NCBI RefSeq assembly: GCF_007004725.1
Contig: NZ_ML660160.1
Location: forward strand, 558,001-622,000
Direction of reading: 5' to 3'
Source of the DNA: Aliikangiella coralliicola
GTDB lineage: Bacteria > Pseudomonadota > Gammaproteobacteria > Enterobacterales > Kangiellaceae
Length of the DNA: 64,000 nucleotides
Shown here: positions 1 through 64,000 of the stretch, piece by piece
Numbering within the stretch: the stretch's first letter is position 1
How the letters are laid out: each line of letters opens with the position of its first letter
Made by a program: the position numbers and the translations under genes
The notes under the pieces: generated by a model
Told to the model about the DNA's origin: nothing
The model's input: the letters and a program-made list of their open reading frames with translations, nothing else
The model's database searches: none

Positions 1-265
1 GCCAGTTCTTTTTATAGGGAGAACCTATGTTAGGGTGTAATTCGTAGCCAGGCCAAATGTAAACTGTCAGGGTTTGATTACTAACCAGCTTAGCACCCAG
101 GACATGCCCATACTCATGAATCACAACAGACAAATAGATAAAAACAGGTATCGCAGAACAAGACGCGAAAAATCTTAAACTAAGCGGCTTTAATTTAAGT
201 GACTCTAATTTAAATGACTCTAATTTAAGTGATATAGCTGCTCTCCTGATGGAAAAAATTAACAA
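1..265 (-). CDS. Partial M50-like membrane metallopeptidase (5' end only)
   Basis: The minus-strand frame is open from a TAA at 266-268 to the left edge of the window, about 88 codons. It has no ATG; the TTG at 263-265 is one possible start. The translation shows a short basic, repetitive N-terminus (LKLES / FKLES / LKLK), a hydrophobic stretch, then VVIHEYGHVLGAKLV, a membrane-embedded HExxH zinc motif as in M50 (site-2 protease-like) peptidases, and then a loop with YIWPGYELHP. The C-terminal part and any second zinc ligand lie outside the window. The repetitive N-terminus comes from three 15-bp tandem repeats at 191-235. The unusual start leaves open that this is a degraded copy. Family assignment rests on the HExxH plus its hydrophobic setting only. 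Confidence 0.45.
   Translation of the reverse strand, partial: MLIFSIRRAAISLKLESFKLESLKLKPLSLRFFASCSAIPVFIYLSVVIHEYGHVLGAKLVSNQTLTVYIWPGYELHPNIGSPYKKNW
191..235. repeat. Three tandem 15-bp repeats
   Basis: TAATTTAAGTGACTC, TAATTTAAATGACTC and TAATTTAAGTGATAT follow one another without gaps. On the minus strand they are in frame with the partial M50-like gene and encode the pentapeptide repeats just before its first hydrophobic segment. This is one of about a dozen similar 13-16 bp tandem duplications in the window. Confidence 0.9.
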
Positions 266-366
266 TTAGGACTGTGTTTATAAAACTAAGTTCATGGTCA
301 TTTTTTCCAAATCGAGTTAAAGCTGCGCTATATCATCTTAAAATAAAACCGCAATTTGATAAGTGG

Positions 367-1545
367 CTAACGCCACCAAAATAAATCCCGTGCTGCATCA
401 ACTGAATCATCATTGTTTAGAGTAACAACCTGTCCCATTTTAGGGGTTAACAAATCAATCCAGTCTCGGTTTGCAATTTCGACCATTTGCTCAAAGGGAT
501 CTGTCCAACTATGAAAAGCCAGGTCAAATGTGCCATTGTGAATCGGTAATAGTTTTTTACCTTTTAAATCTTTGTGCGCTTGGGCAGATTCAGTTGGGCT
601 CATGTGAACCTCTGACCAATCTTTATCATAAGCGCCTGTTTCGAGCATCGTTAGATCGAATGGGCCGTATTGATTTCCTATTTCCTTGAACCCGTCAAAA
701 TAGCCGGTGTCACCGCTGAAAAATAAGTTGCTTGATTCCGATTTAATTACCCATGAACTCCATAAAGTTTTATTGCGGTCGCTGATTCCTCGGCCGGAAA
801 AGTGTTGTGCGGGTGTTGCAGTAATTTTGGTGCCTTCAATTTGAATTGATTGCCACCAATCTAGCTCGGTTACTTTATCTGGATTAATTCCCCAGTCGAT
901 CACTTGTGCAGAATTTCCAAGTGGCATGATAAAGTGCTTCACTTTATTAGCTAGTTGCTTGATGGAGTACTCGTCAAGATGGTCATAGTGATTGTGTGAA
1001 ATGATCACGCCATCAATTTCTGGAAGATCGTTAATGCTAATTGGCGGTTGATGAAATCGCTTAGGACCCATAAATGAAAATGGTGAAGCTCTCTCGGAAA
1101 ATACTGGATCGATCAACCAAAACTGTTTGTCTAATTTTAATAGAATGGTTGAATGACCTAATCGAATGATAGATGTTTTATCGCTGGGAAGTTGTTCAAG
1201 TTGCGTGTCAGAAATCGATTCTAAAGGAATCAATTTGTCGGGTGCCGTGTTTTGCTTTTTTTCGAATAAAGAACGCTTCACTATTCTGAACAGGCGACTA
1301 AAACTGAATTCGTCTACCATTTTTTGATTAGTGAATTTTCCTGCAGCGTTATACTGTGAGGAAGTTAAATAAGGGGCGTCATTTTCGACGGTTACTGCGT
1401 TAAGAGAAGAGATAGTCATGGCTATGGTGCCTCCAAGTAGCAATATAAATGTGGTGATTTTTCGACGTCTTATTAACAACCCTAACTGCTTAAAACTGCG
1501 CTTCTGGTTGCTTCCTTTGGTATTTTGTCTATCGGGTTTGCTCAT
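367..1545 (-). CDS. Membrane-anchored metallo-beta-lactamase-fold hydrolase (NAPE-PLD-like)
   Basis: 392 residues. A basic N-terminus is followed by one hydrophobic segment (about residues 31-50), then a metallo-beta-lactamase fold. The zinc motif HxHxDH is seen as HNHYDHLD (residues 184-191), with later ligand-type motifs PAQHFSGRG, FFSGDTGYFDG and LPIHNGTFDL. The pattern PVFSERASPFSFMGPKRF after the first strand is typical of the N-acylphosphatidylethanolamine phospholipase D-like/UlaG-like branch, so a lipid phosphodiesterase role at the membrane is possible. The substrate cannot be told from sequence. The gene is divergent from a TetR regulator, and a palindromic operator lies between the two starts, so TetR control is likely. 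The leader segment could act as a signal anchor with the catalytic domain in the periplasm. Confidence 0.85.
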   Translation of the reverse strand: MSKPDRQNTKGSNQKRSFKQLGLLIRRRKITTFILLLGGTIAMTISSLNAVTVENDAPYLTSSQYNAAGKFTNQKMVDEFSFSRLFRIVKRSLFEKKQNTAPDKLIPLESISDTQLEQLPSDKTSIIRLGHSTILLKLDKQFWLIDPVFSERASPFSFMGPKRFHQPPISINDLPEIDGVIISHNHYDHLDEYSIKQLANKVKHFIMPLGNSAQVIDWGINPDKVTELDWWQSIQIEGTKITATPAQHFSGRGISDRNKTLWSSWVIKSESSNLFFSGDTGYFDGFKEIGNQYGPFDLTMLETGAYDKDWSEVHMSPTESAQAHKDLKGKKLLPIHNGTFDLAFHSWTDPFEQMVEIANRDWIDLLTPKMGQVVTLNNDDSVDAARDLFWWR

Positions 1546-1562
1546 AAAATTACACTAGCTCA

Positions 1563-1620
1563 AGTAAACTGTACGGTGTAGTTTACTTTTTGTTTGCGAA
1601 AAAGTAAACTGCTTAGTGTA
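1563..1620. promoter_or_regulatory. Putative TetR operator between the hydrolase and tetR genes
   Basis: A perfect dyad at 1563-1587, AGTAAACT - 9 bp - AGTTTACT, lies between the divergent starts. A second AGTAAACT with a related right flank (GCTTAGTGTA against GTACGGTGTA) follows at 1603-1620. Symmetric sites of this size between a tetR-type gene and its divergent neighbour are typical self-regulating operators. The assignment to the TetR protein here is inferred from position. Confidence 0.75.
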
Positions 1621-1678
1621 AAAAAATGTGTTACAGTGAGTATTAATTGATGAAACTAAAATTTAGTTGTTGAAAATC

Positions 1679-2275
1679 ATGAAGTTAACTGAAAAAAAGA
1701 AACAGCAGATTATATTGGCATCTGTTCAGGAGTTCCGTGAGAAAGGTTTTTCAGGAACAAGCATGGACAATGTCGCGCAGCGTGCGGAGGTTTCCAAGCG
1801 AACGGTTTACAATCATTTTGCCAGCAAAGACGAGCTTTATATGGGTATTGTTAAGTATATGTTTGGCTTGATCGCAGAAACTTCTCCACAACCTTATGAA
1901 AACGGTATTCCTCTGCGAAAACAGCTTGAGGCGATCGCACGGGTGAAAATAAACCTGTTTTCATCTGACGAGTTTATCGGACTTTCTCGTGTAGTTATGC
2001 CGGAAGCTTTACAGAATCCACAACGAATACAACACGCAATGGAACAAATGTCAGCGATTGAGTCGGATATGTATAACTGGTTTGATTCTGCGATTGCTGA
2101 AGGTGAGCTAAATTTATCCTGTGGTGAAGAAGCCTGCAGAAAATTTATGGGGCTGGTAAAAATGGAATCCTATTGGCCCAGGCTGCTAAAAGGTAAAGAG
2201 TCTCCAACCGAGCAAGAAGTTGAAGATATGATTGAAGAGTCGGTTGGAATGTTCCTATGTTATTACCAGAAGTGA
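1679..2275 (+). CDS. TetR/AcrR family transcriptional regulator
   Basis: 198 residues from the ATG at 1679; an upstream in-frame TTG at 1667 would add four residues and has no better ribosome site. The N-terminal helix-turn-helix is clear: IILASVQEFREKGFSGTSM, then AQRAEVSKRTVYNHFASKDEL. The C-terminal ligand domain has a segment (GLSRVVMPEALQNPQRI) like the AefR-type TetR C-terminal domain. The ligand is unknown. It probably represses itself and the divergent metallo-beta-lactamase-fold hydrolase through the dyad at 1563-1587. Confidence 0.9.
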   Translation: MKLTEKKKQQIILASVQEFREKGFSGTSMDNVAQRAEVSKRTVYNHFASKDELYMGIVKYMFGLIAETSPQPYENGIPLRKQLEAIARVKINLFSSDEFIGLSRVVMPEALQNPQRIQHAMEQMSAIESDMYNWFDSAIAEGELNLSCGEEACRKFMGLVKMESYWPRLLKGKESPTEQEVEDMIEESVGMFLCYYQK

Positions 2276-2386
2276 GGTTGACTCAACAAATAAGCATTTC
2301 TTTCTTTTAATAACTGCGTTATAAATAGCGGTTGATTTCATTTTTAAGTAATGGAATTAAGGCAAAGTGAGCATAGGGCTTAGTGT

Positions 2387-2412
2387 CATTGATTAATTTC
2401 ACTGATTAATTT
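2387..2412. repeat. Two tandem 13-bp repeats
   Basis: CATTGATTAATTT and CACTGATTAATTT, one mismatch, in the leader upstream of the small gene at 2482. Another example of the short tandem duplications seen across the window. Confidence 0.8.
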
Positions 2413-2481
2413 TGCAGTCACTCGGCATCGAAGCTCATAATCATTAAACAATAACCTATTAATAATATGAAAGGATGTGTT

Positions 2482-2850
2482 ATGCCTCAACCACTATCTG
2501 TGAGTTTTACTTTCAACAATGGGACGATTACCTGCGCGAACCCTTCGGTAACCGCGCAAAAAGGCCAAGATATTACTTTTTCGATGAGTAACGATTCGCC
2601 AACACCGCTAAACAATTCAACAACTGTTAAAGATTGGGGACTGTATTTCAATAATCCTTTTTCGTTGGCTGATGAACAAAAATATGCTTTTGGTGATGTC
2701 AGTAAAACTGGCACATTGCAAGTTCAAACTGATGGTGCAGTTAATGTGCCTGCTTATAACTCTTACATCGTTTATGTACAAACTGAAGACGACGTTTATC
2801 ATGTACTAGACCCGATGATTGTTGTATCAGATGGTGATGACGATGATTAG
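2482..2850 (+). CDS. Small acidic protein of unknown function, probably all-beta
   Basis: 122 residues from the ATG at 2482. An ATG 15 bp upstream (2467) is in frame, but the only Shine-Dalgarno-like sequence (AAAGGA, 2470-2475) lies between the two ATGs and serves the second. There is no signal peptide or membrane segment. The chain alternates polar and hydrophobic residues (SVSFTFNNGTITC, YIVYVQTEDDVYHVL), which suggests a small beta-sandwich, and it ends in DGDDDD. I do not recognise the family. It converges on the Ser/Thr kinase gene, with only 17 bp between the stop codons. Confidence 0.7.
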   Translation: MPQPLSVSFTFNNGTITCANPSVTAQKGQDITFSMSNDSPTPLNNSTTVKDWGLYFNNPFSLADEQKYAFGDVSKTGTLQVQTDGAVNVPAYNSYIVYVQTEDDVYHVLDPMIVVSDGDDDD

Positions 2851-2867
2851 AGTAAGTCGAATATGGC

Positions 2868-5800
2868 TCACTTTTTGTTGTTTAGAAAAGTGATTTTTTT
2901 ACGCCAGCTCGATTCGAATAACTTTTGAAATTCTGGTTCGTCTATCAGGCTTTGCTTTGGGTATCCCTGTAAAAGAGCCTTGTTTATCCAATCAATAGAG
3001 GTTTCGTATTGGCCGCACAGCGTAAAAATCTGGGCTGCCAATACCTTATGATAAGAATCGTTAATATTATCAATCAATTCCATTTCTCTTAAAGCTTCTT
3101 TTACTTTTCCCATTTTGGCTAGTAGCATTGCCTTGGTAATCTTGTACAGTCTTTTATTCGGTTGTTTAGACATTTTAAGCTTAAGAAGATTCAATGCCTT
3201 GTAATAGGCGCTATTTGCTGATTTTGCATCTTTTTTCCAGCGGTAAGAATCTCCCAGGTTGTGCCAAAATTTGTGGTTTTTTGGGTTTAAATTGACCGCT
3301 AGTAAAAAGTTTTTTATTGAGTCATCATAATTTTTTTGATAAAACTGAACTGTGCCTAAGTTAGAGTAGTTATTTCCTGTTGCTTCAATTTTAATTGCTT
3401 CCGTAAAAGTTTTTAGTGCATTTTTGTAGTCTCCGCGACTCATTTGTATAGCACCGTTAATTTGATAGGCAACATCATTGTTAGGCGTTAGCTTTTGTAA
3501 CATACTATAGGCGCTTTCAGCTTTATCAAGTTGATTTGTCCTGTAGTAGAATACTGCAAGGTAATTCCAAACTATCCAGTTTTCGTTTATTTCCAAGGAG
3601 CGTAGATAAGTTTGTTCTGCTTTGTCTAGTTCTCCGTTTCGTTTGTAAATTTTGGCCAAACCAAAGTAAGCGATCGCATTGTTACTATCCATTTTGATTG
3701 CCTTCTGATAGCTTTGCATCGCCTTATCAAATTCCGTCTTTGCATATAAAACATTCCCTAAAATGGAATGGCTTAACGAGTGTTGTGGTGCTAAATTAAT
3801 TGCTCGTTTTCCATAGATTTCGGCTTGCTCTAACCATTCTGCACCATTTCGTATTTTGGCGGCTCGAATATAGGCTCCCGCCAGTTCCCTTGTCGCTTCG
3901 AGGAAGCCTGTGTCTATTTCAACAGCTTTTTCAAAAGCCGAAATCGCCTTATCTAGGTTATCCTTATAATCATACCGATAAAGGTAAGCTAATCCTTCTA
4001 AATAGCTCTGATAAGCTTCTGACCCATTCGTTAATGGCTGGTTGAGTCTAGCTTGCAAAGTATTCGAAACCGACCAATCCAACAAATTCAAAATAGAATC
4101 TCGAATTTTAGATTGCCACTTAAACACTTCATTTACTGGAATATCATGTACGATTGAGTGCAGTAATTTTGAATCTTTTGCGTTGAGAATAGAAATATTT
4201 AAACGCCTGATGTTACCAAGATGCTGAATTGACCCGCTAAGAATCAGTTCAGGGTTGTATTTTTTATAAATTGCTTCAGCGCTGGTGTCTTTGAGTTTTC
4301 TTAGTTCTGTCGAGGGGATCACCCAGGTATCCTTATTTTCCTGACCCACTAAAGCAAGCTCATTACTCAGACTGATTGAAAGACCTCGTGAAAATACATC
4401 CAGTGCGGGATCTCCGCTGATATTATCGAAAGGTAAAATTGCAATGGTTTTTCCATTGAGTAAAATATTTTCCCGCGATATAGGAGTTGGTTCTCGTAAA
4501 ATTTGAGGGGTAGTGATAACCGCTACAGCGGCTAAGCTGGCCAATGGAATCAGACGCCAGGAAGTGAACCAATATCGCCATCCGCCGCGCGAGCGGCGAT
4601 TTTTTTCTTCTCGCTCAGCTTCCAGTAATGTCAATTCTATTTCTGCCATCGATTTTGGACGTTGCACAGGGTCTTTATTCAAGCATTGTTGAATAAGTCG
4701 CTCGATAACTTTTGGAATTTTATGTAGCGACTTTTCCTTTTTAGATTCTCCGTCGTTGGAGTTAGGACGAAACTCTGGCGTATGCGTTCGTATTGCTTCT
4801 AAGGTCAGTTCCGGTTGTTTTTTATAGAAAGGGTGATTACCGTAAAACATCTGGTATAAAATAATTCCAAACGCAAACACATCGCTACTAGTCGTTAATT
4901 TTCGTCCACGAGATTGTTCCGGCGACATATAACATAGCGTTCCACGCAATTCTGCTGCGGGACTGATTGTTTCACTGGTTGAAGTTTGATTGGTTCGATC
5001 TAAAGTTGAATCGCTATTTAACGACGCATTTTCAAGGTTCTGTTTTGTAGCGTTTGTTTGTTGCGAAAAAGACGATATTTCTGCAATGCCAAAATCAAGT
5101 ATCTTTACCCGCGGTTCACTGGCGCGAATCATGATGTTGGTTGGTTTGAGATCTCGATGAATAATTCCAGCTTTGTGTGCGCTAGCTAGCCCTGCTGCAA
5201 TCTGTCGAGCATACGACAGCTTTTGCTGTGAAGATAACTTGGTGAACTGGTTACCCTCTCCTTGACTTGAAACTAACGGAGCAAGAAAGCGATCGAGCGT
5301 TTTTCCCTCTATCCATTCCATCGCGATAAAACAGTTATCTTTGTTGCGTGCGACGTCATAAATCGTGACAACATTGGGGTGATTTAGCGCGGATGCTAAC
5401 CGAGCTTCATCTAACATGTTCTCTCTGATTTGCCGGGTAACGCGTTTATTACGAAATATTTTTAGCGCGATTAATCTGTTAAGTTGTGTATCTCTGGCTT
5501 TATAAACAATTCCCATCGCACCTTCGCCAACCTTTTTGACGATTTGAAATGGGTGGCCAGACTCCATTCCCGATTGGGTATTTGAACCATCATCCTTGTC
5601 TTCGCGTTTATGTGTAGCGGTCAGAACAAATGATTGTGGATTCGGCAGGGTGATGGAACCATCGCTATTGAGTTTTTCATCACTCAAATTTAATCGTGGT
5701 TTGGTGGTTAAGTCTGGTGTAAAACGGGTTTGAGTTTGGTCGATATCATCTCCATCGTCATACTGGGATGAAAAAGTATTCGATGGAGAAGTATTCGATG

Positions 5801-5909
5801 AAGAAGTACTTAAAGTCATCATCTGACCTTCTGCGATGAGTTCTTCTCCGCAACTATCACAAAAAAAGTTAAGCGGAGAGTTACTTTGCTGGCATTTTTT
5901 ACAATTCAT
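2868..5909 (-). CDS. Zinc-ribbon Ser/Thr protein kinase with TolB-like and TPR regions
   Basis: 1013 residues. Order: a zinc ribbon (C3, C6, C17, C20); a Ser/Thr-rich linker; a Hanks-type kinase (about 121-430) with glycine loop GEGAMGIVY, K150, HRDLKPTN (251-258), DFG (272-274) and MSPE (328-331); a membrane segment (about 452-470); a FlgO/TolB-like domain (KTIAILPFDNISGD, from about 487); then many TPRs to the C-terminus. All catalytic residues are present, so it should be active. The DFG-to-SPE span is long (about 55 residues) and Ser/Thr-rich, suggesting heavy autophosphorylation. The membrane segment places the TolB-like/TPR part outside the cytoplasm, as in PknB-like sensor kinases. It is the second gene of a tight operon behind an FHA-GAF-GGDEF protein, a likely phosphothreonine-reading partner. 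The substrate is unknown. Confidence 0.93.
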   Translation of the reverse strand: MNCKKCQQSNSPLNFFCDSCGEELIAEGQMMTLSTSSSNTSPSNTFSSQYDDGDDIDQTQTRFTPDLTTKPRLNLSDEKLNSDGSITLPNPQSFVLTATHKREDKDDGSNTQSGMESGHPFQIVKKVGEGAMGIVYKARDTQLNRLIALKIFRNKRVTRQIRENMLDEARLASALNHPNVVTIYDVARNKDNCFIAMEWIEGKTLDRFLAPLVSSQGEGNQFTKLSSQQKLSYARQIAAGLASAHKAGIIHRDLKPTNIMIRASEPRVKILDFGIAEISSFSQQTNATKQNLENASLNSDSTLDRTNQTSTSETISPAAELRGTLCYMSPEQSRGRKLTTSSDVFAFGIILYQMFYGNHPFYKKQPELTLEAIRTHTPEFRPNSNDGESKKEKSLHKIPKVIERLIQQCLNKDPVQRPKSMAEIELTLLEAEREEKNRRSRGGWRYWFTSWRLIPLASLAAVAVITTPQILREPTPISRENILLNGKTIAILPFDNISGDPALDVFSRGLSISLSNELALVGQENKDTWVIPSTELRKLKDTSAEAIYKKYNPELILSGSIQHLGNIRRLNISILNAKDSKLLHSIVHDIPVNEVFKWQSKIRDSILNLLDWSVSNTLQARLNQPLTNGSEAYQSYLEGLAYLYRYDYKDNLDKAISAFEKAVEIDTGFLEATRELAGAYIRAAKIRNGAEWLEQAEIYGKRAINLAPQHSLSHSILGNVLYAKTEFDKAMQSYQKAIKMDSNNAIAYFGLAKIYKRNGELDKAEQTYLRSLEINENWIVWNYLAVFYYRTNQLDKAESAYSMLQKLTPNNDVAYQINGAIQMSRGDYKNALKTFTEAIKIEATGNNYSNLGTVQFYQKNYDDSIKNFLLAVNLNPKNHKFWHNLGDSYRWKKDAKSANSAYYKALNLLKLKMSKQPNKRLYKITKAMLLAKMGKVKEALREMELIDNINDSYHKVLAAQIFTLCGQYETSIDWINKALLQGYPKQSLIDEPEFQKLFESSWRKKITFLNNKK
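5767..5811. repeat. Three tandem 15-bp repeats inside the kinase linker
   Basis: GATGAAAAAGTATTC, GATGGAGAAGTATTC and GATGAAGAAGTACTT run head to tail in frame. They encode the Ser/Thr/Asn-rich pentapeptide repeats (around residues 33-47) between the zinc ribbon and the kinase domain. Confidence 0.9.
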
Positions 5910-5933
5910 CGGTGGAAATTTAAATTGAGTTGA

Positions 5934-7511
5934 TTAGTCTGTTAAGGTGATATCTGGAATGTGAGTATTTAAAGACTCTAGCGATTTTTTGGTAGAGACG
6001 TGTACACGGTCACGTCCCGCACGCTTGGCGAGATACATGGCAGCATCTGCCTCTTCAATAAATCGGTAGGGCATGGTACCCAGTGAGGCCTCATATTCGA
6101 CGATACCAAAACTTGCGGTTACTGAAACACGAATACCATCATTTTGAATTTCTAAGTTCGCAATGTCTTTGCGCAAACGCTCGGCGTAGCGAAGCGCGCC
6201 TTCTTCGTTGGTTTCTGTTAGCAGGAAGATAAATTCTTCTCCGCCTAGTCGACCCACAACGTCGCTCTTTCGCGCTGTCATACTAAGCAAGTTGGCAACT
6301 TCTCTGAGCACCTGATCGCCGCAATTGTGGCCATAAGTGTCATTAATATTTTTAAAGTGATCAATGTCCAGCAAGATCAGACAACAGGTTGAAGCATATC
6401 GTCTGGATTGATCCATCGCTTGCTTAATTCGTTCTTCGAAAAATTTTCGTGTATATAAACCCGTTAAATCGTCGGTGATAGCCTGGCTGTAGTGCATCGC
6501 ACTTTTAAGTGCTGTGCCTAAGTGAATTTGCAGCGATTGTAAGAAAGGCTTTTGTTCTTCATTGAAACAGCTGGCTTTGGTTTGACTATCAAGATAAATA
6601 ACGCCGAGGGTCCGTTCGCCATAGCTCAGGGGTATGACAACTGCACTTTTGATGGAAAATTTATGGATACTAAATGCCTGGTTTAGTGAAATTTCGTTAC
6701 ATGTGTCTTCAATCAAAACGATTTCGTTTTCGTCGTAACAGCGCCTGGCAACGGTTTGACTATATAAATCATTGTTGTCCAGTGCTTGAGTTTCTTCATC
6801 AAATTGATAGTGATAAGTCGCTGAAGGAACTAATTTTCGATGTTGCTCATCAAATTTAAGTATGAATCCGCGATCAGCTTTTAACACATTGGCGATTGGT
6901 GGCAGGATCTGCGCGAGAAAATCCTGATAAATCGGTGTTTGGTTTAGCATCAAGTGAATATTGTGTATGACTGTATTCTGTTCTACCCATGAAGTGACCA
7001 ATTGTTCCGTTTTGTTAAAGGCCTTCTCGATGACTTTTTGCTGTTCGATGACTTGTTGCTGTTCTTCCGGGGAATAGTTATTCGTGGGCTGTTGATTGAG
7101 AATATTCAATGTTTGCTGCTTCAGCTCTTTTATCGAAGCGGGTAGGTTGGTTGCTGAAAACTCTTGAGTCAAGCGTCCCAGCCATTTTTCGGGTCGGACG
7201 ATTTCAAGCTTTATGGCTAGATTCCCCAGTCGAATTTCAACATCGGACTGGATCAGAATCGAGTTTTCGGGGCCGATAGCAATATGGTCGACGTAAGTCC
7301 CAAAACGCGAATTAAGGTCTTGAATTGAGATACCTTGAGGAGTTTGGGTGATTCTGGCGTGTTTGCGCGAAACGCTAGTGTCGGCAAAGATAACGTCATT
7401 TTCACGCCCACGCCCAATATAGATAGTCGACTCACCAAGCTCCACCACAGCAGAGACTTCTTTAGTGCCGTCTTTCCATTTCAGGTTGAGTTGAACCGAG
7501 TCGCTTAACAT
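5934..7511 (-). CDS. FHA-GAF-GGDEF diguanylate cyclase
   Basis: 525 residues, soluble. An FHA domain (about 28-100) shows the GR, S-x-x-H (SRKH, 48-51) and N-S-R-F-G-T landmarks that bind phosphothreonine. A linker with coiled-coil character (about 130-175) leads to a GAF domain (about 185-335) and a GGDEF domain (about 345-510). The catalytic motif is intact (GGEEF, 423-427), and an RxxD inhibitory site (RKSD, 414-417) sits at the usual distance, so c-di-GMP synthesis with product feedback is expected. It is the first gene of an operon with the Ser/Thr kinase (24 bp gap). The simplest reading is that FHA docks a phosphorylated threonine, on the kinase or one of its targets, and that this tunes c-di-GMP output. 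That link is inference from domains and gene order. Confidence 0.93.
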   Translation of the reverse strand: MLSDSVQLNLKWKDGTKEVSAVVELGESTIYIGRGRENDVIFADTSVSRKHARITQTPQGISIQDLNSRFGTYVDHIAIGPENSILIQSDVEIRLGNLAIKLEIVRPEKWLGRLTQEFSATNLPASIKELKQQTLNILNQQPTNNYSPEEQQQVIEQQKVIEKAFNKTEQLVTSWVEQNTVIHNIHLMLNQTPIYQDFLAQILPPIANVLKADRGFILKFDEQHRKLVPSATYHYQFDEETQALDNNDLYSQTVARRCYDENEIVLIEDTCNEISLNQAFSIHKFSIKSAVVIPLSYGERTLGVIYLDSQTKASCFNEEQKPFLQSLQIHLGTALKSAMHYSQAITDDLTGLYTRKFFEERIKQAMDQSRRYASTCCLILLDIDHFKNINDTYGHNCGDQVLREVANLLSMTARKSDVVGRLGGEEFIFLLTETNEEGALRYAERLRKDIANLEIQNDGIRVSVTASFGIVEYEASLGTMPYRFIEEADAAMYLAKRAGRDRVHVSTKKSLESLNTHIPDITLTD

Positions 7512-7633
7512 GCCAAGTTATCTGAAATCACCAATATAGCCAAGGATACTACACAGAAATCTCTGTTAACTGAAGTGATTTGCTTTGATTGGAATATATT
7601 TTTAGGTTCAATATCAGGGAGTTGTAGCTCGAA

Positions 7634-7780
7634 TTACGGAATATTCAAGGGGAAAGCTTTATAGAAAGTACTCTGACCAATTGCAAAGCGACGGCAAATA
7701 CCGGCGAGGCTACAGCCTGATTCTTGCTCTTTCAAGATCTTGATTGTATGTTTTTCTGAATAGCGTTTAAGTAATGTAAT
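7634..7780 (-). pseudogene. Relic of an IS3-family orfA transposase
   Basis: The minus strand reads about 48 codons containing KRYSEKHTIKILKEQESG, CSLAGICRRFAIGQSTFYK and then a TAA. This is the N-terminal helix-turn-helix of IS3-family OrfA proteins (typical KRYSEEQII... STFYKWK). There is no start codon in frame, the rest of orfA and all of orfB are missing, and no inverted repeats are visible. It is a decayed fragment next to the lacI-type gene. Confidence 0.75.
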
Positions 7781-7794
7781 TCAAAAAACGACAA

Positions 7795-8823
7795 TCAATT
7801 TTTCCCACCACAAGATTCTCTAACTATCAGCTTCGCCGGTAACATAGTTGTCTCGACTTGCTTTTCATTAATTCTGTCCAACAAGGTCTCAACTAAAACT
7901 TCACCAGCTAATTTAGTATCTTGTTGAACGGTTGTGAGAGTAGGGCGGATGAATTCTGAGAGCGGAATATTATCGTAGCCGACCACTGCGATATCGGTCG
8001 GGATTTCCATGCCTCTTTCTCGCAAAGCTTTTACCACGCCAATTGCGATTAAGTCGCTGGCGCAAAAAACTGCGTCGAATGGTTGTTTAAGGGCAAGTAA
8101 TTGTAAAGCTGCTGCATATCCTGATTGTTCTGTAGTGATTGCTTCAATTTGTAGTTTTGCATTCACTTTCAATCCAGCTTTTTCGATTGCGTGACAGGAG
8201 CCGTTGTATCGATCAAAAAATTCAGGGCAGTGTTTGGAAGCACCACCAATAAAAGCAATATTTTTGCGGCCTGATTGAATTAAATGTTGAGTGACATCGA
8301 ATCCGCCCTGAAAATTATCGCAACCGATCGAAATTCCTGGTTGTCCTTCCTTCACCGCTCCCCAGCGAACAAAATGAGTCCCTTGTGACTCAAGTTGAAT
8401 CAGCTTCTCTTCGTAGTCAGTGTAATCACCATATCCAAGCAAAATAATGCCGTCTGCTTTGTGGCAATCTTCATAGTCAGCATGCCAATCGTCCTCAAGC
8501 TCTTGAAACGACACCAGGAGATCATAGCCTTTTTGTGTGCAAGCACGAGTGATGCTTCCAAGCATGGAGAGGAAAAACGGATTAATCTGAGAGTCGTCGC
8601 TGGTTGGATCCTGAAATAAGAGTAGCGCGATTGTACCGCTTTGTTGAGAGCGAAGATTGCTCGCATTTTTATCGACTTTGTAGTTGAGTTCTTTTGCAAT
8701 CGCGTGAATTCTTGCACGAGTCTCTTCATTGACCAGCGGGCTATTGCGTAAAGCTCGCGACACCGTTGACTGGGAGACCCCAGCATGGTGCGCGATGTCA
8801 AATGAAGTGGCTTTACCTTTCAA
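7795..8823 (-). CDS. LacI-family transcriptional regulator
   Basis: 342 residues. The N-terminal helix-turn-helix and hinge (SFDIAHHAGVSQSTVSRALR, then VNEETRARIHAIAKELNY) and a periplasmic-binding-protein-like effector domain (FFDRYNGSC, DAVFCASDLIAIGVVKALRERG, PLSEFIRPTLTTVQQD) are complete. It is divergent from glucokinase across a 382-bp region that holds a TGACACCGGTATCA half-palindrome also found before edd, so it is one of two candidate regulators of the local glucose genes. The effector is unknown; a sugar or a sugar phosphate is typical. Confidence 0.92.
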   Translation of the reverse strand: MKGKATSFDIAHHAGVSQSTVSRALRNSPLVNEETRARIHAIAKELNYKVDKNASNLRSQQSGTIALLLFQDPTSDDSQINPFFLSMLGSITRACTQKGYDLLVSFQELEDDWHADYEDCHKADGIILLGYGDYTDYEEKLIQLESQGTHFVRWGAVKEGQPGISIGCDNFQGGFDVTQHLIQSGRKNIAFIGGASKHCPEFFDRYNGSCHAIEKAGLKVNAKLQIEAITTEQSGYAAALQLLALKQPFDAVFCASDLIAIGVVKALRERGMEIPTDIAVVGYDNIPLSEFIRPTLTTVQQDTKLAGEVLVETLLDRINEKQVETTMLPAKLIVRESCGGKN

Positions 8824-8854
8824 ATGAAACTCCTGCTAAAAACCAATTGATAAA

Positions 8855-8901
8855 TTTTAAAGGCTGCTTATTTTAAAGATTACTTATTTTTAAAGGCCGG
8901 G
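8855..8901. repeat. Tandem 16-bp repeats upstream of the LacI-type gene
   Basis: TTTTAAAGGCTGCTTA, TTTTAAAGATTACTTA and a third partial copy TTTTTAAAGGCC, lying 30-80 bp upstream of the minus-strand regulator start. Confidence 0.8.
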
Positions 8902-8992
8902 TAAAAGCCGATTTGGGTAAAAATACTGTCAGCCAATATACTCTAACTGTGGTTTTGATAAAAGTAGGCTAGCCTGACTCACAATTAAAGTT

Positions 8993-9022
8993 TTGACAAA
9001 TCAATAATGACACCGGTATCAT
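8993..9022 (+). promoter_or_regulatory. Putative glk promoter with LacI-type operator
   Basis: TTGACA (8993-8998) and TATCAT (9017-9022) are separated by 18 bp. The near-palindrome TGACACCGGTATCA (9008-9021) covers the -10 element. It differs by one base from the perfect palindrome at 11549-11562 before edd. The central CCGG inside a short dyad is typical of LacI-family operators. The remainder of the 382-bp region between the divergent genes is AT-rich, with a further small dyad (ATCATGAT) just downstream. Confidence 0.65.
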
Positions 9023-9205
9023 AATTTATCATATCATGATTGGATTGCGTAATAAAAAAGCCAAATCATATTGTTTGTAGTAGTTTATGAGCCAGCGACT
9101 TTAAGTAGATGGTTTATTCACACGACTGTTACGGGTCTGCTCAACAAAATTTGAAGATATAGTCGAAAAAAATCGTTATTAGAATGATCATTGAGAATAT
9201 AACTT

Positions 9206-10198
9206 ATGCAACAATTAAATAATCATTGCCCTTATATTGTGGCGGATATTGGCGGTACTAACGCCCGATTTGGCCTGGTCACAACTTTTAATAAGGAAAA
9301 TCAACAGTTTACAGTTGAAAATCAGCAAACCTATCCCAGCGCTGAGTTCGATGGAGTAGAGCAGGCTGTGGCGTGTTACAGGGAAACATTAGATGAAAAA
9401 TCGATTGAAGGGGCATGTTTGGCGGTGGCTGGGCCGGTTGCGGGAGAACGCATTCGACTCACCAATCTGAATTGGGATATCTGCGTACCGTCCACCAGGC
9501 GAAAACTCGGTTTTTCGAATTTACAGATAATCAACGACTTTGCTGCATACGCGTACGCTATTCAATATCTTGAGCAAGGTCATTTGCGTACCATTAACCA
9601 GGGAAATGGTATCAAAGGGAGCCCTATCGCTGTGCTTGGCCCTGGTACCGGGTTTGGCGTCGCTGCTTTGGTGACTCAAAACCATCGGGTGAATGTGTTA
9701 GCGTCAGAAGGCGGACATATGTCATTGGCGGCAAACACCGCGCTTCAGGCGGCAATTAAGGAACAGCTTTCGCGAAAATATTCACTGGTTTCGGTAGAGC
9801 GCGTTTTTTCGGGGCCTGGGCTGCGTCATTTATATCATGCGTTAGCCGCGGTAGAGGGACGGACAGCCCGTCAGTTGTCGACTGCCGAAATCAGTCGGCA
9901 TGCATTGGCCGGCACCGATGAAATGTGTCAACGAACGCTTGCGTTATTTTGTTCCTGGCTCGGCGGTGTTACTGGCGACTTAGCGTTAGCGCTCGGTGCT
10001 CGCGGAGGCGTATTTCTTGGTGGCGGGATATTGCCGAGAATTGCAGATTTTCTTATCGACAGTGATTTTAAGCGAGCTTTCAGGGCAAAAGATCAAATGA
10101 GCCACTATCTGGAAGACATTCCTGTCCAGCTGGTTACTGAAGGCAACTCTGCGTTGTTAGGGGCTGCCGCCTGGTTCAGGAATTCATTTGAGCATTAA
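9206..10198 (+). CDS. glk: Glucokinase
   Basis: 330 residues, close to the E. coli Glk length. It phosphorylates glucose to glucose-6-phosphate with ATP in the cytoplasm. Sequence marks: the phosphate-binding loop VADIGGTNARFGLV at the N-terminus, NDFAAYAYA, GPGTGFGVA and SEGGHMSLA. It heads the plus-strand glucose locus; a regulator and the whole Entner-Doudoroff set follow. No PTS gene is seen nearby, so free glucose is probably imported by a non-PTS carrier encoded elsewhere. A LacI-type operator overlaps its likely promoter. Confidence 0.95.
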   Translation: MQQLNNHCPYIVADIGGTNARFGLVTTFNKENQQFTVENQQTYPSAEFDGVEQAVACYRETLDEKSIEGACLAVAGPVAGERIRLTNLNWDICVPSTRRKLGFSNLQIINDFAAYAYAIQYLEQGHLRTINQGNGIKGSPIAVLGPGTGFGVAALVTQNHRVNVLASEGGHMSLAANTALQAAIKEQLSRKYSLVSVERVFSGPGLRHLYHALAAVEGRTARQLSTAEISRHALAGTDEMCQRTLALFCSWLGGVTGDLALALGARGGVFLGGGILPRIADFLIDSDFKRAFRAKDQMSHYLEDIPVQLVTEGNSALLGAAAWFRNSFEH

Positions 10199-10421
10199 AT
10201 TCCGGCTGATCTTTCCTAATGGCGGTTGTTACCTGCCGTCTGGTGAATCGAGATGTTCTTGGCTTTCATTGACTTAGACCGCGCTTTAAGGCACATTTTG
10301 ATCGATATACTGATTGGTGTATTACACAAATTTGAGCTCATGAAATGACTCGCAGAGTAACCTTGTAAACAACACTGATCTGAAATAGGTCTGTTATCGC
10401 GGTTTGATAAAGGAAATAAAG

Positions 10422-11438
10422 TTGCAAAAAGTCACTATCAATGTTGTCGCTAAACACGCAGGAGTGTCTAAGAAAACGGTTTCAAGGGTGCTTAATGACG
10501 AGCCCAATGTAAGTCAATCAACCAAGCAAAAAGTAACAGACGCATTTAATGAACTAGGTTACCGACCGAGCCCCCAAGCCAGAGGACTGGCAACCAATCA
10601 ATCATTCTTGATCGGTCTGGTTTATGACAATCCCAATAAAAGTTATGTTTCAGATATTCAAACCGGCGCACTAGAGATTTGCGATAAAAATGGGTACCAC
10701 CTGTTAATTCATCCTACCGACCATGAAAGTGAACAATCACTAACTGGGATTGATAGTTTGATTACTGAGTCGCGTCTTGATGGCTTGGTGCTGACTCCAC
10801 CTTTTTCTGATATGAAATCTTTGCTTGAAATGCTCGATAGCAGAAAAATTGCATATGTGAGAATTGGTGCAACGGTAATGGAATCGGACTCTCTGTGTGT
10901 GATTAGTAATGATGTTCAGGCGGCTTACCAGATGACGCGTTACCTGATCTCATTAGGTCATGTGCAGATAGGCTTTATCAAAGGGCATATCGACCATAAC
11001 GTCTCTGAACAGAGGTTTCAGGGGTACTGTAGTGCGTTAGAAGAAGCTGGTATCGAAATTAATTCGGATTACATTCAACAGGGAGACTTCCGATTCACCA
11101 GCGGAGAGGATTGCGGCAGACGGTTGCTGGGCTTGGCTAGCCCACCCACTGCGATTTTTGCGAGTAATGATTATATGGCAGCCGGCGTGCTCAAAGTAGC
11201 CAGTCAGCGGCGAATTATGATTCCCCATGAGTTATCGGTAGTCGGCTTTGATAATGCACCTATTTGTGAGTATTTGTGGCCGTCGTTAACGACGATAAAG
11301 CAGCCCGTCAGAGCAATGGCCTCTCAAGCGGTCAATATTTTGATAGAAAACATCCGAGAAAAAGGGTCAAGTCACGAAAAAAGGCAACTCGACGGTGAGC
11401 TAATCGTCAGAGAATCGAGTGCGCCATTAAGAGTTTGA
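10422..11438 (+). CDS. LacI-family transcriptional regulator of the glucose locus
   Basis: 338 residues from a TTG at 10422. An upstream in-frame TTG (10404) exists, but the Shine-Dalgarno AAGGA (10410-10414) lies between the two and is spaced seven bases from the second. The helix-turn-helix (TINVVAKHAGVSKKTVSRVL) and effector domain (AIFASNDYMAAGVLKVA, VVGFDNAPICEYLWPSLTTI) are intact. Sitting between glk and edd, it is the best candidate to bind the TGACACCGGTGTCA palindrome before edd and the related site before glk. Many gammaproteobacteria use the RpiR-type HexR for these genes; no HexR gene is seen here. Confidence 0.92.
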   Translation: MQKVTINVVAKHAGVSKKTVSRVLNDEPNVSQSTKQKVTDAFNELGYRPSPQARGLATNQSFLIGLVYDNPNKSYVSDIQTGALEICDKNGYHLLIHPTDHESEQSLTGIDSLITESRLDGLVLTPPFSDMKSLLEMLDSRKIAYVRIGATVMESDSLCVISNDVQAAYQMTRYLISLGHVQIGFIKGHIDHNVSEQRFQGYCSALEEAGIEINSDYIQQGDFRFTSGEDCGRRLLGLASPPTAIFASNDYMAAGVLKVASQRRIMIPHELSVVGFDNAPICEYLWPSLTTIKQPVRAMASQAVNILIENIREKGSSHEKRQLDGELIVRESSAPLRV

Positions 11439-11456
11439 TTGTCTACTAAAATCAGA

Positions 11457-11495
11457 TCTACTAATTCACTTTACTAATCCGTTTCATTAATCCCT
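11457..11495. repeat. Degenerate 13-bp tandem repeats before edd
   Basis: TCTACTAATTCAC, TTTACTAATCCGT and TTCATTAATCCCT, between the regulator stop codon and the edd promoter. Confidence 0.6.
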
Positions 11496-11547
11496 TTCGC
11501 TTGGTACTTCGACAAGTGTTCTCGTTATCGATTTTATTGATTGCTAA

Positions 11548-11577
11548 TTGACACCGGTGTCAGTATGTGCGTTAATT
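11548..11577 (+). promoter_or_regulatory. Putative edd operon promoter and palindromic operator
   Basis: TTGACA (11548-11553) overlaps the perfect 14-bp palindrome TGACACCGGTGTCA (11549-11562); TTAATT (11572-11577) lies 18 bp downstream as a weak -10. A repressor bound here would cover the -35 element. The matching site in front of glk supports coordinated control of glk and the edd-to-pgi operon by a LacI-family protein. Confidence 0.75.
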
Positions 11578-11650
11578 AAACCAGAGCGAAAACCTTTGCT
11601 CGTTATCAATTATCAACCGAGAGAGTCTTGTCGAGGCGAAAGAAGAAAGA

Positions 11651-13570
11651 ATGTCTGTATCTGGTCAAAGTGGAAAAAGTACGAAAGCATCAGTCGGAAA
11701 CAATCAGTCAGCCGCACGAAAGGAAATATCGCGTATAACTCAAAATATTATTGAGAAGAGTAAGCCATTTCGATCGGATTATTTGCGACGAATGGCTGGT
11801 CAGGAAGAACATAAGCCCGCTCGTGCGACATTGGGTTGCGGTAACCTTGCACATGGTATGGCTGCGTGTAGTGAGAACGAAAAAAAGCTATTGGCGGCGG
11901 AACATGCGCCGAATTTAGCCATCGTTAATTCGTACAATGATATGTTATCTGCACATCAGCCTTATCAGTCTTATCCCGAGCTAATTAGAAAGACCGCTAT
12001 TCGCGCAGGCGCTACAGCGCAGGTTGCCGGCGGCGTTCCCGCGATGTGCGATGGCGTGACCCAGGGCCAGTCTGGCATGGAGCTGTCTTTATTCAGCCGG
12101 GATTTAATCGCTATGGCAACCGCTGTATCGCTTTCCCATAACATGTTCGACGGCGTTCTATGTTTAGGGGTTTGTGACAAAATAGTCCCCGGTCTTCTAG
12201 TCGGCGCTCTCAGTTTCGGTCATTTGCCCACCGTGTTTCTGCCAGCGGGGCCCATGACGACCGGTCAGAGCAACAGTGATAAAGCAAAAGTACGTCAGGC
12301 ATACGCAGAAGGAAAGGTGGGCCGCGCAGAATTATTGGCATCAGAAAGCCACTCCTATCATGGACCAGGCACTTGTACCTTTTATGGTACTGCCAACAGC
12401 AACCAAATGCTGATGGAGATAATGGGATTGCACCTGCCGGGGAGTTCCTTTGTACCACCTTATACAAATTTAAGAGAAGCCTTAACTATTGCCGCAGTCG
12501 ACAATTTAGTTTCGCAACTTAACGGCAATTCTCAGGCGATTCCACTAGCAAAAATTGTCAGCGAAAAGACCATTGTTAACGGTATTGCCGGATTGCTATC
12601 AACCGGCGGCTCAACTAATCATGCCATTCACCTGGTAGCAATCGCGAGAGCTGCAGGTATCAAAATTGACTGGCAAGACATGGCTGAGTTATCGGAAGTC
12701 GTTCCGTTGCTTTGTCGCATTTATCCTAACGGTAGTGCCGATATCAATCATTTCCATGCGGCCGGTGGAATGGGGTTTTTAATGCGGGAGCTGAGTGATG
12801 CTGGACTGCTCCATCAGGACGTTTTTACCATTTTAGGAGAAGGTCTTGAGTCTTATTTTAAAGAACCCGAGTTAACGCAAAACACCAGTGCCGATATCTA
12901 CCGAGACAAAACTGATGTGAGCTTATCGCAATTTAATGTTCGTTGGAAAAACGTCAGTCGAGAAAGCCTCGACGATACAGTGTTAAGACCTGCGAATCAT
13001 TCTTTTAGTGAGCAGGGCGGGCTAAAACTGCTTACCGGAAATTTAGGACGTTCAGTGATTAAAGTGTCGGCAGTTGCACAACAGCATCAGGTTGTCGAAG
13101 CGCCGGCAGCAGTATTTCATTCGCAAGAAGATTTCGAGAAAAGTTTTAAAAATGGCGAGCTCAATAAAGATTTTGTTGCGGTCATTCGTTTTCAAGGCCC
13201 CAAAACAAATGGAATGCCAGAGTTGCATAAGCTAACGCCTTTGTTGGGTGTTCAGCAAGATAAAGGATATCAAGTGGCGATTGTCACTGACGGCCGTATG
13301 TCTGGTGCTTCAGGGAAAGTTCCTGCTGCCATTCATATGATTCCGGAAGCGAGTGATGGCGGCGCAATTTCAAAAATTGTAGACGGTGATGTCATTCGAT
13401 TAGATGCGCAAAAAGGCGAGTTGAATATTTTAGTCGACCAATCCGAATTTGAACAAAGAGAAAGGGTGTCAATCGACAATCTGGATTCTGATTTTGGTGT
13501 CGGCCGAGAATTATTTGGTGCTTTTAGAGAGCGGGTTGTTTCGGCGGAACTGGGGGCATCAGTTTTTTGA
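11651..13570 (+). CDS. edd: 6-phosphogluconate dehydratase
   Basis: 639 residues. It dehydrates 6-phosphogluconate to 2-keto-3-deoxy-6-phosphogluconate, the first committed Entner-Doudoroff step. Sequence marks are those of the IlvD/Edd family: TLGCGNLAHGM, PAMCDGVTQGQSGMELSLFSRD, GVLCLGVCDKIVPG (Fe-S cysteines) and TDGRMSGASGKVPAAIH near the C-terminus. The N-terminus has about 20 extra polar residues before the usual start of the family; the ATG at 11651 is the only good ATG, with a purine-rich stretch before it. First gene of a six-gene operon. Confidence 0.95.
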   Translation: MSVSGQSGKSTKASVGNNQSAARKEISRITQNIIEKSKPFRSDYLRRMAGQEEHKPARATLGCGNLAHGMAACSENEKKLLAAEHAPNLAIVNSYNDMLSAHQPYQSYPELIRKTAIRAGATAQVAGGVPAMCDGVTQGQSGMELSLFSRDLIAMATAVSLSHNMFDGVLCLGVCDKIVPGLLVGALSFGHLPTVFLPAGPMTTGQSNSDKAKVRQAYAEGKVGRAELLASESHSYHGPGTCTFYGTANSNQMLMEIMGLHLPGSSFVPPYTNLREALTIAAVDNLVSQLNGNSQAIPLAKIVSEKTIVNGIAGLLSTGGSTNHAIHLVAIARAAGIKIDWQDMAELSEVVPLLCRIYPNGSADINHFHAAGGMGFLMRELSDAGLLHQDVFTILGEGLESYFKEPELTQNTSADIYRDKTDVSLSQFNVRWKNVSRESLDDTVLRPANHSFSEQGGLKLLTGNLGRSVIKVSAVAQQHQVVEAPAAVFHSQEDFEKSFKNGELNKDFVAVIRFQGPKTNGMPELHKLTPLLGVQQDKGYQVAIVTDGRMSGASGKVPAAIHMIPEASDGGAISKIVDGDVIRLDAQKGELNILVDQSEFEQRERVSIDNLDSDFGVGRELFGAFRERVVSAELGASVF

Positions 13571-13612
13571 ACCAGTTTTTCCCTGAGAGCAATGTAATGA
13601 ATTGGAGTAATA

Positions 13613-15151
13613 ATGAAGCAAGTATTTGATTTAGTGATTTTCGGCGGCACGGGTGATTTGTCGATGCGAAAATTATTACCAGCAATGTATCGCGCATACC
13701 ATCAGGGTCATTGCTCGGAAGACTCGCGCATTTTGGTGTGTTGTCGTAAGCCTAGTGATTTTGAAGTACTACCCGAGCGAATTGAAGAAGCGTTGAAAAC
13801 TTTTTTAGATGCCGAAGAGTTCGATTCTTCGCGCTGCAATGCTTTTATGTCAATTGTTGAACCGGTAATGCTGGACCTGACAAATCTTGAGCAGGGCTGG
13901 ACGCAATTCTCCGATTTGTTTGAAGGCAGGGAAGAATACATCCGCCTGTTTTACCTGGCCGTCATGCCGTCGATTTATGGTGCTTGTTGCGAAAATTTGT
14001 CGACCAAAAACCTGATTACGCCCAATTCCAGAATCGTTGTCGAGAAGCCCTTGGGATACGACCTGGATTCGGCAGAGAAGATTAATGAAACAATGGCGCG
14101 TTACTTTCAGGAAGAGCAAATCTATCGAATTGATCATTACCTGGGAAAGGAAACAGTACAAAACCTCCTGGCGTTGAGGTTCGGTAACTTCCTGTTCGAA
14201 AATATCTGGGACTCTAAGGCGATAGAACATATTCAGATTAGCATCAGTGAACAAGTCGGACTCGAAGGAAGGGCGGGGTTTTACGATGAAGCAGGCGCAA
14301 TGCGAGACATGGTACAAAATCACTTACTGCAACTTTTGTGTCTGGTTGCAATGGAGTCACCGAACAAACTCAGGGCAGAGGATGTTCGCGTTGAAAAAAT
14401 AAAAGTACTCAGAGCGCTTAAACCTATTTTGCCCGAAGATATGGAGTCGTCGGTTGTCCGAGGCCAGTATGTGAGTGGACAGATTGATGGCGAAAAAGTG
14501 CCAGGGTATCTTGATGAACTAGAGAGCTATCAAAGTAATACCGAAACATATGTCGCGATTAAAACTTTTATCGAAAACTGGCGCTGGGCGGGTGTCCCAT
14601 TTTATTTGCGCACAGGAAAGCGTTTAAAGAAACGAAGTGCAGAAATTATCGTGCAGTTTAAAAACGTCACCCATAATGTTTATGGTTCGAAAGAAAAAAA
14701 TCTGGAACCCAACAGGTTAATTATTCAGTTACAACCTGAAGAAAAAATTCAATTAGTACTGATGGCTAAGGCGATTGGCGAACACGGTGAGAAGAAAAGT
14801 GAAAATGAAGATTTATCTTCATCGCTCGAAAGCAAAGAAAACTTAAAACCAATTACACTCAACCTCGATTTTTCTCAAGAATCGATTCCATTTAAATCTT
14901 CAGCTTACCAGCGATTATTAATTGATGCGATTCATGGCAACTCAACATTATTTATTCATCGCGATGAAGTCAGGGCTGCCTGGAAATGGGTTGATCCAAT
15001 TATTGAAAGCTGGAAATCGTCTGCGGTTCCACCGGAATTTTATAGTGCGGGAAGTTGGGGACCAACTAAAGCGAATGAGCTATTTGAAAAACGAGAACAG
15101 AGTTGGATTAACATCGCTGAAAATAAAACGAGTACCGGCAAAAGTAAATAA
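13613..15151 (+). CDS. zwf: Glucose-6-phosphate 1-dehydrogenase
   Basis: 512 residues. It oxidises glucose-6-phosphate to 6-phosphogluconolactone with NAD(P)+. The Rossmann motif FGGTGDLSMRKLLPA replaces the usual GASGDLA, and the active-site peptide RIDHYLGKETVQNLLALRFGN is exact. VPFYLRTGKRL is also typical. A hydrophilic segment near residues 390-410 (KKSENEDLSSSLESKEN) looks like a lineage-specific loop. The gene follows edd by 42 bp, with GGAG upstream of the ATG. Confidence 0.95.
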   Translation: MKQVFDLVIFGGTGDLSMRKLLPAMYRAYHQGHCSEDSRILVCCRKPSDFEVLPERIEEALKTFLDAEEFDSSRCNAFMSIVEPVMLDLTNLEQGWTQFSDLFEGREEYIRLFYLAVMPSIYGACCENLSTKNLITPNSRIVVEKPLGYDLDSAEKINETMARYFQEEQIYRIDHYLGKETVQNLLALRFGNFLFENIWDSKAIEHIQISISEQVGLEGRAGFYDEAGAMRDMVQNHLLQLLCLVAMESPNKLRAEDVRVEKIKVLRALKPILPEDMESSVVRGQYVSGQIDGEKVPGYLDELESYQSNTETYVAIKTFIENWRWAGVPFYLRTGKRLKKRSAEIIVQFKNVTHNVYGSKEKNLEPNRLIIQLQPEEKIQLVLMAKAIGEHGEKKSENEDLSSSLESKENLKPITLNLDFSQESIPFKSSAYQRLLIDAIHGNSTLFIHRDEVRAAWKWVDPIIESWKSSAVPPEFYSAGSWGPTKANELFEKREQSWINIAENKTSTGKSK

Positions 15152-15189
15152 ACTGGAGAGAGAATAGATGAGATTAGAAGGCAATCAAT

Positions 15190-15900
15190 ATGACTAAAGA
15201 ATTCCTTTGCAATGATAGAGAATCACTTTATTTAAAAGTCACCAAGCGATGTGCATTGCAACTAACGCGAGGAGTGGAAAAACAGGGAAGAGCCAGTATG
15301 GTTGTGCCCGGTGGTACAACACCAGCCCCGGTTTTTGAGAAGCTTTCTCACATGTCGTTATTATGGCACAACATATTAGTTGCACCGTCGGATGAACGAT
15401 GGATAGAGACCACGCACGAGCAAAGTAACCAGTGGTTAATTCAGCAAAAATTACTTGTCAATAATGCGCGAGAAGCGCGTTTAATGCCGTTAAAAAATGA
15501 AGCGAAAACTCCGGCAGAAGGAGAAGCGCAGTCTGAATTAAGTATTAGCGAATTACCACAGCCTTTTGATGTCACTCTACTCGGTATGGGAAAAGACGGA
15601 CACTTCGCTTCTTTATTTCCCGGCGCCCAGCAAATTGGTGAAGCTATGGACCCAGCACAAACTAAAAAGTGTATTGGTATTAACGCCCAAGGATGTCCGG
15701 TCGCTGGTGAGTATACACAGCGTATGAGTTTAACTTTGCCGGCTTTGCTCCACAGCCAGTTAATTATTCTATTGATTACTGGTAAAGAAAAACTCGAGGT
15801 ATTGCGCGGTGCTGGTGGGGAGAAAGATGTGTTGAAACAACCGATAAGTGCACTCTTAAATCAAAGACAAACTCCGGTCGAAGTTTATTGGGCGGAATGA
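15190..15900 (+). CDS. pgl: 6-phosphogluconolactonase (DevB type)
   Basis: 236 residues. It hydrolyses 6-phosphogluconolactone to 6-phosphogluconate. DevB-family marks: VVPGGTTPAPVFEKLS, VAPSDERWIETTHEQSN and LLGMGKDGHFASLFPG. AAGG at 15177-15180 supports the ATG at 15190. It lies between zwf, its substrate supplier, and eda; the eda frame begins at or just beyond its stop codon. Confidence 0.93.
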   Translation: MTKEFLCNDRESLYLKVTKRCALQLTRGVEKQGRASMVVPGGTTPAPVFEKLSHMSLLWHNILVAPSDERWIETTHEQSNQWLIQQKLLVNNAREARLMPLKNEAKTPAEGEAQSELSISELPQPFDVTLLGMGKDGHFASLFPGAQQIGEAMDPAQTKKCIGINAQGCPVAGEYTQRMSLTLPALLHSQLIILLITGKEKLEVLRGAGGEKDVLKQPISALLNQRQTPVEVYWAE

Positions 15901-15932
15901 TCGAATTAACAACGAGTAATCAGGATTTTGAT

Positions 15933-16574
15933 ATGACAGATATGATCGATATTCTCAAACGCGGCCCAGTGATTCCGGTGATAGTTATTGACCGCTTGTC
16001 TGATGCTTTACCGCTAGCTTCTGCACTTGTAGAAGGAGGACTAAAAGTCCTCGAAGTGACTTTGCGAACATCCGTTGCTATCGAAGCTGTATCACAAATC
16101 AAGCAAGCGTTTCCTGACGTGGCTGTTGGTACTGGTACGGTAACTGATATGTCCACATTGAGAGCATCCATAGAAGTAGGTGCTGATTTTATGGTGAGTC
16201 CTGGTGTCACCAGTAGTTTGTTACGTGCTGCAGTGGCAGAAGGAGTCAACCTGTTGCCGGGAGCGTCGACGCCGAGTGAAGCGATGCATTTATTAGAAGA
16301 AGGGTATTTGTGTCAAAAATTTTTCCCAGCGGAAGCAGCGGGCGGCATTGAAATGCTTAAAGCATTAGCTGGTCCACTACCACAAATTACTTTTTGCCCA
16401 ACCGGCGGGATCTCCCTCGAAAGTGCTGATCGCTATCTTGAATTAGCGAATGTTGCTTGTGTGGGAGGAACCTGGATGCTGAATAAAAAAATGATTGAGA
16501 AAAAAGACTGGTCAGGCATTAAAAAGTTAGCACAACAGGCAAGTATGGTTGGAACGACCAATAACGACAGCTAG
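15933..16574 (+). CDS. eda: KDPG aldolase (2-dehydro-3-deoxy-phosphogluconate aldolase)
   Basis: 213 residues from the ATG at 15933, which has AGGA seven bases upstream and gives a length near that of E. coli Eda. A second possible start, the ATG at 15897, overlaps the pgl stop (ATGA) and would add 12 residues. It cleaves KDPG to pyruvate and glyceraldehyde-3-phosphate. The class I aldolase pattern is clear: GPVIPVIVI, VLEVTLRT, GTGTVTD, PGVTSS, and CQKFFPAEAAGG with the Schiff-base lysine. Confidence 0.94.
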   Translation: MTDMIDILKRGPVIPVIVIDRLSDALPLASALVEGGLKVLEVTLRTSVAIEAVSQIKQAFPDVAVGTGTVTDMSTLRASIEVGADFMVSPGVTSSLLRAAVAEGVNLLPGASTPSEAMHLLEEGYLCQKFFPAEAAGGIEMLKALAGPLPQITFCPTGGISLESADRYLELANVACVGGTWMLNKKMIEKKDWSGIKKLAQQASMVGTTNNDS

Positions 16575-16670
16575 CCGTTTTGTCCTAAGAACGTAGATTA
16601 AGTTAAGTGAAAAATATTGCCAATAGCCTATTGGCATCCAATTAAGTTTATCACCTTGTGGGAGGTAGAA

Positions 16671-17708
16671 ATGATTAGAGTTGCTATTAATGGGTACGGT
16701 CGAATCGGGCGTAATGTTTTGCGGGCGTTGTATGAGTCGGGCAAAAGAAGCGAAATTCAAATAGTGGCTATTAACGATTTGGGGAGCGCTGAAACGAATG
16801 TCCATTTAACACGATACGATTCTGTTCACGGAAAGTTTAATGCAGAGGTTTTATTTTCTGAAAATATCATGAGTGTCAATGGAGATGAGATAGAAGTATT
16901 ATCAGAAAGAGAACCGAAAAATTTACCCTGGAAGCGCCTGGGGATTGATGTTGTATTTGAGTGTACCGGTGTTTTCAGAAGCAGAGCCCAAGCCAAAACT
17001 CATATTGAGGCAGGTGCTCATAAGGTCATTATCTCCGCACCTGGGACCGATGTTGATGCGACTATTGTTTATGGTGTTAATGATGAAGTGTTAAATAGCG
17101 ATTCTCAAATTATTTCAAACGCTTCTTGTACCACAAATTGTCTCGCACCGATTGCTAAGGTAATTAACGACTCGATTGGTATTGAAAAAGGAGTCATGAC
17201 AACGGTGCATGCTTATACCAATGATCAAAATTTGATCGATATGCCACACAAAGATCTCTACCGGGCGCGTTCAGCAACAATGTCGATGATTCCAACGAAA
17301 ACTGGCGCTGCACAAGCTGTCGGATTGGTATTGCCCGAGATGCAAGGGAAACTTGATGGTCTTGCTGTTCGAGTACCAACTGCAAATGTATCACTCATTG
17401 ATTTTAATTTTATTGCGTCTCGTGAAACGAGTGTTGATGAGATCAACACTTTAATTAAAAACGCCTCAATGGGAAAAATGGCCGGAGTTTTGTACTTTAA
17501 TGATGAACCCTTAGTGTCAATTGATTTTAACCACAACTCGGCATCGTCCTGTTTTGATGCTTCTCAAACTGGTGTTAACGGTAACCTGGTTAAAGTGATG
17601 GCCTGGTACGATAACGAGTGGGGGTTTTCAAATCGAATGCTCGACACTTGTCAGGCATTGATGCAGGTTTGCGAACAACAAATAGAAAGATTGCAAAAGG
17701 CTGTTTAA
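16671..17708 (+). CDS. gap: Glyceraldehyde-3-phosphate dehydrogenase
   Basis: 345 residues from the ATG at 16671, preceded by a strong GGAGGT at 16661-16666; longer in-frame starts lack a ribosome site. It oxidises the glyceraldehyde-3-phosphate released by Eda. Marks: [30 protein letters not shown] with the catalytic cysteine, VHAYTNDQN and [13 protein letters not shown]. An erythrose-4-phosphate dehydrogenase (Epd) is a paralogous alternative, but placement after eda favours the glycolytic enzyme. Confidence 0.92.
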
Positions 17709-17722
17709 CAAGAGAATTTAAA

Positions 17723-19366
17723 ATGCATTTTCCCCGGAATTCTGAAAGTTGGAACGCGCTTCAACAGCATTTTGAGCAAACCAGAAATGTCCATATGCGA
17801 GATCAGTTTAATGATAATCGCGCTCGTTTTGAAGAGTTTTCAATTCGATTTAATGACATTTTATTTGATTATTCTAAAAACCGAATTGATACAGAAACAA
17901 TAAACCTGTTAATTCGTTTAGCTAAAGATGCTGGTGTGCCCGAAATGATTGAGAAAATGTTTTCGGGGGAAAAAATAAACCATACTGAAAATCGTTCGGT
18001 CCTTCATGTGGCATTGCGCAACCGTTCGAAAAAGCCTTGTTATGTCGATGGCATTAATATAATTCCAGATGTGGAATATGAGTTAGCACGGGTGAAAAAA
18101 CTCGCCAGGTCGATTCGCGCCAGGGAGTGGTTAGGGGCGACTGATCAACCCATTACTGATGTCGTTAATATCGGCATCGGTGGTTCTCACCTTGGTCCGT
18201 TAATGGTGACCGAAGCGCTAAGACCTTACGCACTACACGATCTCAATGTTCATTTTGTTGCGAATATTGACGAGAACCACATTAACGATACCTTGGAAAA
18301 TCTAAAGCCGGAAACGACGCTTTTTATTATTTCATCTAAGAGTTTTACTACTCAAGACACCATGGTTAATGCTGAGACTGCAAGACAATGGTTTTTGAGT
18401 CGCTTGCCCGACGAAAAGCTGCTGGCGAAACATTTCGTTGCGGTCACCGAAAACCAGAAAGCTGCGAATCAATTCGGCATTGAAATTGATAATATATTTA
18501 AAATGTGGGATTGGGTCGGTGGACGTTATTCCCTTTGGTCGGCCATCGGACTCTCGATTGTCATATCAATAGGCCCTGAAAATTTTGACCAATTATTGGG
18601 CGGAGCATACGACGCTGATCAGCATTTTCGAGACTCTCCATTTGAACATAATATTCCGGTGATTATGGCTTTGCTCGGCATTTGGTACAATAACTTCTAT
18701 GGTGCCCAGACTACCGCCGTATTGCCTTATGCGCAACATATGCATCGATTTCCTGCTTATTTGCAGCAAGCGGATATGGAAAGTAATGGTAAGTTTATTG
18801 ACCGCGCGGGTAATCAAATAGACTACTCGACCGGACCGATACTATTTGGTGAAATCGGTATTCCCAGCCAGCATGCGTTTTACCAATTGTTGCATCAGGG
18901 AACCAAGTTGGTGCCGGTTGACATTCTTGCGCCGATATTTAACTTTCAAGGCGCTTCAAAGCATCATAATGCATTGATGTCGAACGTCTTCGCGCAGACT
19001 GAAGCGTTAATGAAAGGAAAAACAGAGCAAGAAGTTTTGGATGAGCTCTCGATCCAGGGATTATCTGAAGCAGAAATTGAAAAGTTGTTACCTCACAAAG
19101 TTTTCCCTGGTAATCGACCAAGTAATACCTTTTTGTTTGAAACCCTTAACCCAAAAACTCTGGGCTCGTTGATTGCGTTATACGAACATAAGATATTTGT
19201 GCAGGGCATTATCTGGAACATTAATTCGTTTGATCAGTGGGGCGTTGAATTAGGGAAACACCTGGCAAATAAAATCATGCAAGATATTAATAATCCTGAA
19301 GTGGTTTGTGGACATGACAGTTCTACCGATGGATTGATTAATTACTATAAGTCGAGGAAAGTTTAA
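17723..19366 (+). CDS. pgi: Glucose-6-phosphate isomerase
   Basis: 547 residues from the ATG at 17723, 14 bp after the gap stop codon; E. coli Pgi is 549. It interconverts fructose-6-phosphate and glucose-6-phosphate and so lets fructose-6-phosphate enter the Zwf/Edd route. Signature regions: NIGIGGSHLGPLMVTEAL, SKSFTTQDTMVNAE, FKMWDWVGGRYSLWSAIGLS, ESNGKF, and a C-terminal FDQWGVELGKHLA. Last gene of the operon; no convincing rho-independent terminator follows. Confidence 0.95.
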   Translation: MHFPRNSESWNALQQHFEQTRNVHMRDQFNDNRARFEEFSIRFNDILFDYSKNRIDTETINLLIRLAKDAGVPEMIEKMFSGEKINHTENRSVLHVALRNRSKKPCYVDGINIIPDVEYELARVKKLARSIRAREWLGATDQPITDVVNIGIGGSHLGPLMVTEALRPYALHDLNVHFVANIDENHINDTLENLKPETTLFIISSKSFTTQDTMVNAETARQWFLSRLPDEKLLAKHFVAVTENQKAANQFGIEIDNIFKMWDWVGGRYSLWSAIGLSIVISIGPENFDQLLGGAYDADQHFRDSPFEHNIPVIMALLGIWYNNFYGAQTTAVLPYAQHMHRFPAYLQQADMESNGKFIDRAGNQIDYSTGPILFGEIGIPSQHAFYQLLHQGTKLVPVDILAPIFNFQGASKHHNALMSNVFAQTEALMKGKTEQEVLDELSIQGLSEAEIEKLLPHKVFPGNRPSNTFLFETLNPKTLGSLIALYEHKIFVQGIIWNINSFDQWGVELGKHLANKIMQDINNPEVVCGHDSSTDGLINYYKSRKV

Positions 19367-19682
19367 CCTTAGTGTTTTGGTTAGCGTCGTGCCGCCGCCT
19401 AGGGTTTTGAATGATATTTTACCAAGACAAAGGATTTAAAGGTTGAGTAAAAACAAAAGCTCAAATCTCCCCTGGCCCTTCTTTTCAAAGAGGGGAATGT
19501 AAACTTCTTCGATCCTCTTCACAGCAAATGTATTGAACAATGTGGCAGCAGTCCAAATAGCATCTTTGACAATTGGTATACTTTAACTTAGTTGGCATGT
19601 ACGATAACCAATAGTTAATACAAAACATCGCGCCGCCGGCGCTTTAAGATTGCCTGGGTTGTAAAGCAAGGGTCACTATTTG
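19367..19682. other. Intergenic region between pgi and the DUF1853 gene
   Basis: 316 bp without a supported gene. It holds a CCCCT...AGGGG pair around 19470-19496 and a GC-rich palindrome GCGCCGCCGGCGC near 19630, shortly before the DUF1853 start. Neither has a T-tract. No clear promoter is seen. Confidence 0.6.
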
Positions 19683-20648
19683 ATGGAACTTTCAAATGAG
19701 CAGTTATTCATAAACAACCAGTTTGTCCGTGACTTGGCGTGGATATTTCAGTCGACGCCCTTGATAAGCTCTGAACACATGAGTTTCGAAAAGGACTTCT
19801 CCGATGATGCGTGGCTGAAAGAGCTGGATAGCAATCCTGAGATGCTGGAAGCGCATTTAAAAAATAAAAACCTGAGAATGCTAGGACCATACTTTGAAGG
19901 CTTGTGGGAGTTTTATCTCCGCTTTTATCCAGGTAAAAAATTGTTGGCAAAAAATGTTCAGGTTTTTGGCGATAATAAGACCCTTGGCGAATTTGATTTT
20001 ATTTATTTTGACGAATTGACGCAACAGTACCGACACCTTGAAGTTGCAATAAAATACTATCTGGGCTCCACGGGTATGACTGAAACCGACTCTCATGAAA
20101 GCGACTCTTATGAAACCAGCTCTCATGATACAACTTCAATGAGTACCTGGATTGGACCTAATACGAACGACAGATTGGATAGGAAATTTAATAAGCTAGT
20201 AATGCATCAATCGAAACTCTCGCAAACGGCGGCGGGGCGCGAAGCATTACTAAAGCTAGGTGTTAAAGACATTAAAAGCGAAATCTGCTTACTTGGATAC
20301 CTGTTTTATCCTGAACATTATCCTCTCGACTCGCCATTAAATTCGCAAGCTAATCATCATCGAGGACGCTGGTTGAGAATCAGTGATTTAGCCAGTTTTG
20401 TCCACCGATCAGACTATTGGTCGGTGCTAGAGAAACCACATTGGCTAGCGCCAATCGTAAGAGAATCGTCGGCTCTTTTATCCAGTAAGGAGGTTGTTGA
20501 AAGGCTGACGTTGTTGATTGAAGATAAACAGCACCCTATATTAATTTCTGGCTTTTCCGGATCAGAGGCATTTGCACCGTGCTATGCTAGTGAACAACTG
20601 GTTTTTGTTGTTCCCGATAACTGGCCGAATAAATCGAGCTCGGGATAG
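19683..20648 (+). CDS. DUF1853 family protein
   Basis: 321 residues from the ATG at 19683. It has the DUF1853 pattern: FVRDLAWIFQSTPLI at the N-terminus, LRMLGPYFEGLWEFYLRFYP, KTLGEFDFIYFDE, LEVAIKYYLG and DRLDRKFNKLVMHQ. The conserved acidic and lysine residues (EFDFI ... LEVAIKYY) resemble a PD-(D/E)xK nuclease-like core, which is a suggestion only. No biochemical role is established as far as I know. The family's usual loop after the LEVAIKYYLG strand is enlarged here by a Ser/Thr/Asp/His-rich insert made of three 15-bp repeats. Confidence 0.85.
   Translation: MELSNEQLFINNQFVRDLAWIFQSTPLISSEHMSFEKDFSDDAWLKELDSNPEMLEAHLKNKNLRMLGPYFEGLWEFYLRFYPGKKLLAKNVQVFGDNKTLGEFDFIYFDELTQQYRHLEVAIKYYLGSTGMTETDSHESDSYETSSHDTTSMSTWIGPNTNDRLDRKFNKLVMHQSKLSQTAAGREALLKLGVKDIKSEICLLGYLFYPEHYPLDSPLNSQANHHRGRWLRISDLASFVHRSDYWSVLEKPHWLAPIVRESSALLSSKEVVERLTLLIEDKQHPILISGFSGSEAFAPCYASEQLVFVVPDNWPNKSSSG
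20088..20132. repeat. Three tandem 15-bp repeats inside the DUF1853 gene
   Basis: GACTCTCATGAAAGC, GACTCTTATGAAACC and AGCTCTCATGATACA encode DSHES, DSYET and SSHDT in a loop after the conserved LEVAIKYYLG segment. In-frame units keep the protein readable. Confidence 0.9.
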
Positions 20649-20696
20649 GATGATACTGTTTGTTGAAACTCGTCGTTTTAGGCTCGCCCCACAGAA

Positions 20697-23600
20697 TTAG
20701 CTTTTGTCGGCAATCAAACTGTCGCTGAAAATAAACTCACGAAAATTATTTTCGCTCATTGGTTTCCCGAGGTAATAGCCCTGACCAAAATCACAATGGT
20801 TGTTAACCAAAAAGTTGAGTTGTTGCTGAGTTTCTATTCCTTCAGCGACAACTTTAATTTTTAAGCGTTTGGCCATGACTAATATTGTTTCAATAAGTGT
20901 CTCGGCCGAACTTTCCTTTTCTATTTTTTCGACAAATTCCCGATCTATTTTGATAATGTCGACGGGAAACTTTACCAGGTAGCTAAGCGATGAATAACCG
21001 GTGCCAAAATCATCGATTGCAATTTTTACATTATAAGTTTTTAGTTTTTCTAATACACTGAGTGCTTTTTCCGAATCATCGGTTAACAGTCTTTCTGTGA
21101 TTTCTACTGTAATATTTATTTTCTGGCTGAGGGTCTTGATGCATTCCATCCAGGTTTCAAGCGCTTTATCTCGCGTATGGAATAATCTCGGGGACACGTT
21201 AATTGAAAGTCCGACATTTCTACCTTTCTGATTGATTTTTATAAGCGCCTGTACCGCGTTTTCAAGCATCAAAAGATCGATCTTGTTAATGAGTCCAGAT
21301 TCTTCCGCAAGACTGATAAATTCAACTGGAGGGATAAATTGCCCATCGGCTTTTTGCCATCTTGCCAGCGCTTCACATTTGGTTACCCGGTTAGTTTTTA
21401 AATCGAGAATTGGCTGATAATAGGTTGCCAATTTTCTATTTTTTACTGCGATGATTAAGTGGTTAAGAAGGGCATGCCGATACTCTGAATTTTGTTGCAT
21501 CTCGCGCGTATAAAATTGCCAGCCATTTCTACCACTGCCTTTTACCGTGTACATAGCCTGGTCTGCTTTCCTCAGCAGACTCTGTGCATTCTCTCCGTCA
21601 TCAGGATATAGCGCGATACCGATACTCGCGCTGCAATGTAAAACAATCTCATCGAAGTGGTAAGCTTGTTGCATATTTTCCAGAATAATTTCGGTAATTT
21701 TTAGTGCTGTATTGTAGTGAGGAACATTGGCGATAATCACGCCGAATTCGTCACCGCTCAATCTGGAAACTGTATCCGATTCTCGAACGCAACTCTGAAT
21801 TCGTTTAGCTGACTCAATCAAAAGTCTGTCACCGATTTGGTGGCCATGATTGTCATTAACGGGTTTAAACCGGTCCAGGTCGATAAAAAGAACCGCAATT
21901 TTATTTTTGTTTCGGCGAGCACTATCAATCGCTTTGTTAAGTCTATCATTAAATAATATTCGGTTAGGCAGGTCTGTTAAAGAATCGTAAGTTGCCTGGT
22001 GTTCTATTAATTTTGCGCTAAGCACTTTGTCAGTAACATCTTGGAGTGTACCTGTGACAAAAGTTTGCTCGTTCTCTCTCGACGAACTCGCGATAATTCT
22101 TAGCCAGCTTTTTTGATCGTCCTTGGAGTTCAGTTCTAACTCAATATCGAACGGACTACCGGTTTTTATAGCCAAATCTATATTCGACTTCCACACAAGT
22201 AAGCCATCTTTTTCAAAAAGCTCAGCGATTTCATTGATATTTTCAGGCTTATATTGCGCGGGCTTTTTTAATAAAAGTGAAGACTGTTGTGACCATTGAG
22301 CAAAGTTGAGTTGCTCGTCAACTTTCCAGCCACCAATTCTGGCAACGCTTCCCACTTTTTCGAGTAGTTTCTGATTGTTTCTGATTAATGTTTCTAATTT
22401 TTGTTTTTCTCGCTCCTGTTTAAACCTGAATGAAGTAAATGAACAGATAATAAGAACGATTATCAGTGAGGCTAGCCTGACGAAAAGAATGTTGGTTGAG
22501 AAGTTTTCGTTGTGGCCTATTGGAGAGGCGGCCAGATGCCAGGTGCCGCCGCCAACGCTGATAATGAACTGGACTCTCTCAGGATCTTCAAATACACGCT
22601 TTTCACCGAAGAAAACAGGGCCTTCTCTACCTAGCGAATCATAACTTTTTATGGCCAGTTTGGTTTCTTTTGCGAGAGTTCTGACGTCTGAGTGTTGGTA
22701 TAGTGATTCTGCATCAAGTGGTGCTGAAATAATGCCCCATAATCGCCTGTCAGAACCGTCCCCGGTGTAAATCGGCGCTCTACCGATAAAAGCGACCCCG
22801 CCCTGGACCAGGTTGACTGGCCCTGCAACTAATAGTTGTCCGCTATTGGCAACTTGCATGACCATTTCTCTTTGTGCGTCATTTTTTCGGTAGTCTAAAC
22901 CGATAGCTTTTTCATTATTTTTCAGTGGATAAACATAATTGACGACAAGGTCTTTAGCTGCCGCAAAATTAATGAGCATGGGTTCTTTCTTAAAAATTTC
23001 GCTCGCATAGTTTGCGTATTCGTCATAAGTCAGGTCTGGCGTGGCCGAAATATAAGCGGCAAAACCGCTCAACATAGACAAATTGGTTTGAAGGTTTCCT
23101 TCTAACTTAGCGCTAACGGAACTCAATTGCTGCAGCAGGTTGAGTTTTACCGCCTGGGCATCATCTTTTTCAAGATTGGCCTCAAGTTCTAATTCAATGA
23201 TGAGTGTTATAGCCAGAATACCGGTAATCGTTAATAACAGATATCGCTTGTACCAGAATATAAAAATGGCGGGAGTGAGCGCAACAAGTGCCAGGATAAA
23301 AATAATTTTATCCAGATAATTATCTGCTTTTGTTTCTGTACTAAAGAAAAAGCTTGATTTGTCCAGATGAGATCGCACTAAACCAAGGGACCGTATTCTT
23401 TCATTCATGGTAAACCAGCGGTCCTGATTAATATAACCAATCGGTTTTTGAGGGTATTGAATTAAGTTATCAATCAGGTCGGAGAATGCCAGATTATAAT
23501 CAAGGACATTGTCATATTGATAGATATAACGAGGTAACTGGGTGGAAATTTGTTGCGCGATTTGTTGCTTGTTGTTGAGTGCGTACAACCAGCCTTGTTG

Positions 23601-24299
23601 TGTTGCGGAAATAAATTTTTCCACCAGGTCTGGTCGATTTTGTGACAGTCGCTGAGAAGTGTACAAGGTGTCGCCGTAAAAACTTAGGCCGAAGTCGCCG
23701 GGAAGAAGTTTATTTAATGTTATTTTTTTTTCTTTTGATTGTATCAATGCAGAGACTTCATAGGTGACGATGGCGTCAGCTTTGCGATTAATTAATGTTT
23801 CGACGGTTACCGGCTCATCAACAAATTGAATGGTATCGATATCGTATCCGCGTGCCTTAAAAAGCGCTTCAATTTCCATTTTTGTTGAATCGCTGTCGAT
23901 GACGGCAATACGTAGTTTTGCCAGTTGCGACAAATTATTGAGTGGAACCTCGGGCAGCGAAAATACAGCGCTGGGACTACGCTGAAAAATTGAAGCTAAT
24001 ACGACAAGTTCGACGCCTTGATCCTTGCCAATCAGTATGTCCAGTCCACCTACGGCAAAATCAGCATTACCGGATTTGATTTCTTCAATGGGGTTAGCCA
24101 TTGTCCCATTTGCACGTGCGGCAGAGCGGATTTCAACATCGAGCCCGGCGTCTTGGTAAAAGCCTTGCCACTTTGCCGCATAATATCCAGCAAACTGAAA
24201 TTCGTGCTCCCATTTCAGTTGCAGAACGACTTTTTCGGTCGCACGAGCCGCACCGCAAAATAGCAATAATGCTAATAGCCGGAGAAATAATTTAAACAT
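20697..24299 (-). CDS. NMT1-CHASE-PAS-GGDEF-EAL c-di-GMP sensor protein
   Basis: 1200 residues. Order: signal peptide (about 1-20); NMT1/THI5-like solute-binding domain (about 22-300; LKWEHEFQFAGYYAAKWQGFYQDAGL); two close membrane segments (about 328-370); a CHASE domain (LSGFAAYISATPDLTYDEYANYA); a third membrane segment near 625-645; a PAS-like domain; GGDEF; EAL. The cyclase motif reads SGDEF, preceded by an RESD inhibitory site. The EAL domain keeps CEALARW, INVSPR, EITE, DDFGTGYSSL, KIDREFV, EGIE and GQGYYLGKP, so phosphodiesterase activity is likely. Two stacked periplasmic sensors suggest c-di-GMP turnover set by a small nutrient (NMT1 relatives bind pyrimidine- or sulfonate-like molecules) and a second ligand. 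It is monocistronic and faces the DUF1853 gene. Confidence 0.93.
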   Translation of the reverse strand: MFKLFLRLLALLLFCGAARATEKVVLQLKWEHEFQFAGYYAAKWQGFYQDAGLDVEIRSAARANGTMANPIEEIKSGNADFAVGGLDILIGKDQGVELVVLASIFQRSPSAVFSLPEVPLNNLSQLAKLRIAVIDSDSTKMEIEALFKARGYDIDTIQFVDEPVTVETLINRKADAIVTYEVSALIQSKEKKITLNKLLPGDFGLSFYGDTLYTSQRLSQNRPDLVEKFISATQQGWLYALNNKQQIAQQISTQLPRYIYQYDNVLDYNLAFSDLIDNLIQYPQKPIGYINQDRWFTMNERIRSLGLVRSHLDKSSFFFSTETKADNYLDKIIFILALVALTPAIFIFWYKRYLLLTITGILAITLIIELELEANLEKDDAQAVKLNLLQQLSSVSAKLEGNLQTNLSMLSGFAAYISATPDLTYDEYANYASEIFKKEPMLINFAAAKDLVVNYVYPLKNNEKAIGLDYRKNDAQREMVMQVANSGQLLVAGPVNLVQGGVAFIGRAPIYTGDGSDRRLWGIISAPLDAESLYQHSDVRTLAKETKLAIKSYDSLGREGPVFFGEKRVFEDPERVQFIISVGGGTWHLAASPIGHNENFSTNILFVRLASLIIVLIICSFTSFRFKQEREKQKLETLIRNNQKLLEKVGSVARIGGWKVDEQLNFAQWSQQSSLLLKKPAQYKPENINEIAELFEKDGLLVWKSNIDLAIKTGSPFDIELELNSKDDQKSWLRIIASSSRENEQTFVTGTLQDVTDKVLSAKLIEHQATYDSLTDLPNRILFNDRLNKAIDSARRNKNKIAVLFIDLDRFKPVNDNHGHQIGDRLLIESAKRIQSCVRESDTVSRLSGDEFGVIIANVPHYNTALKITEIILENMQQAYHFDEIVLHCSASIGIALYPDDGENAQSLLRKADQAMYTVKGSGRNGWQFYTREMQQNSEYRHALLNHLIIAVKNRKLATYYQPILDLKTNRVTKCEALARWQKADGQFIPPVEFISLAEESGLINKIDLLMLENAVQALIKINQKGRNVGLSINVSPRLFHTRDKALETWMECIKTLSQKINITVEITERLLTDDSEKALSVLEKLKTYNVKIAIDDFGTGYSSLSYLVKFPVDIIKIDREFVEKIEKESSAETLIETILVMAKRLKIKVVAEGIETQQQLNFLVNNHCDFGQGYYLGKPMSENNFREFIFSDSLIADKS

Positions 24300-24594
24300 C
24301 TCGTAATTTTTACTGGAATCAAACGCTTAGCTTAATCCTAGTAGAGTTCGGACGTTATTGCAGAAGAGATTGGTGTAAATATTGATAAGGAGCACTAGTT
24401 ATTCAACGCAAAATGTCATAAACACGAAGTGATTTAGACAATTTCAACTTATACGCTTTTAAATCACTTATCTGAGAATAATTATTTGACAGCTTCACCT
24501 ATAATTATTGAATGAAAAAGATATTTTAACGGATAGTATTTTGCCAGGTTAAAGGCTTAACTGGCTGATTCATATAGGTTCGCGGAGGTCGGGA

Positions 24595-25329
24595 GTGTTT
24601 TCGATGGGGGCAAAACAAGACTCTTCTAAATTGGGTCTGTTGTTAATTGATAAAGGTTGGATAACCGAGAAGCAGCTTAAGCGAGCACTAGAGTGCCAGC
24701 AGAGCAGTGAAAAGCGTTTGGGAGAAGTGTTAGTTGAAATGGAAATGATAACGACCAGACAACTTAAAAAAGTGCTCAGGCGCCAATGCTGGTTACGCTC
24801 TGTTGTTGCAAGTATTGTTATGGCCGCCGCACCGGTTTGCCCGGTTTTGGCGAACGAAAAAAATACTGACGTTGAATATAATGATAATGTTGATTTTGCC
24901 TGGGAGAATGATGTTTTAGCTGGTTCTGACTATATTCCAGGCGTACAACAAACCCATCGGTTTAGCGCTGATGAAAATTTTACCCTGGGTTTTCGACACC
25001 AATTTTCGTCCGGTGCCGGTTTAGAGTTGAGTGTGACCAGTTCAAATATCAATTTTGACAATGGCTTAAGTTCTTTTTCACCGCAAATATCATTGTTCAG
25101 TTCCGCCAGGCTAAAACTGCACCCTGCAAATACCACAAGCCAGTTACAAACCAGGCACCGTTCTGATCGGTATAAAAACAGCATACCGGCAATCTATCGG
25201 CTGACTTTGAAGGGTTATTCGCTATACGAGCGTTCAAATAATAAAATAGAAGCTTGGGGACTTAATCGAGTAAAGGGAAAACAGTATAAAGATTATGAGT
25301 TAATGTTTTCGGTCACGAAACATTTTTGA
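24595..25329 (+). CDS. Membrane protein with MshEN-like N-terminus and exported C-terminal domain
   Basis: 244 residues from a GTG at 24595 behind GGAGGT (24584-24589); an ATG at 24604, behind GGGAG, is an alternative. Residues about 10-60 (LGLLLIDKGWITEKQLKRALECQQ ... LGEVLVEMEMITTRQLKKVL, shown in parts) match the helical repeat of MshE/GspE N-terminal domains, some of which bind c-di-GMP. A hydrophobic segment with a signal-like end (VVASIVMAAAPVCPVLA) follows, then about 150 residues rich in alternating polar and hydrophobic strands, ending in aromatic F, as in small outer-membrane or periplasmic beta proteins. A cytoplasmic MshEN-like domain in front of an export-like segment is odd. I do not recognise the full-length family. 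Confidence 0.75.
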   Translation: MFSMGAKQDSSKLGLLLIDKGWITEKQLKRALECQQSSEKRLGEVLVEMEMITTRQLKKVLRRQCWLRSVVASIVMAAAPVCPVLANEKNTDVEYNDNVDFAWENDVLAGSDYIPGVQQTHRFSADENFTLGFRHQFSSGAGLELSVTSSNINFDNGLSSFSPQISLFSSARLKLHPANTTSQLQTRHRSDRYKNSIPAIYRLTLKGYSLYERSNNKIEAWGLNRVKGKQYKDYELMFSVTKHF

Positions 25330-25364
25330 TGTTTTTCCTGGGCACTTATTTTATGAGTGCTTAA

Positions 25365-25817
25365 TTATTCTTTTACTACCCGAAGTTTTGCTTTAATAAA
25401 TTCGCTGTGGGGCACAAATAACAGGTCACATATTTTTCTCAGGTAATGCTCCTCATAACTGTCGACCTTTCCATCGGCGTAAGCGATTTTCCATAGATTT
25501 TCTATTACCTGAATTTTTTCAGGCATATCGAAGTTTTGATTAATCAGGGAAGTGAACTGATAGTAATCAACAGACTCTTTCAGTTCCTGCTGTGCCAGCG
25601 AAACAAGTTGATTGAGTTCTATTTCACTGATTTTTAGCTGTTGTTTCAGTAGAGATTTGAGCTTACTTTCTTCGCTAACATCGATTTTATTATCGATACC
25701 GACCATTTCAATGAATATTGCAGCAACGGCCATATTCAGAGACCGCTGACGCTCTTCTTCCGAAGGCTCTTCCGTCACCATATAGCTTTCAAAAAATAGT
25801 TTTATTTTTCGTATCAT
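25365..25817 (-). CDS. TerB-like family protein
   Basis: 150 residues, helical and acidic, without membrane segments. It shows the paired metal-binding-type loops of TerB-like proteins: EMVGIDNKIDVSEESKLKSL and IAYADGKVDSYEEHYLRKI, followed by LLFVPHSEF. TerB-like domains occur in tellurite resistance operons and, as here, as stand-alone proteins of unclear function. No ter genes are nearby. It converges on the MshEN-like gene, with stops about 35 bp apart. Confidence 0.85.
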   Translation of the reverse strand: MIRKIKLFFESYMVTEEPSEEERQRSLNMAVAAIFIEMVGIDNKIDVSEESKLKSLLKQQLKISEIELNQLVSLAQQELKESVDYYQFTSLINQNFDMPEKIQVIENLWKIAYADGKVDSYEEHYLRKICDLLFVPHSEFIKAKLRVVKE

Positions 25818-26042
25818 CGAACCGTTAATTTGATTATTGGTTATTTTAGGAAAACATCTGATAGGCGCACTAAACTGAAGCTCTCGAATAAACCACTAAA
25901 AAGCGTCAACAGTAATATTGCGTTTTATCAGCCAGAAAGTTATTTCACCAAATTTACAATAATAAGTCCAATTGAATCTGCTTTGCTGTCAATTTGCGGT
26001 ATTTTTGCTTTCACGCTGACACCCAAGCCGTAAAAGCGTAAC

Positions 26043-26279
26043 TAATTAACCTGAGATTCGGATAAGGAAATTCCCCCGCGCCCCTATTTTTGCGGCTCTC
26101 CGCGTTAAGTCTGCTTTCAATAGCTTGCTATTGCTTCACAGCCTTGCCTTGATAGCCACAAAAATAGTGGCACTGGCCAATATTGAGTTTATTAATTCAT
26201 CAAAATCGTTTCAACTGATTGAAATAGCAATCTATTGAGAAGTCTGTTGAATTCCCTTATCCAAACCTCAGGTTAATTA
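26043..26279. mobile_element. Nested palindromic MITE-like element overlapping the fimL stop codon
   Basis: Terminal inverted repeats of 31 bp with four mismatches (26043-26073 and 26249-26279; outer end TAATTAACCTGAG) bound a 237-bp unit. Inside it is a second inverted pair (CTATTTTTGCGGCT at 26084-26097 and AGCCACAAAAATAG at 26154-26167) centred near the palindrome CAATAGCTTGCTATTG (26118-26133). No coding frame is supported inside. The last three bases form the TAA stop of the minus-strand fimL-like gene. The 25818-26042 stretch to its left shows no supported gene. Confidence 0.8.
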
Positions 26280-27953
26280 CGAATTCTTGTTCAGTCTATT
26301 TAGATGTAACAAGCTATTTTCTGCGAAGGTTAAAATTCTTGAACTGGGTTTTGCAGTAAAATTCAGCGTTTCTAGATAGAACTCCAGGCTACCGATAATA
26401 TCCGCAAATAGATTTAACGCATCGTCGCTAGTGGTGTGAGGGTTTTTAACCAGGTAGTGTTCCAGAAACAAGCTGCAGCCTGACAATATTGGTTCCGCCT
26501 GTTTTACCTTGAGTTTTGAAAAGCCGACGCTTATTTGTTTGATTAGTTCAGGACAATCTTTCAGTAAAAGTACTTTGCGATTTTTATCCACAAACTGTGT
26601 GAGGGTTTTTATCAGTTGATTGACGTCTGCGGAAGTTTTTTTCCAGATATCTTTTTCGGTTTTGCTGAGTCGTTGACGTCTGGGTGAAGTTCGTCCTGAA
26701 TATTTGGCTAGTTCAGATTGATTGACCGCTTTGCGAATACTATCAAGTACGATAAAGAGTATATTGGTATCTTTGTCATTCAGTATTTGATTGTTTTCAA
26801 CGGCTTTGTTGATCAGGTCAATGGCAACTGTCAGTCTCACCGATTGATCATCAACCTGCAAAATTTGCAACAGGTTATTCAGATTACTCATCTGCTTTCT
26901 GACATGTTTTAAGTCGTCAATGTCGTGATCGTTTTCCTGACTGTGAGTAAGTGTTTTTTCAATGCGTAGGATTTCTTCGTGAAGCGATTGAGCGATGGAT
27001 TTGTAGTCCTGATCGCTAGGACCACGAAGTTCCTCGGATTCCTTTCGAAGGAGTTCGTCTGTGATTGTATCGTCGAATTTGAATTGAAAGTGATCGAACA
27101 GGCGTTCCGCCCGTTTACTGGTTGCACCGCTAATTGAGGTTAAGTAAAGCATTTCTCTGGTTAACGCTGCCATTTCCGCTTTATTATCATCTAGTAAATT
27201 TTCGGCTTTATTTTCCACTTTTCTAATTTGGCGGTCCAGGCGAGAAAACAGTTTTAAGCGTGAACGTGTGAGCGCCAGTTTTTCTTCAATATAGCCATCC
27301 AACATAACTTCAGCTATCCACCAAAGATTTGGGCTATTGGGGCGAGGGCATTCTAAATCGAGCTTCCTCAGGGCTTTTTGCATCATCCTTAATCCGCCGT
27401 TTAAATTTGTCTGGCGTAATACCTCAATCAGACCAACCTGGTACATCTGGCGAAAGTGTCTTGATTTAGTGGCGCTTTCTTCGCTAGTGACTAAAACGAG
27501 CTTCTTGCCGCCGCGGGTTTTATTTCCATCATCGTGGAAAAAGGCTGACTCCTCCAGTAATGGTGCATTGATGCTGGTTCTCAAATCGTTGATTGATGGC
27601 AATAATAATTGGGGTAAATCATAGGGTTTCTGGTTGATATGCTCGACATATCGCATCAGGCGAGCGTGTGCAACTGAAGCCACTTCAAGCAAACGAGTGC
27701 GGGTTTCAGGTTTTCGCTTAGGCAGTTTTTTTAGCAAAGCGCTGGTATCCACCACGAGTCGCTGCGCACCGGACATTTCCAGTAACGTAAACACACCTTT
27801 TAACTTCTGTAAGTGCCCTAGCGACTTTTTTAAAGCTTTGGTGTTTTTAAATGAGCGAGAGTATTGTTCCAGAGCGTTAATAGACAGGTTTATTTCGGCA
27901 GAAACATCTTCCAGAATTAAGTCCAGAGACTGGAGTGTACTAACTTGCGCCAT
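26277..27953 (-). CDS. fimL: FimL-like scaffold protein (ChpA N-terminal homologue)
   Basis: 558 residues, almost the same length as Pseudomonas aeruginosa FimL. No signal peptide; mostly helical. The N-terminus (LEDVSAEINLSINALEQY, LGHLQKLKGVFTLLEMSGAQ) resembles the Hpt-like repeats at the start of ChpA/PilL, but the phosphorylatable histidine context is absent and there is no kinase core, as in FimL. In Pseudomonas, FimL links the Chp chemosensory system with FimV and adenylate cyclase CyaB to control type IV pilus twitching; that role is known for the family and only inferred here. The C-terminal end lies inside a MITE-like element, which supplies the TAA. The promoter region contains a 16-bp tandem repeat (27965-28012). 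Confidence 0.75.
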   Translation of the reverse strand: MAQVSTLQSLDLILEDVSAEINLSINALEQYSRSFKNTKALKKSLGHLQKLKGVFTLLEMSGAQRLVVDTSALLKKLPKRKPETRTRLLEVASVAHARLMRYVEHINQKPYDLPQLLLPSINDLRTSINAPLLEESAFFHDDGNKTRGGKKLVLVTSEESATKSRHFRQMYQVGLIEVLRQTNLNGGLRMMQKALRKLDLECPRPNSPNLWWIAEVMLDGYIEEKLALTRSRLKLFSRLDRQIRKVENKAENLLDDNKAEMAALTREMLYLTSISGATSKRAERLFDHFQFKFDDTITDELLRKESEELRGPSDQDYKSIAQSLHEEILRIEKTLTHSQENDHDIDDLKHVRKQMSNLNNLLQILQVDDQSVRLTVAIDLINKAVENNQILNDKDTNILFIVLDSIRKAVNQSELAKYSGRTSPRRQRLSKTEKDIWKKTSADVNQLIKTLTQFVDKNRKVLLLKDCPELIKQISVGFSKLKVKQAEPILSGCSLFLEHYLVKNPHTTSDDALNLFADIIGSLEFYLETLNFTAKPSSRILTFAENSLLHLNRLNKNS

Positions 27954-28318
27954 AGTGGGATTTTCCAGTTGAAATATTGTCCAGTTAGAATATTGTCCAA
28001 TTAATATAATTCTAAAGTATTGGAAATCGAATACAATTCGATAGTTTACATCAAAATATTAGTCCATGTATCACGGCAATTAGTAAAACTGTGAACCGAG
28101 CGACTCTATTAGGTTTAGTTCATTCCTGAATTTAGACTAAATAAACACTAGTTATAAAAATAGCTGAATATAGCGAAATTGCGTATAAGTTAACAATTTA
28201 CAAGTATCTCATTCTGGTAATATCCTATTCTTATTTGTACGATAGTCTTTAAACACGCTTTGGATTAAGCGTACTTTTATTTTGCCGCTGGATAGAAAAA
28301 CATTAACCAGGAACGCAG
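27954..28318. repeat. Intergenic region with 16-bp tandem repeats
   Basis: 365 bp between divergent genes. CCAGTTGAAATATTGT (27965-27980) and CCAGTTAGAATATTGT (27981-27996) are followed by a partial third copy CCAATTAATATAATTC, right upstream of the fimL start. The rest is AT-rich and shows no gene. Confidence 0.8.
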
Positions 28319-28636
28319 ATGTTCATAAAACCCGCAACCGGTTGGGAAAATTTTAATCAATGCGATGAGCTGCTTGAACTCATCGCCACGAGCCTCAGGT
28401 TGGAAGAAAACGAAGGCATTTGGCAATATTACAACTTCTCCGAATGCTGCTCGGTATGGTGTTCGTGCGAAGTTTCGGCCACTAATCAAGTGCAAATTAC
28501 GTTTGACAATTGTGACGCAAACGCTCGAATCAAGTCACTGGTTCTGGAAATGACCAACAATTCCGGAAGGCACTTTAAGCAGTTATTTCGATTGAGAAAA
28601 GAGTTGAAAAATCAATTTGATATTCACGATGACTAG
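28319..28636 (+). CDS. Small protein of unknown function
   Basis: 105 residues. AGGA six bases before the ATG (near 28309-28312) makes it a credible gene. It is Cys- and Trp-rich in the middle (IWQYYNFSECCSVWCSCEV), with a helical basic C-terminus (HFKQLFRLRKELKNQF). No signal peptide or membrane segment. I do not recognise a family. It stands between fimL and a membrane GGDEF gene, in the orientation of the latter, with 141 bp between them. Confidence 0.65.
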   Translation: MFIKPATGWENFNQCDELLELIATSLRLEENEGIWQYYNFSECCSVWCSCEVSATNQVQITFDNCDANARIKSLVLEMTNNSGRHFKQLFRLRKELKNQFDIHDD

Positions 28637-28777
28637 TATTTTATTTGTCGACTGATTTCCTCCCAAACCACCACAAATAGTCTATTCTTAATTAAAACAA
28701 ATGCGCCTCGCAGATTGAGATTAATTTCTGTTTAGCGTTAAAAAAATACCAAATACTAACTATAACCTTTCGGTTTT

Positions 28778-29920
28778 ATGCCTATCGAGACCAATTTTCA
28801 ATATCGAAATCAATTGATACAAAGACGGATTGATATGGATCTGTTGAACCGATCAATTCCGGGAATTGTAATCTACGCGATACTTTGGCCCATTATCATC
28901 TTTCCCGTTGGATTTCATCTGGAGCACTGGGATATAAGCTGGCGTTTTATGATTGCTTTAGCAGGAGTCAGTTTTCTCCGTTGGGTGCAAAGGCAATTGA
29001 CTCAGTTGTGGTATCCCTATCATCGAAGAAGTTGGTTGATATTTTTTGCAACCAGTTCATTTGTGCAGGCGCTGTTGTGGGGGAGTTTGTTCATTCTGGC
29101 CATCCATGACCCCCGATTTGAACCCATTCGATTTGTGATAGTGCTCGCTATTGGCGGTATGGCGAGTGGGGCTATGAGTGCGCTTAACCCAAGACTCTGG
29201 GTGAGCGTTACTAATGTTTGTTTGATCTTAAGTCCAGGCATTTATGCCAGCTTCTTTCTCGTTGAGAACTATTCCCAGGGAATTTTGATTACCATTTATC
29301 TTGCTTATTTGGTTATGTTGAGCCGTCGCTCAAATAAAGAGTATTTGCGTGCTTTTAGAATTGAGAGTCAACTTGAGTCTCAAAGGAAGGAGTTAGAGCG
29401 GATAAATAAAATTGATCCGCTGACGTCAATTTTTAATCGGGGCCACTTTAATACAGCGTTTGAATTTCAATGGAATGCAGGCATCAGAAGTCAACAGGAG
29501 CAATCTTTATTGATGATCGATGTCGACAATTTTAAATTGATTAACGATCAGCATGGGCATTTATTTGGAGATGAATGCCTGATTTATGTCGCTAACTCGA
29601 TTAGCAGCGCGGCGAAAAGAAAAACAGATTTGATTGCCCGCTTTGGAGGAGAAGAGTTTGCGGTTTTGTTGAGCGATACTTCCCTTGATGAAGCCCATCA
29701 GCTTGCTGAGACTATCCGGGTTGAAATTGAAAGCAAACCATTTGTTTTTGACGGTATTGAACTGGTTGTTACCGTTAGTATTGGCGTTGCCAGTTTTATT
29801 CCTTCTGCAGGTATTAATTCAATCCAGCTCGTCGATAACGCGGATAAGGCTTTGTACCTGGCGAAAGAACAAGGTCGTAACTGTGTCAGAAGCTACTTAG
29901 TTAACCCGAGTTCAGGTTAG
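28778..29920 (+). CDS. Membrane GGDEF diguanylate cyclase
   Basis: 380 residues. About six hydrophobic segments fill residues 25-185 (for example SIPGIVIYAILWPIIIFPVG and FVIVLAIGGMASGAMSAL), a MASE-like membrane sensor. A short helix (residues about 190-210) leads to a GGDEF domain with DPLTSIFNRGHF, IDVDNFKLINDQHGH and FGGEEF. The I-site RKTD precedes the active site at the standard distance, so an active, product-inhibited cyclase is expected. The Shine-Dalgarno is weak. It is the second diguanylate cyclase of the window with an intact GG(D/E)EF motif. Confidence 0.92.
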   Translation: MPIETNFQYRNQLIQRRIDMDLLNRSIPGIVIYAILWPIIIFPVGFHLEHWDISWRFMIALAGVSFLRWVQRQLTQLWYPYHRRSWLIFFATSSFVQALLWGSLFILAIHDPRFEPIRFVIVLAIGGMASGAMSALNPRLWVSVTNVCLILSPGIYASFFLVENYSQGILITIYLAYLVMLSRRSNKEYLRAFRIESQLESQRKELERINKIDPLTSIFNRGHFNTAFEFQWNAGIRSQQEQSLLMIDVDNFKLINDQHGHLFGDECLIYVANSISSAAKRKTDLIARFGGEEFAVLLSDTSLDEAHQLAETIRVEIESKPFVFDGIELVVTVSIGVASFIPSAGINSIQLVDNADKALYLAKEQGRNCVRSYLVNPSSG

Positions 29921-29940
29921 TTAATCTGAACCCGGGATAG
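29904..29940. terminator. Hairpin at the end of the GGDEF gene, related to MITE ends
   Basis: CCCGAGTTCAG and CTGAACCCGGG form an 11-bp stem with one mismatch around a 10-base loop overlapping the stop codon. The T-tract is weak, so it may not be an intrinsic terminator. Both arms resemble the outer end of the MITE at 26043-26279 (TTAACCTGAG type), so it may be a pair of decayed element ends. Confidence 0.45.
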
Positions 29941-30036
29941 TTAATTATCGACAAAAAATGTAACCAAAAATGAGTACCGCTTGATTTCGATAGTTATTAA
30001 CCTGATTAATCTTAATTTTATTGAAAGAGATCTTGT

Positions 30037-30657
30037 ATGAGTCGATTGAAAGTTTTTGTACGTAAAGCGTTGCTCGGTGGAATTTTAGTTTTACTGCCTG
30101 TTGTGATTTTAGGCGCTGTTTTTCGGTGGGTGTTTTATTTCGTCACCGACCTGATACAACCTTTAACCGACTATATGACCAGTCACTACCATTTACCAGA
30201 GTTAATGGCTGATATCATGGTTATCGCATTAATCCTCGCCGCTTGTTTTGCCATTGGTACTATTGTCTCAACTAGTATCGGTAAATGGTTACATGGTCAT
30301 TTTGATAAATACCTTGTGCGCTTAGCGCCGGGTTATCGCATCGTAAAAGAAATCGTATCGCAGGTTTTCGGCGGCTCAGAGGCTTCGCCGTTTGCAAAGG
30401 GAGAAGTTGTCAGAGTTCAATTATTCGGCGAAGCTTGTGCAACTAAAGTGACGGCGATTGTTACCGCCCGACACGCAGATAATACGGTGACCATCTTTAT
30501 GCCTACGGGACCTAACCCAACGTCTGGAAATATTTACCATGTGCCTGAAAAACTAGTTGAGTTTTACCCTGAAGCGACTGTAGAACAAATGATGAAAAGC
30601 ATTATTGCTTGTGGTGCAGGAAGCGCTGAGCTTTTTAAACAGGGTAAAGGTCAGTAA
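30037..30657 (+). CDS. DUF502 family membrane protein
   Basis: 206 residues. It has two N-terminal membrane segments (ALLGGILVLLPVVILGAVF and IMVIALILAACFAIGTIV), followed by the DUF502 core: PGYRIVKEIVSQVFG, FMPTGPNPTSGNIYHVPEKLVEF and VEQMMKSIIACGAG. The function is not established; relatives include a plant vesicle-trafficking protein called COV. It stands alone between two sequence stretches resembling MITE ends. Confidence 0.88.
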   Translation: MSRLKVFVRKALLGGILVLLPVVILGAVFRWVFYFVTDLIQPLTDYMTSHYHLPELMADIMVIALILAACFAIGTIVSTSIGKWLHGHFDKYLVRLAPGYRIVKEIVSQVFGGSEASPFAKGEVVRVQLFGEACATKVTAIVTARHADNTVTIFMPTGPNPTSGNIYHVPEKLVEFYPEATVEQMMKSIIACGAGSAELFKQGKGQ

Positions 30658-30665
30658 TCCGAGCT

Positions 30666-30686
30666 CTTATCCCAAACTCAGGTTAA
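30666..30686. repeat. Solo copy of a MITE terminal repeat
   Basis: A 21-bp stretch nine bases after the DUF502 stop matches the right terminal repeat of the 26043-26279 element at 19 of 21 positions, in the same orientation (ending CTCAGGTTAA). Confidence 0.65.
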
Positions 30687-30844
30687 GCACCCTGATCTCA
30701 AACTTGTTTCTGTTATCTCGATAAATGACAGGGAGGTCTGTCTCGACTTTATCGGCCGTTTTTTCGTCGTTAGTAGTGAGAGCTGAATCAACAGTGTTTT
30801 AGCATTTTCTGGTTTTGTCCATAAGACACCTCTCGATAAAAACA

Positions 30845-30890
30845 TTGACAAACTACAACTGTAGTATTATCTTTAACTACAAATGTAGTT
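30845..30890 (+). promoter_or_regulatory. Promoter with two BlaI/MecI-type operators
   Basis: TTGACA (30845-30850) and TATCTT (30868-30873) are 17 bp apart. Two dyads follow each other: ACTACA-AC-TGTAGT (30852-30865) and AACTACA-AA-TGTAGTT (30875-30890). The TACA/TGTA half-sites are the known pattern for BlaI/MecI repressors. Both overlap or abut the promoter, consistent with autorepression. Confidence 0.85.
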
Positions 30891-30906
30891 TATGGTGATT
30901 ATTCCA

Positions 30907-31311
30907 ATGTTTAACCGTCAAGTAAAACTGAGCGATCTCCAGTTAATGGTGATGAAAGTGCTTTGGGAGCAGGGCAAGTTGAGTGTGAGCGAGGTTCATC
31001 GGTTGCTCAATGAGCAAAAAGAACTTGCATTAACAACTGTTGCCACTCTGCTTAAACGAATGCACGAGAAAGGGGTTGTTGATTTCGAAAAAGCGGGTAG
31101 ACAGCATTTATATTTTCCACTGGTTTCGGAGGAAGAAGTTAAGACATCAATGCTATCGAACATTCTTGCTAATCTTTTTGACGGAAATCCCACCGAACTC
31201 GTTCATCACTTAGTTGGACAAAGCGAAGTTGATGAGGAAGAACTCGGGAAAATTAAAGCGATCCTTTCTAGTGAAGGCGCAACAAAAGAGGGAGGAAAAG
31301 GCAATGAGTGA
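30907..31311 (+). CDS. BlaI/MecI-family transcriptional repressor
   Basis: 134 residues from the ATG at 30907. An in-frame ATG at 30892 directly abuts the operator and has no ribosome site, while GGTGA lies eight bases before 30907. The winged-helix pattern is typical: LSDLQLMVMKVLWEQGKLSVSEVH, LALTTVATLLKRMHEKGVV and AGRQHLYFPLVSEEEVKTSML. In BlaI/BlaR systems the repressor is inactivated after the partner M56 membrane protease senses a signal. The partner gene starts inside the last codons of this one (31304 against stop 31309-31311). No beta-lactamase gene is next to it. Confidence 0.92.
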   Translation: MFNRQVKLSDLQLMVMKVLWEQGKLSVSEVHRLLNEQKELALTTVATLLKRMHEKGVVDFEKAGRQHLYFPLVSEEEVKTSMLSNILANLFDGNPTELVHHLVGQSEVDEEELGKIKAILSSEGATKEGGKGNE

Positions 31312-33712
31312 AAACTGGGATATTTTAATAAGCGAGTTCATTATCAACTACTGGATCCATAGTAGTTTGTTTGTTGGCGCTGCACTGTTGGCTTTTAAGG
31401 CTAGATTATTTTCCGCTGATGCTAGAGGAGAATGGTTGCTAAAATCGGCCTTGTTGGGTGGTGTGATAACCAGTTTTTTACTAACCGTTGATTTTCAATT
31501 GCTAGCACGCGATGAACAATTATTGAATTATCAATGGACGATTGAACAGCCTGAAATGAGTAACGCTGTCGGTAAGTCAGGTATTAATTCTGATGTACAA
31601 TCGAGTCATAAAAATGTAGGCACGAATCCTTCTTCGCCTGTTAATTTCCAGGTCGGCCAATCGACTGCTGCTAGCTCGAGCTTTAGTCAGAGTAAGCAGT
31701 CAAAAACAGAACCAGCCATTGTAAATTCAGTGGAAACCAACGGTGCTTCGCCCGATCAGAAATTAGGCCTGAATAATACAAATAGTTTGTTTGGTATTGA
31801 GCAGTTACCGCTTTGGATGTCTTATTTCTGGCTGTTTAGCATACTCTTTATTGCAGGTATAAAAAGTTATCAGCTCTATTACTTGCGACGACTTCTCAAT
31901 GATCGAACTCCGATAGAAGATCCCCTGGTACTTCACATATTCAACCAATTGATTGCTCAGTCGGGCATCAACAAACAAGTAAAAATTTCCCAATGTGAAA
32001 ATATTAATTCTCCGATTGCATTGGCGAGTAACGAAGTGGTTTTGCCCTTGGGGATAACACAATATTTTCAGCGGGAGCAGATCAAAGCAGCACTGGCTCA
32101 CGAACTGGCACATTTAAAAAGAAAAGATAATTTCTGGTTAGCTATCTACCAGCTAAAAGCGTGCTTATTTTTCTTTCAACCACTCAACAAGCTATTAACT
32201 CAAGTTCTTTATCAGTTTGCTGAGCAGCGCAGTGATGAAATGGCTGCCCGTTGGACAGGTAATCCTAAAGCGCTTGCAGAGGCACTGTCGGTCTCTGCTG
32301 AAATCAACCTTTTATCCAGCCAGTCTCAATTAGTATTGGCGATGAAATCGAATAAAGGCAACTTATTAACTCGAGTAGAAAATCTTATGAAAAAATCAAA
32401 TGTTCAGTCAAAGCGTATTTCTTTAGTGATAGGTATAGTTTTAAGTCTTTTTGTTTTATTGGCATCTCCTGGTTTTTCGATCAATTCTGTTTCCCTCATT
32501 AACAAGGTTCACGCTAAACCTTTTGGTGACTCTGATAATACTGAAATTGTTTTGGAAGATAATGATGTGATCTATATGTCGTCGACCCATGAGGATGATG
32601 GCAAGAAAATTAAAGTAGAAGCGAAATTGCGAGGTAAGTTGAAGTTTAATCAAGAAGAAACTGCGTTGATAGATTTTCCTCAGAATAGCGAGCTAGATAT
32701 TACCATTGGCAACGATGGTGATGAAAATCGGTTGCGAATCGAAAGAGGAAGTGACGAAGTCGAATATACTTTCTACCAAGACGGTGATAAACGCGCTTAC
32801 GATAGTAAGGCACAAAAGTGGTTTGCATCGGTCATTCCTTATATTTTACGTACAACAGGAATTGATGCGGAAGCGCGTGTTGCGAGAATTCGACATAAGA
32901 ATGGAGATGGTGCAGTCCTCGATGAAGTTGAGCTGATTCACAGCGATTATGTAAAAGGTCTTTACATGCACTACCTTTTTGAACAGTCGAAACTATCAGA
33001 CAGAGATCTTTATCGTGCGATAAAATTAACGACTAAAATTAACTCTGATTTTGAACAAGCGAAAGTATTAAAAGCGCTGGCCAAACTTCAAAATATTACA
33101 CAACAAGAACATTGGTTCGCTGTGTTAAAGGCGACTAAAACTATTGATTCAGATTTCGAGCAGGCCAATGTGCTAAAGAGCTTTCTTGGTTTAATTCCTG
33201 ATGATAGTGACATTCAGCAAGCGTTCTTCAAAGTGTCTACCAATATTAGCTCCGACTTTGAAATGCGCCGAGTTTTTTCGAGTTTTTTGAAAAAACATCA
33301 TACTGACGTCAATGGGATGATCGCGATGTTTAGCGCTGCGAAAGCCATTGATTCTGATTTTGAGCTAGCCTCTTTATTGATAGAAGCCAAGGATAAACTA
33401 GGTACGTCTCATAGTGTGTTTGATGCCTACCTTGAGCTCGCTGATTCGATTAGTTCTGACTTTGAAATGCGCCGTGCATTTAGCGCACTGCTTGACAGCG
33501 AATTAGATAAAGAACATTACATGAAGGTTGTGCAAGCGGCGAGTGACGAAATTAGTTCAGATTTTGAACTCGCCAGTTTGCTTATTGAGTTGATCGACAA
33601 GCATTCGATTGACGCAGATGTTGAAAAAGCTATCAGGGATGCGACCGACAGCATAGGTAGTAGTTTCGAAAGAAAGCGAGTTATCAATCTGTTGAATAAA
33701 AAAGCCGGTTAG
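31304..33712 (+). CDS. BlaR1-like M56 membrane peptidase with C-terminal SDFE repeats
   Basis: 802 residues from the ATG at 31304 (GGAGG at 31291-31295), overlapping the repressor stop. N-terminal membrane segments, a Ser/Gln-rich loop, further membrane segments and the M56 zinc motif HELAHLKRKD (H266-E267...H270) are followed by a membrane segment near residues 365-385. The C-terminal extracytoplasmic half carries no penicillin-binding domain, unlike BlaR1. Instead seven repeats with S(D/S)FE occur at residues 581, 616, 650, 684, 718, 752 and 786, an exact 34-residue period after the first. Later copies alternate SSDFEMRR and SDFELASLL. The period suggests an alpha-solenoid sensor. The trigger is unknown; the family logic is that cleavage relieves the BlaI-type repressor. 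Confidence 0.9.
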   Translation: MSENWDILISEFIINYWIHSSLFVGAALLAFKARLFSADARGEWLLKSALLGGVITSFLLTVDFQLLARDEQLLNYQWTIEQPEMSNAVGKSGINSDVQSSHKNVGTNPSSPVNFQVGQSTAASSSFSQSKQSKTEPAIVNSVETNGASPDQKLGLNNTNSLFGIEQLPLWMSYFWLFSILFIAGIKSYQLYYLRRLLNDRTPIEDPLVLHIFNQLIAQSGINKQVKISQCENINSPIALASNEVVLPLGITQYFQREQIKAALAHELAHLKRKDNFWLAIYQLKACLFFFQPLNKLLTQVLYQFAEQRSDEMAARWTGNPKALAEALSVSAEINLLSSQSQLVLAMKSNKGNLLTRVENLMKKSNVQSKRISLVIGIVLSLFVLLASPGFSINSVSLINKVHAKPFGDSDNTEIVLEDNDVIYMSSTHEDDGKKIKVEAKLRGKLKFNQEETALIDFPQNSELDITIGNDGDENRLRIERGSDEVEYTFYQDGDKRAYDSKAQKWFASVIPYILRTTGIDAEARVARIRHKNGDGAVLDEVELIHSDYVKGLYMHYLFEQSKLSDRDLYRAIKLTTKINSDFEQAKVLKALAKLQNITQQEHWFAVLKATKTIDSDFEQANVLKSFLGLIPDDSDIQQAFFKVSTNISSDFEMRRVFSSFLKKHHTDVNGMIAMFSAAKAIDSDFELASLLIEAKDKLGTSHSVFDAYLELADSISSDFEMRRAFSALLDSELDKEHYMKVVQAASDEISSDFELASLLIELIDKHSIDADVEKAIRDATDSIGSSFERKRVINLLNKKAG

Positions 33713-33754
33713 ACACCAACTGTGATAAATAAAAAGAAGAAAGCAAAAATATAG

Positions 33755-33886
33755 GTAGGTTGGGTAGACGAAGGAAACCCAACAATATTCTCAAAGTTTT
33801 CACAAAACCAAAATAATTTAAGTTAGATTTAACGTCAAACACTGTTGTTGGGTTATGCCGCAAAAAACGCGGCTAACCCAACCTAC
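33755..33886. mobile_element. Palindromic GTAGGTTGGGT-type intergenic element
   Basis: A 132-bp unit begins GTAGGTTGGGTAGACG and ends CGGCTAACCCAACCTAC; each half also contains its own TTGGGT/ACCCAA dyad, giving nested hairpins. Similar GTAGGTTGGGT palindromes are common small repeats in many bacteria. It fills most of the gap between the M56 peptidase and ilvC genes and may act as a bidirectional transcription barrier. Confidence 0.8.
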
Positions 33887-33960
33887 GAAATATTAAATAG
33901 TCTTTCAAGAATTCTGTTTAATTCAATTCACTAATTAAACATTTTTAATCAAACGAAAAA

Positions 33961-35436
33961 CTAGATGATTTTCTTCAATGCTGTCATATAAGCTCTCAGT
34001 TCCTTACCGATGATTTCAACCGGGTGATTTCGAATTTCTTCGTTAACCGAGACCAGGTTTTGATTGTCTGTAGAAAGTGACTTAAGCTCAAGCCCGGCAC
34101 CAATTTCCTGGGTTGAAATCTGAGGCATTAGTTTTTCTCTCAGTAGAGGAACCGCACTGTTCGCAAACAAGTAGTTTCCATATTCAGCAGTGTCAGAAAT
34201 AACGACGTTCATTTCGTAAAGCCGTTTACGTGCAATTGTATTCGCAATTAGCGGCGTTTCGTGTAAAGACTCGTAATAAGCTGACTCTGGTAAAATACCG
34301 GCTTCTACCATCACTTCGAACGCTAACTCTACACCTGCTTTGATCATCGCAACTAAGAAGATCCCTTGATCAAAATAAGTTTGCTCATCAATTTCGCTGT
34401 CACTTGCCGGTGATTGCTCAAAACCAGTTTGACCGGTTTCTTCACGCCACCGAAGTAAATTTTTATCGCCATTGGCCCAGTCTTCCATCATGCCGCTAGA
34501 AAACTCGCCAGAGATGATATCATCCATGTGTTTTTCAAACAGAGGACGAGTCAATTGCTTGATCTCTGCCGCTAATTGATGCGCCTTTAATTTGGCTGGA
34601 TTAGACAGGCGATCCATCATATGAGTGATACCACCAATTTTAAGCGCTTCGGTAATGGTCTCCATACCTTGCTGGATAAGTTTACCGGCGTACGCAGCAT
34701 CAATGCCTTCTTCGGTCATTTTATCAAAAGCCAGGATTGAAGCGGTTTGCAACATGCCGCACAAAATAGTTTGCTCGCCCATCAAGTCAGATTTAACTTC
34801 TGCAACAAAAGAAGAAGCTAAAACACCGGCACGATCACCGCCGGTCGCAGAAGCGAGTGCTTTAGCGATTTCGAAACCTTCGCCCTGTGGATCATTTTCC
34901 GGATGAACAGCGATCAAAGTAGGAACGCCGAAACCACGTTTATATTCTTCGCGAACTTCCGTACCTGGGCATTTAGGTGCACACATCACAACTGTGATAT
35001 CAGAGCGAATTTGCTGACCTTCTTCCACGATGTTAAATCCATGGGAATAAGAAAGAGTCGCTCCCTGTTTCATTAGCGGCATGACAGTTTCAACGGCGTT
35101 TGAGTGCTGCTTATCTGGCGTTAAGTTGTAAACCAGATCAGCTTGTGGGATAAGCTCTTCAAAATTACCAACGGTAAATCCTTCGCCGGTTGCTTTTTGC
35201 CAGGAGGCACGCTTTTCGTCGATGGCAGCCTGTCGAAGCGCATAACTGACGTCAAGACCAGAGTCGCGCATGTTGAGCCCTTGATTAAAACCTTGAGCAC
35301 CACAGCCTAAAATAACGATTTTCTTTCCTTTTAAAAAATCGCAGCCATTAGAAAATTCGTCTTTTGACATAAAACGGCAAACGCCTAGCTGCGCCAATTG
35401 TTGCCTAAGGTTCAGGCTATTAAAGTAATTTGACAT
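33961..35436 (-). CDS. ilvC: Ketol-acid reductoisomerase, class II (long form)
   Basis: 491 residues from the ATG at 35436, the E. coli IlvC length, with GGAG six bases upstream; an in-frame TTG 12 bases earlier is not needed. It converts acetolactate and acetohydroxybutyrate to the dihydroxy acids in valine/isoleucine synthesis using NADPH. Marks: [57 protein letters not shown], and the duplicated C-terminal knotted domain of the long class. Divergent from ilvY, as in enterobacteria. Confidence 0.97.
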
Positions 35437-35460
35437 GATTTGCTCCAAAAACAGGTTAGA

Positions 35461-35520
35461 TAGTTGTCTGAAAATACGTTGTTTGAAAACTAGTTGTTCG
35501 AGAATAAGTTGTTTGAATAT
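35461..35520. repeat. Four diverged tandem repeats in the ilvC leader
   Basis: TAGTTGTCTGAAAATA, CGTTGTTTGAAAAC, TAGTTGTTCGAGAATA and AGTTGTTTGAATAT follow one another, alternating 16 and 14 bp, so the array is also a 30-bp unit present twice. It lies in the probable 5' leader of ilvC, 25-84 bp upstream of its start codon. Confidence 0.85.
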
Positions 35521-35546
35521 TTACTCTGGAGTTTAATCGAGTCTAA

Positions 35547-35590
35547 ATGTTGCGTAAATTGATATATATGGGATAGTATGTTGCAATATG
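35547..35590. promoter_or_regulatory. Possible IlvY binding region
   Basis: Two copies of ATGTTGC (35547-35553 and 35578-35584) stand 31 bp apart, about three helical turns, in the ilvC-ilvY intergenic region. Paired sites in phase are usual for LysR-type regulators acting on a divergent target. The second copy sits in TTGCAATATGTGAAATA, an imperfect T-N11-A site. Confidence 0.45.
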
Positions 35591-35644
35591 TGAAATATTG
35601 GTGATTAATGCTAACCGCTAGAGAGTTGTTAAAAAGGCTTCATT

Positions 35645-36535
35645 ATGAACATCCGAGACTTACAGGCATTTTTACACTTAAGTCAAAGCTTGCATTTCAA
35701 TAACACCGCGCAAGAAGTTCACACCAGCGCGTCGACATTAAGTCGTATGATCCAGCGACTGGAGTCTGAATTCGACCAGGTTTTTTTTGAGCGGGATAAT
35801 CGTAGTGTAAAGCTGACTCCGGCGGGCAAGCGATTTGTTGAGTTTGCGGAATCGGTGATTGCCGAGTGGCGCCATTTGAAACATGACTTTGAGTCCACCC
35901 AACAACAATTGAGTGGTGAAATTAGTATCTATTGCACGGTTACCGCTGCCCATTTATATTTACCGAAATTAATCGAGCAATTTCGCAACCAATATCCAAA
36001 AGTCGAAATTATTCTGGAGACTGGTGATGTCGCAATTGCTTATCAAAAAGTGTCGGAACGGAAAGTTGATTTCGCCTTTGCTGTTGCTGAAGAAAAATTG
36101 CCCGATAAGTACTTGTTTCAGCACCTTTATCATATTCCTTTTAAAATAATCGCGCCAAAGCAAGGGGCTAAATTTTCCCGGTTTATTCGAGCTGATGCGA
36201 TAGATTGGCACCAACTGCCCTTTGTAATGCCAGAGTCGGGACCTGCTGCACAGCGATTAACAGAATGGTTAGAAAAAATGGGTATCAAACCCAGTATTTA
36301 TGCACACGTATCCGGACATGAAGCGATCGTCAGTATGACCGCGTTAGGGTGCGGCGTCAGTGCTGTACCGCAACCGGTTTTAGATTTGAGTCCGGTAAAA
36401 GAAAAGGTTCAAATACTGCCGGTGCCTTTTTCTCCAAAGCCATTTGACCTTGGAATGGTCTGTTTGCGCAAAAGAATGGCAACGCCACTAATTGCCGCAT
36501 TCTGGAGCCTGGTATTAGAAGCTGCAGTTGAATGA
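35645..36535 (+). CDS. ilvY: LysR-family activator of ilvC
   Basis: 296 residues. The N-terminus (RDLQAFLHLSQSLHFN, SASTLSRMIQRLESEF, FFERDNRSVKLTPAG) and the effector domain (GEISIYCTVTAAHLYLPKLIEQFR, GHEAIVSMTALGCGVSAVPQ) follow E. coli IlvY closely. IlvY activates ilvC in response to acetolactate or acetohydroxybutyrate. The divergent arrangement with ilvC is conserved, which supports the name. Confidence 0.93.
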   Translation: MNIRDLQAFLHLSQSLHFNNTAQEVHTSASTLSRMIQRLESEFDQVFFERDNRSVKLTPAGKRFVEFAESVIAEWRHLKHDFESTQQQLSGEISIYCTVTAAHLYLPKLIEQFRNQYPKVEIILETGDVAIAYQKVSERKVDFAFAVAEEKLPDKYLFQHLYHIPFKIIAPKQGAKFSRFIRADAIDWHQLPFVMPESGPAAQRLTEWLEKMGIKPSIYAHVSGHEAIVSMTALGCGVSAVPQPVLDLSPVKEKVQILPVPFSPKPFDLGMVCLRKRMATPLIAAFWSLVLEAAVE

Positions 36536-36685
36536 TTAGGAGAGGGTTGGTTTTAGGAATTAGCAGGATGTAATTAATCGATGACTATTTAAAAATCTGG
36601 TGCTTGTTTAAAATTTAGCGCTTGATTTTAACTACTCGTTTAAGTAGTATCTTCTCGAATAGTTTTTAACAACGGAGTAATTCCC

Positions 36686-36970
36686 ATGGCAGTGGTGACC
36701 TTATATATGTCAGATCGTGATCAAAATAAAACATTTACCGATAAGAAAGAAGCCGATAACTACGACAAAATGCTTGAGTTGGCAGAAAACGTGAGTCTAT
36801 GGATGGAAAAAGAAATTCCGGGCTTAAATGAAGAGCAAGTAGAGTCTATCGGAATGTTGTTAGCTGAAAATAAAGAAACCCTGTTAAAGGCGTTGAAAGG
36901 CAAGCCAGAATTGTTAATACAGAGTGAAGAAGATAAGGAAAATGTTACACCGATTAGTGCTTCGGCGTAG
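36686..36970 (+). CDS. yebG: YebG family protein
   Basis: 94 residues. It matches E. coli YebG in the central FTDKKEADNYDKMLELAENVSLWM and LLAENKETLLKAL segments. YebG is a small protein of unclear function, induced by DNA damage in E. coli under LexA. I see no CTG-N10-CAG LexA box in the 150 bp upstream, so SOS control is not supported here by sequence. GGAG lies eight bases before the ATG. Confidence 0.88.
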   Translation: MAVVTLYMSDRDQNKTFTDKKEADNYDKMLELAENVSLWMEKEIPGLNEEQVESIGMLLAENKETLLKALKGKPELLIQSEEDKENVTPISASA

Positions 36971-37100
36971 CTCGCAAACTTTACTTAAAGAGGATTGTCA
37001 ATAGCTGAAATAGCCTGGTGTCGTTTTATCAAAATTGATTTGTATTGGCATTAAGCTGAGCAAGTTAATTAGTAAACAACATCTTCAGTTTGCACATATC

Positions 37101-37236
37101 TTTTTCCCCTCTCCTAGAAGGAGAGGGCTAGGGAGAGGTTGAAGGTTCGTGAATTTAGAAGATGCATAGGGGGGTTATTCTCCTTTTCCCCTCTCCCGGA
37201 GGGAGAGGGAGCTAATTAAGGTTCATGAATTTAGAA
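37101..37236. repeat. Duplicated hairpin repeat downstream of yebG
   Basis: Two copies of a unit of about 55-60 bp (37101-37162 and 37183-37236) share a hairpin (CCTCTCCT-AGA-AGGAGAGG at 37107-37126 and CCCTCTCCCGGAGGGAGAGGG near 37188-37209) and the tail GGTTCGTGAATTTAGAAGA or GGTTCATGAATTTAGAAGA. These are typical small intergenic palindromes and could stop transcription from yebG. The rest of 36971-37350 has no gene. Confidence 0.8.
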
Positions 37237-37350
37237 GAAATATTTCAGACACCCTTTTAAGATTTTATGTAATTTCTGGTTGGTTGGTATAAATCTATTG
37301 TTTTGCCAATAGTTAACCGGTTCCGTCGTAGAATTACGTATTGATTTCAG

Positions 37351-37665
37351 TTACATATTAACTTCAATTGCATAAATTCTGCACTCAGCATCGTCAGAAT
37401 TTGTATAAACAGTGACCTGTTTGTTAGCGATTGCTGCAGATAAAGCCGTTGCATAAACTCGGTGGCGTTCTTCAGAAGTTGTTCCTTTAAACCTTAACCA
37501 GCCATAGTTACCTGCATTACACTTTTCAGGAGAAATAGCATTGGTCATTTGAATCGCTGGATCTACGCTGCCAGATACTTTTTGAATTTTTCCCGAGACA
37601 TAGTGTGGTCCCGCGATAGCTGAGGCGCTGATAAAGAAGCTTATTGCCACCATTAATTTTTTCAT
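37351..37665 (-). CDS. Small periplasmic protein of unknown function
   Basis: 104 residues. A clear signal peptide (MKKLMVAISFFISASAIAG, cleavage near residue 19) is followed by a short domain with two cysteines about 46 residues apart (CNAGNYGWLRFKG ... AECRIYAIEVNM), suited to one disulfide. The YVSGKIQKVSG start and beta-strand-like ending suggest a small beta barrel. I do not recognise a named family. AAGGGA lies upstream of the ATG. Monocistronic. Confidence 0.75.
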   Translation of the reverse strand: MKKLMVAISFFISASAIAGPHYVSGKIQKVSGSVDPAIQMTNAISPEKCNAGNYGWLRFKGTTSEERHRVYATALSAAIANKQVTVYTNSDDAECRIYAIEVNM

Positions 37666-37844
37666 AGATTAATATCCCTTTAATTATTAAAGAATGTAGA
37701 AGAACACATAAAAATTAAATGCTGATTAATTTTTATGCTTATGATTGAAAGTGATTTCAAATCGAAGTCGAAATTTACACGCTAAAATCAGGTTTTTCAA
37801 TTCTTATTTTTAGTAGTTGGCTCTTATCTAATTTAAAGTTGAAA

Positions 37845-38123
37845 CTAACTAATTTTTATCCTCACCACTTTCATATACTCAAATTCTAACCCCGCCACAT
37901 TTTCCTGTTCCGGGTAGTAAGTTAAGTTGACTCGTTGGCCTTTTTGGAGTGTTTTATACTGCTTCTTGCGTTTGTACTTAAATGGAACTTCACAATTTTC
38001 TACCATGATGCTGTTGATAAACCAGCCGTCCTTTTCTCTTTGGGTATGACTGATGACTTTCATTTCGTCAGAGTGAGTGAGCTTTTCATGTTGCTTGATT
38101 AGTTTTTTAGGGTCGGTTTGCAT
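37845..38123 (-). CDS. Small hypothetical protein, partner of the DUF6164 gene
   Basis: 92 residues from the ATG at 38123, 22 bp after the upstream gene's stop. A longer reading from 38201 would add a hydrophobic N-terminus but would overlap the DUF6164 gene in another frame, so I prefer the short form. The chain is basic and beta-rich (MKVISHTQREKDGWFINSIM, GQRVNLTYYPEQENVAGLEF). Possibly an OB-like or SH3-like fold. Function unknown. Confidence 0.6.
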   Translation of the reverse strand: MQTDPKKLIKQHEKLTHSDEMKVISHTQREKDGWFINSIMVENCEVPFKYKRKKQYKTLQKGQRVNLTYYPEQENVAGLEFEYMKVVRIKIS

Positions 38124-38145
38124 GGCAGATATTTCGGTAGTGGGA

Positions 38146-38505
38146 TCAATTAGGGAAAAAGGGAATGATAGAAAAATAAAGGACGACGCTAACAAAAACA
38201 ATCACAGCACTAAATCGAATGGGCGATTGTTTTAAGGCTTGCCAGAGCGTTGTGTGTTCACCTGCGTCACGTTGTGCTTGCCGTTGTTCACTGACGCGTT
38301 GATATCTTTCTTTTTGATACTGATCAATAAGCTGCTTGGCTTGTTCATATTGCTGTTCATCATTCAACCAAATCGCAGCGAATGATAATCCCCAGTTACC
38401 GGAAGAGGTTTCATAATAATTAATTTCTGATTCGTCCAACAACAGTCTGATTTCGTCTGCTTCATCTTCAGGGACGCTATTTAACTTGAATAGGAGTTTT
38501 GCCAT
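38146..38505 (-). CDS. DUF6164 family protein
   Basis: 119 residues. The N-terminal half (KLLFKLNSVPEDEADEIRLLL, INYYETSSGNWGLSFAAIWL, QAKQLIDQYQKERYQRVSEQ) matches a small family in which a putative signal-transducing or ACT-like domain precedes a C-terminal membrane segment (FSAVIVFVSVVLYFSIIPFF). The function is not known. It is transcribed just before the small gene ending at 37845, probably as a pair. Confidence 0.75.
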   Translation of the reverse strand: MAKLLFKLNSVPEDEADEIRLLLDESEINYYETSSGNWGLSFAAIWLNDEQQYEQAKQLIDQYQKERYQRVSEQRQAQRDAGEHTTLWQALKQSPIRFSAVIVFVSVVLYFSIIPFFPN

Positions 38506-38923
38506 TAGTGGTCGCTAATACTTTAAATAATTGAGTGGGTGGGGTGAATATTGCCTGATACCTTTGTTTCACCCATGAGATAATAACAGGGGCTTACCAG
38601 ATTATAAAGTTGAAGGTTTTCACCGTGGTGTTCTCACATGCTGATTGCCATTATTTCAATAAAGTATGTTCAGGTCTGGTATCTAGCATTGAAATATTTG
38701 TTTTTTTGCATACAATAGTGATTTTTTTCGGCGGCAGGAATGTCAATCGCAGAAATATCGCCCCTGTAAATATTAGTCATTTTTGTTATTGGTTTTTTAT
38801 ACTGTTAATCGTAAAAATGGTAATAATTGAAGTGTCGGTAATTGCAATTTGAGCCGCTAAAACCCAGGGTGTCTGAATTTAACGGTCGCCAACCTAATCA
38901 TTTTATCTACGTGAACTGAAACC
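38506..38923. other. Intergenic region without a supported gene
   Basis: 418 bp between divergent genes. It contains only a hydrophobic open frame from a TTG (38610) without ribosome site. No strong promoter or repeat is evident. Confidence 0.55.
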
Positions 38924-41305
38924 ATGACCTCTATCAGCGTTACTCCTCAGTTATCCCATGGACAACTTTTAAATATTCTCAACGAGCAATATGGTTTGGT
39001 CGGCGAGTTGAGCGATTTGCCCAGTTATATCGATCTTAACCGAAAGTTGACCACCGCCGACGGCAAGCAACTGGTTGTTAAGATTGCCAATATTCACCAA
39101 AGTGCTGACGATTTAGCTTTCGAAAATCTGGTGATTAATCGATTGTCACAAGAATCGAGTATTGAGCTTCAAGTACCATCACTTATTTCTGCAAAAAGTG
39201 GTGATGATCTAATTGAAATAAAAGACGAGCAAAATCAAAGTTGTTTAATGCGGGTGATTGCATTTCTTGATGGAAAAATCTGGGCGGAAACTGATACCAG
39301 TCAATTAAGTTTTGTGGAAAGTCTAGGGGAGTCGTTAGCGCAAATCGATAAAACACTAGCAACCATAGAACACCCTGCGGCGCATCGTTATTTGAAGTGG
39401 GACATACGACACTCAAATATTATCGTCAGGAAATATAAAAGTTATATCCAAAACGAAGTTCTTGATAATACGGAAGAAAACCAGACCGGTGGCACCAAAA
39501 TAAATTTAATTAACCAGGCTTTGCAATCTTACGAGGCGCAGGTTTTACCTTTATACGAAGAATTACCGTCGCAAATTATTTATAACGATGCCAATGATTA
39601 CAATCTTCTGGTTAATGAGGAAAAACAACAGGTTTGTGGCTTATTTGATTTTGGTGACATGGTGTCAAGTTTTCGCATTGCCGAAATAGCGATTGCCTCG
39701 GCTTATGCCATTATGAACAAAACCAATGCCGAAGAAATTATTGGTGCGATGGTTCAGGCTTATCACCAGGTTAACCCGCTTAAACCCGTTGAGATTAAAG
39801 TGTTGTTACCAATGATCAAAATGCGCCTGGCGGTCAGCTTAAGCCTGTCGAGTTACCAGTATTCCCAATCGCCGGAGAATGACTATTTACTGATATCGCA
39901 ACAAGGTGCCTGGAAAGCGTTGAGTCAACTAGATCAAATTGATGCGATTAGCTTTGAGCTTAAACTAATGTGGTTAACTGAGCTGAATAGCAAGCAGGAA
40001 TTGGAACAGCCACAGGACATTATCGACTATCGCAAAAAACATTTAAGCGAAAATTTAAGCCTTGCTTATGACGAACCGCTAAAAATTGTCGCAGGGCGCG
40101 GTGCGTATTTATATAACGAAAAAGGTACACGTTATCTGGATATGGTTAACAATGTTTGTCATGTGGGCCACTGTCATCCAGGTGTGGTTGCCGCCGGCCA
40201 GCGCCAAATGTCGACGCTTAACACCAATACGCGATATTTACACGACAACATCGTGCGTTTTGCGGAAAAGTTACTGTCTACGATGCCCAAAGAATTATCG
40301 GTTTGTATGTTTGTGAATTCGGGAAGCGAAGCGAATGAACTGGCGTTAAGATTGGCAAGAAAATATACCAATCGTAAAGCAATGGTCGTGGTTGAAGGTG
40401 CCTACCACGGCAACGCAAATGCTTGTATTGATATAAGCCCATACAAATTTGACGGACCTGGCGGAGACGGTGCTCCCGATTGGATTAAGCAAACTTTAGT
40501 GCCAGATCCTTATCGTGGTAAATACCGTGGGCGCAATGAAGAGACTGGTCTGCAATACGGAAAGGACGTTAAGCGAGCTATTGAAGCGCTCGCACAGGAA
40601 GATCAGCCGTTATGTGCTTTCATTTGTGAATCGATTCAGGGCGTCGGTGGTCAGGTCATTCACCCTCCTGGTTACTTAAAATCGGCTTATGCACACGTTA
40701 GAGACGCCGGCGGTGTTTGTATCGCCGATGAAGTTCAGGTAGGAATGGGAAGAGTCGGCACTCACTGGTGGGCGTTTCAAACACAAGACGTTGTCCCCGA
40801 TATTGTTACTATCGGTAAGCCATTGGGGAACGGGCACCCGCTAGCGGCTGTTGTGACTACCCAGGAAATAGCCGACTCATTTGTTACCGGAATGGAATAT
40901 TTTAATACCTTTGGTGGTAACCCGGTATCTTGTGCCATTGGCTGCGCGGTGATTGATGCGGTTGAGCAAGGTGGGTTGATGGCGCATGCCTTGCAGCTCG
41001 GGGAATACTTACAACAAGGGCTGCGCCAACTTCAGTCAAAATTTCCCGTCATTGGTGATGTGCGCGGATTAGGCATGTTTATCGGCGCTGAGTTTGTAAA
41101 AGATCGCGATACGCTGGAACCGGCGGTTGAGCAAATTGACTACGTTATTGAACGGCTTAAAAGTGAAGGGATTTTGCTAACAACTGAAGGACCTTTCCAT
41201 AATGTACTGAAAATTAAACCACCATTAGCTTTTTCAAAGCAGGATGCCGACTTCTTTTTATCATCTCTCGAAATGATTTTGACAGAGCAGGGGGCACAGC
41301 CATAG
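38924..41305 (+). CDS. Phosphotransferase-class III aminotransferase fusion (putative kinase-phospholyase)
   Basis: 793 residues. The N-terminal half (about 1-345) is an APH/choline-kinase-type phosphotransferase with D222 and N227 in [10 protein letters not shown] and LFDFGDM as the metal-binding motif. The C-terminal half (about 365-790) is a class III PLP aminotransferase-fold enzyme with [40 protein letters not shown] and the PLP lysine K632 in [10 protein letters not shown]. The aminotransferase half is closest in pattern to ethanolamine-phosphate and 5-phosphohydroxylysine phospholyases. A plausible two-step reaction is phosphorylation of an amino alcohol followed by elimination of phosphate and ammonia to an aldehyde. 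Some family members also carry a peptidase-like middle domain; it is absent here. The substrate is inferred. Confidence 0.85.
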
Positions 41306-41357
41306 GGCGTGTTGCCGTCCCTGCGTTCGGCTGGTTGTTTATGTTGATTCAGCTTTA

Positions 41358-41387
41358 GGCAGACCAGCTATGGGCAGACCAACTATG
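41358..41387. repeat. Two tandem 15-bp repeats
   Basis: GGCAGACCAGCTATG and GGCAGACCAACTATG, one mismatch, between the convergent fusion gene and the chemoreceptor gene. Confidence 0.85.
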
Positions 41388-41397
41388 AGTAAACAAT

Positions 41398-43284
41398 CTA
41401 GTGTTTAAACTGGTTCACCAATTGTTTTAATTCATTCGCTAACCTCGCTTGCTCGTTGGATGCTTCCGAGGTTTGCTCTGAGTTAGACGTATTTTGAATC
41501 GCTCTGTCATTAATATTAACGATTTTTTCGTTAATCTCTTCGGCCACCGAGTTTTGTTGTTCCGCCGCCGTCGCGATTTGAGTACTCATGTTATTTATCT
41601 GGTTCACTTTTTCGGTCACGTTATTTAACGCTGAGCCGGCAGTTTGTGCCTGATCGACGGTTTCGGTAACTTGTATCTGGCTCTGTTCCATCACATCGAC
41701 CGCTAACTTAGAGTTTGACTGCAGTCTTTCAATAATCTGATTGATTTCTTCCGTCGATTGCTGCGTTCTTCCTGCCAGAGTGCGTACTTCGTCTGCGACA
41801 ACCGCAAAGCCGCGACCTTGTTCACCTGCGCGAGCCGCTTCAATGGCAGCATTGAGCGCGAGTAAGTTAGTTTGTTCTGCGACGCCGCGAATGACCTCAA
41901 GCACTTTACTGACGTCATCACTATCTTTGTCTAGTTCATCAAGCACCTGCTTGGCTTTTAACATCTTTTCCACCAGGGCTTCAACGGAATTCACCGCATT
42001 GGCAACGGTTTCTTTGCCGATATTGGTTTCCTGGAAAGCATCGTCTGCACTGGTGGAGGTGTCTGAAATATTGCGAGCAACTTCCTGTACCGAGACAGTC
42101 ATCTCATTCATTGCTGTTGCCACCTGTTCAATCAAGTTTTGTTGTTCGCGCAGATTTTCCGCTGAAGTTCGATTGATATGGGAGAGCTCATTTGATGCAG
42201 AAGAGACCTGTTCTGATGCCTGGTCAATGCGCTCAAGTACTTCAGAAAAGCTCTCCATCATCCGGTCAAAAACACCACTCAGTTGCGCGATTTCATGTTT
42301 ACCTGGCATGTTTGAGCGTATGCTAAGGTCTCGTTCCTGGTTAGCCCTGTTCATCGTATTGGTGAGTTTTTGTAGCGGCTCGTTTACACTTCTGTAAGCC
42401 AGATAGATTAACGACATCATTATGGTCACAACAAAGGCAGCCAGAGCGATATACCATTGGTTAGCGCTTTTAATTTGTTGGGCGATAAACTCGTTGAGCT
42501 GGTTAGATTTAGATTCGAGAAGCCCTTCACTTTGATGAATTGTTTCTCGCATTCTTCCCATTTCGCCCGATTTCGAATCAAGGCCGAGCTGTTTGGATTT
42601 AGTAGCAAACAGTCGAAACTCAGCCGCATATTTTTGCATTGCACCGGTAATATTGGACTTTACTGTTGGGCTAATATTTGTGCGATTGAGCGCCTGCTCG
42701 AATTTCACAAAATCTTCTTCAAATTTGTCCAGGTACTTTGTATCCCAACGCAGCATAAAATCTTTTTCGCGGCGTCTTAACATCAAAATATCTGCCAGTA
42801 ACTCCCAACTATTTTGTGCTTTGACGATATCTTCTGCGACATGAACCGCTTCTCTCAGGCTACCATAAAGGCCTGTTTTAGGGGTCAAGCCCAATTCTTG
42901 TTTGATGTTCACAACATTTTTAAAGCTATCTCGGTAATTTTTAAAAACGCTATTCAGTTGATTAGTGGCGTTTGGATCAGAAAAGTCAATATCATCGAGT
43001 AAGGTGTTCAATTGCTGCGTGAGCGCTAAGAGCTGTTGATAATTGGCTTCGTATTTTGTTTCGTATTTCAGATCGTTTCTCGCCAGAAAGTCTTTTTCAT
43101 TACGACGAAGCTGCAACATTTTATTATTCATTTCTAAGGTTGTAATCAGCGTTTTTTTCATTAAATCTAAGTCGTTATTAAACGATATCTTAAGTCCTAC
43201 CATTAATAGCACGCCGGCCAGCGCAACCATCGACATTGCAATTAATTTTTGTTTGATTGAAAAATTTTCGAGAAGGCTATTCAT
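41398..43284 (-). CDS. Methyl-accepting chemotaxis protein with HBM sensor domain
   Basis: 628 residues. A membrane segment (about 12-32), then a long helical periplasmic region with two RR-x-EKDF-type motifs ([22 protein letters not shown]), which identify a helical bimodular (HBM) ligand domain as in McpS/McpQ. A second membrane segment (about 275-295), HAMP, and the cytoplasmic hairpin tip ([33 protein letters not shown]) follow. Known HBM receptors sense TCA-cycle intermediates; the ligand here is not proven. No C-terminal CheR-tethering pentapeptide. It follows another chemoreceptor on the same strand. Confidence 0.93.
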
Positions 43285-43386
43285 CAGAGCATGACCTCAG
43301 TATCAATTGTAACTATCTCATTGTTGCTTAAGAATAGTTGCTATTAGGTTGTTTTGCATAACAATTGATGGTCGGATGAAAAATAG

Positions 43387-43413
43387 CCGGTAGAAAAAAC
43401 AACGATCTACCGG
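43387..43413 (-). terminator. Rho-independent terminator for the heme-domain chemoreceptor
   Basis: CCGGTAGA and TCTACCGG make an eight-base-pair stem with an 11-base loop. Read on the minus strand it is followed by CTATTTTTC, a usable T-tract. It lies about 256 bp downstream of the 43669-45363 gene in its direction of transcription. The rest of 43285-43668 shows no gene. Confidence 0.6.
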
Positions 43414-43668
43414 TTGTAAAAAAGATGACCTGTAGAGGAGTATGAGGTGTCGGCCACCTTAGGGAATATTTTGAGAAGCAACAAAGCACACAAAAAATAG
43501 CAATAAATATAACGCGTATTTAAACTGTTCTGTTTTGTTATCGTTGCCAGGCATTACTTAAATCTACTTAATAAAATTGATTGATTGAGGATAAGAATGT
43601 CCGGCTGAATTGAACCTGAACGGTGGAATTGCAGTTGTCTGCGTGTTAGTCGCTCGCGCTTAGACTGT

Positions 43669-45363
43669 TCAGGTTTTAAACTGTTTAGGCAATTGTTCCA
43701 GTTTTTCGACTAATTCATTAATGGTGTCAACATCGCTGGATAACGATTGACTGGTCTGGTTTGAGGCTTCGGTCGCCTGGTTGATATGATGTAAATTTTG
43801 GTTAACTTCATCAACTGCTTCGCTATGTTGGTTAACCGCTATTGCAATTTGTTGACTGAATTGTTTAATTTTGTCCAGAGAAGTTGTCGTTTGTGATAGT
43901 TGTTTGCCGACTTCACTGGCGAATTCTAAAGATGTTTTCGCGTTGTTATCGGATTTTCTAATAATATCGACCACCTTCAGCGTATTGTTCTGGAGTTGTT
44001 CGATCATCGACTGAATTTCCTCGGTTGACTCCTGGGTTCTGCTAGCTAATGAACGAACTTCGTCAGCGACCACCGCGAAGCCTCTACCTTGTTCTCCTGC
44101 ACGGGCAGCTTCAATGGCGGCATTGAGTGCTAATAAATTAGTTTGTTCCGCAATCCCTCTAATGACATCAAGGACAGTACCAATATTTTTGCTATCGGTT
44201 GTGAGCTCCTCCAGATTTGAATTGGCAGTTTGTAAATTGCTGGATAGTTCTTGTGCTGCCTCGATACTTTGAGTAACGGAGGTTTGGCTTTGCTGATTGG
44301 TTTCTGATATTTCGCGAGCGACACTTGCTGCGTCGTTAGTGGTTGCCGAAATTTGTTGAGAAGTAGCTGATAACTGAGTGACTGTGGCCACAACTCGGTC
44401 GAGTTGGTTAAATTGATCGGCGGAGGCGTCATTGGCGGTTCTTCTGGCCGTTTGCAAGGTCGTTGCGACATTGACCAGGTCACGGGTTACATCAACAACG
44501 CCGCGAAAAGTTTGTTGGACTTTTTCTAATAGTTGATTAGTTGCCTGAGATATTTGTGAAATTTCATCGCTACCTTCCGGGTTTAACCTCAATGACAAGT
44601 CAACATCTGATGAAGTAAAAGCCTTGATATCTTTGGCTGCGTGACTAATTCTCCTACCGACGAGTTTACGAAAAATTATCAGCGTCAATGTTGTCGCAAT
44701 GGCCGTGACTAAAAAGATAATAAGTAATATCTGTTGACTTAAACTGGTTCCCTTCGCCAAAATTTCACCGAGAGGAATATCAATTTCCAGAACGCCGCGC
44801 AGTTGTCCTAAGCGCCAGTCGTTTTTTGGCGTATCTGCTCGGCTATTGTGACAATCAACGCAGCTTTGTGCCGACATTGTATCGGAAATACCAACTCGAA
44901 CAATTGGGTTAGTACCTTCAGTTATTTTTACGAAGGGAGTATCCACGTTTTCTGATAAGGCGTTCCAGGCATCGGTTGCAAATTGATCAAGAACGCGAGA
45001 ACTGCGATTGGGAAAAGGATAAGGAGAATAAAGTTTAATGGAGGTTCCTTTATCTTGTAGTAGTTCACTAAGATCATGAATCATCGAAGCGGGCAGAGGT
45101 ACTTCATTGGCGTTATTAGCATGGTTGAATGAAGGTTTCAGATTACCATCTTTAACAATTTTACTGATCACATTTTTGGCGTAATAACCACGTAAAACTT
45201 TAAATTCAAGCGCTTTTTGTTTAGCGATTTCAATCGCCTGAAACTGCGCGTTTTGTTGAACTCTCTGGGGAATGAATATCCAAAGAGCGACTAGTCCGAT
45301 AATAAAGGATATTGTTATCGGCAAAATTAATTTCCATTTGACAGAGCTGGCCCAGAAATCCAT
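43669..45363 (-). CDS. Chemoreceptor with periplasmic c-type heme domain (DUF3365/Tll0287-like)
   Basis: 564 residues. A membrane segment (about 13-32) is followed by a periplasmic domain of about 170 residues containing SCVDCHN, a CxxCH c-type heme-binding motif (C168, C171, H172), in the setting [13 protein letters not shown] ... [12 protein letters not shown] seen in DUF3365/Tll0287-like sensors. A second membrane segment (about 210-230), HAMP and an MCP signalling domain ([33 protein letters not shown]) complete it. A covalent heme suggests sensing of redox state, oxygen, NO or a similar small gas and taxis in response. The heme would need the cytochrome c maturation system in the periplasm. 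The bound ligand is inference. Confidence 0.92.
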
Positions 45364-45652
45364 TGTCGTCCTTACAATTGCTACTATCAGATCATCAGGT
45401 TAACTATAAGCATAGAGTATGATTGAAAGTCATAGACCACTGAGTTGCGTTATAATAGAAAAGGTTTTTAAAAGTGATATTTTTAATTGGCTGTTGCTAT
45501 TAAACCAGAAATTAAGATAGTGAGAATAACGCAAGACACCAATGAAACTCATGAATTGCACGAGCAGCCCTCAGCATCAAACTTTTAATACTCAAGAGGC
45601 TGCCGGCAATGATAAGGGTTAATAAATTGACTTGATTGGTGGAGATGCCCGA

Positions 45653-46633
45653 TTAAGGGCTAACCGATTGTTGAATGAGGGCATACTGTTCTTTTAGTGC
45701 TAAAACCTGTTCTTCCCAGTATCGGACACCATTGAACCAGGGGAAATTGTGTTTAAAACTGGGGTCGCTCCAGCGACGGCCAAGCCACGCACTATAGTGC
45801 AACATTCTCATCGCCCTGAGCGGTTCAACGAGGGCCATTTCTCGGTCATCAAATTCGCGAAAATCTTCGTAACCGTCGAGTAGGTGGTTCCATTGTTGAC
45901 GGTCACTATTATCGGTGACCAACATCCATAAATCTTGAATAGCCGGTCCCATTCGGCTATCGTCAAAGTCGACAAAATGCGGTCCAGAATCGGTCCACAT
46001 CACATTGCTGGGATGGCAATCGCCGTGCAACCTTAACGTGTTAAGTTGACCAAAGCGTTCAAAAGATTGCGCGCATAAAGTCAGTAGCTGTTCTGTGATT
46101 GCCTTGTAAGCAGCTAAAATATGTGCGGGGATAAATTCAGTCTTTAATAGATAATCAACGCTTTGATAACCAAAACTGTCGAGTGTTAATGTGGGTCGGT
46201 GTTGGTAATTTTGTGCTTCTCCCAACAAGTGAATTCGACCGATGAAACGACCCAGCCAAATCAAGGTATCTTTGTCATCCAGATTAGGATTACGACCACC
46301 TTTACTTTCAAAGACAGCAAAACGAAATTGATTGTGTTGAAACAATGTCTGCTGCTCAATTTTCATCGGGGGAACAACGGGGATTTCATGTTCAACCAGT
46401 TGCAGGCAAAAATCATGTTCTTCCAGAATTTGCTGATCGCTCCACCGAGCAGGTCGGTAAAACTTTACGACATAGCGTTTCTCGTCATAATCTCTAAACT
46501 GGTAAACTCTATTTTCATAACTATTTAATGCCAATAATGCTGCTTGTGGTTCTAGGCCGATTGACTCCAGTGCATCTAACACTTGATCCGGTGTCAGTTG
46601 AAAAAAGTCTTGTGCTTGTTGCGACTCATGCAT
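45653..46633 (-). CDS. srkA: Stress response kinase A (YihE family)
   Basis: 326 residues from the ATG at 46633, close to 328 for E. coli SrkA; a longer reading from 46681 adds 16 residues. Neither has a clear ribosome site. Family marks: LALNSYENRVYQFRDYDEKR, VKFYRPARWSDQQILEEHDF, LRLHGDCHPSNVMW, FVDFDDSRMGPAIQDLWML and FPWFNGVRYWEEQV. A Ser/Thr kinase of APH/choline kinase fold that protects against envelope-stress or MazEF-linked death in E. coli. The usual dsbA partner is not adjacent. Confidence 0.93.
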   Translation of the reverse strand: MHESQQAQDFFQLTPDQVLDALESIGLEPQAALLALNSYENRVYQFRDYDEKRYVVKFYRPARWSDQQILEEHDFCLQLVEHEIPVVPPMKIEQQTLFQHNQFRFAVFESKGGRNPNLDDKDTLIWLGRFIGRIHLLGEAQNYQHRPTLTLDSFGYQSVDYLLKTEFIPAHILAAYKAITEQLLTLCAQSFERFGQLNTLRLHGDCHPSNVMWTDSGPHFVDFDDSRMGPAIQDLWMLVTDNSDRQQWNHLLDGYEDFREFDDREMALVEPLRAMRMLHYSAWLGRRWSDPSFKHNFPWFNGVRYWEEQVLALKEQYALIQQSVSP

Positions 46634-46777
46634 AGTGAATTCGTTACCAACTTTAGTCGTTTTACATGGTTTGAGAGCCATCGATAGACGTCAGTATAGA
46701 TTGAAGAAAAACTACGTCAAATTAATTTGACGTTGATTCAACATCCGTTTTTTGTCAACAAAAAGATGCCAGGTTTG

Positions 46778-48106
46778 TTAACTGAGCTTAATATGCGCCC
46801 AATCTTTTTTGTACCACAATTGTGCAAACCAGAACGTTTGAAACAATCGATATAACCCCTGAATTAACCAGATAGCAGTTAACCCCATTCCCATATAAGG
46901 ACCGATAAACCAGGCAAGCGGTAAAAATACAAACCACTGGCACACCACACCAACGACCATCGTTATTTTAGTGGCGCCGGCGCCTTGCAAAGATGACATT
47001 AACACCAGGTTAACTGCGTCAATGATGATTGCGATACCAACTAATTGAAGTGGTATTCTGGCAATGTCAATCACCTGTTGTTCGTGTAGAAAAATACCTA
47101 ATAACAAATCTGGAATGAGCAGCATAGGAATACTGATCAGGGAAACTGCAACAGCGGCAATCTTTGAAGTATCCCAGGCCCACTGATAGGCGTCGTCGAC
47201 ATCTTTACGCCCAAGCGCTTGTCCCACGAGGGTGGCTGAACTCATGCCAAAGGCAATAGACGGCAAGATCGCCACCAAAGTCAGGGTGGTTAACACGTTG
47301 GCTGCGGCGAGCTCTTCGGTACCAATTTTTCCGACTATCCAGAACAAAGTGGTAAAACCTAATGCAAAAAAGAGTTGTTGAAGCGAAGAGGGAATCGATA
47401 TTTTTAGCACCTGGTAAAAGGTTTCTTTTTGTGGCAGATGTAAACCAAAACCATAGCGCTTGGTGTAACGGATGGTTAAGAAAAAATACAAAAGAGTACC
47501 GCCAAACATTGAGAGAGTTGTTCCAAGTCCCGCACCGGCAGTCCCCATTTCTGGAAATCCCCAGTGTCCGAAAATCAGCACATAGTTTAATAATATATTC
47601 ATTGAGTGCATGACTATGAGCGTTTTAAAGTAAAACTGGGTCATTTTTATCGCGCTTAAATAACCTCGAAAACTGAAATTCATGCCCACGGCCATGATGC
47701 CGATTAAACGGGCATCAAGATAAGCGACGCCGTGTTCAACCACGTTGGGATCGTCGTTGACAAACGACATAATAGGTTGGCTGAAATAAGTCAGCAGTAA
47801 AGTGAGCGGGATCGCTGCTACAAATATTGCGACCAATGCGCCGTTGAGCGGATTCGCTGCTTCACTCTCTCGACCTTCACCAATTCGCCGAGCCACCATC
47901 GCTTGAACGCCGGATGCCATACCCATGAAAAGCGCAGCGGCTACAAAGTTAACAAAACTGGCAATACCAACAGCTGCGAGGGGGGTCGAGCCAAGTTGGC
48001 CGACCATAGCTGCATCAACCAGGTTGAGAATATTTTGGGAAATCATCCCGCCAATAATGGGTAATGCAATGTGAAAAATCTGAGAAGAACGTTCGCGAGA
48101 AACCAA
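46778..48106 (-). CDS. MATE family multidrug/Na+ efflux protein
   Basis: 442 residues with about 12 hydrophobic segments, an inner-membrane MATE transporter (NorM/DinF-like). Marks: IALPIIGGMISQNILNLVDAAMVGQLG, GMASGVQAMVARRIGEG, PSSLQQLFFALGFTTLFWIVG and SATLVGQALGRKD. The substrate is probably cationic drugs exchanged for Na+ or H+; specificity cannot be read off. Between srkA and comF on the same strand, but with gaps of 144 bp and 244 bp, so not clearly an operon. Confidence 0.9.
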   Translation of the reverse strand: MVSRERSSQIFHIALPIIGGMISQNILNLVDAAMVGQLGSTPLAAVGIASFVNFVAAALFMGMASGVQAMVARRIGEGRESEAANPLNGALVAIFVAAIPLTLLLTYFSQPIMSFVNDDPNVVEHGVAYLDARLIGIMAVGMNFSFRGYLSAIKMTQFYFKTLIVMHSMNILLNYVLIFGHWGFPEMGTAGAGLGTTLSMFGGTLLYFFLTIRYTKRYGFGLHLPQKETFYQVLKISIPSSLQQLFFALGFTTLFWIVGKIGTEELAAANVLTTLTLVAILPSIAFGMSSATLVGQALGRKDVDDAYQWAWDTSKIAAVAVSLISIPMLLIPDLLLGIFLHEQQVIDIARIPLQLVGIAIIIDAVNLVLMSSLQGAGATKITMVVGVVCQWFVFLPLAWFIGPYMGMGLTAIWLIQGLYRLFQTFWFAQLWYKKDWAHIKLS

Positions 48107-48350
48107 ATGGCGCTCCCAGTTAATTATCGTGTGGTGCCATCATCAATCTACTCAGAATTGCAGAGCTAAAATTGCAGACAGTCAATAGCAAAAAGCGAAG
48201 TGTATCACTATATGACCCATAACAATGAGTGGAAACAGATCCTGATATTGTTACAGCATTTTATTATGTCCAATTTTATAAGCCTGAATTCGAGTTGCTT
48301 ATGCGGATAGCAATCTCTCGGTTTGTAATTCGTTAACCTGAATACACGCC

Positions 48351-49241
48351 CTAGTTATTAGTGTAGGCCCTGGCAATACACCAAACATCAACTCGTTCGG
48401 CTCCTTGCTTGATTAGTTGTGTCGCTAACTCATTGGCAGTGGTGCCGGTGGTCATGACATCGTCTACCACCGCTACAAAATTGGGTGGTTTTGAGATGAC
48501 ATTAAATGCGCCACGCAAGTTTTGTTGTCGTTTAAGTGCATCCAGACTGGTTTGTGCCTGGGTATCGCGATTTCTTTTGACTAGATGAGATAGCAATGGA
48601 ATAGAGAAGCTTTTGGCTAATGTTTTGGCGATAAGCTGGGCCTGATTAAATCCTCTTTTTCTGAGTTTTTTAGGATGCAGCGGTACAGCAACCAGCCCCT
48701 GGGGAAAGTTTTCTGGTTGATAAGAAAGGCGAATCTGTTGTTCAAGGTAATCGGTGAGTAAAGAACTGAGGTAATAGATACCGTTAAATTTCATGCTGGT
48801 GATAAAGTCGCTGATTGGTGGCTCATAGTGAAATGCAGTAATCGTTTTTTTGAACATGGGGGAATGCCGTAAACATTGACCGCAAACCTGTTCCTGGTTG
48901 TCGGTTAGTACCCCGGTTACCGGCATTGCACAAACCCGACAACTCTGACGGAGTAGCGGTAAACGCTGGTGGCAATAGTGGCAAATTAGCCTGGAATTTG
49001 GTGGTTGAATTTTGTTGTCTGAAATCTTTGCTGCTGCTTCCAGGCGATCAAGCCCGCCCCCTGGAGCCAAATTTAAGTCAAGTCGATTAAAGACGGAACA
49101 GGCAATATCAGAGCATTCATTACTCCAGTAGTCGCTATTCACGGCTTGAACTACTGGTCCGCGGCAGAGCAAACAGTCACTAACGGGAATAAATTTAGAA
49201 ATTATTTTAAGGTTAAATAATGACCAGATGTTAACTTTCAT
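48351..49241 (-). CDS. comF: ComF family protein (phosphoribosyltransferase-like)
   Basis: 296 residues from the ATG at 49241, which has AAGG ten bases upstream; the ATG at 49250 is too close to it. It has two zinc-ribbon-like pairs (DCLLCRG near the start, CHYCHQRLPLLRQSCRVC) and a type I phosphoribosyltransferase fold with PLHPKKLRKRGFNQAQLIA and the PRPP loop VAVVDDVMTTGTTANEL. The family is required for DNA uptake in naturally competent bacteria, but the reaction is not settled. A segment of about 45 residues between the first cysteine pair and the main zinc ribbon is longer than usual. Divergent from bioB, a common neighbourhood in gammaproteobacteria. Confidence 0.9.
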   Translation of the reverse strand: MKVNIWSLFNLKIISKFIPVSDCLLCRGPVVQAVNSDYWSNECSDIACSVFNRLDLNLAPGGGLDRLEAAAKISDNKIQPPNSRLICHYCHQRLPLLRQSCRVCAMPVTGVLTDNQEQVCGQCLRHSPMFKKTITAFHYEPPISDFITSMKFNGIYYLSSLLTDYLEQQIRLSYQPENFPQGLVAVPLHPKKLRKRGFNQAQLIAKTLAKSFSIPLLSHLVKRNRDTQAQTSLDALKRQQNLRGAFNVISKPPNFVAVVDDVMTTGTTANELATQLIKQGAERVDVWCIARAYTNN

Positions 49242-49382
49242 GTTTGTCATACCTTGACAGTGAATCCGCTTCTCTTAAGATCTTCGCCTGACCTTAAATC
49301 CATTGATATTCCATTGGGTTTAAATATACCGATAGTTAAATCGATAGTCGAACAAAATAGTTGATCAAAAATAAGAGCGCTT

Positions 49383-50483
49383 ATGCACCAGCCAAATTCT
49401 TTATCTCATTTAACTGTAAACGCAGATATTCGTCACGACTGGCAGCTGTCAGAAGTAAAAGCGTTATATGAATTACCCTTTAATGACCTCATTTTTCGCG
49501 CCCAGGCAGTGCACCGGCAGAATTTTGAACCTAACCAGGTTCAAGCATCGACGCTAATGAGTATTAAAACTGGCGCCTGTCCAGAAGACTGTGCTTATTG
49601 TCCACAAAGCGGGCACTACAACACGGGTTTGTCGAAAGAACAATTAGTGGCATTAGAAGAGGTTGTCACTGCTGCGAAAAATGCCAAACGCACCGGTGCA
49701 ACACGATTTTGCATGGGAGCAGCATGGCGAAGCCCGCGCGCAAAAGATTTTCCGGTTGTTTTAGAAATGGTAAAAGCCGTCAAAAAACTGGAAATGGAGA
49801 CTTGCGTAACCTTGGGAATGCTGAATGAAGAGCAGGCCACTCAGTTAAAGCATGCCGGTTTAGATTACTACAATCATAATCTGGATACTTCGGCAGAGTA
49901 TTACAGCGAAATTATTACCACTCGAACATACCAGGACAGGTTAGATACGCTACAGCGAGTCAGAGATGCTGGTATTAATGTTTGTGCCGGTGGAATTTTG
50001 GGAATGGGAGAAACTTTATCCGATCGCCTTAACTTAATTCGAGAGCTGGCCAATTTACCGGAACACCCACAGAGTGTGCCGATTAACCAGTTAATTGCGG
50101 TAAAAGGTACGCCACTGGAAGACGCCAGAGATTTAGATCCGTTCGAATTTATTCGAATGATTGCGGTTGCGCGTATTGTGATGCCTCAATCTTATGTGCG
50201 TTTATCCGCTGGTCGAGAAAACATGTCAGATGAAATGCAGGCAATGTGTTTCTTTGCCGGTGCAAACTCTATTTTCTATGGTGAGAAATTATTAACCACA
50301 GAGAACCCAGATATGAATCACGATCTTGACCTGTTTAAACGTCTTGGGATTGAGCCTGAAGGCGGAACGCCAGAAACCAAACCCTGTCCGAGAAAACTCG
50401 CTGAAGAGCAAGCGCAACTTGAAGCTGCGGCCAAAGCAAGTTCGCAAACCGAAAAGCCGTTGTTTTACAACGCTGCCAGTTAA
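49383..50483 (+). CDS. bioB: Biotin synthase
   Basis: 366 residues. A radical SAM enzyme that inserts sulfur into dethiobiotin. The [4Fe-4S] cysteines are C66, C70 and C73 in [11 protein letters not shown]. Also [44 protein letters not shown], and the [2Fe-2S]-linked arginine in [10 protein letters not shown]. First gene of bioB-F-H-C-D. No clear BirA-type TTGTAAACC dyad is seen in the 132 bp between comF and bioB. Confidence 0.97.
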
Positions 50484-50558
50484 TTTCGGTTAAGTATTTG
50501 CTAATCAATCCACAAAAGCGGGCGGTTGGTTTATCAGCCTGCTTTTGCCGGAATATCG

Positions 50559-51755
50559 ATGATGAAATTTCTTAATTTTCAACAGTTACTTGAGCAACGA
50601 GCCGAATCTGGACTGTTGCGTCAGCGTCAAACTTTAACGTCGCCGCAACAGACAATCGTGTCTGTTGATGGAAAGCAGTTGATTAACTTTGCCAGTAACG
50701 ATTACCTCGGATTAGCCAATCAGCCTCAGGCGGTTCAAGCGTTAACGAGCGCAGCTGATAGATATGGTGTTGGGGCAGGCGCCTCACATCTGGTTTGCGG
50801 CCATCAAAAGCCTCACCAGGATTTAGAAGAGGCACTTGCAAGTTTTGTCGGTCGAGAGGCTGCGATTACTTTTTCTTCCGGTTACATGGCGAATCTCGCT
50901 ATTTTGCAATGCCTGGCGAAAAAGGGAGATTTAATCATTGCGGATAAATTGAATCATGCTTCGTTGATTGACGGCGTGAGGTTAAGCGATGCCGATTCAA
51001 CGCGTTTTCCCCACTGCGACCTTGCGATACTGGAAAAGCGACTGAAAAAAAGTTCGCAAAACAAATTTGTTGTCACCGATAGTGTTTTTAGCATGGACGG
51101 CGATATTGCACCACTAACAGAAATGGTTGCAATGTGTGATAAATACGACGCTATTTTAATCGTTGATGATGCCCATGGTTTTGGTGTCATCGGTGAAAAT
51201 GGCAAAGGAAGTGCGGAACACTTTGGGTTGAATCAGAAACAGCTTCCCGTTCTGATGGCAACTTTAGGGAAAGCATTAGGCGGCTTTGGCGCGTTTGTTT
51301 CCGGCGAAAAGCCCTTCGTCGATTATCTGGTTCAGCAAGCACGGAGTTATATTTATACTACTGCAATGCCTGCTTCAATCGCGTCGGCAAATTTAGCCAA
51401 TCTAAACCACCTTAAACAAAATCCGAAAATTCTCGCGCAATTGAAAAGCAATATTAGCTACTTTCGTCAACAATGTGAGACATTTAAGTCTGCTGGTTTT
51501 CCAGTAACCATTTTGCCATCTGAAACAGCTATCCAGCCAATTATTGTCGGTGATAATGAGTCGTTGTTAGCCATCAATCATCGGATCCTTGAACAAGGTT
51601 TTTTAGTCGGTGCAATACGCCCGCCGACAGTACCGGCTAATTCCGCCAGATTAAGAATTACTTTGTCGGCTTCACATAGTCATCGACAAATCGATCAATT
51701 AATCCAGTCACTAACCAATGCATTCGCATTGCAGCAGAAAGAAGTTAATCAATGA
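50559..51755 (+). CDS. bioF: 8-amino-7-oxononanoate synthase
   Basis: 398 residues from the ATG at 50559 (CGGA about six bases upstream); a longer TTG reading (50526) is unlikely. A PLP enzyme that joins pimeloyl-ACP and alanine. Marks: FASNDYLGLANQ, GAGASHLVCGH, DKLNHASLIDGV, VDDAHGFGVIGENGKG and the PLP lysine in LGKALGGFGAFVSG. Its stop overlaps the bioH start (ATGA, 51752-51755). Confidence 0.95.
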   Translation: MMKFLNFQQLLEQRAESGLLRQRQTLTSPQQTIVSVDGKQLINFASNDYLGLANQPQAVQALTSAADRYGVGAGASHLVCGHQKPHQDLEEALASFVGREAAITFSSGYMANLAILQCLAKKGDLIIADKLNHASLIDGVRLSDADSTRFPHCDLAILEKRLKKSSQNKFVVTDSVFSMDGDIAPLTEMVAMCDKYDAILIVDDAHGFGVIGENGKGSAEHFGLNQKQLPVLMATLGKALGGFGAFVSGEKPFVDYLVQQARSYIYTTAMPASIASANLANLNHLKQNPKILAQLKSNISYFRQQCETFKSAGFPVTILPSETAIQPIIVGDNESLLAINHRILEQGFLVGAIRPPTVPANSARLRITLSASHSHRQIDQLIQSLTNAFALQQKEVNQ

Positions 51756-52579
51756 ATTTAAAACCATTTGTCAATATTTCAGGAACAGGTCCTGCATTAG
51801 TTTTAATCCATGGTTGGGGGTTACATGGAGGCATTTGGGAAACCGTGCTGCCCGAGTTGGAAAAACACTTTACCGTTCACAATATTGATATGCCGGGCTT
51901 TGGTTATAGTTCTGTACACAACGGTGAATATAATCTTGATTATCTGGTGAATTCAATCGAATCCGTATTACCAGAGCGTTGCGATATTATTGGCTGGTCC
52001 CTTGGCGGCTTGGTAGCGACGGCGTTGGCGCTGAAATGTCCTGACCGAATTAGTAAGCTGATTACCGTGGCATCCAATCCCAGTTTTGTCGCTAATGAAG
52101 AATGGCACGGCATGCAGGCGCAGCTACTCGAATCTTTTATGGCTTACCTGGAAGAAGATTATGAAGGCACCTTAATTCGATTTTTAGGGATCCAGACGAT
52201 GGGGAGCGCAACTCAAAAAGAAGATGTAAAACGACTGAAAGAGACTGTATTTATTCATGGCCAGCCTTCTAAAAAAGCACTAAGAGGTGGTTTAAAAATA
52301 CTGCATGATATTAATCTTGTGCCTCTGTTATCACAGTTGGCAATGCCAGTATTAAGGATGTATGGCAGGCTCGATTCTTTAGTGCCAGCCAAGGTTGCGG
52401 CTGATGTGGAAGATCATATTCCAGGCAGTAAAGCAATTATTTATCGAAAGTCGGCTCACGCCCCATTTTTGTCAGCTAGTAATGAATTTGTTGATGATGT
52501 TCTCGAATTTTTATTGCCAGGTGCACATTTATCGGAAGTCTCTGTTGGGGAAAACGCCGCCGGAGAGAGTGCTCGATGA
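51752..52579 (+). CDS. bioH: Pimeloyl-ACP methyl ester carboxylesterase
   Basis: 275 residues. An alpha/beta hydrolase that removes the methyl group added by BioC. Marks: VLIHGWGLHGGIWE, MPGFGYSS, the nucleophile in GWSLGGLVATALA, YGRLDSLVP and the histidine in SAHAPFLS. Overlaps bioF and bioC by four bases on each side (ATGA), so translation is coupled. The C-terminal tail of about 20 residues (GAHLSEVSVGENAAGE) is longer than in E. coli BioH. Confidence 0.93.
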   Translation: MNLKPFVNISGTGPALVLIHGWGLHGGIWETVLPELEKHFTVHNIDMPGFGYSSVHNGEYNLDYLVNSIESVLPERCDIIGWSLGGLVATALALKCPDRISKLITVASNPSFVANEEWHGMQAQLLESFMAYLEEDYEGTLIRFLGIQTMGSATQKEDVKRLKETVFIHGQPSKKALRGGLKILHDINLVPLLSQLAMPVLRMYGRLDSLVPAKVAADVEDHIPGSKAIIYRKSAHAPFLSASNEFVDDVLEFLLPGAHLSEVSVGENAAGESAR

Positions 52580-53424
52580 GTCTCGATAAAAACTTGATTG
52601 CGCAGTCCTTCAGCCAGGCTGCTGAGCGCTACGAAGAGTTTGCGTTGCTGCAACAGGAAGTGGCCAGCAGAGTGTTTGAACGCCTTTCGTATATGCGAAT
52701 AAATCCCAAAAATATTCTCGATGTTGGTTGCGGAACCGGCTACTGCAGTCGACAATTACGCGAGACTTTCGGCCGCTCAAAAGTCAGCGCGATTGATTTA
52801 GCGCCGGGTATGATTGAAGAGGCTAAAAAGAATCAGAGTCTTTTTAGAAAAATTAATTACCAGGTCGCCGATGCTGATGAATTGCCGTTTGATGATAACC
52901 AATTCGACCTGATCTTTTCCAACCTCACGATTCAATGGATGCCAGATCTAAAAAAGACTTTTAGTGAGCTAAACCGAGTTTTAAAGCCCGGTGGCCTGCT
53001 GATTTTTTCCACGTTAGGTCCTGACACTTTAATCGAATTAAAAGAAAGCTGGCGGCAAGTTGATAAATCGGTACATGTGAACGAATTTATTGATATGCAC
53101 ATTGTAGGCGATCAGGTTTTTAACGCTCACTTCGAAAATACCGTGATGGATCGAGATGTGATTACATTAACCTATAAAACGCTTATTGGTTTAATGCGCG
53201 ACTTGAAAGCTATCGGTGCGCATAATATTGATAGCGAGCGCCAACGAGGCTTGCTGGGAAAAGGTAAATTTAACCAGCTCAATCAGGCGTATGAAAAGTA
53301 TCGCTGGTCTGATGGTAATTTGCCTGCCACCTACGAAGTTATTTATGGACACGCATGGAAAAAACAGGGACAACCTAAAGCGGACTACCACACTTATAAA
53401 GTTGATATTCAAAAGCCTGAGTGA
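52576..53424 (+). CDS. bioC: Malonyl-ACP O-methyltransferase
   Basis: 282 residues. A SAM-dependent methyltransferase that caps malonyl-ACP so the fatty acid machinery can extend it to pimeloyl methyl ester. Marks: FSQAAERYEEFALLQQEVA, the SAM loop ILDVGCGTGYCSRQL, IDLAPGMIEEAK, DLIFSNLTIQWM and LKPGGLLIFSTLGPDTL. Overlaps bioH (ATGA) and is followed seven bases later by the bioD start. Confidence 0.94.
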   Translation: MSLDKNLIAQSFSQAAERYEEFALLQQEVASRVFERLSYMRINPKNILDVGCGTGYCSRQLRETFGRSKVSAIDLAPGMIEEAKKNQSLFRKINYQVADADELPFDDNQFDLIFSNLTIQWMPDLKKTFSELNRVLKPGGLLIFSTLGPDTLIELKESWRQVDKSVHVNEFIDMHIVGDQVFNAHFENTVMDRDVITLTYKTLIGLMRDLKAIGAHNIDSERQRGLLGKGKFNQLNQAYEKYRWSDGNLPATYEVIYGHAWKKQGQPKADYHTYKVDIQKPE

Positions 53425-53431
53425 GGGAAAA

Positions 53432-54124
53432 GTGAAGCAACAGAAAAAAATCTTCATTACCGGTACAGATACCGAAGTGGGAAAAACTTTTTTCACGGCA
53501 TCGCTCATCCATGCGCTGCAAAATGCGCAACACTCGGTGAGGGCTTTTAAACCCATCGCAGCCGGGTGTGAGTTAGAAAATGGGCAATTCAAAAATGAAG
53601 ATGCGTTAGCGTTAATGCAGGCAATGACCTTGCCGACCGTTTATGAGCAGGTTAACCCGATAGCGCTACAGCGACCGATTGCTCCCCATATCGCAGCGAA
53701 AATGGAAGGTATGGCGCTTTCTGTCGAGCAGTTGCAACAGCTTGTGCCGTTAGCGAGTATCGACGAGTCTTTCATACTAGTTGAAGGGGCTGGTGGCTGG
53801 TTAGTCCCTTTAAATGAGCAGCAAACTTTCGCTGATTATGTGGCTGCTGAAAATCTCGCCGTTGTTTTAGTCGTTGGTTTAAAATTAGGATGTATAAATC
53901 ATGCATTGCTGACTCAGGAATCAATTAAGGCTGCAGGGTTAGAACTGGTCGGCTGGGTCGCCAATCACATCGATCCGGAAATGCTCAATCAACAGCAGAA
54001 TATCGAGACCTTAAACTCTCTATTAGACTGTCCTATGCTAGCGGAGCTGCCTTTTTTCACTGAAGATAATTCCGTCGAACTCGCTAGTAGATGTGTTAGA
54101 ATCGAGCACTTGGTCGATAGCTGA
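53432..54124 (+). CDS. bioD: Dethiobiotin synthetase
   Basis: 230 residues from a GTG at 53432, with GAGGG four bases upstream; longer upstream frames overlap bioC and lack the family N-terminus. It closes the ureido ring of dethiobiotin with ATP and CO2. Marks: IFITGTDTEVGKTFFTASL (P-loop), FKPIAAGCE, NEDALALMQA, VEGAGGWLVPLN and GWVANHIDPE. Last gene of the biotin operon. BioA is not in the operon. Confidence 0.94.
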   Translation: MKQQKKIFITGTDTEVGKTFFTASLIHALQNAQHSVRAFKPIAAGCELENGQFKNEDALALMQAMTLPTVYEQVNPIALQRPIAPHIAAKMEGMALSVEQLQQLVPLASIDESFILVEGAGGWLVPLNEQQTFADYVAAENLAVVLVVGLKLGCINHALLTQESIKAAGLELVGWVANHIDPEMLNQQQNIETLNSLLDCPMLAELPFFTEDNSVELASRCVRIEHLVDS

Positions 54125-54257
54125 TAATTTATCGCCTTTTCATAACTTGCTGATAAACAATAGAAAAATATGATTTGGGGCTTAAATTATGGCGTTCAGC
54201 ACAAAAATCACCATGCTTCATATGGTGGAACATGGCGAAACTCTTTCGTTAAAGCTT

Positions 54258-54296
54258 GTGGTTAATCTCTATGGTTAAAATCTATGGTTAAAATCG
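54258..54296. repeat. Three tandem 13-bp repeats at the start of the cvfB-like gene
   Basis: GTGGTTAATCTCT, ATGGTTAAAATCT and ATGGTTAAAATCG. The third copy holds the ATG of the gene. Copies one and two open six-codon frames (MVNLYG and MVKIYG followed by TAA) that end inside the next copy, because 13 is not a multiple of three. Confidence 0.85.
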
Positions 54297-55126
54297 GGCA
54301 GTTTAATTTCTTGAAGATCTTTCGTAAAACAGCGAGAGGTACTTTTCTAGAAGCTGGAAACCTCGGCCAGGTTTTTTTGCCTGTCGCGCAAACCCCTTCT
54401 CATTGTGAAGTCGGCGACAAAATTCAGGTTTTTTTGTATCGAGATTCGCACGATGAAGTTGTCGCAACCACCAAAAAGCCTCGTATTGAAATCGGCGGAA
54501 CCACGTGCCTTAAGGTATTGTCGGTGAGTCGTGTCGGAGCATTTTTAGATTGGGGTCTACCGAAGGATTTATTGGCACCCTTTGGTGAGCAAAGTAAAAA
54601 AATGGAAGTCGGTGAATTTCACATAGTCCATGCTTACGAAGATAACACCGGGCGATTGTGCGCTTCTAGTAAACTTAACAAGTTTATTAAAGCAGAAACA
54701 TCAGGATTGAAAGCTGGTGACTCGGTTAATTTAATTGTCGGTGATCAAACTGATCTCGGCTACAAAATGATTGTTAATCAAGCCTATTGGGGATTATTGC
54801 ATCACGATGATATTTTTCGCGAAATCAAATATGGGCAAAAGCTGAAAGGTTTTATTAAAAAACTACGCGCTGACAAACGCATTGATATCACTCTCAAACA
54901 ACCTGGGGTTTCAGGTGATAAGTCATTGGCAAGTAAAATACTGGCAAAAATTGAGTCAGGCAATGGCTTTTCTGCTATTAACGATAAAAGTCCGCCTGAG
55001 TTAATTTATCAAGAGTTTGGTGTGAGCAAGAAAGTATTTAAGGCCGAATTAGGCGCACTTTATAAACAGCGAAAAATATTAATTGGTAAAGATGGCATTC
55101 GTTTTGCCAACACGGACAAACACTAG
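54284..55126 (+). CDS. CvfB-like S1 RNA-binding protein
   Basis: 280 residues. Tandem S1/OB domains: FRKTARGTFLEAGNLGQVFLP with FLYRDSHDEVVATTKKP, then the second S1 (CLKVLSVSRVGAFLDWGLPKDLL), a third (YGQKLKGFIKKLRADKRIDITL), and a C-terminal winged helix (IYQEFGVSKKVFKAELGALYKQRKI, shown in part). This is the YitL/CvfB architecture; CvfB binds RNA and affects virulence factor expression in staphylococci. A cytoplasmic post-transcriptional regulator is likely. No Shine-Dalgarno is seen; the start lies in a 13-bp tandem repeat. It may be transcribed from its own promoter after bioD. Confidence 0.85.
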   Translation: MVKIGQFNFLKIFRKTARGTFLEAGNLGQVFLPVAQTPSHCEVGDKIQVFLYRDSHDEVVATTKKPRIEIGGTTCLKVLSVSRVGAFLDWGLPKDLLAPFGEQSKKMEVGEFHIVHAYEDNTGRLCASSKLNKFIKAETSGLKAGDSVNLIVGDQTDLGYKMIVNQAYWGLLHHDDIFREIKYGQKLKGFIKKLRADKRIDITLKQPGVSGDKSLASKILAKIESGNGFSAINDKSPPELIYQEFGVSKKVFKAELGALYKQRKILIGKDGIRFANTDKH

Positions 55127-55175
55127 GTAGTAAAAAGTAGTAAGCAGTAAAAAGCAGTAAGAACAAGTAAAAAAG
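55127..55175. repeat. Short A/G-rich tandem repeat after the cvfB-like gene
   Basis: GTAGTAAAAA, GTAGTAAGCA, GTAAAAAGCA and GTAAGAACAA occur in series with a 10-bp period, directly after the stop codon. There is no hairpin and no coding frame. Confidence 0.65.
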
Positions 55176-55278
55176 AAAATCTCTAAGTTTCTTTGAATAC
55201 CGAATACAGCGGGCTTTTCATGTGAAAGCGCTGTTTAATTTTAATTGGTTTCATACGATATTTTATGAGGAATTACTG

Positions 55279-55836
55279 ATGACAAGAGCACTGATGACAA
55301 GATCACTGATGAAAAAATCACTGACTCAAGCTTTATTTTTTTGTACTTTTCTTTTCGCTAGTCAATTTTCTCAAGCTGAAATCATTGCGGCTAACGAAAA
55401 CTATTTTGAAGTAAAGTTTTCATCGACGGTTAAGGCGCCCGTCGAGAAATTAAATTCGACCCTGGTTGATATTGCCAAGTGGTGGAATCCTGAACACTCC
55501 TACGCTGGAAAAAGCGAAAACCTCACTCTCGACTTAACAAAACTGCATTGTTTTTGTGAAAAGTTTGACGGCGGCGGCTTTGTTCGTCACATGGATATTG
55601 GTTATTTTCAACCGGAAAAAATGCTTCGATTACTCGGTGGATTAGGTCCGTTGCAGTCTCTTCCTGTTGACGGAGTATTAGATTTTTCAATAAAAAGTCA
55701 GTCCGCAGAATCTTCGCTGCTAACTGTTACTTATAAAGTTAGCGGTGTCGGGGTTGGTTTAAAAAACTGGGCTAAACCCGTGCATGGTGTGATTGGCGAA
55801 CAGTTTTCCAGGCTGAAACAACAGGCAGAAAAATGA
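55279..55836 (+). CDS. Exported SRPBCC/START-like protein with repeated N-terminus
   Basis: 185 residues from the ATG at 55279, with GAGGA seven bases upstream. The N-terminal region is MTRAL-MTRSL-MKKSL, three 15-bp tandem repeats, each with its own in-frame ATG, followed by a signal-peptide core (ALFFCTFLFASQFSQA). The mature part (FEVKFSSTVKAPVEKLNSTL, IAKWWNPEHSYAGKSENLTL, LLTVTYKVSGVGVGL) has the SRPBCC lipid-binding fold. The ligand is unknown. It overlaps the amidohydrolase start (ATGA, 55833-55836), so the two exported proteins are co-translated. Confidence 0.8.
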   Translation: MTRALMTRSLMKKSLTQALFFCTFLFASQFSQAEIIAANENYFEVKFSSTVKAPVEKLNSTLVDIAKWWNPEHSYAGKSENLTLDLTKLHCFCEKFDGGGFVRHMDIGYFQPEKMLRLLGGLGPLQSLPVDGVLDFSIKSQSAESSLLTVTYKVSGVGVGLKNWAKPVHGVIGEQFSRLKQQAEK

Positions 55837-57452
55837 TAAGAAAAAGAATAACAAAATCAAATCACAAAAATCCTCGCCGTCGCGCTAAAGCAATTTACGG
55901 CGTTCTTTTGGCTTTGGCAGGATTTTCGTTACCTGCATTTCAAGTCTCATCGGCCCCTTTAGATGCACCCGAGCGAGTTGAGGGAGAAGGGCCGTTTGAA
56001 AGACTGATACTGAGAGGTGGAATTCTTATCAATGGTGAGGGCGCTCCGCCGAGGGGGCCGGTTGATATTGTGATCGAAGATAATCGAATTGTTCAGATCA
56101 AAAGCGTCGGAAATCCTGGCGTTCCTATCGTGGCGAAGCGACCGGAAGCCACAGCGAACGATAAAGTAATTGATGTCGAAGGCCACTATATTTTACCGGG
56201 ATTTGTTGATATGCATGCTCATATCGGTGGTTCTCATCAAATTACTCAAGCGGAATATACTTTCAAACTCTGGTTAGCCCATGGTATTACTACCATACGT
56301 GAACCGGGAAGTTTTAATGGCGATGAATTCGTTTTGAGCCATATGAAGAAAAGCCAAAAAAATAGTATTGCTGCACCAAGAATTGTGCCTTACTTTTGGT
56401 TTGGCCTGGGCAATAAAAAGGGAATTAATACGCCCAGTGAAGCAAAAAGCTGGGTGAAAAAAATTGCGAAACAAGGTGCTCGCGGTATTAAGTTTTTTGG
56501 AACTAAACCAGAAATATTTAAGGCGGCGGTTGACGAAGCAAAAAAACGTGGACTAAAAACAATGATGCATCACGCACAACTCGATGTTGTGCATTTAAAT
56601 GCAGTTGATAGTGCGCGTATGGGATTAAACACCATGGAGCACTGGTATGGATTGCCGGAAGCGATGTTTACTGATCAAGTTATTCAGAATTATCCCCTTG
56701 ACTATAACTACAATAACGAGCAACACCGTTTCGGTGAAGCCGGTAAATTGTGGTTGCAGGCGGCTGAGCCGGGCAGTCCAAAATGGAATGCCGTCAGGGA
56801 CGAATTAATTGAACTGGATTTAACCATAAATCCCACAATGACTATTTATGATGCAAGCCGAGATTTAATGCGTGAACGCAATGCAGACTGGCACACTGAA
56901 TATACGTTACCCGGTCTGTGGGAATTTTTTCAGGCGAGTCGTTACGCCCATGGTTCCTATTGGTTTGACTGGACCACACAAGACGAAATTAACTGGAAGA
57001 AAAACTATCAACGCTGGATGACTTTTTTAAATGATTATAAAAATCATGGCGGCCGAGTAACCACAGGAAGTGATTCGGGATACATCTATAAAATTTATGG
57101 TTTTGGATTTATCCGCGAATTGGAGTTGTTACAAGAGGCAGGCTTTCACCCGTTGGAAGTGATTAAGTCGGCAACCATTAATGGTGCTGAAGCGCTGGGA
57201 ATGAGCAGTCAAATTGGTTCAGTTGCTGTCGGCAAGTTGGCAGATTTAGTGATAGTCGAGGAAAATCCGTTGCGCAATTTCAAAACGCTTTATGGAACTG
57301 GACACATCAAATTAGACGAGAGTAATAAACCTGTCACAGTTGGTGGTGTCAAATACACCATCAAAGACGGGATCATCTATGATGCAAAAAAGCTACTAGA
57401 TGATGTTAAGCAAATAGTGAAGCAAGAAAAGGAAAAAGCAAACAATGGCTAA
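55833..57452 (+). CDS. Exported amidohydrolase-family metallohydrolase
   Basis: 539 residues. A long basic N-terminus with a hydrophobic core ending near VSSA suggests export. Amidohydrolase marks: ILPGFVDMHAHIGG (HxH metal ligands), KFFGTKPEIFKAAV, HHAQLDVVHLNAVDSARMGL with TMEHWYG, TTGSDSGYIYKI near the C-terminus, and KLADLVIVEENPL. It resembles imidazolonepropionase/prolidase-type members of the family; the substrate cannot be assigned. It overlaps the SRPBCC gene upstream and the dgkA start downstream, so all three form one operon. Confidence 0.85.
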   Translation: MIRKRITKSNHKNPRRRAKAIYGVLLALAGFSLPAFQVSSAPLDAPERVEGEGPFERLILRGGILINGEGAPPRGPVDIVIEDNRIVQIKSVGNPGVPIVAKRPEATANDKVIDVEGHYILPGFVDMHAHIGGSHQITQAEYTFKLWLAHGITTIREPGSFNGDEFVLSHMKKSQKNSIAAPRIVPYFWFGLGNKKGINTPSEAKSWVKKIAKQGARGIKFFGTKPEIFKAAVDEAKKRGLKTMMHHAQLDVVHLNAVDSARMGLNTMEHWYGLPEAMFTDQVIQNYPLDYNYNNEQHRFGEAGKLWLQAAEPGSPKWNAVRDELIELDLTINPTMTIYDASRDLMRERNADWHTEYTLPGLWEFFQASRYAHGSYWFDWTTQDEINWKKNYQRWMTFLNDYKNHGGRVTTGSDSGYIYKIYGFGFIRELELLQEAGFHPLEVIKSATINGAEALGMSSQIGSVAVGKLADLVIVEENPLRNFKTLYGTGHIKLDESNKPVTVGGVKYTIKDGIIYDAKKLLDDVKQIVKQEKEKANNG

Positions 57453-57807
57453 GCCGGGTAAGACAGGGTTAAAAAGAATTTTTGATGCAACGGGCTATTC
57501 TATCAAAGGTCTTGAAGCTGCCTGGAAAAACGAGGCAGCTTTTCGTCAGGAAGTTATGTTGGCTGCGGTGGGTATTCCGCTGGCGTTTTGGTTGGCAGAA
57601 ACCAAGTATGATTTATTGTGGTTAATTTTACCTCTATTTTTAGTGGTTGCCGCGGAGTTAACAAACTCTGCGATTGAAGCCGCGGTTGATCGAATTAGCG
57701 ATGAACATCACGAACTTTCAGGTCGGGCCAAAGATATTGGTTCGGCTTTAGTGTTTGTTTGCCTATTGTTATTAGCCGTTGTTTGGAGTGTTATTTTGCT
57801 CCGTTAG
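57445..57807 (+). CDS. dgkA: Diacylglycerol kinase
   Basis: 120 residues, the size of E. coli DgkA. An inner-membrane enzyme that recycles diacylglycerol to phosphatidic acid. Marks: RIFDATGYSIKGLEAAWKNE, AAFRQEV, ELTNSAIEAAVDRI and HELSGRAKDIGSALV, with three membrane helices. AAGGAA precedes the ATG, which lies inside the last codons of the amidohydrolase gene. Confidence 0.94.
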   Translation: MAKPGKTGLKRIFDATGYSIKGLEAAWKNEAAFRQEVMLAAVGIPLAFWLAETKYDLLWLILPLFLVVAAELTNSAIEAAVDRISDEHHELSGRAKDIGSALVFVCLLLLAVVWSVILLR

Positions 57808-57890
57808 AGCAAGACGATAGATAGCAAAGAGATTTAAATATGGCTTAATCAATGTAAATATGAGCCATTGTTAAAATCAACAAAGTTGTT

Positions 57891-57935
57891 TATTTTAATC
57901 ATCTGTATTTTAATAGTTTGTATATTAATAATTAA
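57891..57935. repeat. Three tandem 15-bp repeats before the M16 peptidase gene
   Basis: TATTTTAATCATCTG, TATTTTAATAGTTTG and TATATTAATAATTAA follow each other in the AT-rich upstream region, ending 58 bp before the start codon. TATATT/TATTTT units could serve as -10 elements. Confidence 0.8.
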
Positions 57936-57993
57936 TGGATACCTGAGTTAAAGCGTGTCCTATCGTAGTTTTTATTTTTGAGGAGAAATCGAT

Positions 57994-60876
57994 TTGAAGA
58001 ATTGGACTATTCCGCTGTTGGTTAGTTTATTGGCGGCGTGTGATCAGGGAGCACAGCAACAAGAGTCGCAACCAGAATCACAGCCGGAGCAACAAAAAGT
58101 AGAACAAAGCACTAAAGTCGCAGGTGTAACTTTAGTTGAAACTGTGAAAGCACAACCTGGAAAAACGGTTATTCCTTATGAAAAGTATGTCCTTGATAAC
58201 GGGCTCACTTTAATTTTGCACAAAGATAATTCTGATCCGCTGGTTCATGTTGACGTGACTTATCATGTTGGTTCAGGACGAGAAGAGCTTGGCAAATCTG
58301 GCTTTGCTCATTTCTTTGAACACATGATGTTTCAGGGATCTGAAAATGTTGCTGATGAACAACACTTCAAATTGGTGACTGAAGCGGGCGGTACAATGAA
58401 TGGTACTACCAACACCGATAGAACTAATTATTTTCAAACGGTGCCGGCCAATCAGCTAGAAAAAATGTTATGGCTTGAAGCTGATCGCATGGGATTTCTG
58501 GTTGATGCGGTCACTCAGGAAAAGTTTGAGGTGCAACGAGAAACAGTCAAAAATGAACGTGGCCAGCGCGTTGATAATCGCCCCTATGGTCGACTGAGCG
58601 AGCGAGTTTCTGAAGCACTTTACCCAGCAGGACACCCGTACTCGTGGCCGGTTATCGGTTACATGGAAGATCTAAACCGGGTGAATGTTAATGATTTGAA
58701 AGCCTTTTTCCTTCGCTGGTATGGTCCTAACAATGCAACCATTACTATTGGTGGCGATTTCGACGTTAACAACACGCTTAAGTTGGTGACCAAGTACTTT
58801 GGATCGATTCCCAAAGGACCGGAAGTCTCAATGCCTGAGAAAACAGCGGTTACACTTGATAGCGATCGATATATTTCTATGGAAGACAATGTTCATTTGC
58901 CATTGCTCTATATGTCGTTTCCAACGGTTAGTGTGAGGCATGCTGACGAAGCGCCACTTGATTTGCTGTCGACTATTCTTGGTGGCGGAAAAACTTCATT
59001 GCTTTATAAAAATCTGGTGAAAAACCAAATTGCGGTTCAAGCTGCGGTTACTCATCCTTGTGCTGAATTAGCGTGCACATTCAACATGTACGCACTACCG
59101 CATCCTGCATCTGGAAAATCATTGGCGGACATTGAAAAAATTATTCGGGATACGCTAAAAGAGTTTGAAAAACGTGGCGTTGAAGATGACGATTTGCTCA
59201 AAGCAAAAGCGCAAATGGAATCAGCTTTTGTATTTGGTTTGCAAAGTGTGTCCGGCAAAGTTAGTCAATTGGCCGCTAACCAAACCTTTACCGGGAACCC
59301 GAATTATATTGAAGAAGATATTGCGCGTTATGCTAACGTGACTAAAGAAGATGTATTAAGAGTTTATAAACAATACATTCAAGGTAAACATGCCGTCATT
59401 ATGAGTGTTGTACCAAACGGCAAGCCTGAGATGATTGCCGCCAAAAATAACTTTAATGCACCGGAGCGCAAGTTGGCTGAAGCGTCTCAAACCTCTGAAG
59501 ACGAACTTCAACTCAGAAAAGCGAAGGACGATTTTGATCGTAGTAAAATTCCTGTTGCTGGCGCGAACAAGCCGGTTGATGTGCCACAAATGTGGCAAGA
59601 TGAACTGGCTAACGGCATTAAAATTCTAGGTGCTCAGAGTATTGAAACGCCAACGACATCAGTATTACTTAAAGTCTCGGCCGGCCACTATTATGAGACG
59701 CCTGAAAAAGCTGGTTTGTCTTCCATTTTAAGCAGCATGTTAAATGAGTCGACAAAACAGCGCAGTGCTGAAGAGATGACAAAAGAACTAGAAAAGCTCG
59801 GCAGCTATGTCAACATTTCATCACACGATCATTATCTGACAATCAATGTTAATGCACTGACCAAAAACTTTGACGCAACCATGGTTTTAGTGAAAGAAAA
59901 ACTGCTGCAGCCAGCGTTTGAGCAGAGCGATTTTGACCGGGTGAGAAATATTGCCATTCAAGGCGTTAAAAATAGCAAGAAAAATGCAGGCTATCTCGCA
60001 TCGACAGCTTACCGTCAATTATTGCACGCAGATAATATCGGTGCGTTACCCGGCGGCGGTACAGAAGCTTCATTAGCGAATTTAACTTTGCAAGATGTTA
60101 AATCATTTTATGAGAAACACTTTAAGCCATCGGGTGGACAATTAATCGTTGTTTCAGATTTGGGGCAAGGCGCAGTAAAGAAAGGCATTTCTATGCTAAG
60201 TGATTGGCAAGGAAAAGGACCTAAGTTAGCGTTGGAATTACCGCAACCAAAATCAGAAACTGGTGTAATTTACCTGGTACATAAAGATAATTCTGCGCAG
60301 TCGGCGATTAGAATTGGTAAGCGTTCTTTAACTCGTGATATCACTGGTGAATTTTACAAATCATATCTAATGAACTTTCCTCTGGGCGGCGCTTTCAACA
60401 GTCGGATTAACTTGAATTTACGTGAAGATAAAGGTTACACCTACGGCGCACGCTCTTACTTTAGCGGTGACCGATTATCTGGTAGTTACACCGCCAGCGC
60501 AGAAGTGAGAGCTGATGCAACGGATAAGTCAATTGTTGAGTTTATTAATGAAATTAAAAACTATGCAGAAAAAGGAATTACTGCCGAAGAATTGGCATTT
60601 ATGCGCAATGCGATTAACCAGAAAGACGCGCTGAAGTATGAAACACCCGGTGCAAAACTTGGGTTCCTGGCGCAGATTCTTGAGTATGACCTGACGCCTG
60701 CATTTGTTAAACAACGTGCAGATATCGTCGACAGCATCACTGCCGAAGAAATTAATGCCTTGGCGAAAAAGCACTTAAAACTTGAAGAGATGATCATGGT
60801 TGTTGTGGGCAACTCAAAGGTGCTTAAACCACAACTGGAAGCTTTAGGTTACAAAGTTATCAATTACGAAATCTAA
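57994..60876 (+). CDS. M16-family zinc metallopeptidase lipoprotein
   Basis: 960 residues from a TTG at 57994 (GAGGAG about eight bases upstream). The signal peptide ends in a lipobox (SLLAAC, Cys16), followed by a Gln/Glu-rich tether. Two M16 halves follow. The N-terminal one has the inverted zinc motif HFFEHMMFQGS and further down ERGQRVDNRPYGRL. The C-terminal one (about 520-950; RIGKRSLTRDI, NFPLGGAFNSRINLNLREDKGYTYGARSYF) lacks the zinc motif but has the R/Y substrate-binding pair typical of the inactive half. A fused form of the two-subunit bacterial M16 peptidases, acting in the periplasm on peptides. Confidence 0.93.
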   Translation: MKNWTIPLLVSLLAACDQGAQQQESQPESQPEQQKVEQSTKVAGVTLVETVKAQPGKTVIPYEKYVLDNGLTLILHKDNSDPLVHVDVTYHVGSGREELGKSGFAHFFEHMMFQGSENVADEQHFKLVTEAGGTMNGTTNTDRTNYFQTVPANQLEKMLWLEADRMGFLVDAVTQEKFEVQRETVKNERGQRVDNRPYGRLSERVSEALYPAGHPYSWPVIGYMEDLNRVNVNDLKAFFLRWYGPNNATITIGGDFDVNNTLKLVTKYFGSIPKGPEVSMPEKTAVTLDSDRYISMEDNVHLPLLYMSFPTVSVRHADEAPLDLLSTILGGGKTSLLYKNLVKNQIAVQAAVTHPCAELACTFNMYALPHPASGKSLADIEKIIRDTLKEFEKRGVEDDDLLKAKAQMESAFVFGLQSVSGKVSQLAANQTFTGNPNYIEEDIARYANVTKEDVLRVYKQYIQGKHAVIMSVVPNGKPEMIAAKNNFNAPERKLAEASQTSEDELQLRKAKDDFDRSKIPVAGANKPVDVPQMWQDELANGIKILGAQSIETPTTSVLLKVSAGHYYETPEKAGLSSILSSMLNESTKQRSAEEMTKELEKLGSYVNISSHDHYLTINVNALTKNFDATMVLVKEKLLQPAFEQSDFDRVRNIAIQGVKNSKKNAGYLASTAYRQLLHADNIGALPGGGTEASLANLTLQDVKSFYEKHFKPSGGQLIVVSDLGQGAVKKGISMLSDWQGKGPKLALELPQPKSETGVIYLVHKDNSAQSAIRIGKRSLTRDITGEFYKSYLMNFPLGGAFNSRINLNLREDKGYTYGARSYFSGDRLSGSYTASAEVRADATDKSIVEFINEIKNYAEKGITAEELAFMRNAINQKDALKYETPGAKLGFLAQILEYDLTPAFVKQRADIVDSITAEEINALAKKHLKLEEMIMVVVGNSKVLKPQLEALGYKVINYEI

Positions 60877-60937
60877 CTGACTAATCGATTGATTGACTAC
60901 CATTTGAGCTAAGGTAGACAGAGATTTTTTAGAAGGT

Positions 60938-60973
60938 AAAGCCGGCAGGAAATTCGTTTCTTACCGGCTTTTT
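60938..60973 (+). terminator. Rho-independent terminator after the M16 gene
   Basis: AAAGCCGG and CCGGCTTT pair around a loop, followed by TTTTTC. The inner arms (CAGGAAA/TTTCTTA) extend the stem imperfectly. It lies about 60 bp after the stop codon. Confidence 0.85.
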
Positions 60974-61043
60974 CTCACAATTTCCCATCAGATTACCAAC
61001 AGAACCATCAATTTCTTTGAAATTATCCGTGGCCAAGTCGTTA

Positions 61044-61193
61044 TAGAGCTGAATCAATATAAAATCGGCTATTTTGATGTCTGATGTCGTTGCTCATTTT
61101 GCCCATAGGTTGACTATGCGCTGCAATGAGCGCCTAATCAGCCACCAAAATCTCTCGATTTTCCTTATATCATTTTATATTGATTCCGCTCTA
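61044..61193. mobile_element. MITE-like element with 22-bp terminal inverted repeats
   Basis: TAGAGC-N-GAATCAATATAAAAT stands at 61044-61065 and, inverted, at 61172-61193, with only one mismatch (at N). An inner GCTCATT...AATGAGC pair makes the unit a nested palindrome. The 150-bp unit has no supported gene. It lies between the M16 terminator and the small gene at 61341. Confidence 0.8.
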
Positions 61194-61340
61194 ATTGACC
61201 AAAATATTCAAGAAAATTGGCAACATTGCTCAATTCCTGCTCATTTCTGCCGATAACATCAATACAGTTACGAATAGCTTCCTCAAGTTAATTGATTTTA
61301 AAGCTGTTTTTTCGTTAACCATTTGTATTCGAGGTTTTAA

Positions 61341-61589
61341 GTGGAGATAAATAATTTACTCAACACAGGTGTTCAAGGGTTCCAGCAAGCGACTTCGCGT
61401 GCTAATCAGGCAGCCCAGGAGATCGCCTCTCAATCAGTGAAAGACGCTAGTACTGAAAGCATCAATCAGAACGATCTCACAACTTCCCTGGTGGATTTAA
61501 AAGTAGCTGAACTTGACGCCCAGGCGAATGCAAAAGTGATTGCGACCGCTTCGGATTTAGTCGGTACCTTGTTAGATGTTACGGCCTAG
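61341..61589 (+). CDS. Small protein resembling flagellar rod/hook-type termini
   Basis: 82 residues from a GTG at 61341, with GAGG six bases upstream. No signal peptide. A helical N-terminus (NNLLNTGVQGFQQATSRANQAAQEI) and C-terminus (LVDLKVAELDAQANAKVIATASDLVGTLLDV) have the heptad pattern of FlgB/FlgC/FlgE-type axial proteins, in which both ends pair as a coiled coil. No flagellar operon is adjacent. The function is unknown. Confidence 0.7.
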   Translation: MEINNLLNTGVQGFQQATSRANQAAQEIASQSVKDASTESINQNDLTTSLVDLKVAELDAQANAKVIATASDLVGTLLDVTA

Positions 61590-61684
61590 CGCTTAATAAC
61601 TGGCAATATAATCGTTAATTATCAACAGGTTATTAATATTTTCGAAATTTTAGAAGTTCAATTGATTGGCAGTGAGTGAAATCA

Positions 61685-62530
61685 ATGCTTATTTCATCCG
61701 CACCGGTAGCCATACCGGTTTCGACAGCAAATCCTCCTACCGAAGCGGTAGCGAGTGAAGCTGCGCAAAGAACACCCATTCGGGAGCCTGCACCTCCCAC
61801 CGATAGCTCCGCCACGAAAAATAGTACCGAAACCAGCGAGCAACAACCCAGAAATCCGGCTGAACTCAATCGAGACAATTCCCAACGAGATTCTTCGGGA
61901 GACGCTAAACAAGATAATGGGGAACAAAACAGCCAAAATCGTGATAATCAGAGCCAGAGTAGAAACGAACAGAATAGTGATAGTAACAATGAACAGCAGG
62001 AAGCGCAGGAAAGGCGTGAGATTGAGCAGTTAAAACGCGTTGATCGTGAAGTCAGAGCCCATGAAACCGCTCATGCAAGTGCCGGTGGCCAATTAGCTGG
62101 TGCGCCACAATTGACATTCACCATTGGCCCTGATGGAAGACGCTACGCTGTAGGTGGGGAAGTTTCTATTGATACCAGTAAAGTGCCTGGTGATCCTCAG
62201 GCGACAATTGACAAGATGTCACAAGTCAGGCGAGCTGCACTGGCTCCTGCAAATCCTTCGCCTCAGGACTTGAAAGTGGCAGCACTCTCCAGTCAGATCG
62301 CTAATCAGGCGAGAGTGGAGCTGAACATCTTGCGCAATGAAGAAGCTAGCCAGGCCCAGGCAAGTGAAGAAGAGGGCAGGGAAAACCCTAATCTTAATAT
62401 TCGCAGCTCAGTTCAATTTACTAACCCTGTTGCAGCTAAGCGCTCGTCGTTACTTTTGAATCAGAAAATCGTCGATAGCGGCGCGCTTGATGATATTAAT
62501 GAAGAGCCGTTGCTTTCGCAAACCGCTTAA
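61685..62530 (+). CDS. SprA-related putative metalloprotease (CJM1_0395 type)
   Basis: 281 residues from the ATG at 61685; a GTG at 61676 is possible. A long disordered Gln/Asn/Asp/Ser-rich N-terminus (about 40-125) precedes a conserved domain: [25 protein letters not shown] with HExxH (HETAH), [29 protein letters not shown], and [26 protein letters not shown]. This pattern is that of the SprA-related/CJM1_0395 family, proposed metalloproteases. No signal peptide is seen. It follows the flagellar-like gene by about 95 bp. Confidence 0.85.
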
Positions 62531-62674
62531 CCTCCGCAGCTTTGCTCTACATCGATAAAGAGCGACTTCTCTTAAAATAACTCACAAACTATTTCCCAAT
62601 TGATCCGGAATTCCGTAAACTTGCGATCAGAATCGTGTAAGGTTAATTTTTGTCTCTAATAAGAACTACTATTA

Positions 62675-63487
62675 ATGCAGCAATTGCGCTCTCGACCCTT
62701 TTTGAAGTGGGCCGGTGGAAAGTACCGACTACTAGACAAACTCGCACCTCATTTAAAAGGTCGAAAATTAATTGAGCCTTTCGTTGGCTCGGGTGCCGTT
62801 TTTCTCAACCAGGATTTTGAACGCTATCTATTGGGAGATATCAACCCAGACCTCATCAATCTCTATCAATGCCTGAAGCAAGAAAAGCGCAAGTTTATTA
62901 ATTACGCCAGATCTTTTTTCAATCAAGAAAACAATTCTCAAAAAGCTTACCTTCAATTTCGAGAAGAATTTAATAATGGCTTAAAAGGGCGAAGACGAGC
63001 GGCCTTGTTCGTGTATCTGAATCGACATGGTTTCAATGGTCTTTGTCGTTACAACAAGTCTGGTGGATTTAATGTGCCATTTGGGCGATACGTTAAACCT
63101 TACTTTCCAGAAAAAGAAATGTATCATTTTCTAGTTAAGGCGAAACAGGCAAAATTTGTCTGCGGTGATTTTGTTGCGTTAATGAATCGATCTCGCCGTG
63201 GCGATGTGGTTTATTGTGATCCACCTTACGTACCTTTGTCACCGACAGCGAGTTTTACCAGTTATGCTGCGCAGGGTTTTTCTTATGACCAGCAAGTCGA
63301 ACTAGCTTATCGAGCCAAGCACCTTTCTGAGCGTGGTGTTAAAGTGATCATTTCCAATCATGACAATGCAATCACCAGGCAGATTTATGAAGACGCAAAA
63401 ATTGAAGCCTTTCCAGTGAGGCGCTTTATCAGTTGTGATGGTAATAAACGTGGTAATGCTAGTGAGTTGCTAGCGATTTATGAATAG
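62675..63487 (+). CDS. dam: DNA adenine methylase
   Basis: 270 residues. An N6-adenine methyltransferase of the D12 (alpha) class, expected to modify GATC and guide mismatch repair. Marks: LKWAGGKYRLLDKLAPHL (SAM loop), EPFVGSGAVFLNQ, YLLGDINPDLINLY, GDVVYCDPPYVPLSPTASFTSY and HLSERGVKVIISNHDNA. The size agrees with E. coli Dam (278). No restriction gene is adjacent, so a housekeeping orphan methylase. Monocistronic as far as seen. Confidence 0.95.
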   Translation: MQQLRSRPFLKWAGGKYRLLDKLAPHLKGRKLIEPFVGSGAVFLNQDFERYLLGDINPDLINLYQCLKQEKRKFINYARSFFNQENNSQKAYLQFREEFNNGLKGRRRAALFVYLNRHGFNGLCRYNKSGGFNVPFGRYVKPYFPEKEMYHFLVKAKQAKFVCGDFVALMNRSRRGDVVYCDPPYVPLSPTASFTSYAAQGFSYDQQVELAYRAKHLSERGVKVIISNHDNAITRQIYEDAKIEAFPVRRFISCDGNKRGNASELLAIYE

Positions 63488-64000
63488 CGTCTTGTTCAGC
63501 ATTAGCTGAGGCGTTGAATCAAATTAATGCGAGAATAAATAATAATTTCTTCATTTTAATTTTCAATAGTTACGCTTGCAGGCTTCAAGAGTAAGCTAAA
63601 ACTAACTCTCATACCTGGCCAGTTTCGTATCTGAAATGTTGCGAAAAAACTCGATATTCCAAAGCTGAAGCCCGCTAAAACTCTTTAATGAGTGAAATAT
63701 AATAATTAGCAAAAATCTATTTCTTAAAAATTCGACAAGGGCATTAAACTTTCGACAATGCCAGGTATCGATGTTAGGAATTAGTTTTCTTAGCCGTTGA
63801 GACCAACTTTGCACCGCATTTTAGAAGGTAAGAGGAGCAAGGAGAATACGATATAGGTATTTTCCAAATGTTAACGTTTGCTCAAAAATTGAGAACAATT
63901 CACATTTTGTTTTGAATTAACACCATCAGGTTGTATTAAAATTATCCTGTTGTTAATATCTCATGATTGAATATCAACAAATTAAATAATTGGCAAATAA
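63488..64000. other. AT-rich region after dam, no supported gene
   Basis: 513 bp. It contains a minus-strand open frame from a GTG (63814 to 63602, 70 residues; RLRKLIPNIDTWHCRKFNAL) without ribosome site or recognised family; it could be a gene relic. No terminator hairpin with a T-tract was found directly after dam. Confidence 0.5.

What the first reader, a model, noticed from the sequence alone, without database searches (positions are those of the whole stretch)
191..57935. A dozen unrelated loci carry 2-4 diverged tandem copies of a 13-16 bp unit
Read directly: 191-235 (3x15), 2387-2412 (2x13), 5767-5811 (3x15), 8855-8901 (about 3x16), 11457-11495 (3x13), 20088-20132 (3x15), 27965-28012 (about 3x16), 35461-35520 (4x14-16), 41358-41387 (2x15), 54258-54296 (3x13), 55279-55323 (3x15), 57891-57935 (3x15). 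The unit sequence differs at every locus, so this is not a dispersed repeat family but a process that duplicates short stretches in place. All units inside proteins are 15 bp and in frame, while 13- and 16-bp units lie outside or at gene starts. Slippage or a repair habit of this lineage that makes about 15-bp duplications is the inference.
Basis: partly seen in the sequence, partly recalled or inferred. Interest (0 to 1): 0.72.

Follow-up and report, generated by a model that had tools for sequence, protein, structure and literature searches.

The report
Genome-wide ~15-base tandem duplications
This bacterium's chromosome is sprinkled, mostly between genes, with short stretches of about 11 to 18 bases copied two to five times in a row; they look like leftovers of ordinary copying accidents that happened unusually often in this lineage, not like functional elements.

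Summary
All 12 loci are in the sequence; Tandem Repeats Finder lists 11 of 12 and a lag scan finds the twelfth. Window arrays of period 13-16 number 13, against a mean of 1.1 in 200 shuffles.

They are not peculiar to the window. In 1.198 Mb sampled elsewhere from this 7.04-Mb genome (family probably Kangiellaceae) there are 70 arrays of period 11-18 (58/Mb), Poisson-spread; the window, with 12, is on the high tail.

They look like true duplications diverged by point mutation: 57% of differences between copies are transitions, against 32.5% in chance pairs. They concentrate between genes (48 of 80 wholly), are about equally dense in divergent and convergent gaps, and were not found at the same places in relatives. 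Recognisable young pairs are 11-18 bp. This genome exceeds its sister species, other families of its order, E. coli and 80 named loci, but not significantly the rest of its family.

Best reading: a neutral short-duplication process, elevated here, then slippage and decay. No Ku match was found. The founding mechanism is unresolved; interest modest.

The parts
191..232 (.). 15-bp unit x 2.8, near the beginning of a minus-strand ORF that enters from the left edge; may be coding
   Evidence: TRF score 77; ORF read across the window edge
2386..2412 (.). 13-bp unit x 2.1, intergenic
   Evidence: TRF score 47, lag scan
5767..5808 (.). 15-bp unit x 2.8, in frame near the N terminus of the Ser/Thr kinase-TPR gene (2868-5909, minus)
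   Evidence: TRF score 70, Pfam, translation
7027..7064 (.).
   Evidence: TRF score 69, Pfam, translation
8854..8897 (.). 16-bp unit x 2.7, upstream of a LacI-family gene
   Evidence: TRF score 58, Pfam
11457..11495 (.). 13-bp unit x 3, diverged, just after a LacI-family gene
   Evidence: read out, lag scan at 11459; not in the TRF list
20081..20128 (.). 15-bp unit x 3.2, in frame in the DUF1853 gene (19680-20648)
   Evidence: TRF score 68, Pfam, translation
22374..22406 (.). 13-bp unit x 2.5 inside the GGDEF-EAL gene; weak, may be chance
   Evidence: TRF score 45; shuffles give a mean of 0.49 arrays of period 11-18 with score >= 45 per window
27960..28008 (.). 16-bp unit x 3.1, just upstream of a minus-strand ORF (26277-27953)
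   Evidence: TRF score 63
35460..35517 (.). 15-bp unit x 3.9 between ilvC and a divergent LysR-family gene; the gap is 52-63 bases shorter in four of five same-genus relatives, the fifth (G006) having a longer, unlike gap
   Evidence: TRF scores 68 and 86, Pfam, flank alignments, alignment of the interval, no array in the five relatives
37332..37374 (.).
   Evidence: TRF score 51
41350..41387 (.). 15-bp unit x 2.5 in a convergent gap
   Evidence: TRF score 55, context
49344..49370 (.).
   Evidence: TRF score 40, lag scan, Pfam
54259..54295 (.). 13-bp unit x 2.8 spanning the start codon of an S1/CvfB-like gene; the upstream ATGs are out of frame
   Evidence: TRF score 60, Pfam, alignment to G001 and G002
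55129..55161 (.).
   Evidence: TRF score 59, alignment
55275..55324 (.). 15-bp unit x 3.3 at a gene start; makes three in-frame ATGs before a signal-peptide-like sequence
   Evidence: TRF score 79, translation, alignment to G001
57891..57932 (.). 15-bp unit x 2.8 upstream of an M16 peptidase gene; G001 has a different 15-bp array in the same gap
   Evidence: TRF score 56

Best explanation
The arrays are accumulated neutral scars of a genome-wide process that makes short tandem duplications of about 11-18 bp, mostly needing little or no pre-existing sequence identity at the ends. Most stay at two copies; about a third (35 of 93 rows have 2.5 copies or more after rounding) were later extended, presumably by slippage between the copies. 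The copies then diverge by ordinary point mutation. They survive mainly between genes, and inside genes nearly only when the unit is a multiple of three. SHOWN: the excess over chance, the limited size range of young pairs, the intergenic preference, transition-rich divergence, absence from the relatives' intervals examined, and a rate above several other groups. INFERRED: neutrality, the later slippage and the founding step. The founding step I think most likely, weakly (about 25-30%), is a replication or repair accident at a nick or Okazaki-fragment end, where a short displaced strand is kept instead of trimmed, duplicating its own length.
For: Excess: 13 versus mean 1.09. Genome-wide and Poisson-spread: 70 arrays in 60 stretches outside the window, dispersion p = 0.555. 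Size: intergenic excess at lags 11-18 (55 against 3.4), none at 6-10, 1 place at 19-40; perfect pairs of 8-10 bp 5 against 5.6 expected, of 11-17 bp 16 against 0.2; at one stringency the excess per lag peaks at 15-16 and fades by about lag 50. Duplicates: 142 of 249 differences are transitions, chance 32.5%, p = 3e-15 (neighbouring copies of one array are not independent, and one array was counted twice). Little end homology: 54 of 93 rows extend at most 2 bases beyond one unit. Frame: 14 of 16 arrays inside ORFs have a unit divisible by three. Not regulatory: 425, 376 and 549 arrays/Mb in co-directional, divergent and convergent gaps. Not conserved: 0 of 17 window arrays spanned by an alignment; intervals without them. 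Rate, pairs of 13-18 bp with at most 2 mismatches per intergenic Mb: own without window 358 (60 pairs), G001 91 (3), other families of the order 72 (4), E. coli 73 (2), named loci 158 (28).
Against: The rest of the family is not significantly lower: G004 227/Mb, G005 143/Mb, five other Kangiellaceae 256/Mb. The size limit is less sharp for old pairs: at 19-30 bp, 7 pairs with 0-3 mismatches (0.1 expected), 11 with 4 (1.3) and 18 with 5 (4.0). Perfect copies are too few for steady production: 8, 22 and 38 pairs of 13-18 bp with 0, 1 and 2 mismatches (8 against 22, p = 0.016), so the process may have slowed, or copies may be born with differences. 39 of 93 rows extend 3 or more bases beyond one unit, so end homology or later expansion matters for many. 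MutS and the PolA 5' nuclease domain match in 21 of 21 genomes, so no simple repair defect was found. Lack of a spanning alignment is weak evidence, since intergenic DNA of these relatives hardly aligns at all. Control samples are small (E. coli 27.5 kb intergenic).
Confidence: 0.72

Rival explanations
1. Classical replication slippage between short direct repeats already present, at an ordinary bacterial rate, with nothing special about this genome.
For: The same size class is above shuffles in the other groups tested, some on very small counts. 39 of 93 rows extend 3 or more bases beyond one unit. The rest of the family is not significantly lower.
Against: 54 of 93 rows show at most 2 bases of extension, which by my own estimate (not simulated) is what little or no homology plus later expansion of some arrays would give. 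Rate is above G001 (p = 0.010), other families of the order (p = 0.0002), E. coli (p = 0.010) and named loci (p = 0.0002), uncorrected.
Confidence: 0.3
2. Each array is a set of binding sites for a regulator (for instance in the gap between ilvC and the LysR-family gene, or beside the LacI-family genes), kept by selection.
For: Several arrays lie upstream of genes; the 35460 array sits between ilvC and a divergent LysR-family gene.
Against: Convergent gaps hold arrays at no lower density than divergent ones (11 in 20.1 kb against 17 in 45.2 kb); five relatives have no array in the ilvC gap; some arrays lie in proteins; units are not shared more than by chance.
Confidence: 0.06
3. A past burst: a temporary mutator or repair-deficient phase made many duplications, and production has since slowed. 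(This can hold together with the best explanation.)
For: Pairs with 0, 1 and 2 mismatches number 8, 22 and 38 (4.4 of the 38 expected by chance), rising instead of flat or falling; 8 against 22, p = 0.016.
Against: Small numbers; some perfect pairs exist; the repair genes looked for are present now.
Confidence: 0.25
4. Scars of Ku-dependent end joining, or target-site duplications left by a Cas1-like integrase or transposon.
For: Little end homology and a limited size range would fit filled-in staggered breaks.
Against: No Ku match in 21 of 21 genomes while B. subtilis in the control set matched; no Cas1 match in the own genome, though 4 of 21 have one; in the 12 loci read out the copies are adjacent; no clear end motif.
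Confidence: 0.04
5. Chance similarity or assembly artefact.
For: Individual weak arrays such as 22374-22406 may be chance.
Against: Excess over 200 shuffles; copies differ from each other, and by transitions above all, which neither chance nor misassembled reads would be expected to give.
Confidence: 0.02

Closest known systems
Bacterial minisatellites / VNTR loci (general knowledge, recalled)
   Same: Tandem head-to-tail units longer than 9 bp, few copies, often intergenic, unit different at every locus.
   Different: Copy-number polymorphism between strains, the defining VNTR trait, could not be tested; most arrays here have about two diverged copies, so they are probably stable.
Short tandem repeats (microsatellites, units 1-9 bp) as surveyed in PMC12699852 (passages seen)
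   Same: Tandem duplication; expansion by slippage.
   Different: Units of 11-18 bp lie beyond that survey's 1-9 bp range; in this genome lags 6-10 show no excess.
Short tandem duplications from flap-processing defects (yeast rad27, E. coli polA; recalled, not looked up)
   Same: Duplications of a few to tens of bases.
   Different: As I recall them, those cases have short direct repeats at the ends; most rows here show little; the PolA 5' nuclease domain is present.

Membership tests
Minisatellite / tandem repeat locus | Head-to-tail copies of a unit of 10 bp or more, beyond chance | tested here: met
VNTR | Copy number varies between strains of one species | not testable with these tools
   The genome collection holds one genome per species
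Dispersed repeat family (REP/BIME-like) | Common unit at many loci | tested here: not met
   Of 92 arrays, pairs sharing a 10-mer: 15 against a mean of 32 in shuffled arrays; sharing an 11-mer: 8 against 10. Shuffling removes the repetition and so gives more distinct words, which raises the control
Regulator-binding repeat arrays | Preference for promoter-bearing gaps | tested here: not met
   Divergent 376/Mb (17 arrays), co-directional 425/Mb (37), convergent 549/Mb (11), with 2 at stretch edges and 1 of 68 unassigned
Regulator-binding repeat arrays | Conserved at orthologous sites | tested here: not met
   0 of 17 window arrays spanned; for 12 of the 17 some relative's locus aligned on both sides of the array; no array in the ilvC gap of 5 relatives
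Ku-dependent end-joining scars | Ku present | tested here: not met
   0 of 21 genomes; B. subtilis in the control set positive
Cas1/casposon target-site duplications or CRISPR | Cas1 present, or inserts between copies | tested here: not met
   No Cas1 match in the own genome; copies directly adjacent in the 12 loci read out
Homology-driven slippage duplications | Direct repeat of several bases at the duplication ends | tested here: inconclusive
   54 of 93 rows extend at most 2 bases, 39 extend 3 or more; later expansion confounds the latter

The most novel reading that the evidence does not exclude
This lineage has, or recently had, a distinct mutator activity that inserts a fresh copy of 11-18 bp beside itself without needing end homology, with a lower size limit near 11 bp and a steep fall above 18 bp, set by a physical step such as the length of displaced strand that escapes trimming. 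A second, stand-alone match to the flap-nuclease domain, seen in 6 of 8 other genomes of the order, was found in none of 13 Kangiellaceae, which would make trimming the suspect.
Probability: 0.13. Interest if true: 0.55.

Novelty: new member of a known kind. Interest (0 to 1): 0.3.

Why it matters
Units of 11-18 bp fall between microsatellites and large duplications; the one survey of which I read passages stops at 9 bp (PMC12699852). A genome with about one readable duplication per 2.6 kb of intergenic DNA (68 pairs in 176 kb, 4.6 of them expected by chance) gives enough events to measure the size, end homology and ageing of bacterial short tandem duplications, and it shows how such events create extra start codons (54259, 55275) and amino-acid repeats. 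If ordinary, it still warns against reading diverged repeats in promoters as regulator sites.

Tried and rejected
Dispersed family: not supported. End motif at the duplication borders: only a weak A/T preference that the definition of the border itself favours. Ku and Cas1: rejected. ATP-dependent ligase: one match in 14 of 21 genomes, own and sister alike, not informative. MutS loss: rejected, 21 of 21 match. PolA 5' nuclease loss: rejected, 21 of 21 match. A local hot region: rejected as the main account, since arrays are Poisson-spread outside the window; the window itself (12 against about 3.7 expected from 58/Mb) is high, but it came to me because of its arrays. The first lag scan showed about one place at nearly every long lag in the named set, in shuffles too, apparently a run of N; N was masked in the later scans. 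Rfam and tRNA searches of the window: nothing. Paper searches (for the guessed genus): in the titles and abstract openings listed I saw nothing that describes this size class in bacteria; two searches listed 20 of 23 and 20 of 40 papers. Passages of PMC12699852 and PMC3411829 were seen; the second is about much larger Salmonella rearrangements, with junction microhomology cut-offs of 8-12 bp. Rows dropped: L133 left out of the G001 intergenic rate because it overlaps L189 and L190; G002 stretches L198-L200 and the short protein-match loci were fetched but not used in rates; G003, G006, G007, G014-G016 and G019 were not sampled by place. The G001, G008, G011 and G012 stretches are the neighbourhood of the window's relatives, not a random sample, and the 80 named loci all surround one peptidase gene; at least two of those 80 are Kangiellaceae by title (L034, L042), and L034 lies on the contig also sampled as G012. 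One array appears twice among the 93 rows (92 distinct). Gene calls were crude longest ORFs, not annotation.
Full report
WHERE. The window is G000:C1:558001-622000 of a 7.04-Mb, 22-contig genome. Its family is very probably Kangiellaceae: contig C146 of same-family genome G012, which holds the M16 peptidase, has the same number, length and an overlapping match place as a contig titled 'uncultured Kangiellaceae bacterium'. No tool named the genus; Aliikangiella is a guess from recall.

OBSERVATION. All 12 loci read as described. Shuffling in 1-kb blocks (200 times) gives a mean of 1.09 arrays of period 13-16 per window against 13 seen, and 0.02 against 10 at score >= 55.

GENOME-WIDE. In 60 stretches outside the window (1.198 Mb) there are 70 arrays of period 11-18 with score >= 50, 58 per Mb, spread as expected for a Poisson process (dispersion p = 0.555); three 20-kb pieces of the window have 4, 3 and 5. 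On the first two batches (798 kb) the density was 50 and 63 per Mb, against 21 per Mb in 80 named loci, 11 in G001, 35 in G004, 36 in G005, 29 in G010, 33 in G009, and 17, 8, 10 and 33 in G017, G020, G013 and G018 of other families of the order; shuffles gave 0-3.3 per Mb, except 16.7 for the small G018 sample.

WHERE THEY LIE. In 862 kb, 80 arrays of period 11-18 with score >= 45: 48 wholly between ORFs, 16 overlapping an ORF border, 16 wholly inside, although ORFs cover 87% of the bases. Of the 16 inside, 14 have a unit of 12, 15 or 18 bp; of the 48 outside, 13 do (crude ORFs).

SIZE. In 121.5 kb of intergenic DNA near-perfect pairs exceed shuffles at lags 11-18 (55 against 3.4, adding the listed lags), not at 6-10, and one place is seen at lags 19-40. 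In the enlarged sample (176 kb) perfect pairs of 8-10 bp number 5 against 5.6 expected, perfect pairs of 11-17 bp 16 against 0.2, one of the 16 being a 7-bp repeat read at lag 14. With one fixed stringency the excess per lag is 8.7 at 13-14, 11.8 at 15-16, 6.9 at 17-18, about 2 at 19-30, 1 at 31-40, 0.4 at 41-50 and near zero beyond. Lags 26-36 include second-order matches of three-copy arrays. Two reservations: the mode at 15-16 is partly a detection effect, because 11-12 bp pairs with two mismatches are swamped by chance (55 against 32), and older pairs of 19-30 bp do exist (7 with 0-3 mismatches against 0.1, 11 with 4 against 1.3, 18 with 5 against 4.0).

TRUE DUPLICATIONS. Among 93 array rows in intergenic DNA 142 of 249 differences between adjacent copies are transitions; pairs alike by chance in shuffles have 32.5% transitions, p = 3e-15. 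Differences within one multi-copy array are not independent and one array was counted twice, but the bias is large. So the copies very probably descend from one another and diverged by ordinary point mutation.

ENDS AND COPIES. 54 of 93 rows match at most 2 bases beyond one unit, 39 match 3 or more; rounded copy numbers are 2.0 (58), 2.5 (17), 3.0 (11), 3.5 (4) and 4.5 (3). I read this as founding events with little end homology followed by expansion of some arrays; the longer extensions could also be end homology. No clear border motif was seen.

AGE. Pairs of 13-18 bp with 0, 1 and 2 mismatches number 8, 22 and 38, with 0, 0.2 and 4.4 expected by chance. By my reasoning, with steady birth and stepwise mutation the classes should be level or falling, and loss of perfect pairs by reversal cannot make the one-mismatch class larger than the perfect one. 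8 against 22 has p = 0.016. Either production has slowed or copies are sometimes born different. The numbers are small.

NOT FUNCTIONAL ELEMENTS. Arrays per Mb are 425 in co-directional, 376 in divergent and 549 in convergent gaps (37, 17 and 11 arrays). None of 17 window arrays is spanned by a blastn alignment to the relatives' loci held; for 12 of the 17 some locus aligned on both sides. This is weak by itself, since intergenic DNA hardly aligns. In the gap between ilvC and the LysR-family gene four of five same-genus relatives are 52-63 bases shorter (array 58 bases), and none of the five has an array; the fifth, G006, has a longer, unlike gap. Of the 18 relative intervals examined for six places, two hold an array of their own with another unit (15 bp in G001 upstream of the M16 gene, 16 bp in G005 beside glk). 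Arrays share no more 9-11-mers with each other than shuffled arrays do (the control is raised because shuffling removes the repetition). Two arrays fall on gene starts: the 13-bp array at 54259 adds out-of-frame ATGs, and the 15-bp array at 55275 gives three in-frame ATGs.

COMPARISON. Pairs of 13-18 bp with at most 2 mismatches, per intergenic Mb: own without window 358 (60 pairs in 167.6 kb), window 935 (8 in 8.6 kb, p = 0.017 against the rest), G001 91 (3 in 33.0 kb, p = 0.010), G004 227 (5 in 22.1 kb, p = 0.44), G005 143 (2 in 14.0 kb, p = 0.24), five other Kangiellaceae 256 (12 in 46.8 kb, p = 0.32), four genomes of other families of the order 72 (4 in 55.4 kb, p = 0.0002), E. coli 73 (2 in 27.5 kb, p = 0.010), 80 named loci 158 (28 in 177.5 kb, p = 0.0002). 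The eight p values are not corrected, and the samples are not all random (see Tried and rejected). So the process seems common among bacteria, elevated here, and perhaps in the family.

MACHINERY. Ku has no match in 21 of 21 genomes, with a positive control; Cas1 has none in the own genome and one in 4 of 21; MutS and the PolA 5' nuclease domain match in 21 of 21. A second match to the 5' nuclease domain occurs in 6 of 8 genomes of other families but in none of 13 Kangiellaceae, two of which are only 73% and 82% complete. It is a lead only: G001 also lacks it and has few arrays.

VERDICT. A real, genome-wide excess of short tandem duplications of limited size, best explained as neutral scars of a duplication process running faster here than in several other bacteria. 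The founding step is not established.

Noticed in passing
window 7795-19366: A sugar-catabolism cluster: two LacI-family genes, glucokinase, Entner-Doudoroff-type dehydratase, glucose-6-phosphate dehydrogenase and a glyceraldehyde-3-phosphate dehydrogenase (Pfam).
   Followed up: no
window 55222-55836: A 15-bp array repeats the start region so that three in-frame ATGs precede a signal-peptide-like sequence; the real start is probably the third.
   Followed up: partly
window 54259-54295: A 13-bp array duplicates the start codon out of frame, giving upstream ATGs before an S1/CvfB-like gene.
   Followed up: partly
window 1-265 and L113 (left of the window): The minus-strand ORF across the left edge contains an HEYGH stretch, which looks like a metalloprotease motif (recalled; no family search was made), close to the 15-bp array at 191-232.
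   Followed up: no
L109:11459-11583: Two 16-bp arrays with different units lie 4 bases apart (5.4 and 2.3 copies) in a gap of over 1 kb.
   Followed up: no
L240:11454: A perfect 7-bp tandem repeat (TTCCTAA), unlike the 11-18 bp class.
   Followed up: no
G000-G020: All 13 Kangiellaceae genomes have one match to the PolA-type 5' nuclease domain; 6 of 8 genomes of other families of the order have two.
   Followed up: partly
G000-G020: A match to an ATP-dependent DNA ligase domain occurs once in 14 of 21 genomes (13 over the cut-off), none in G003, G007, G010 and G013-G016.
   Followed up: no
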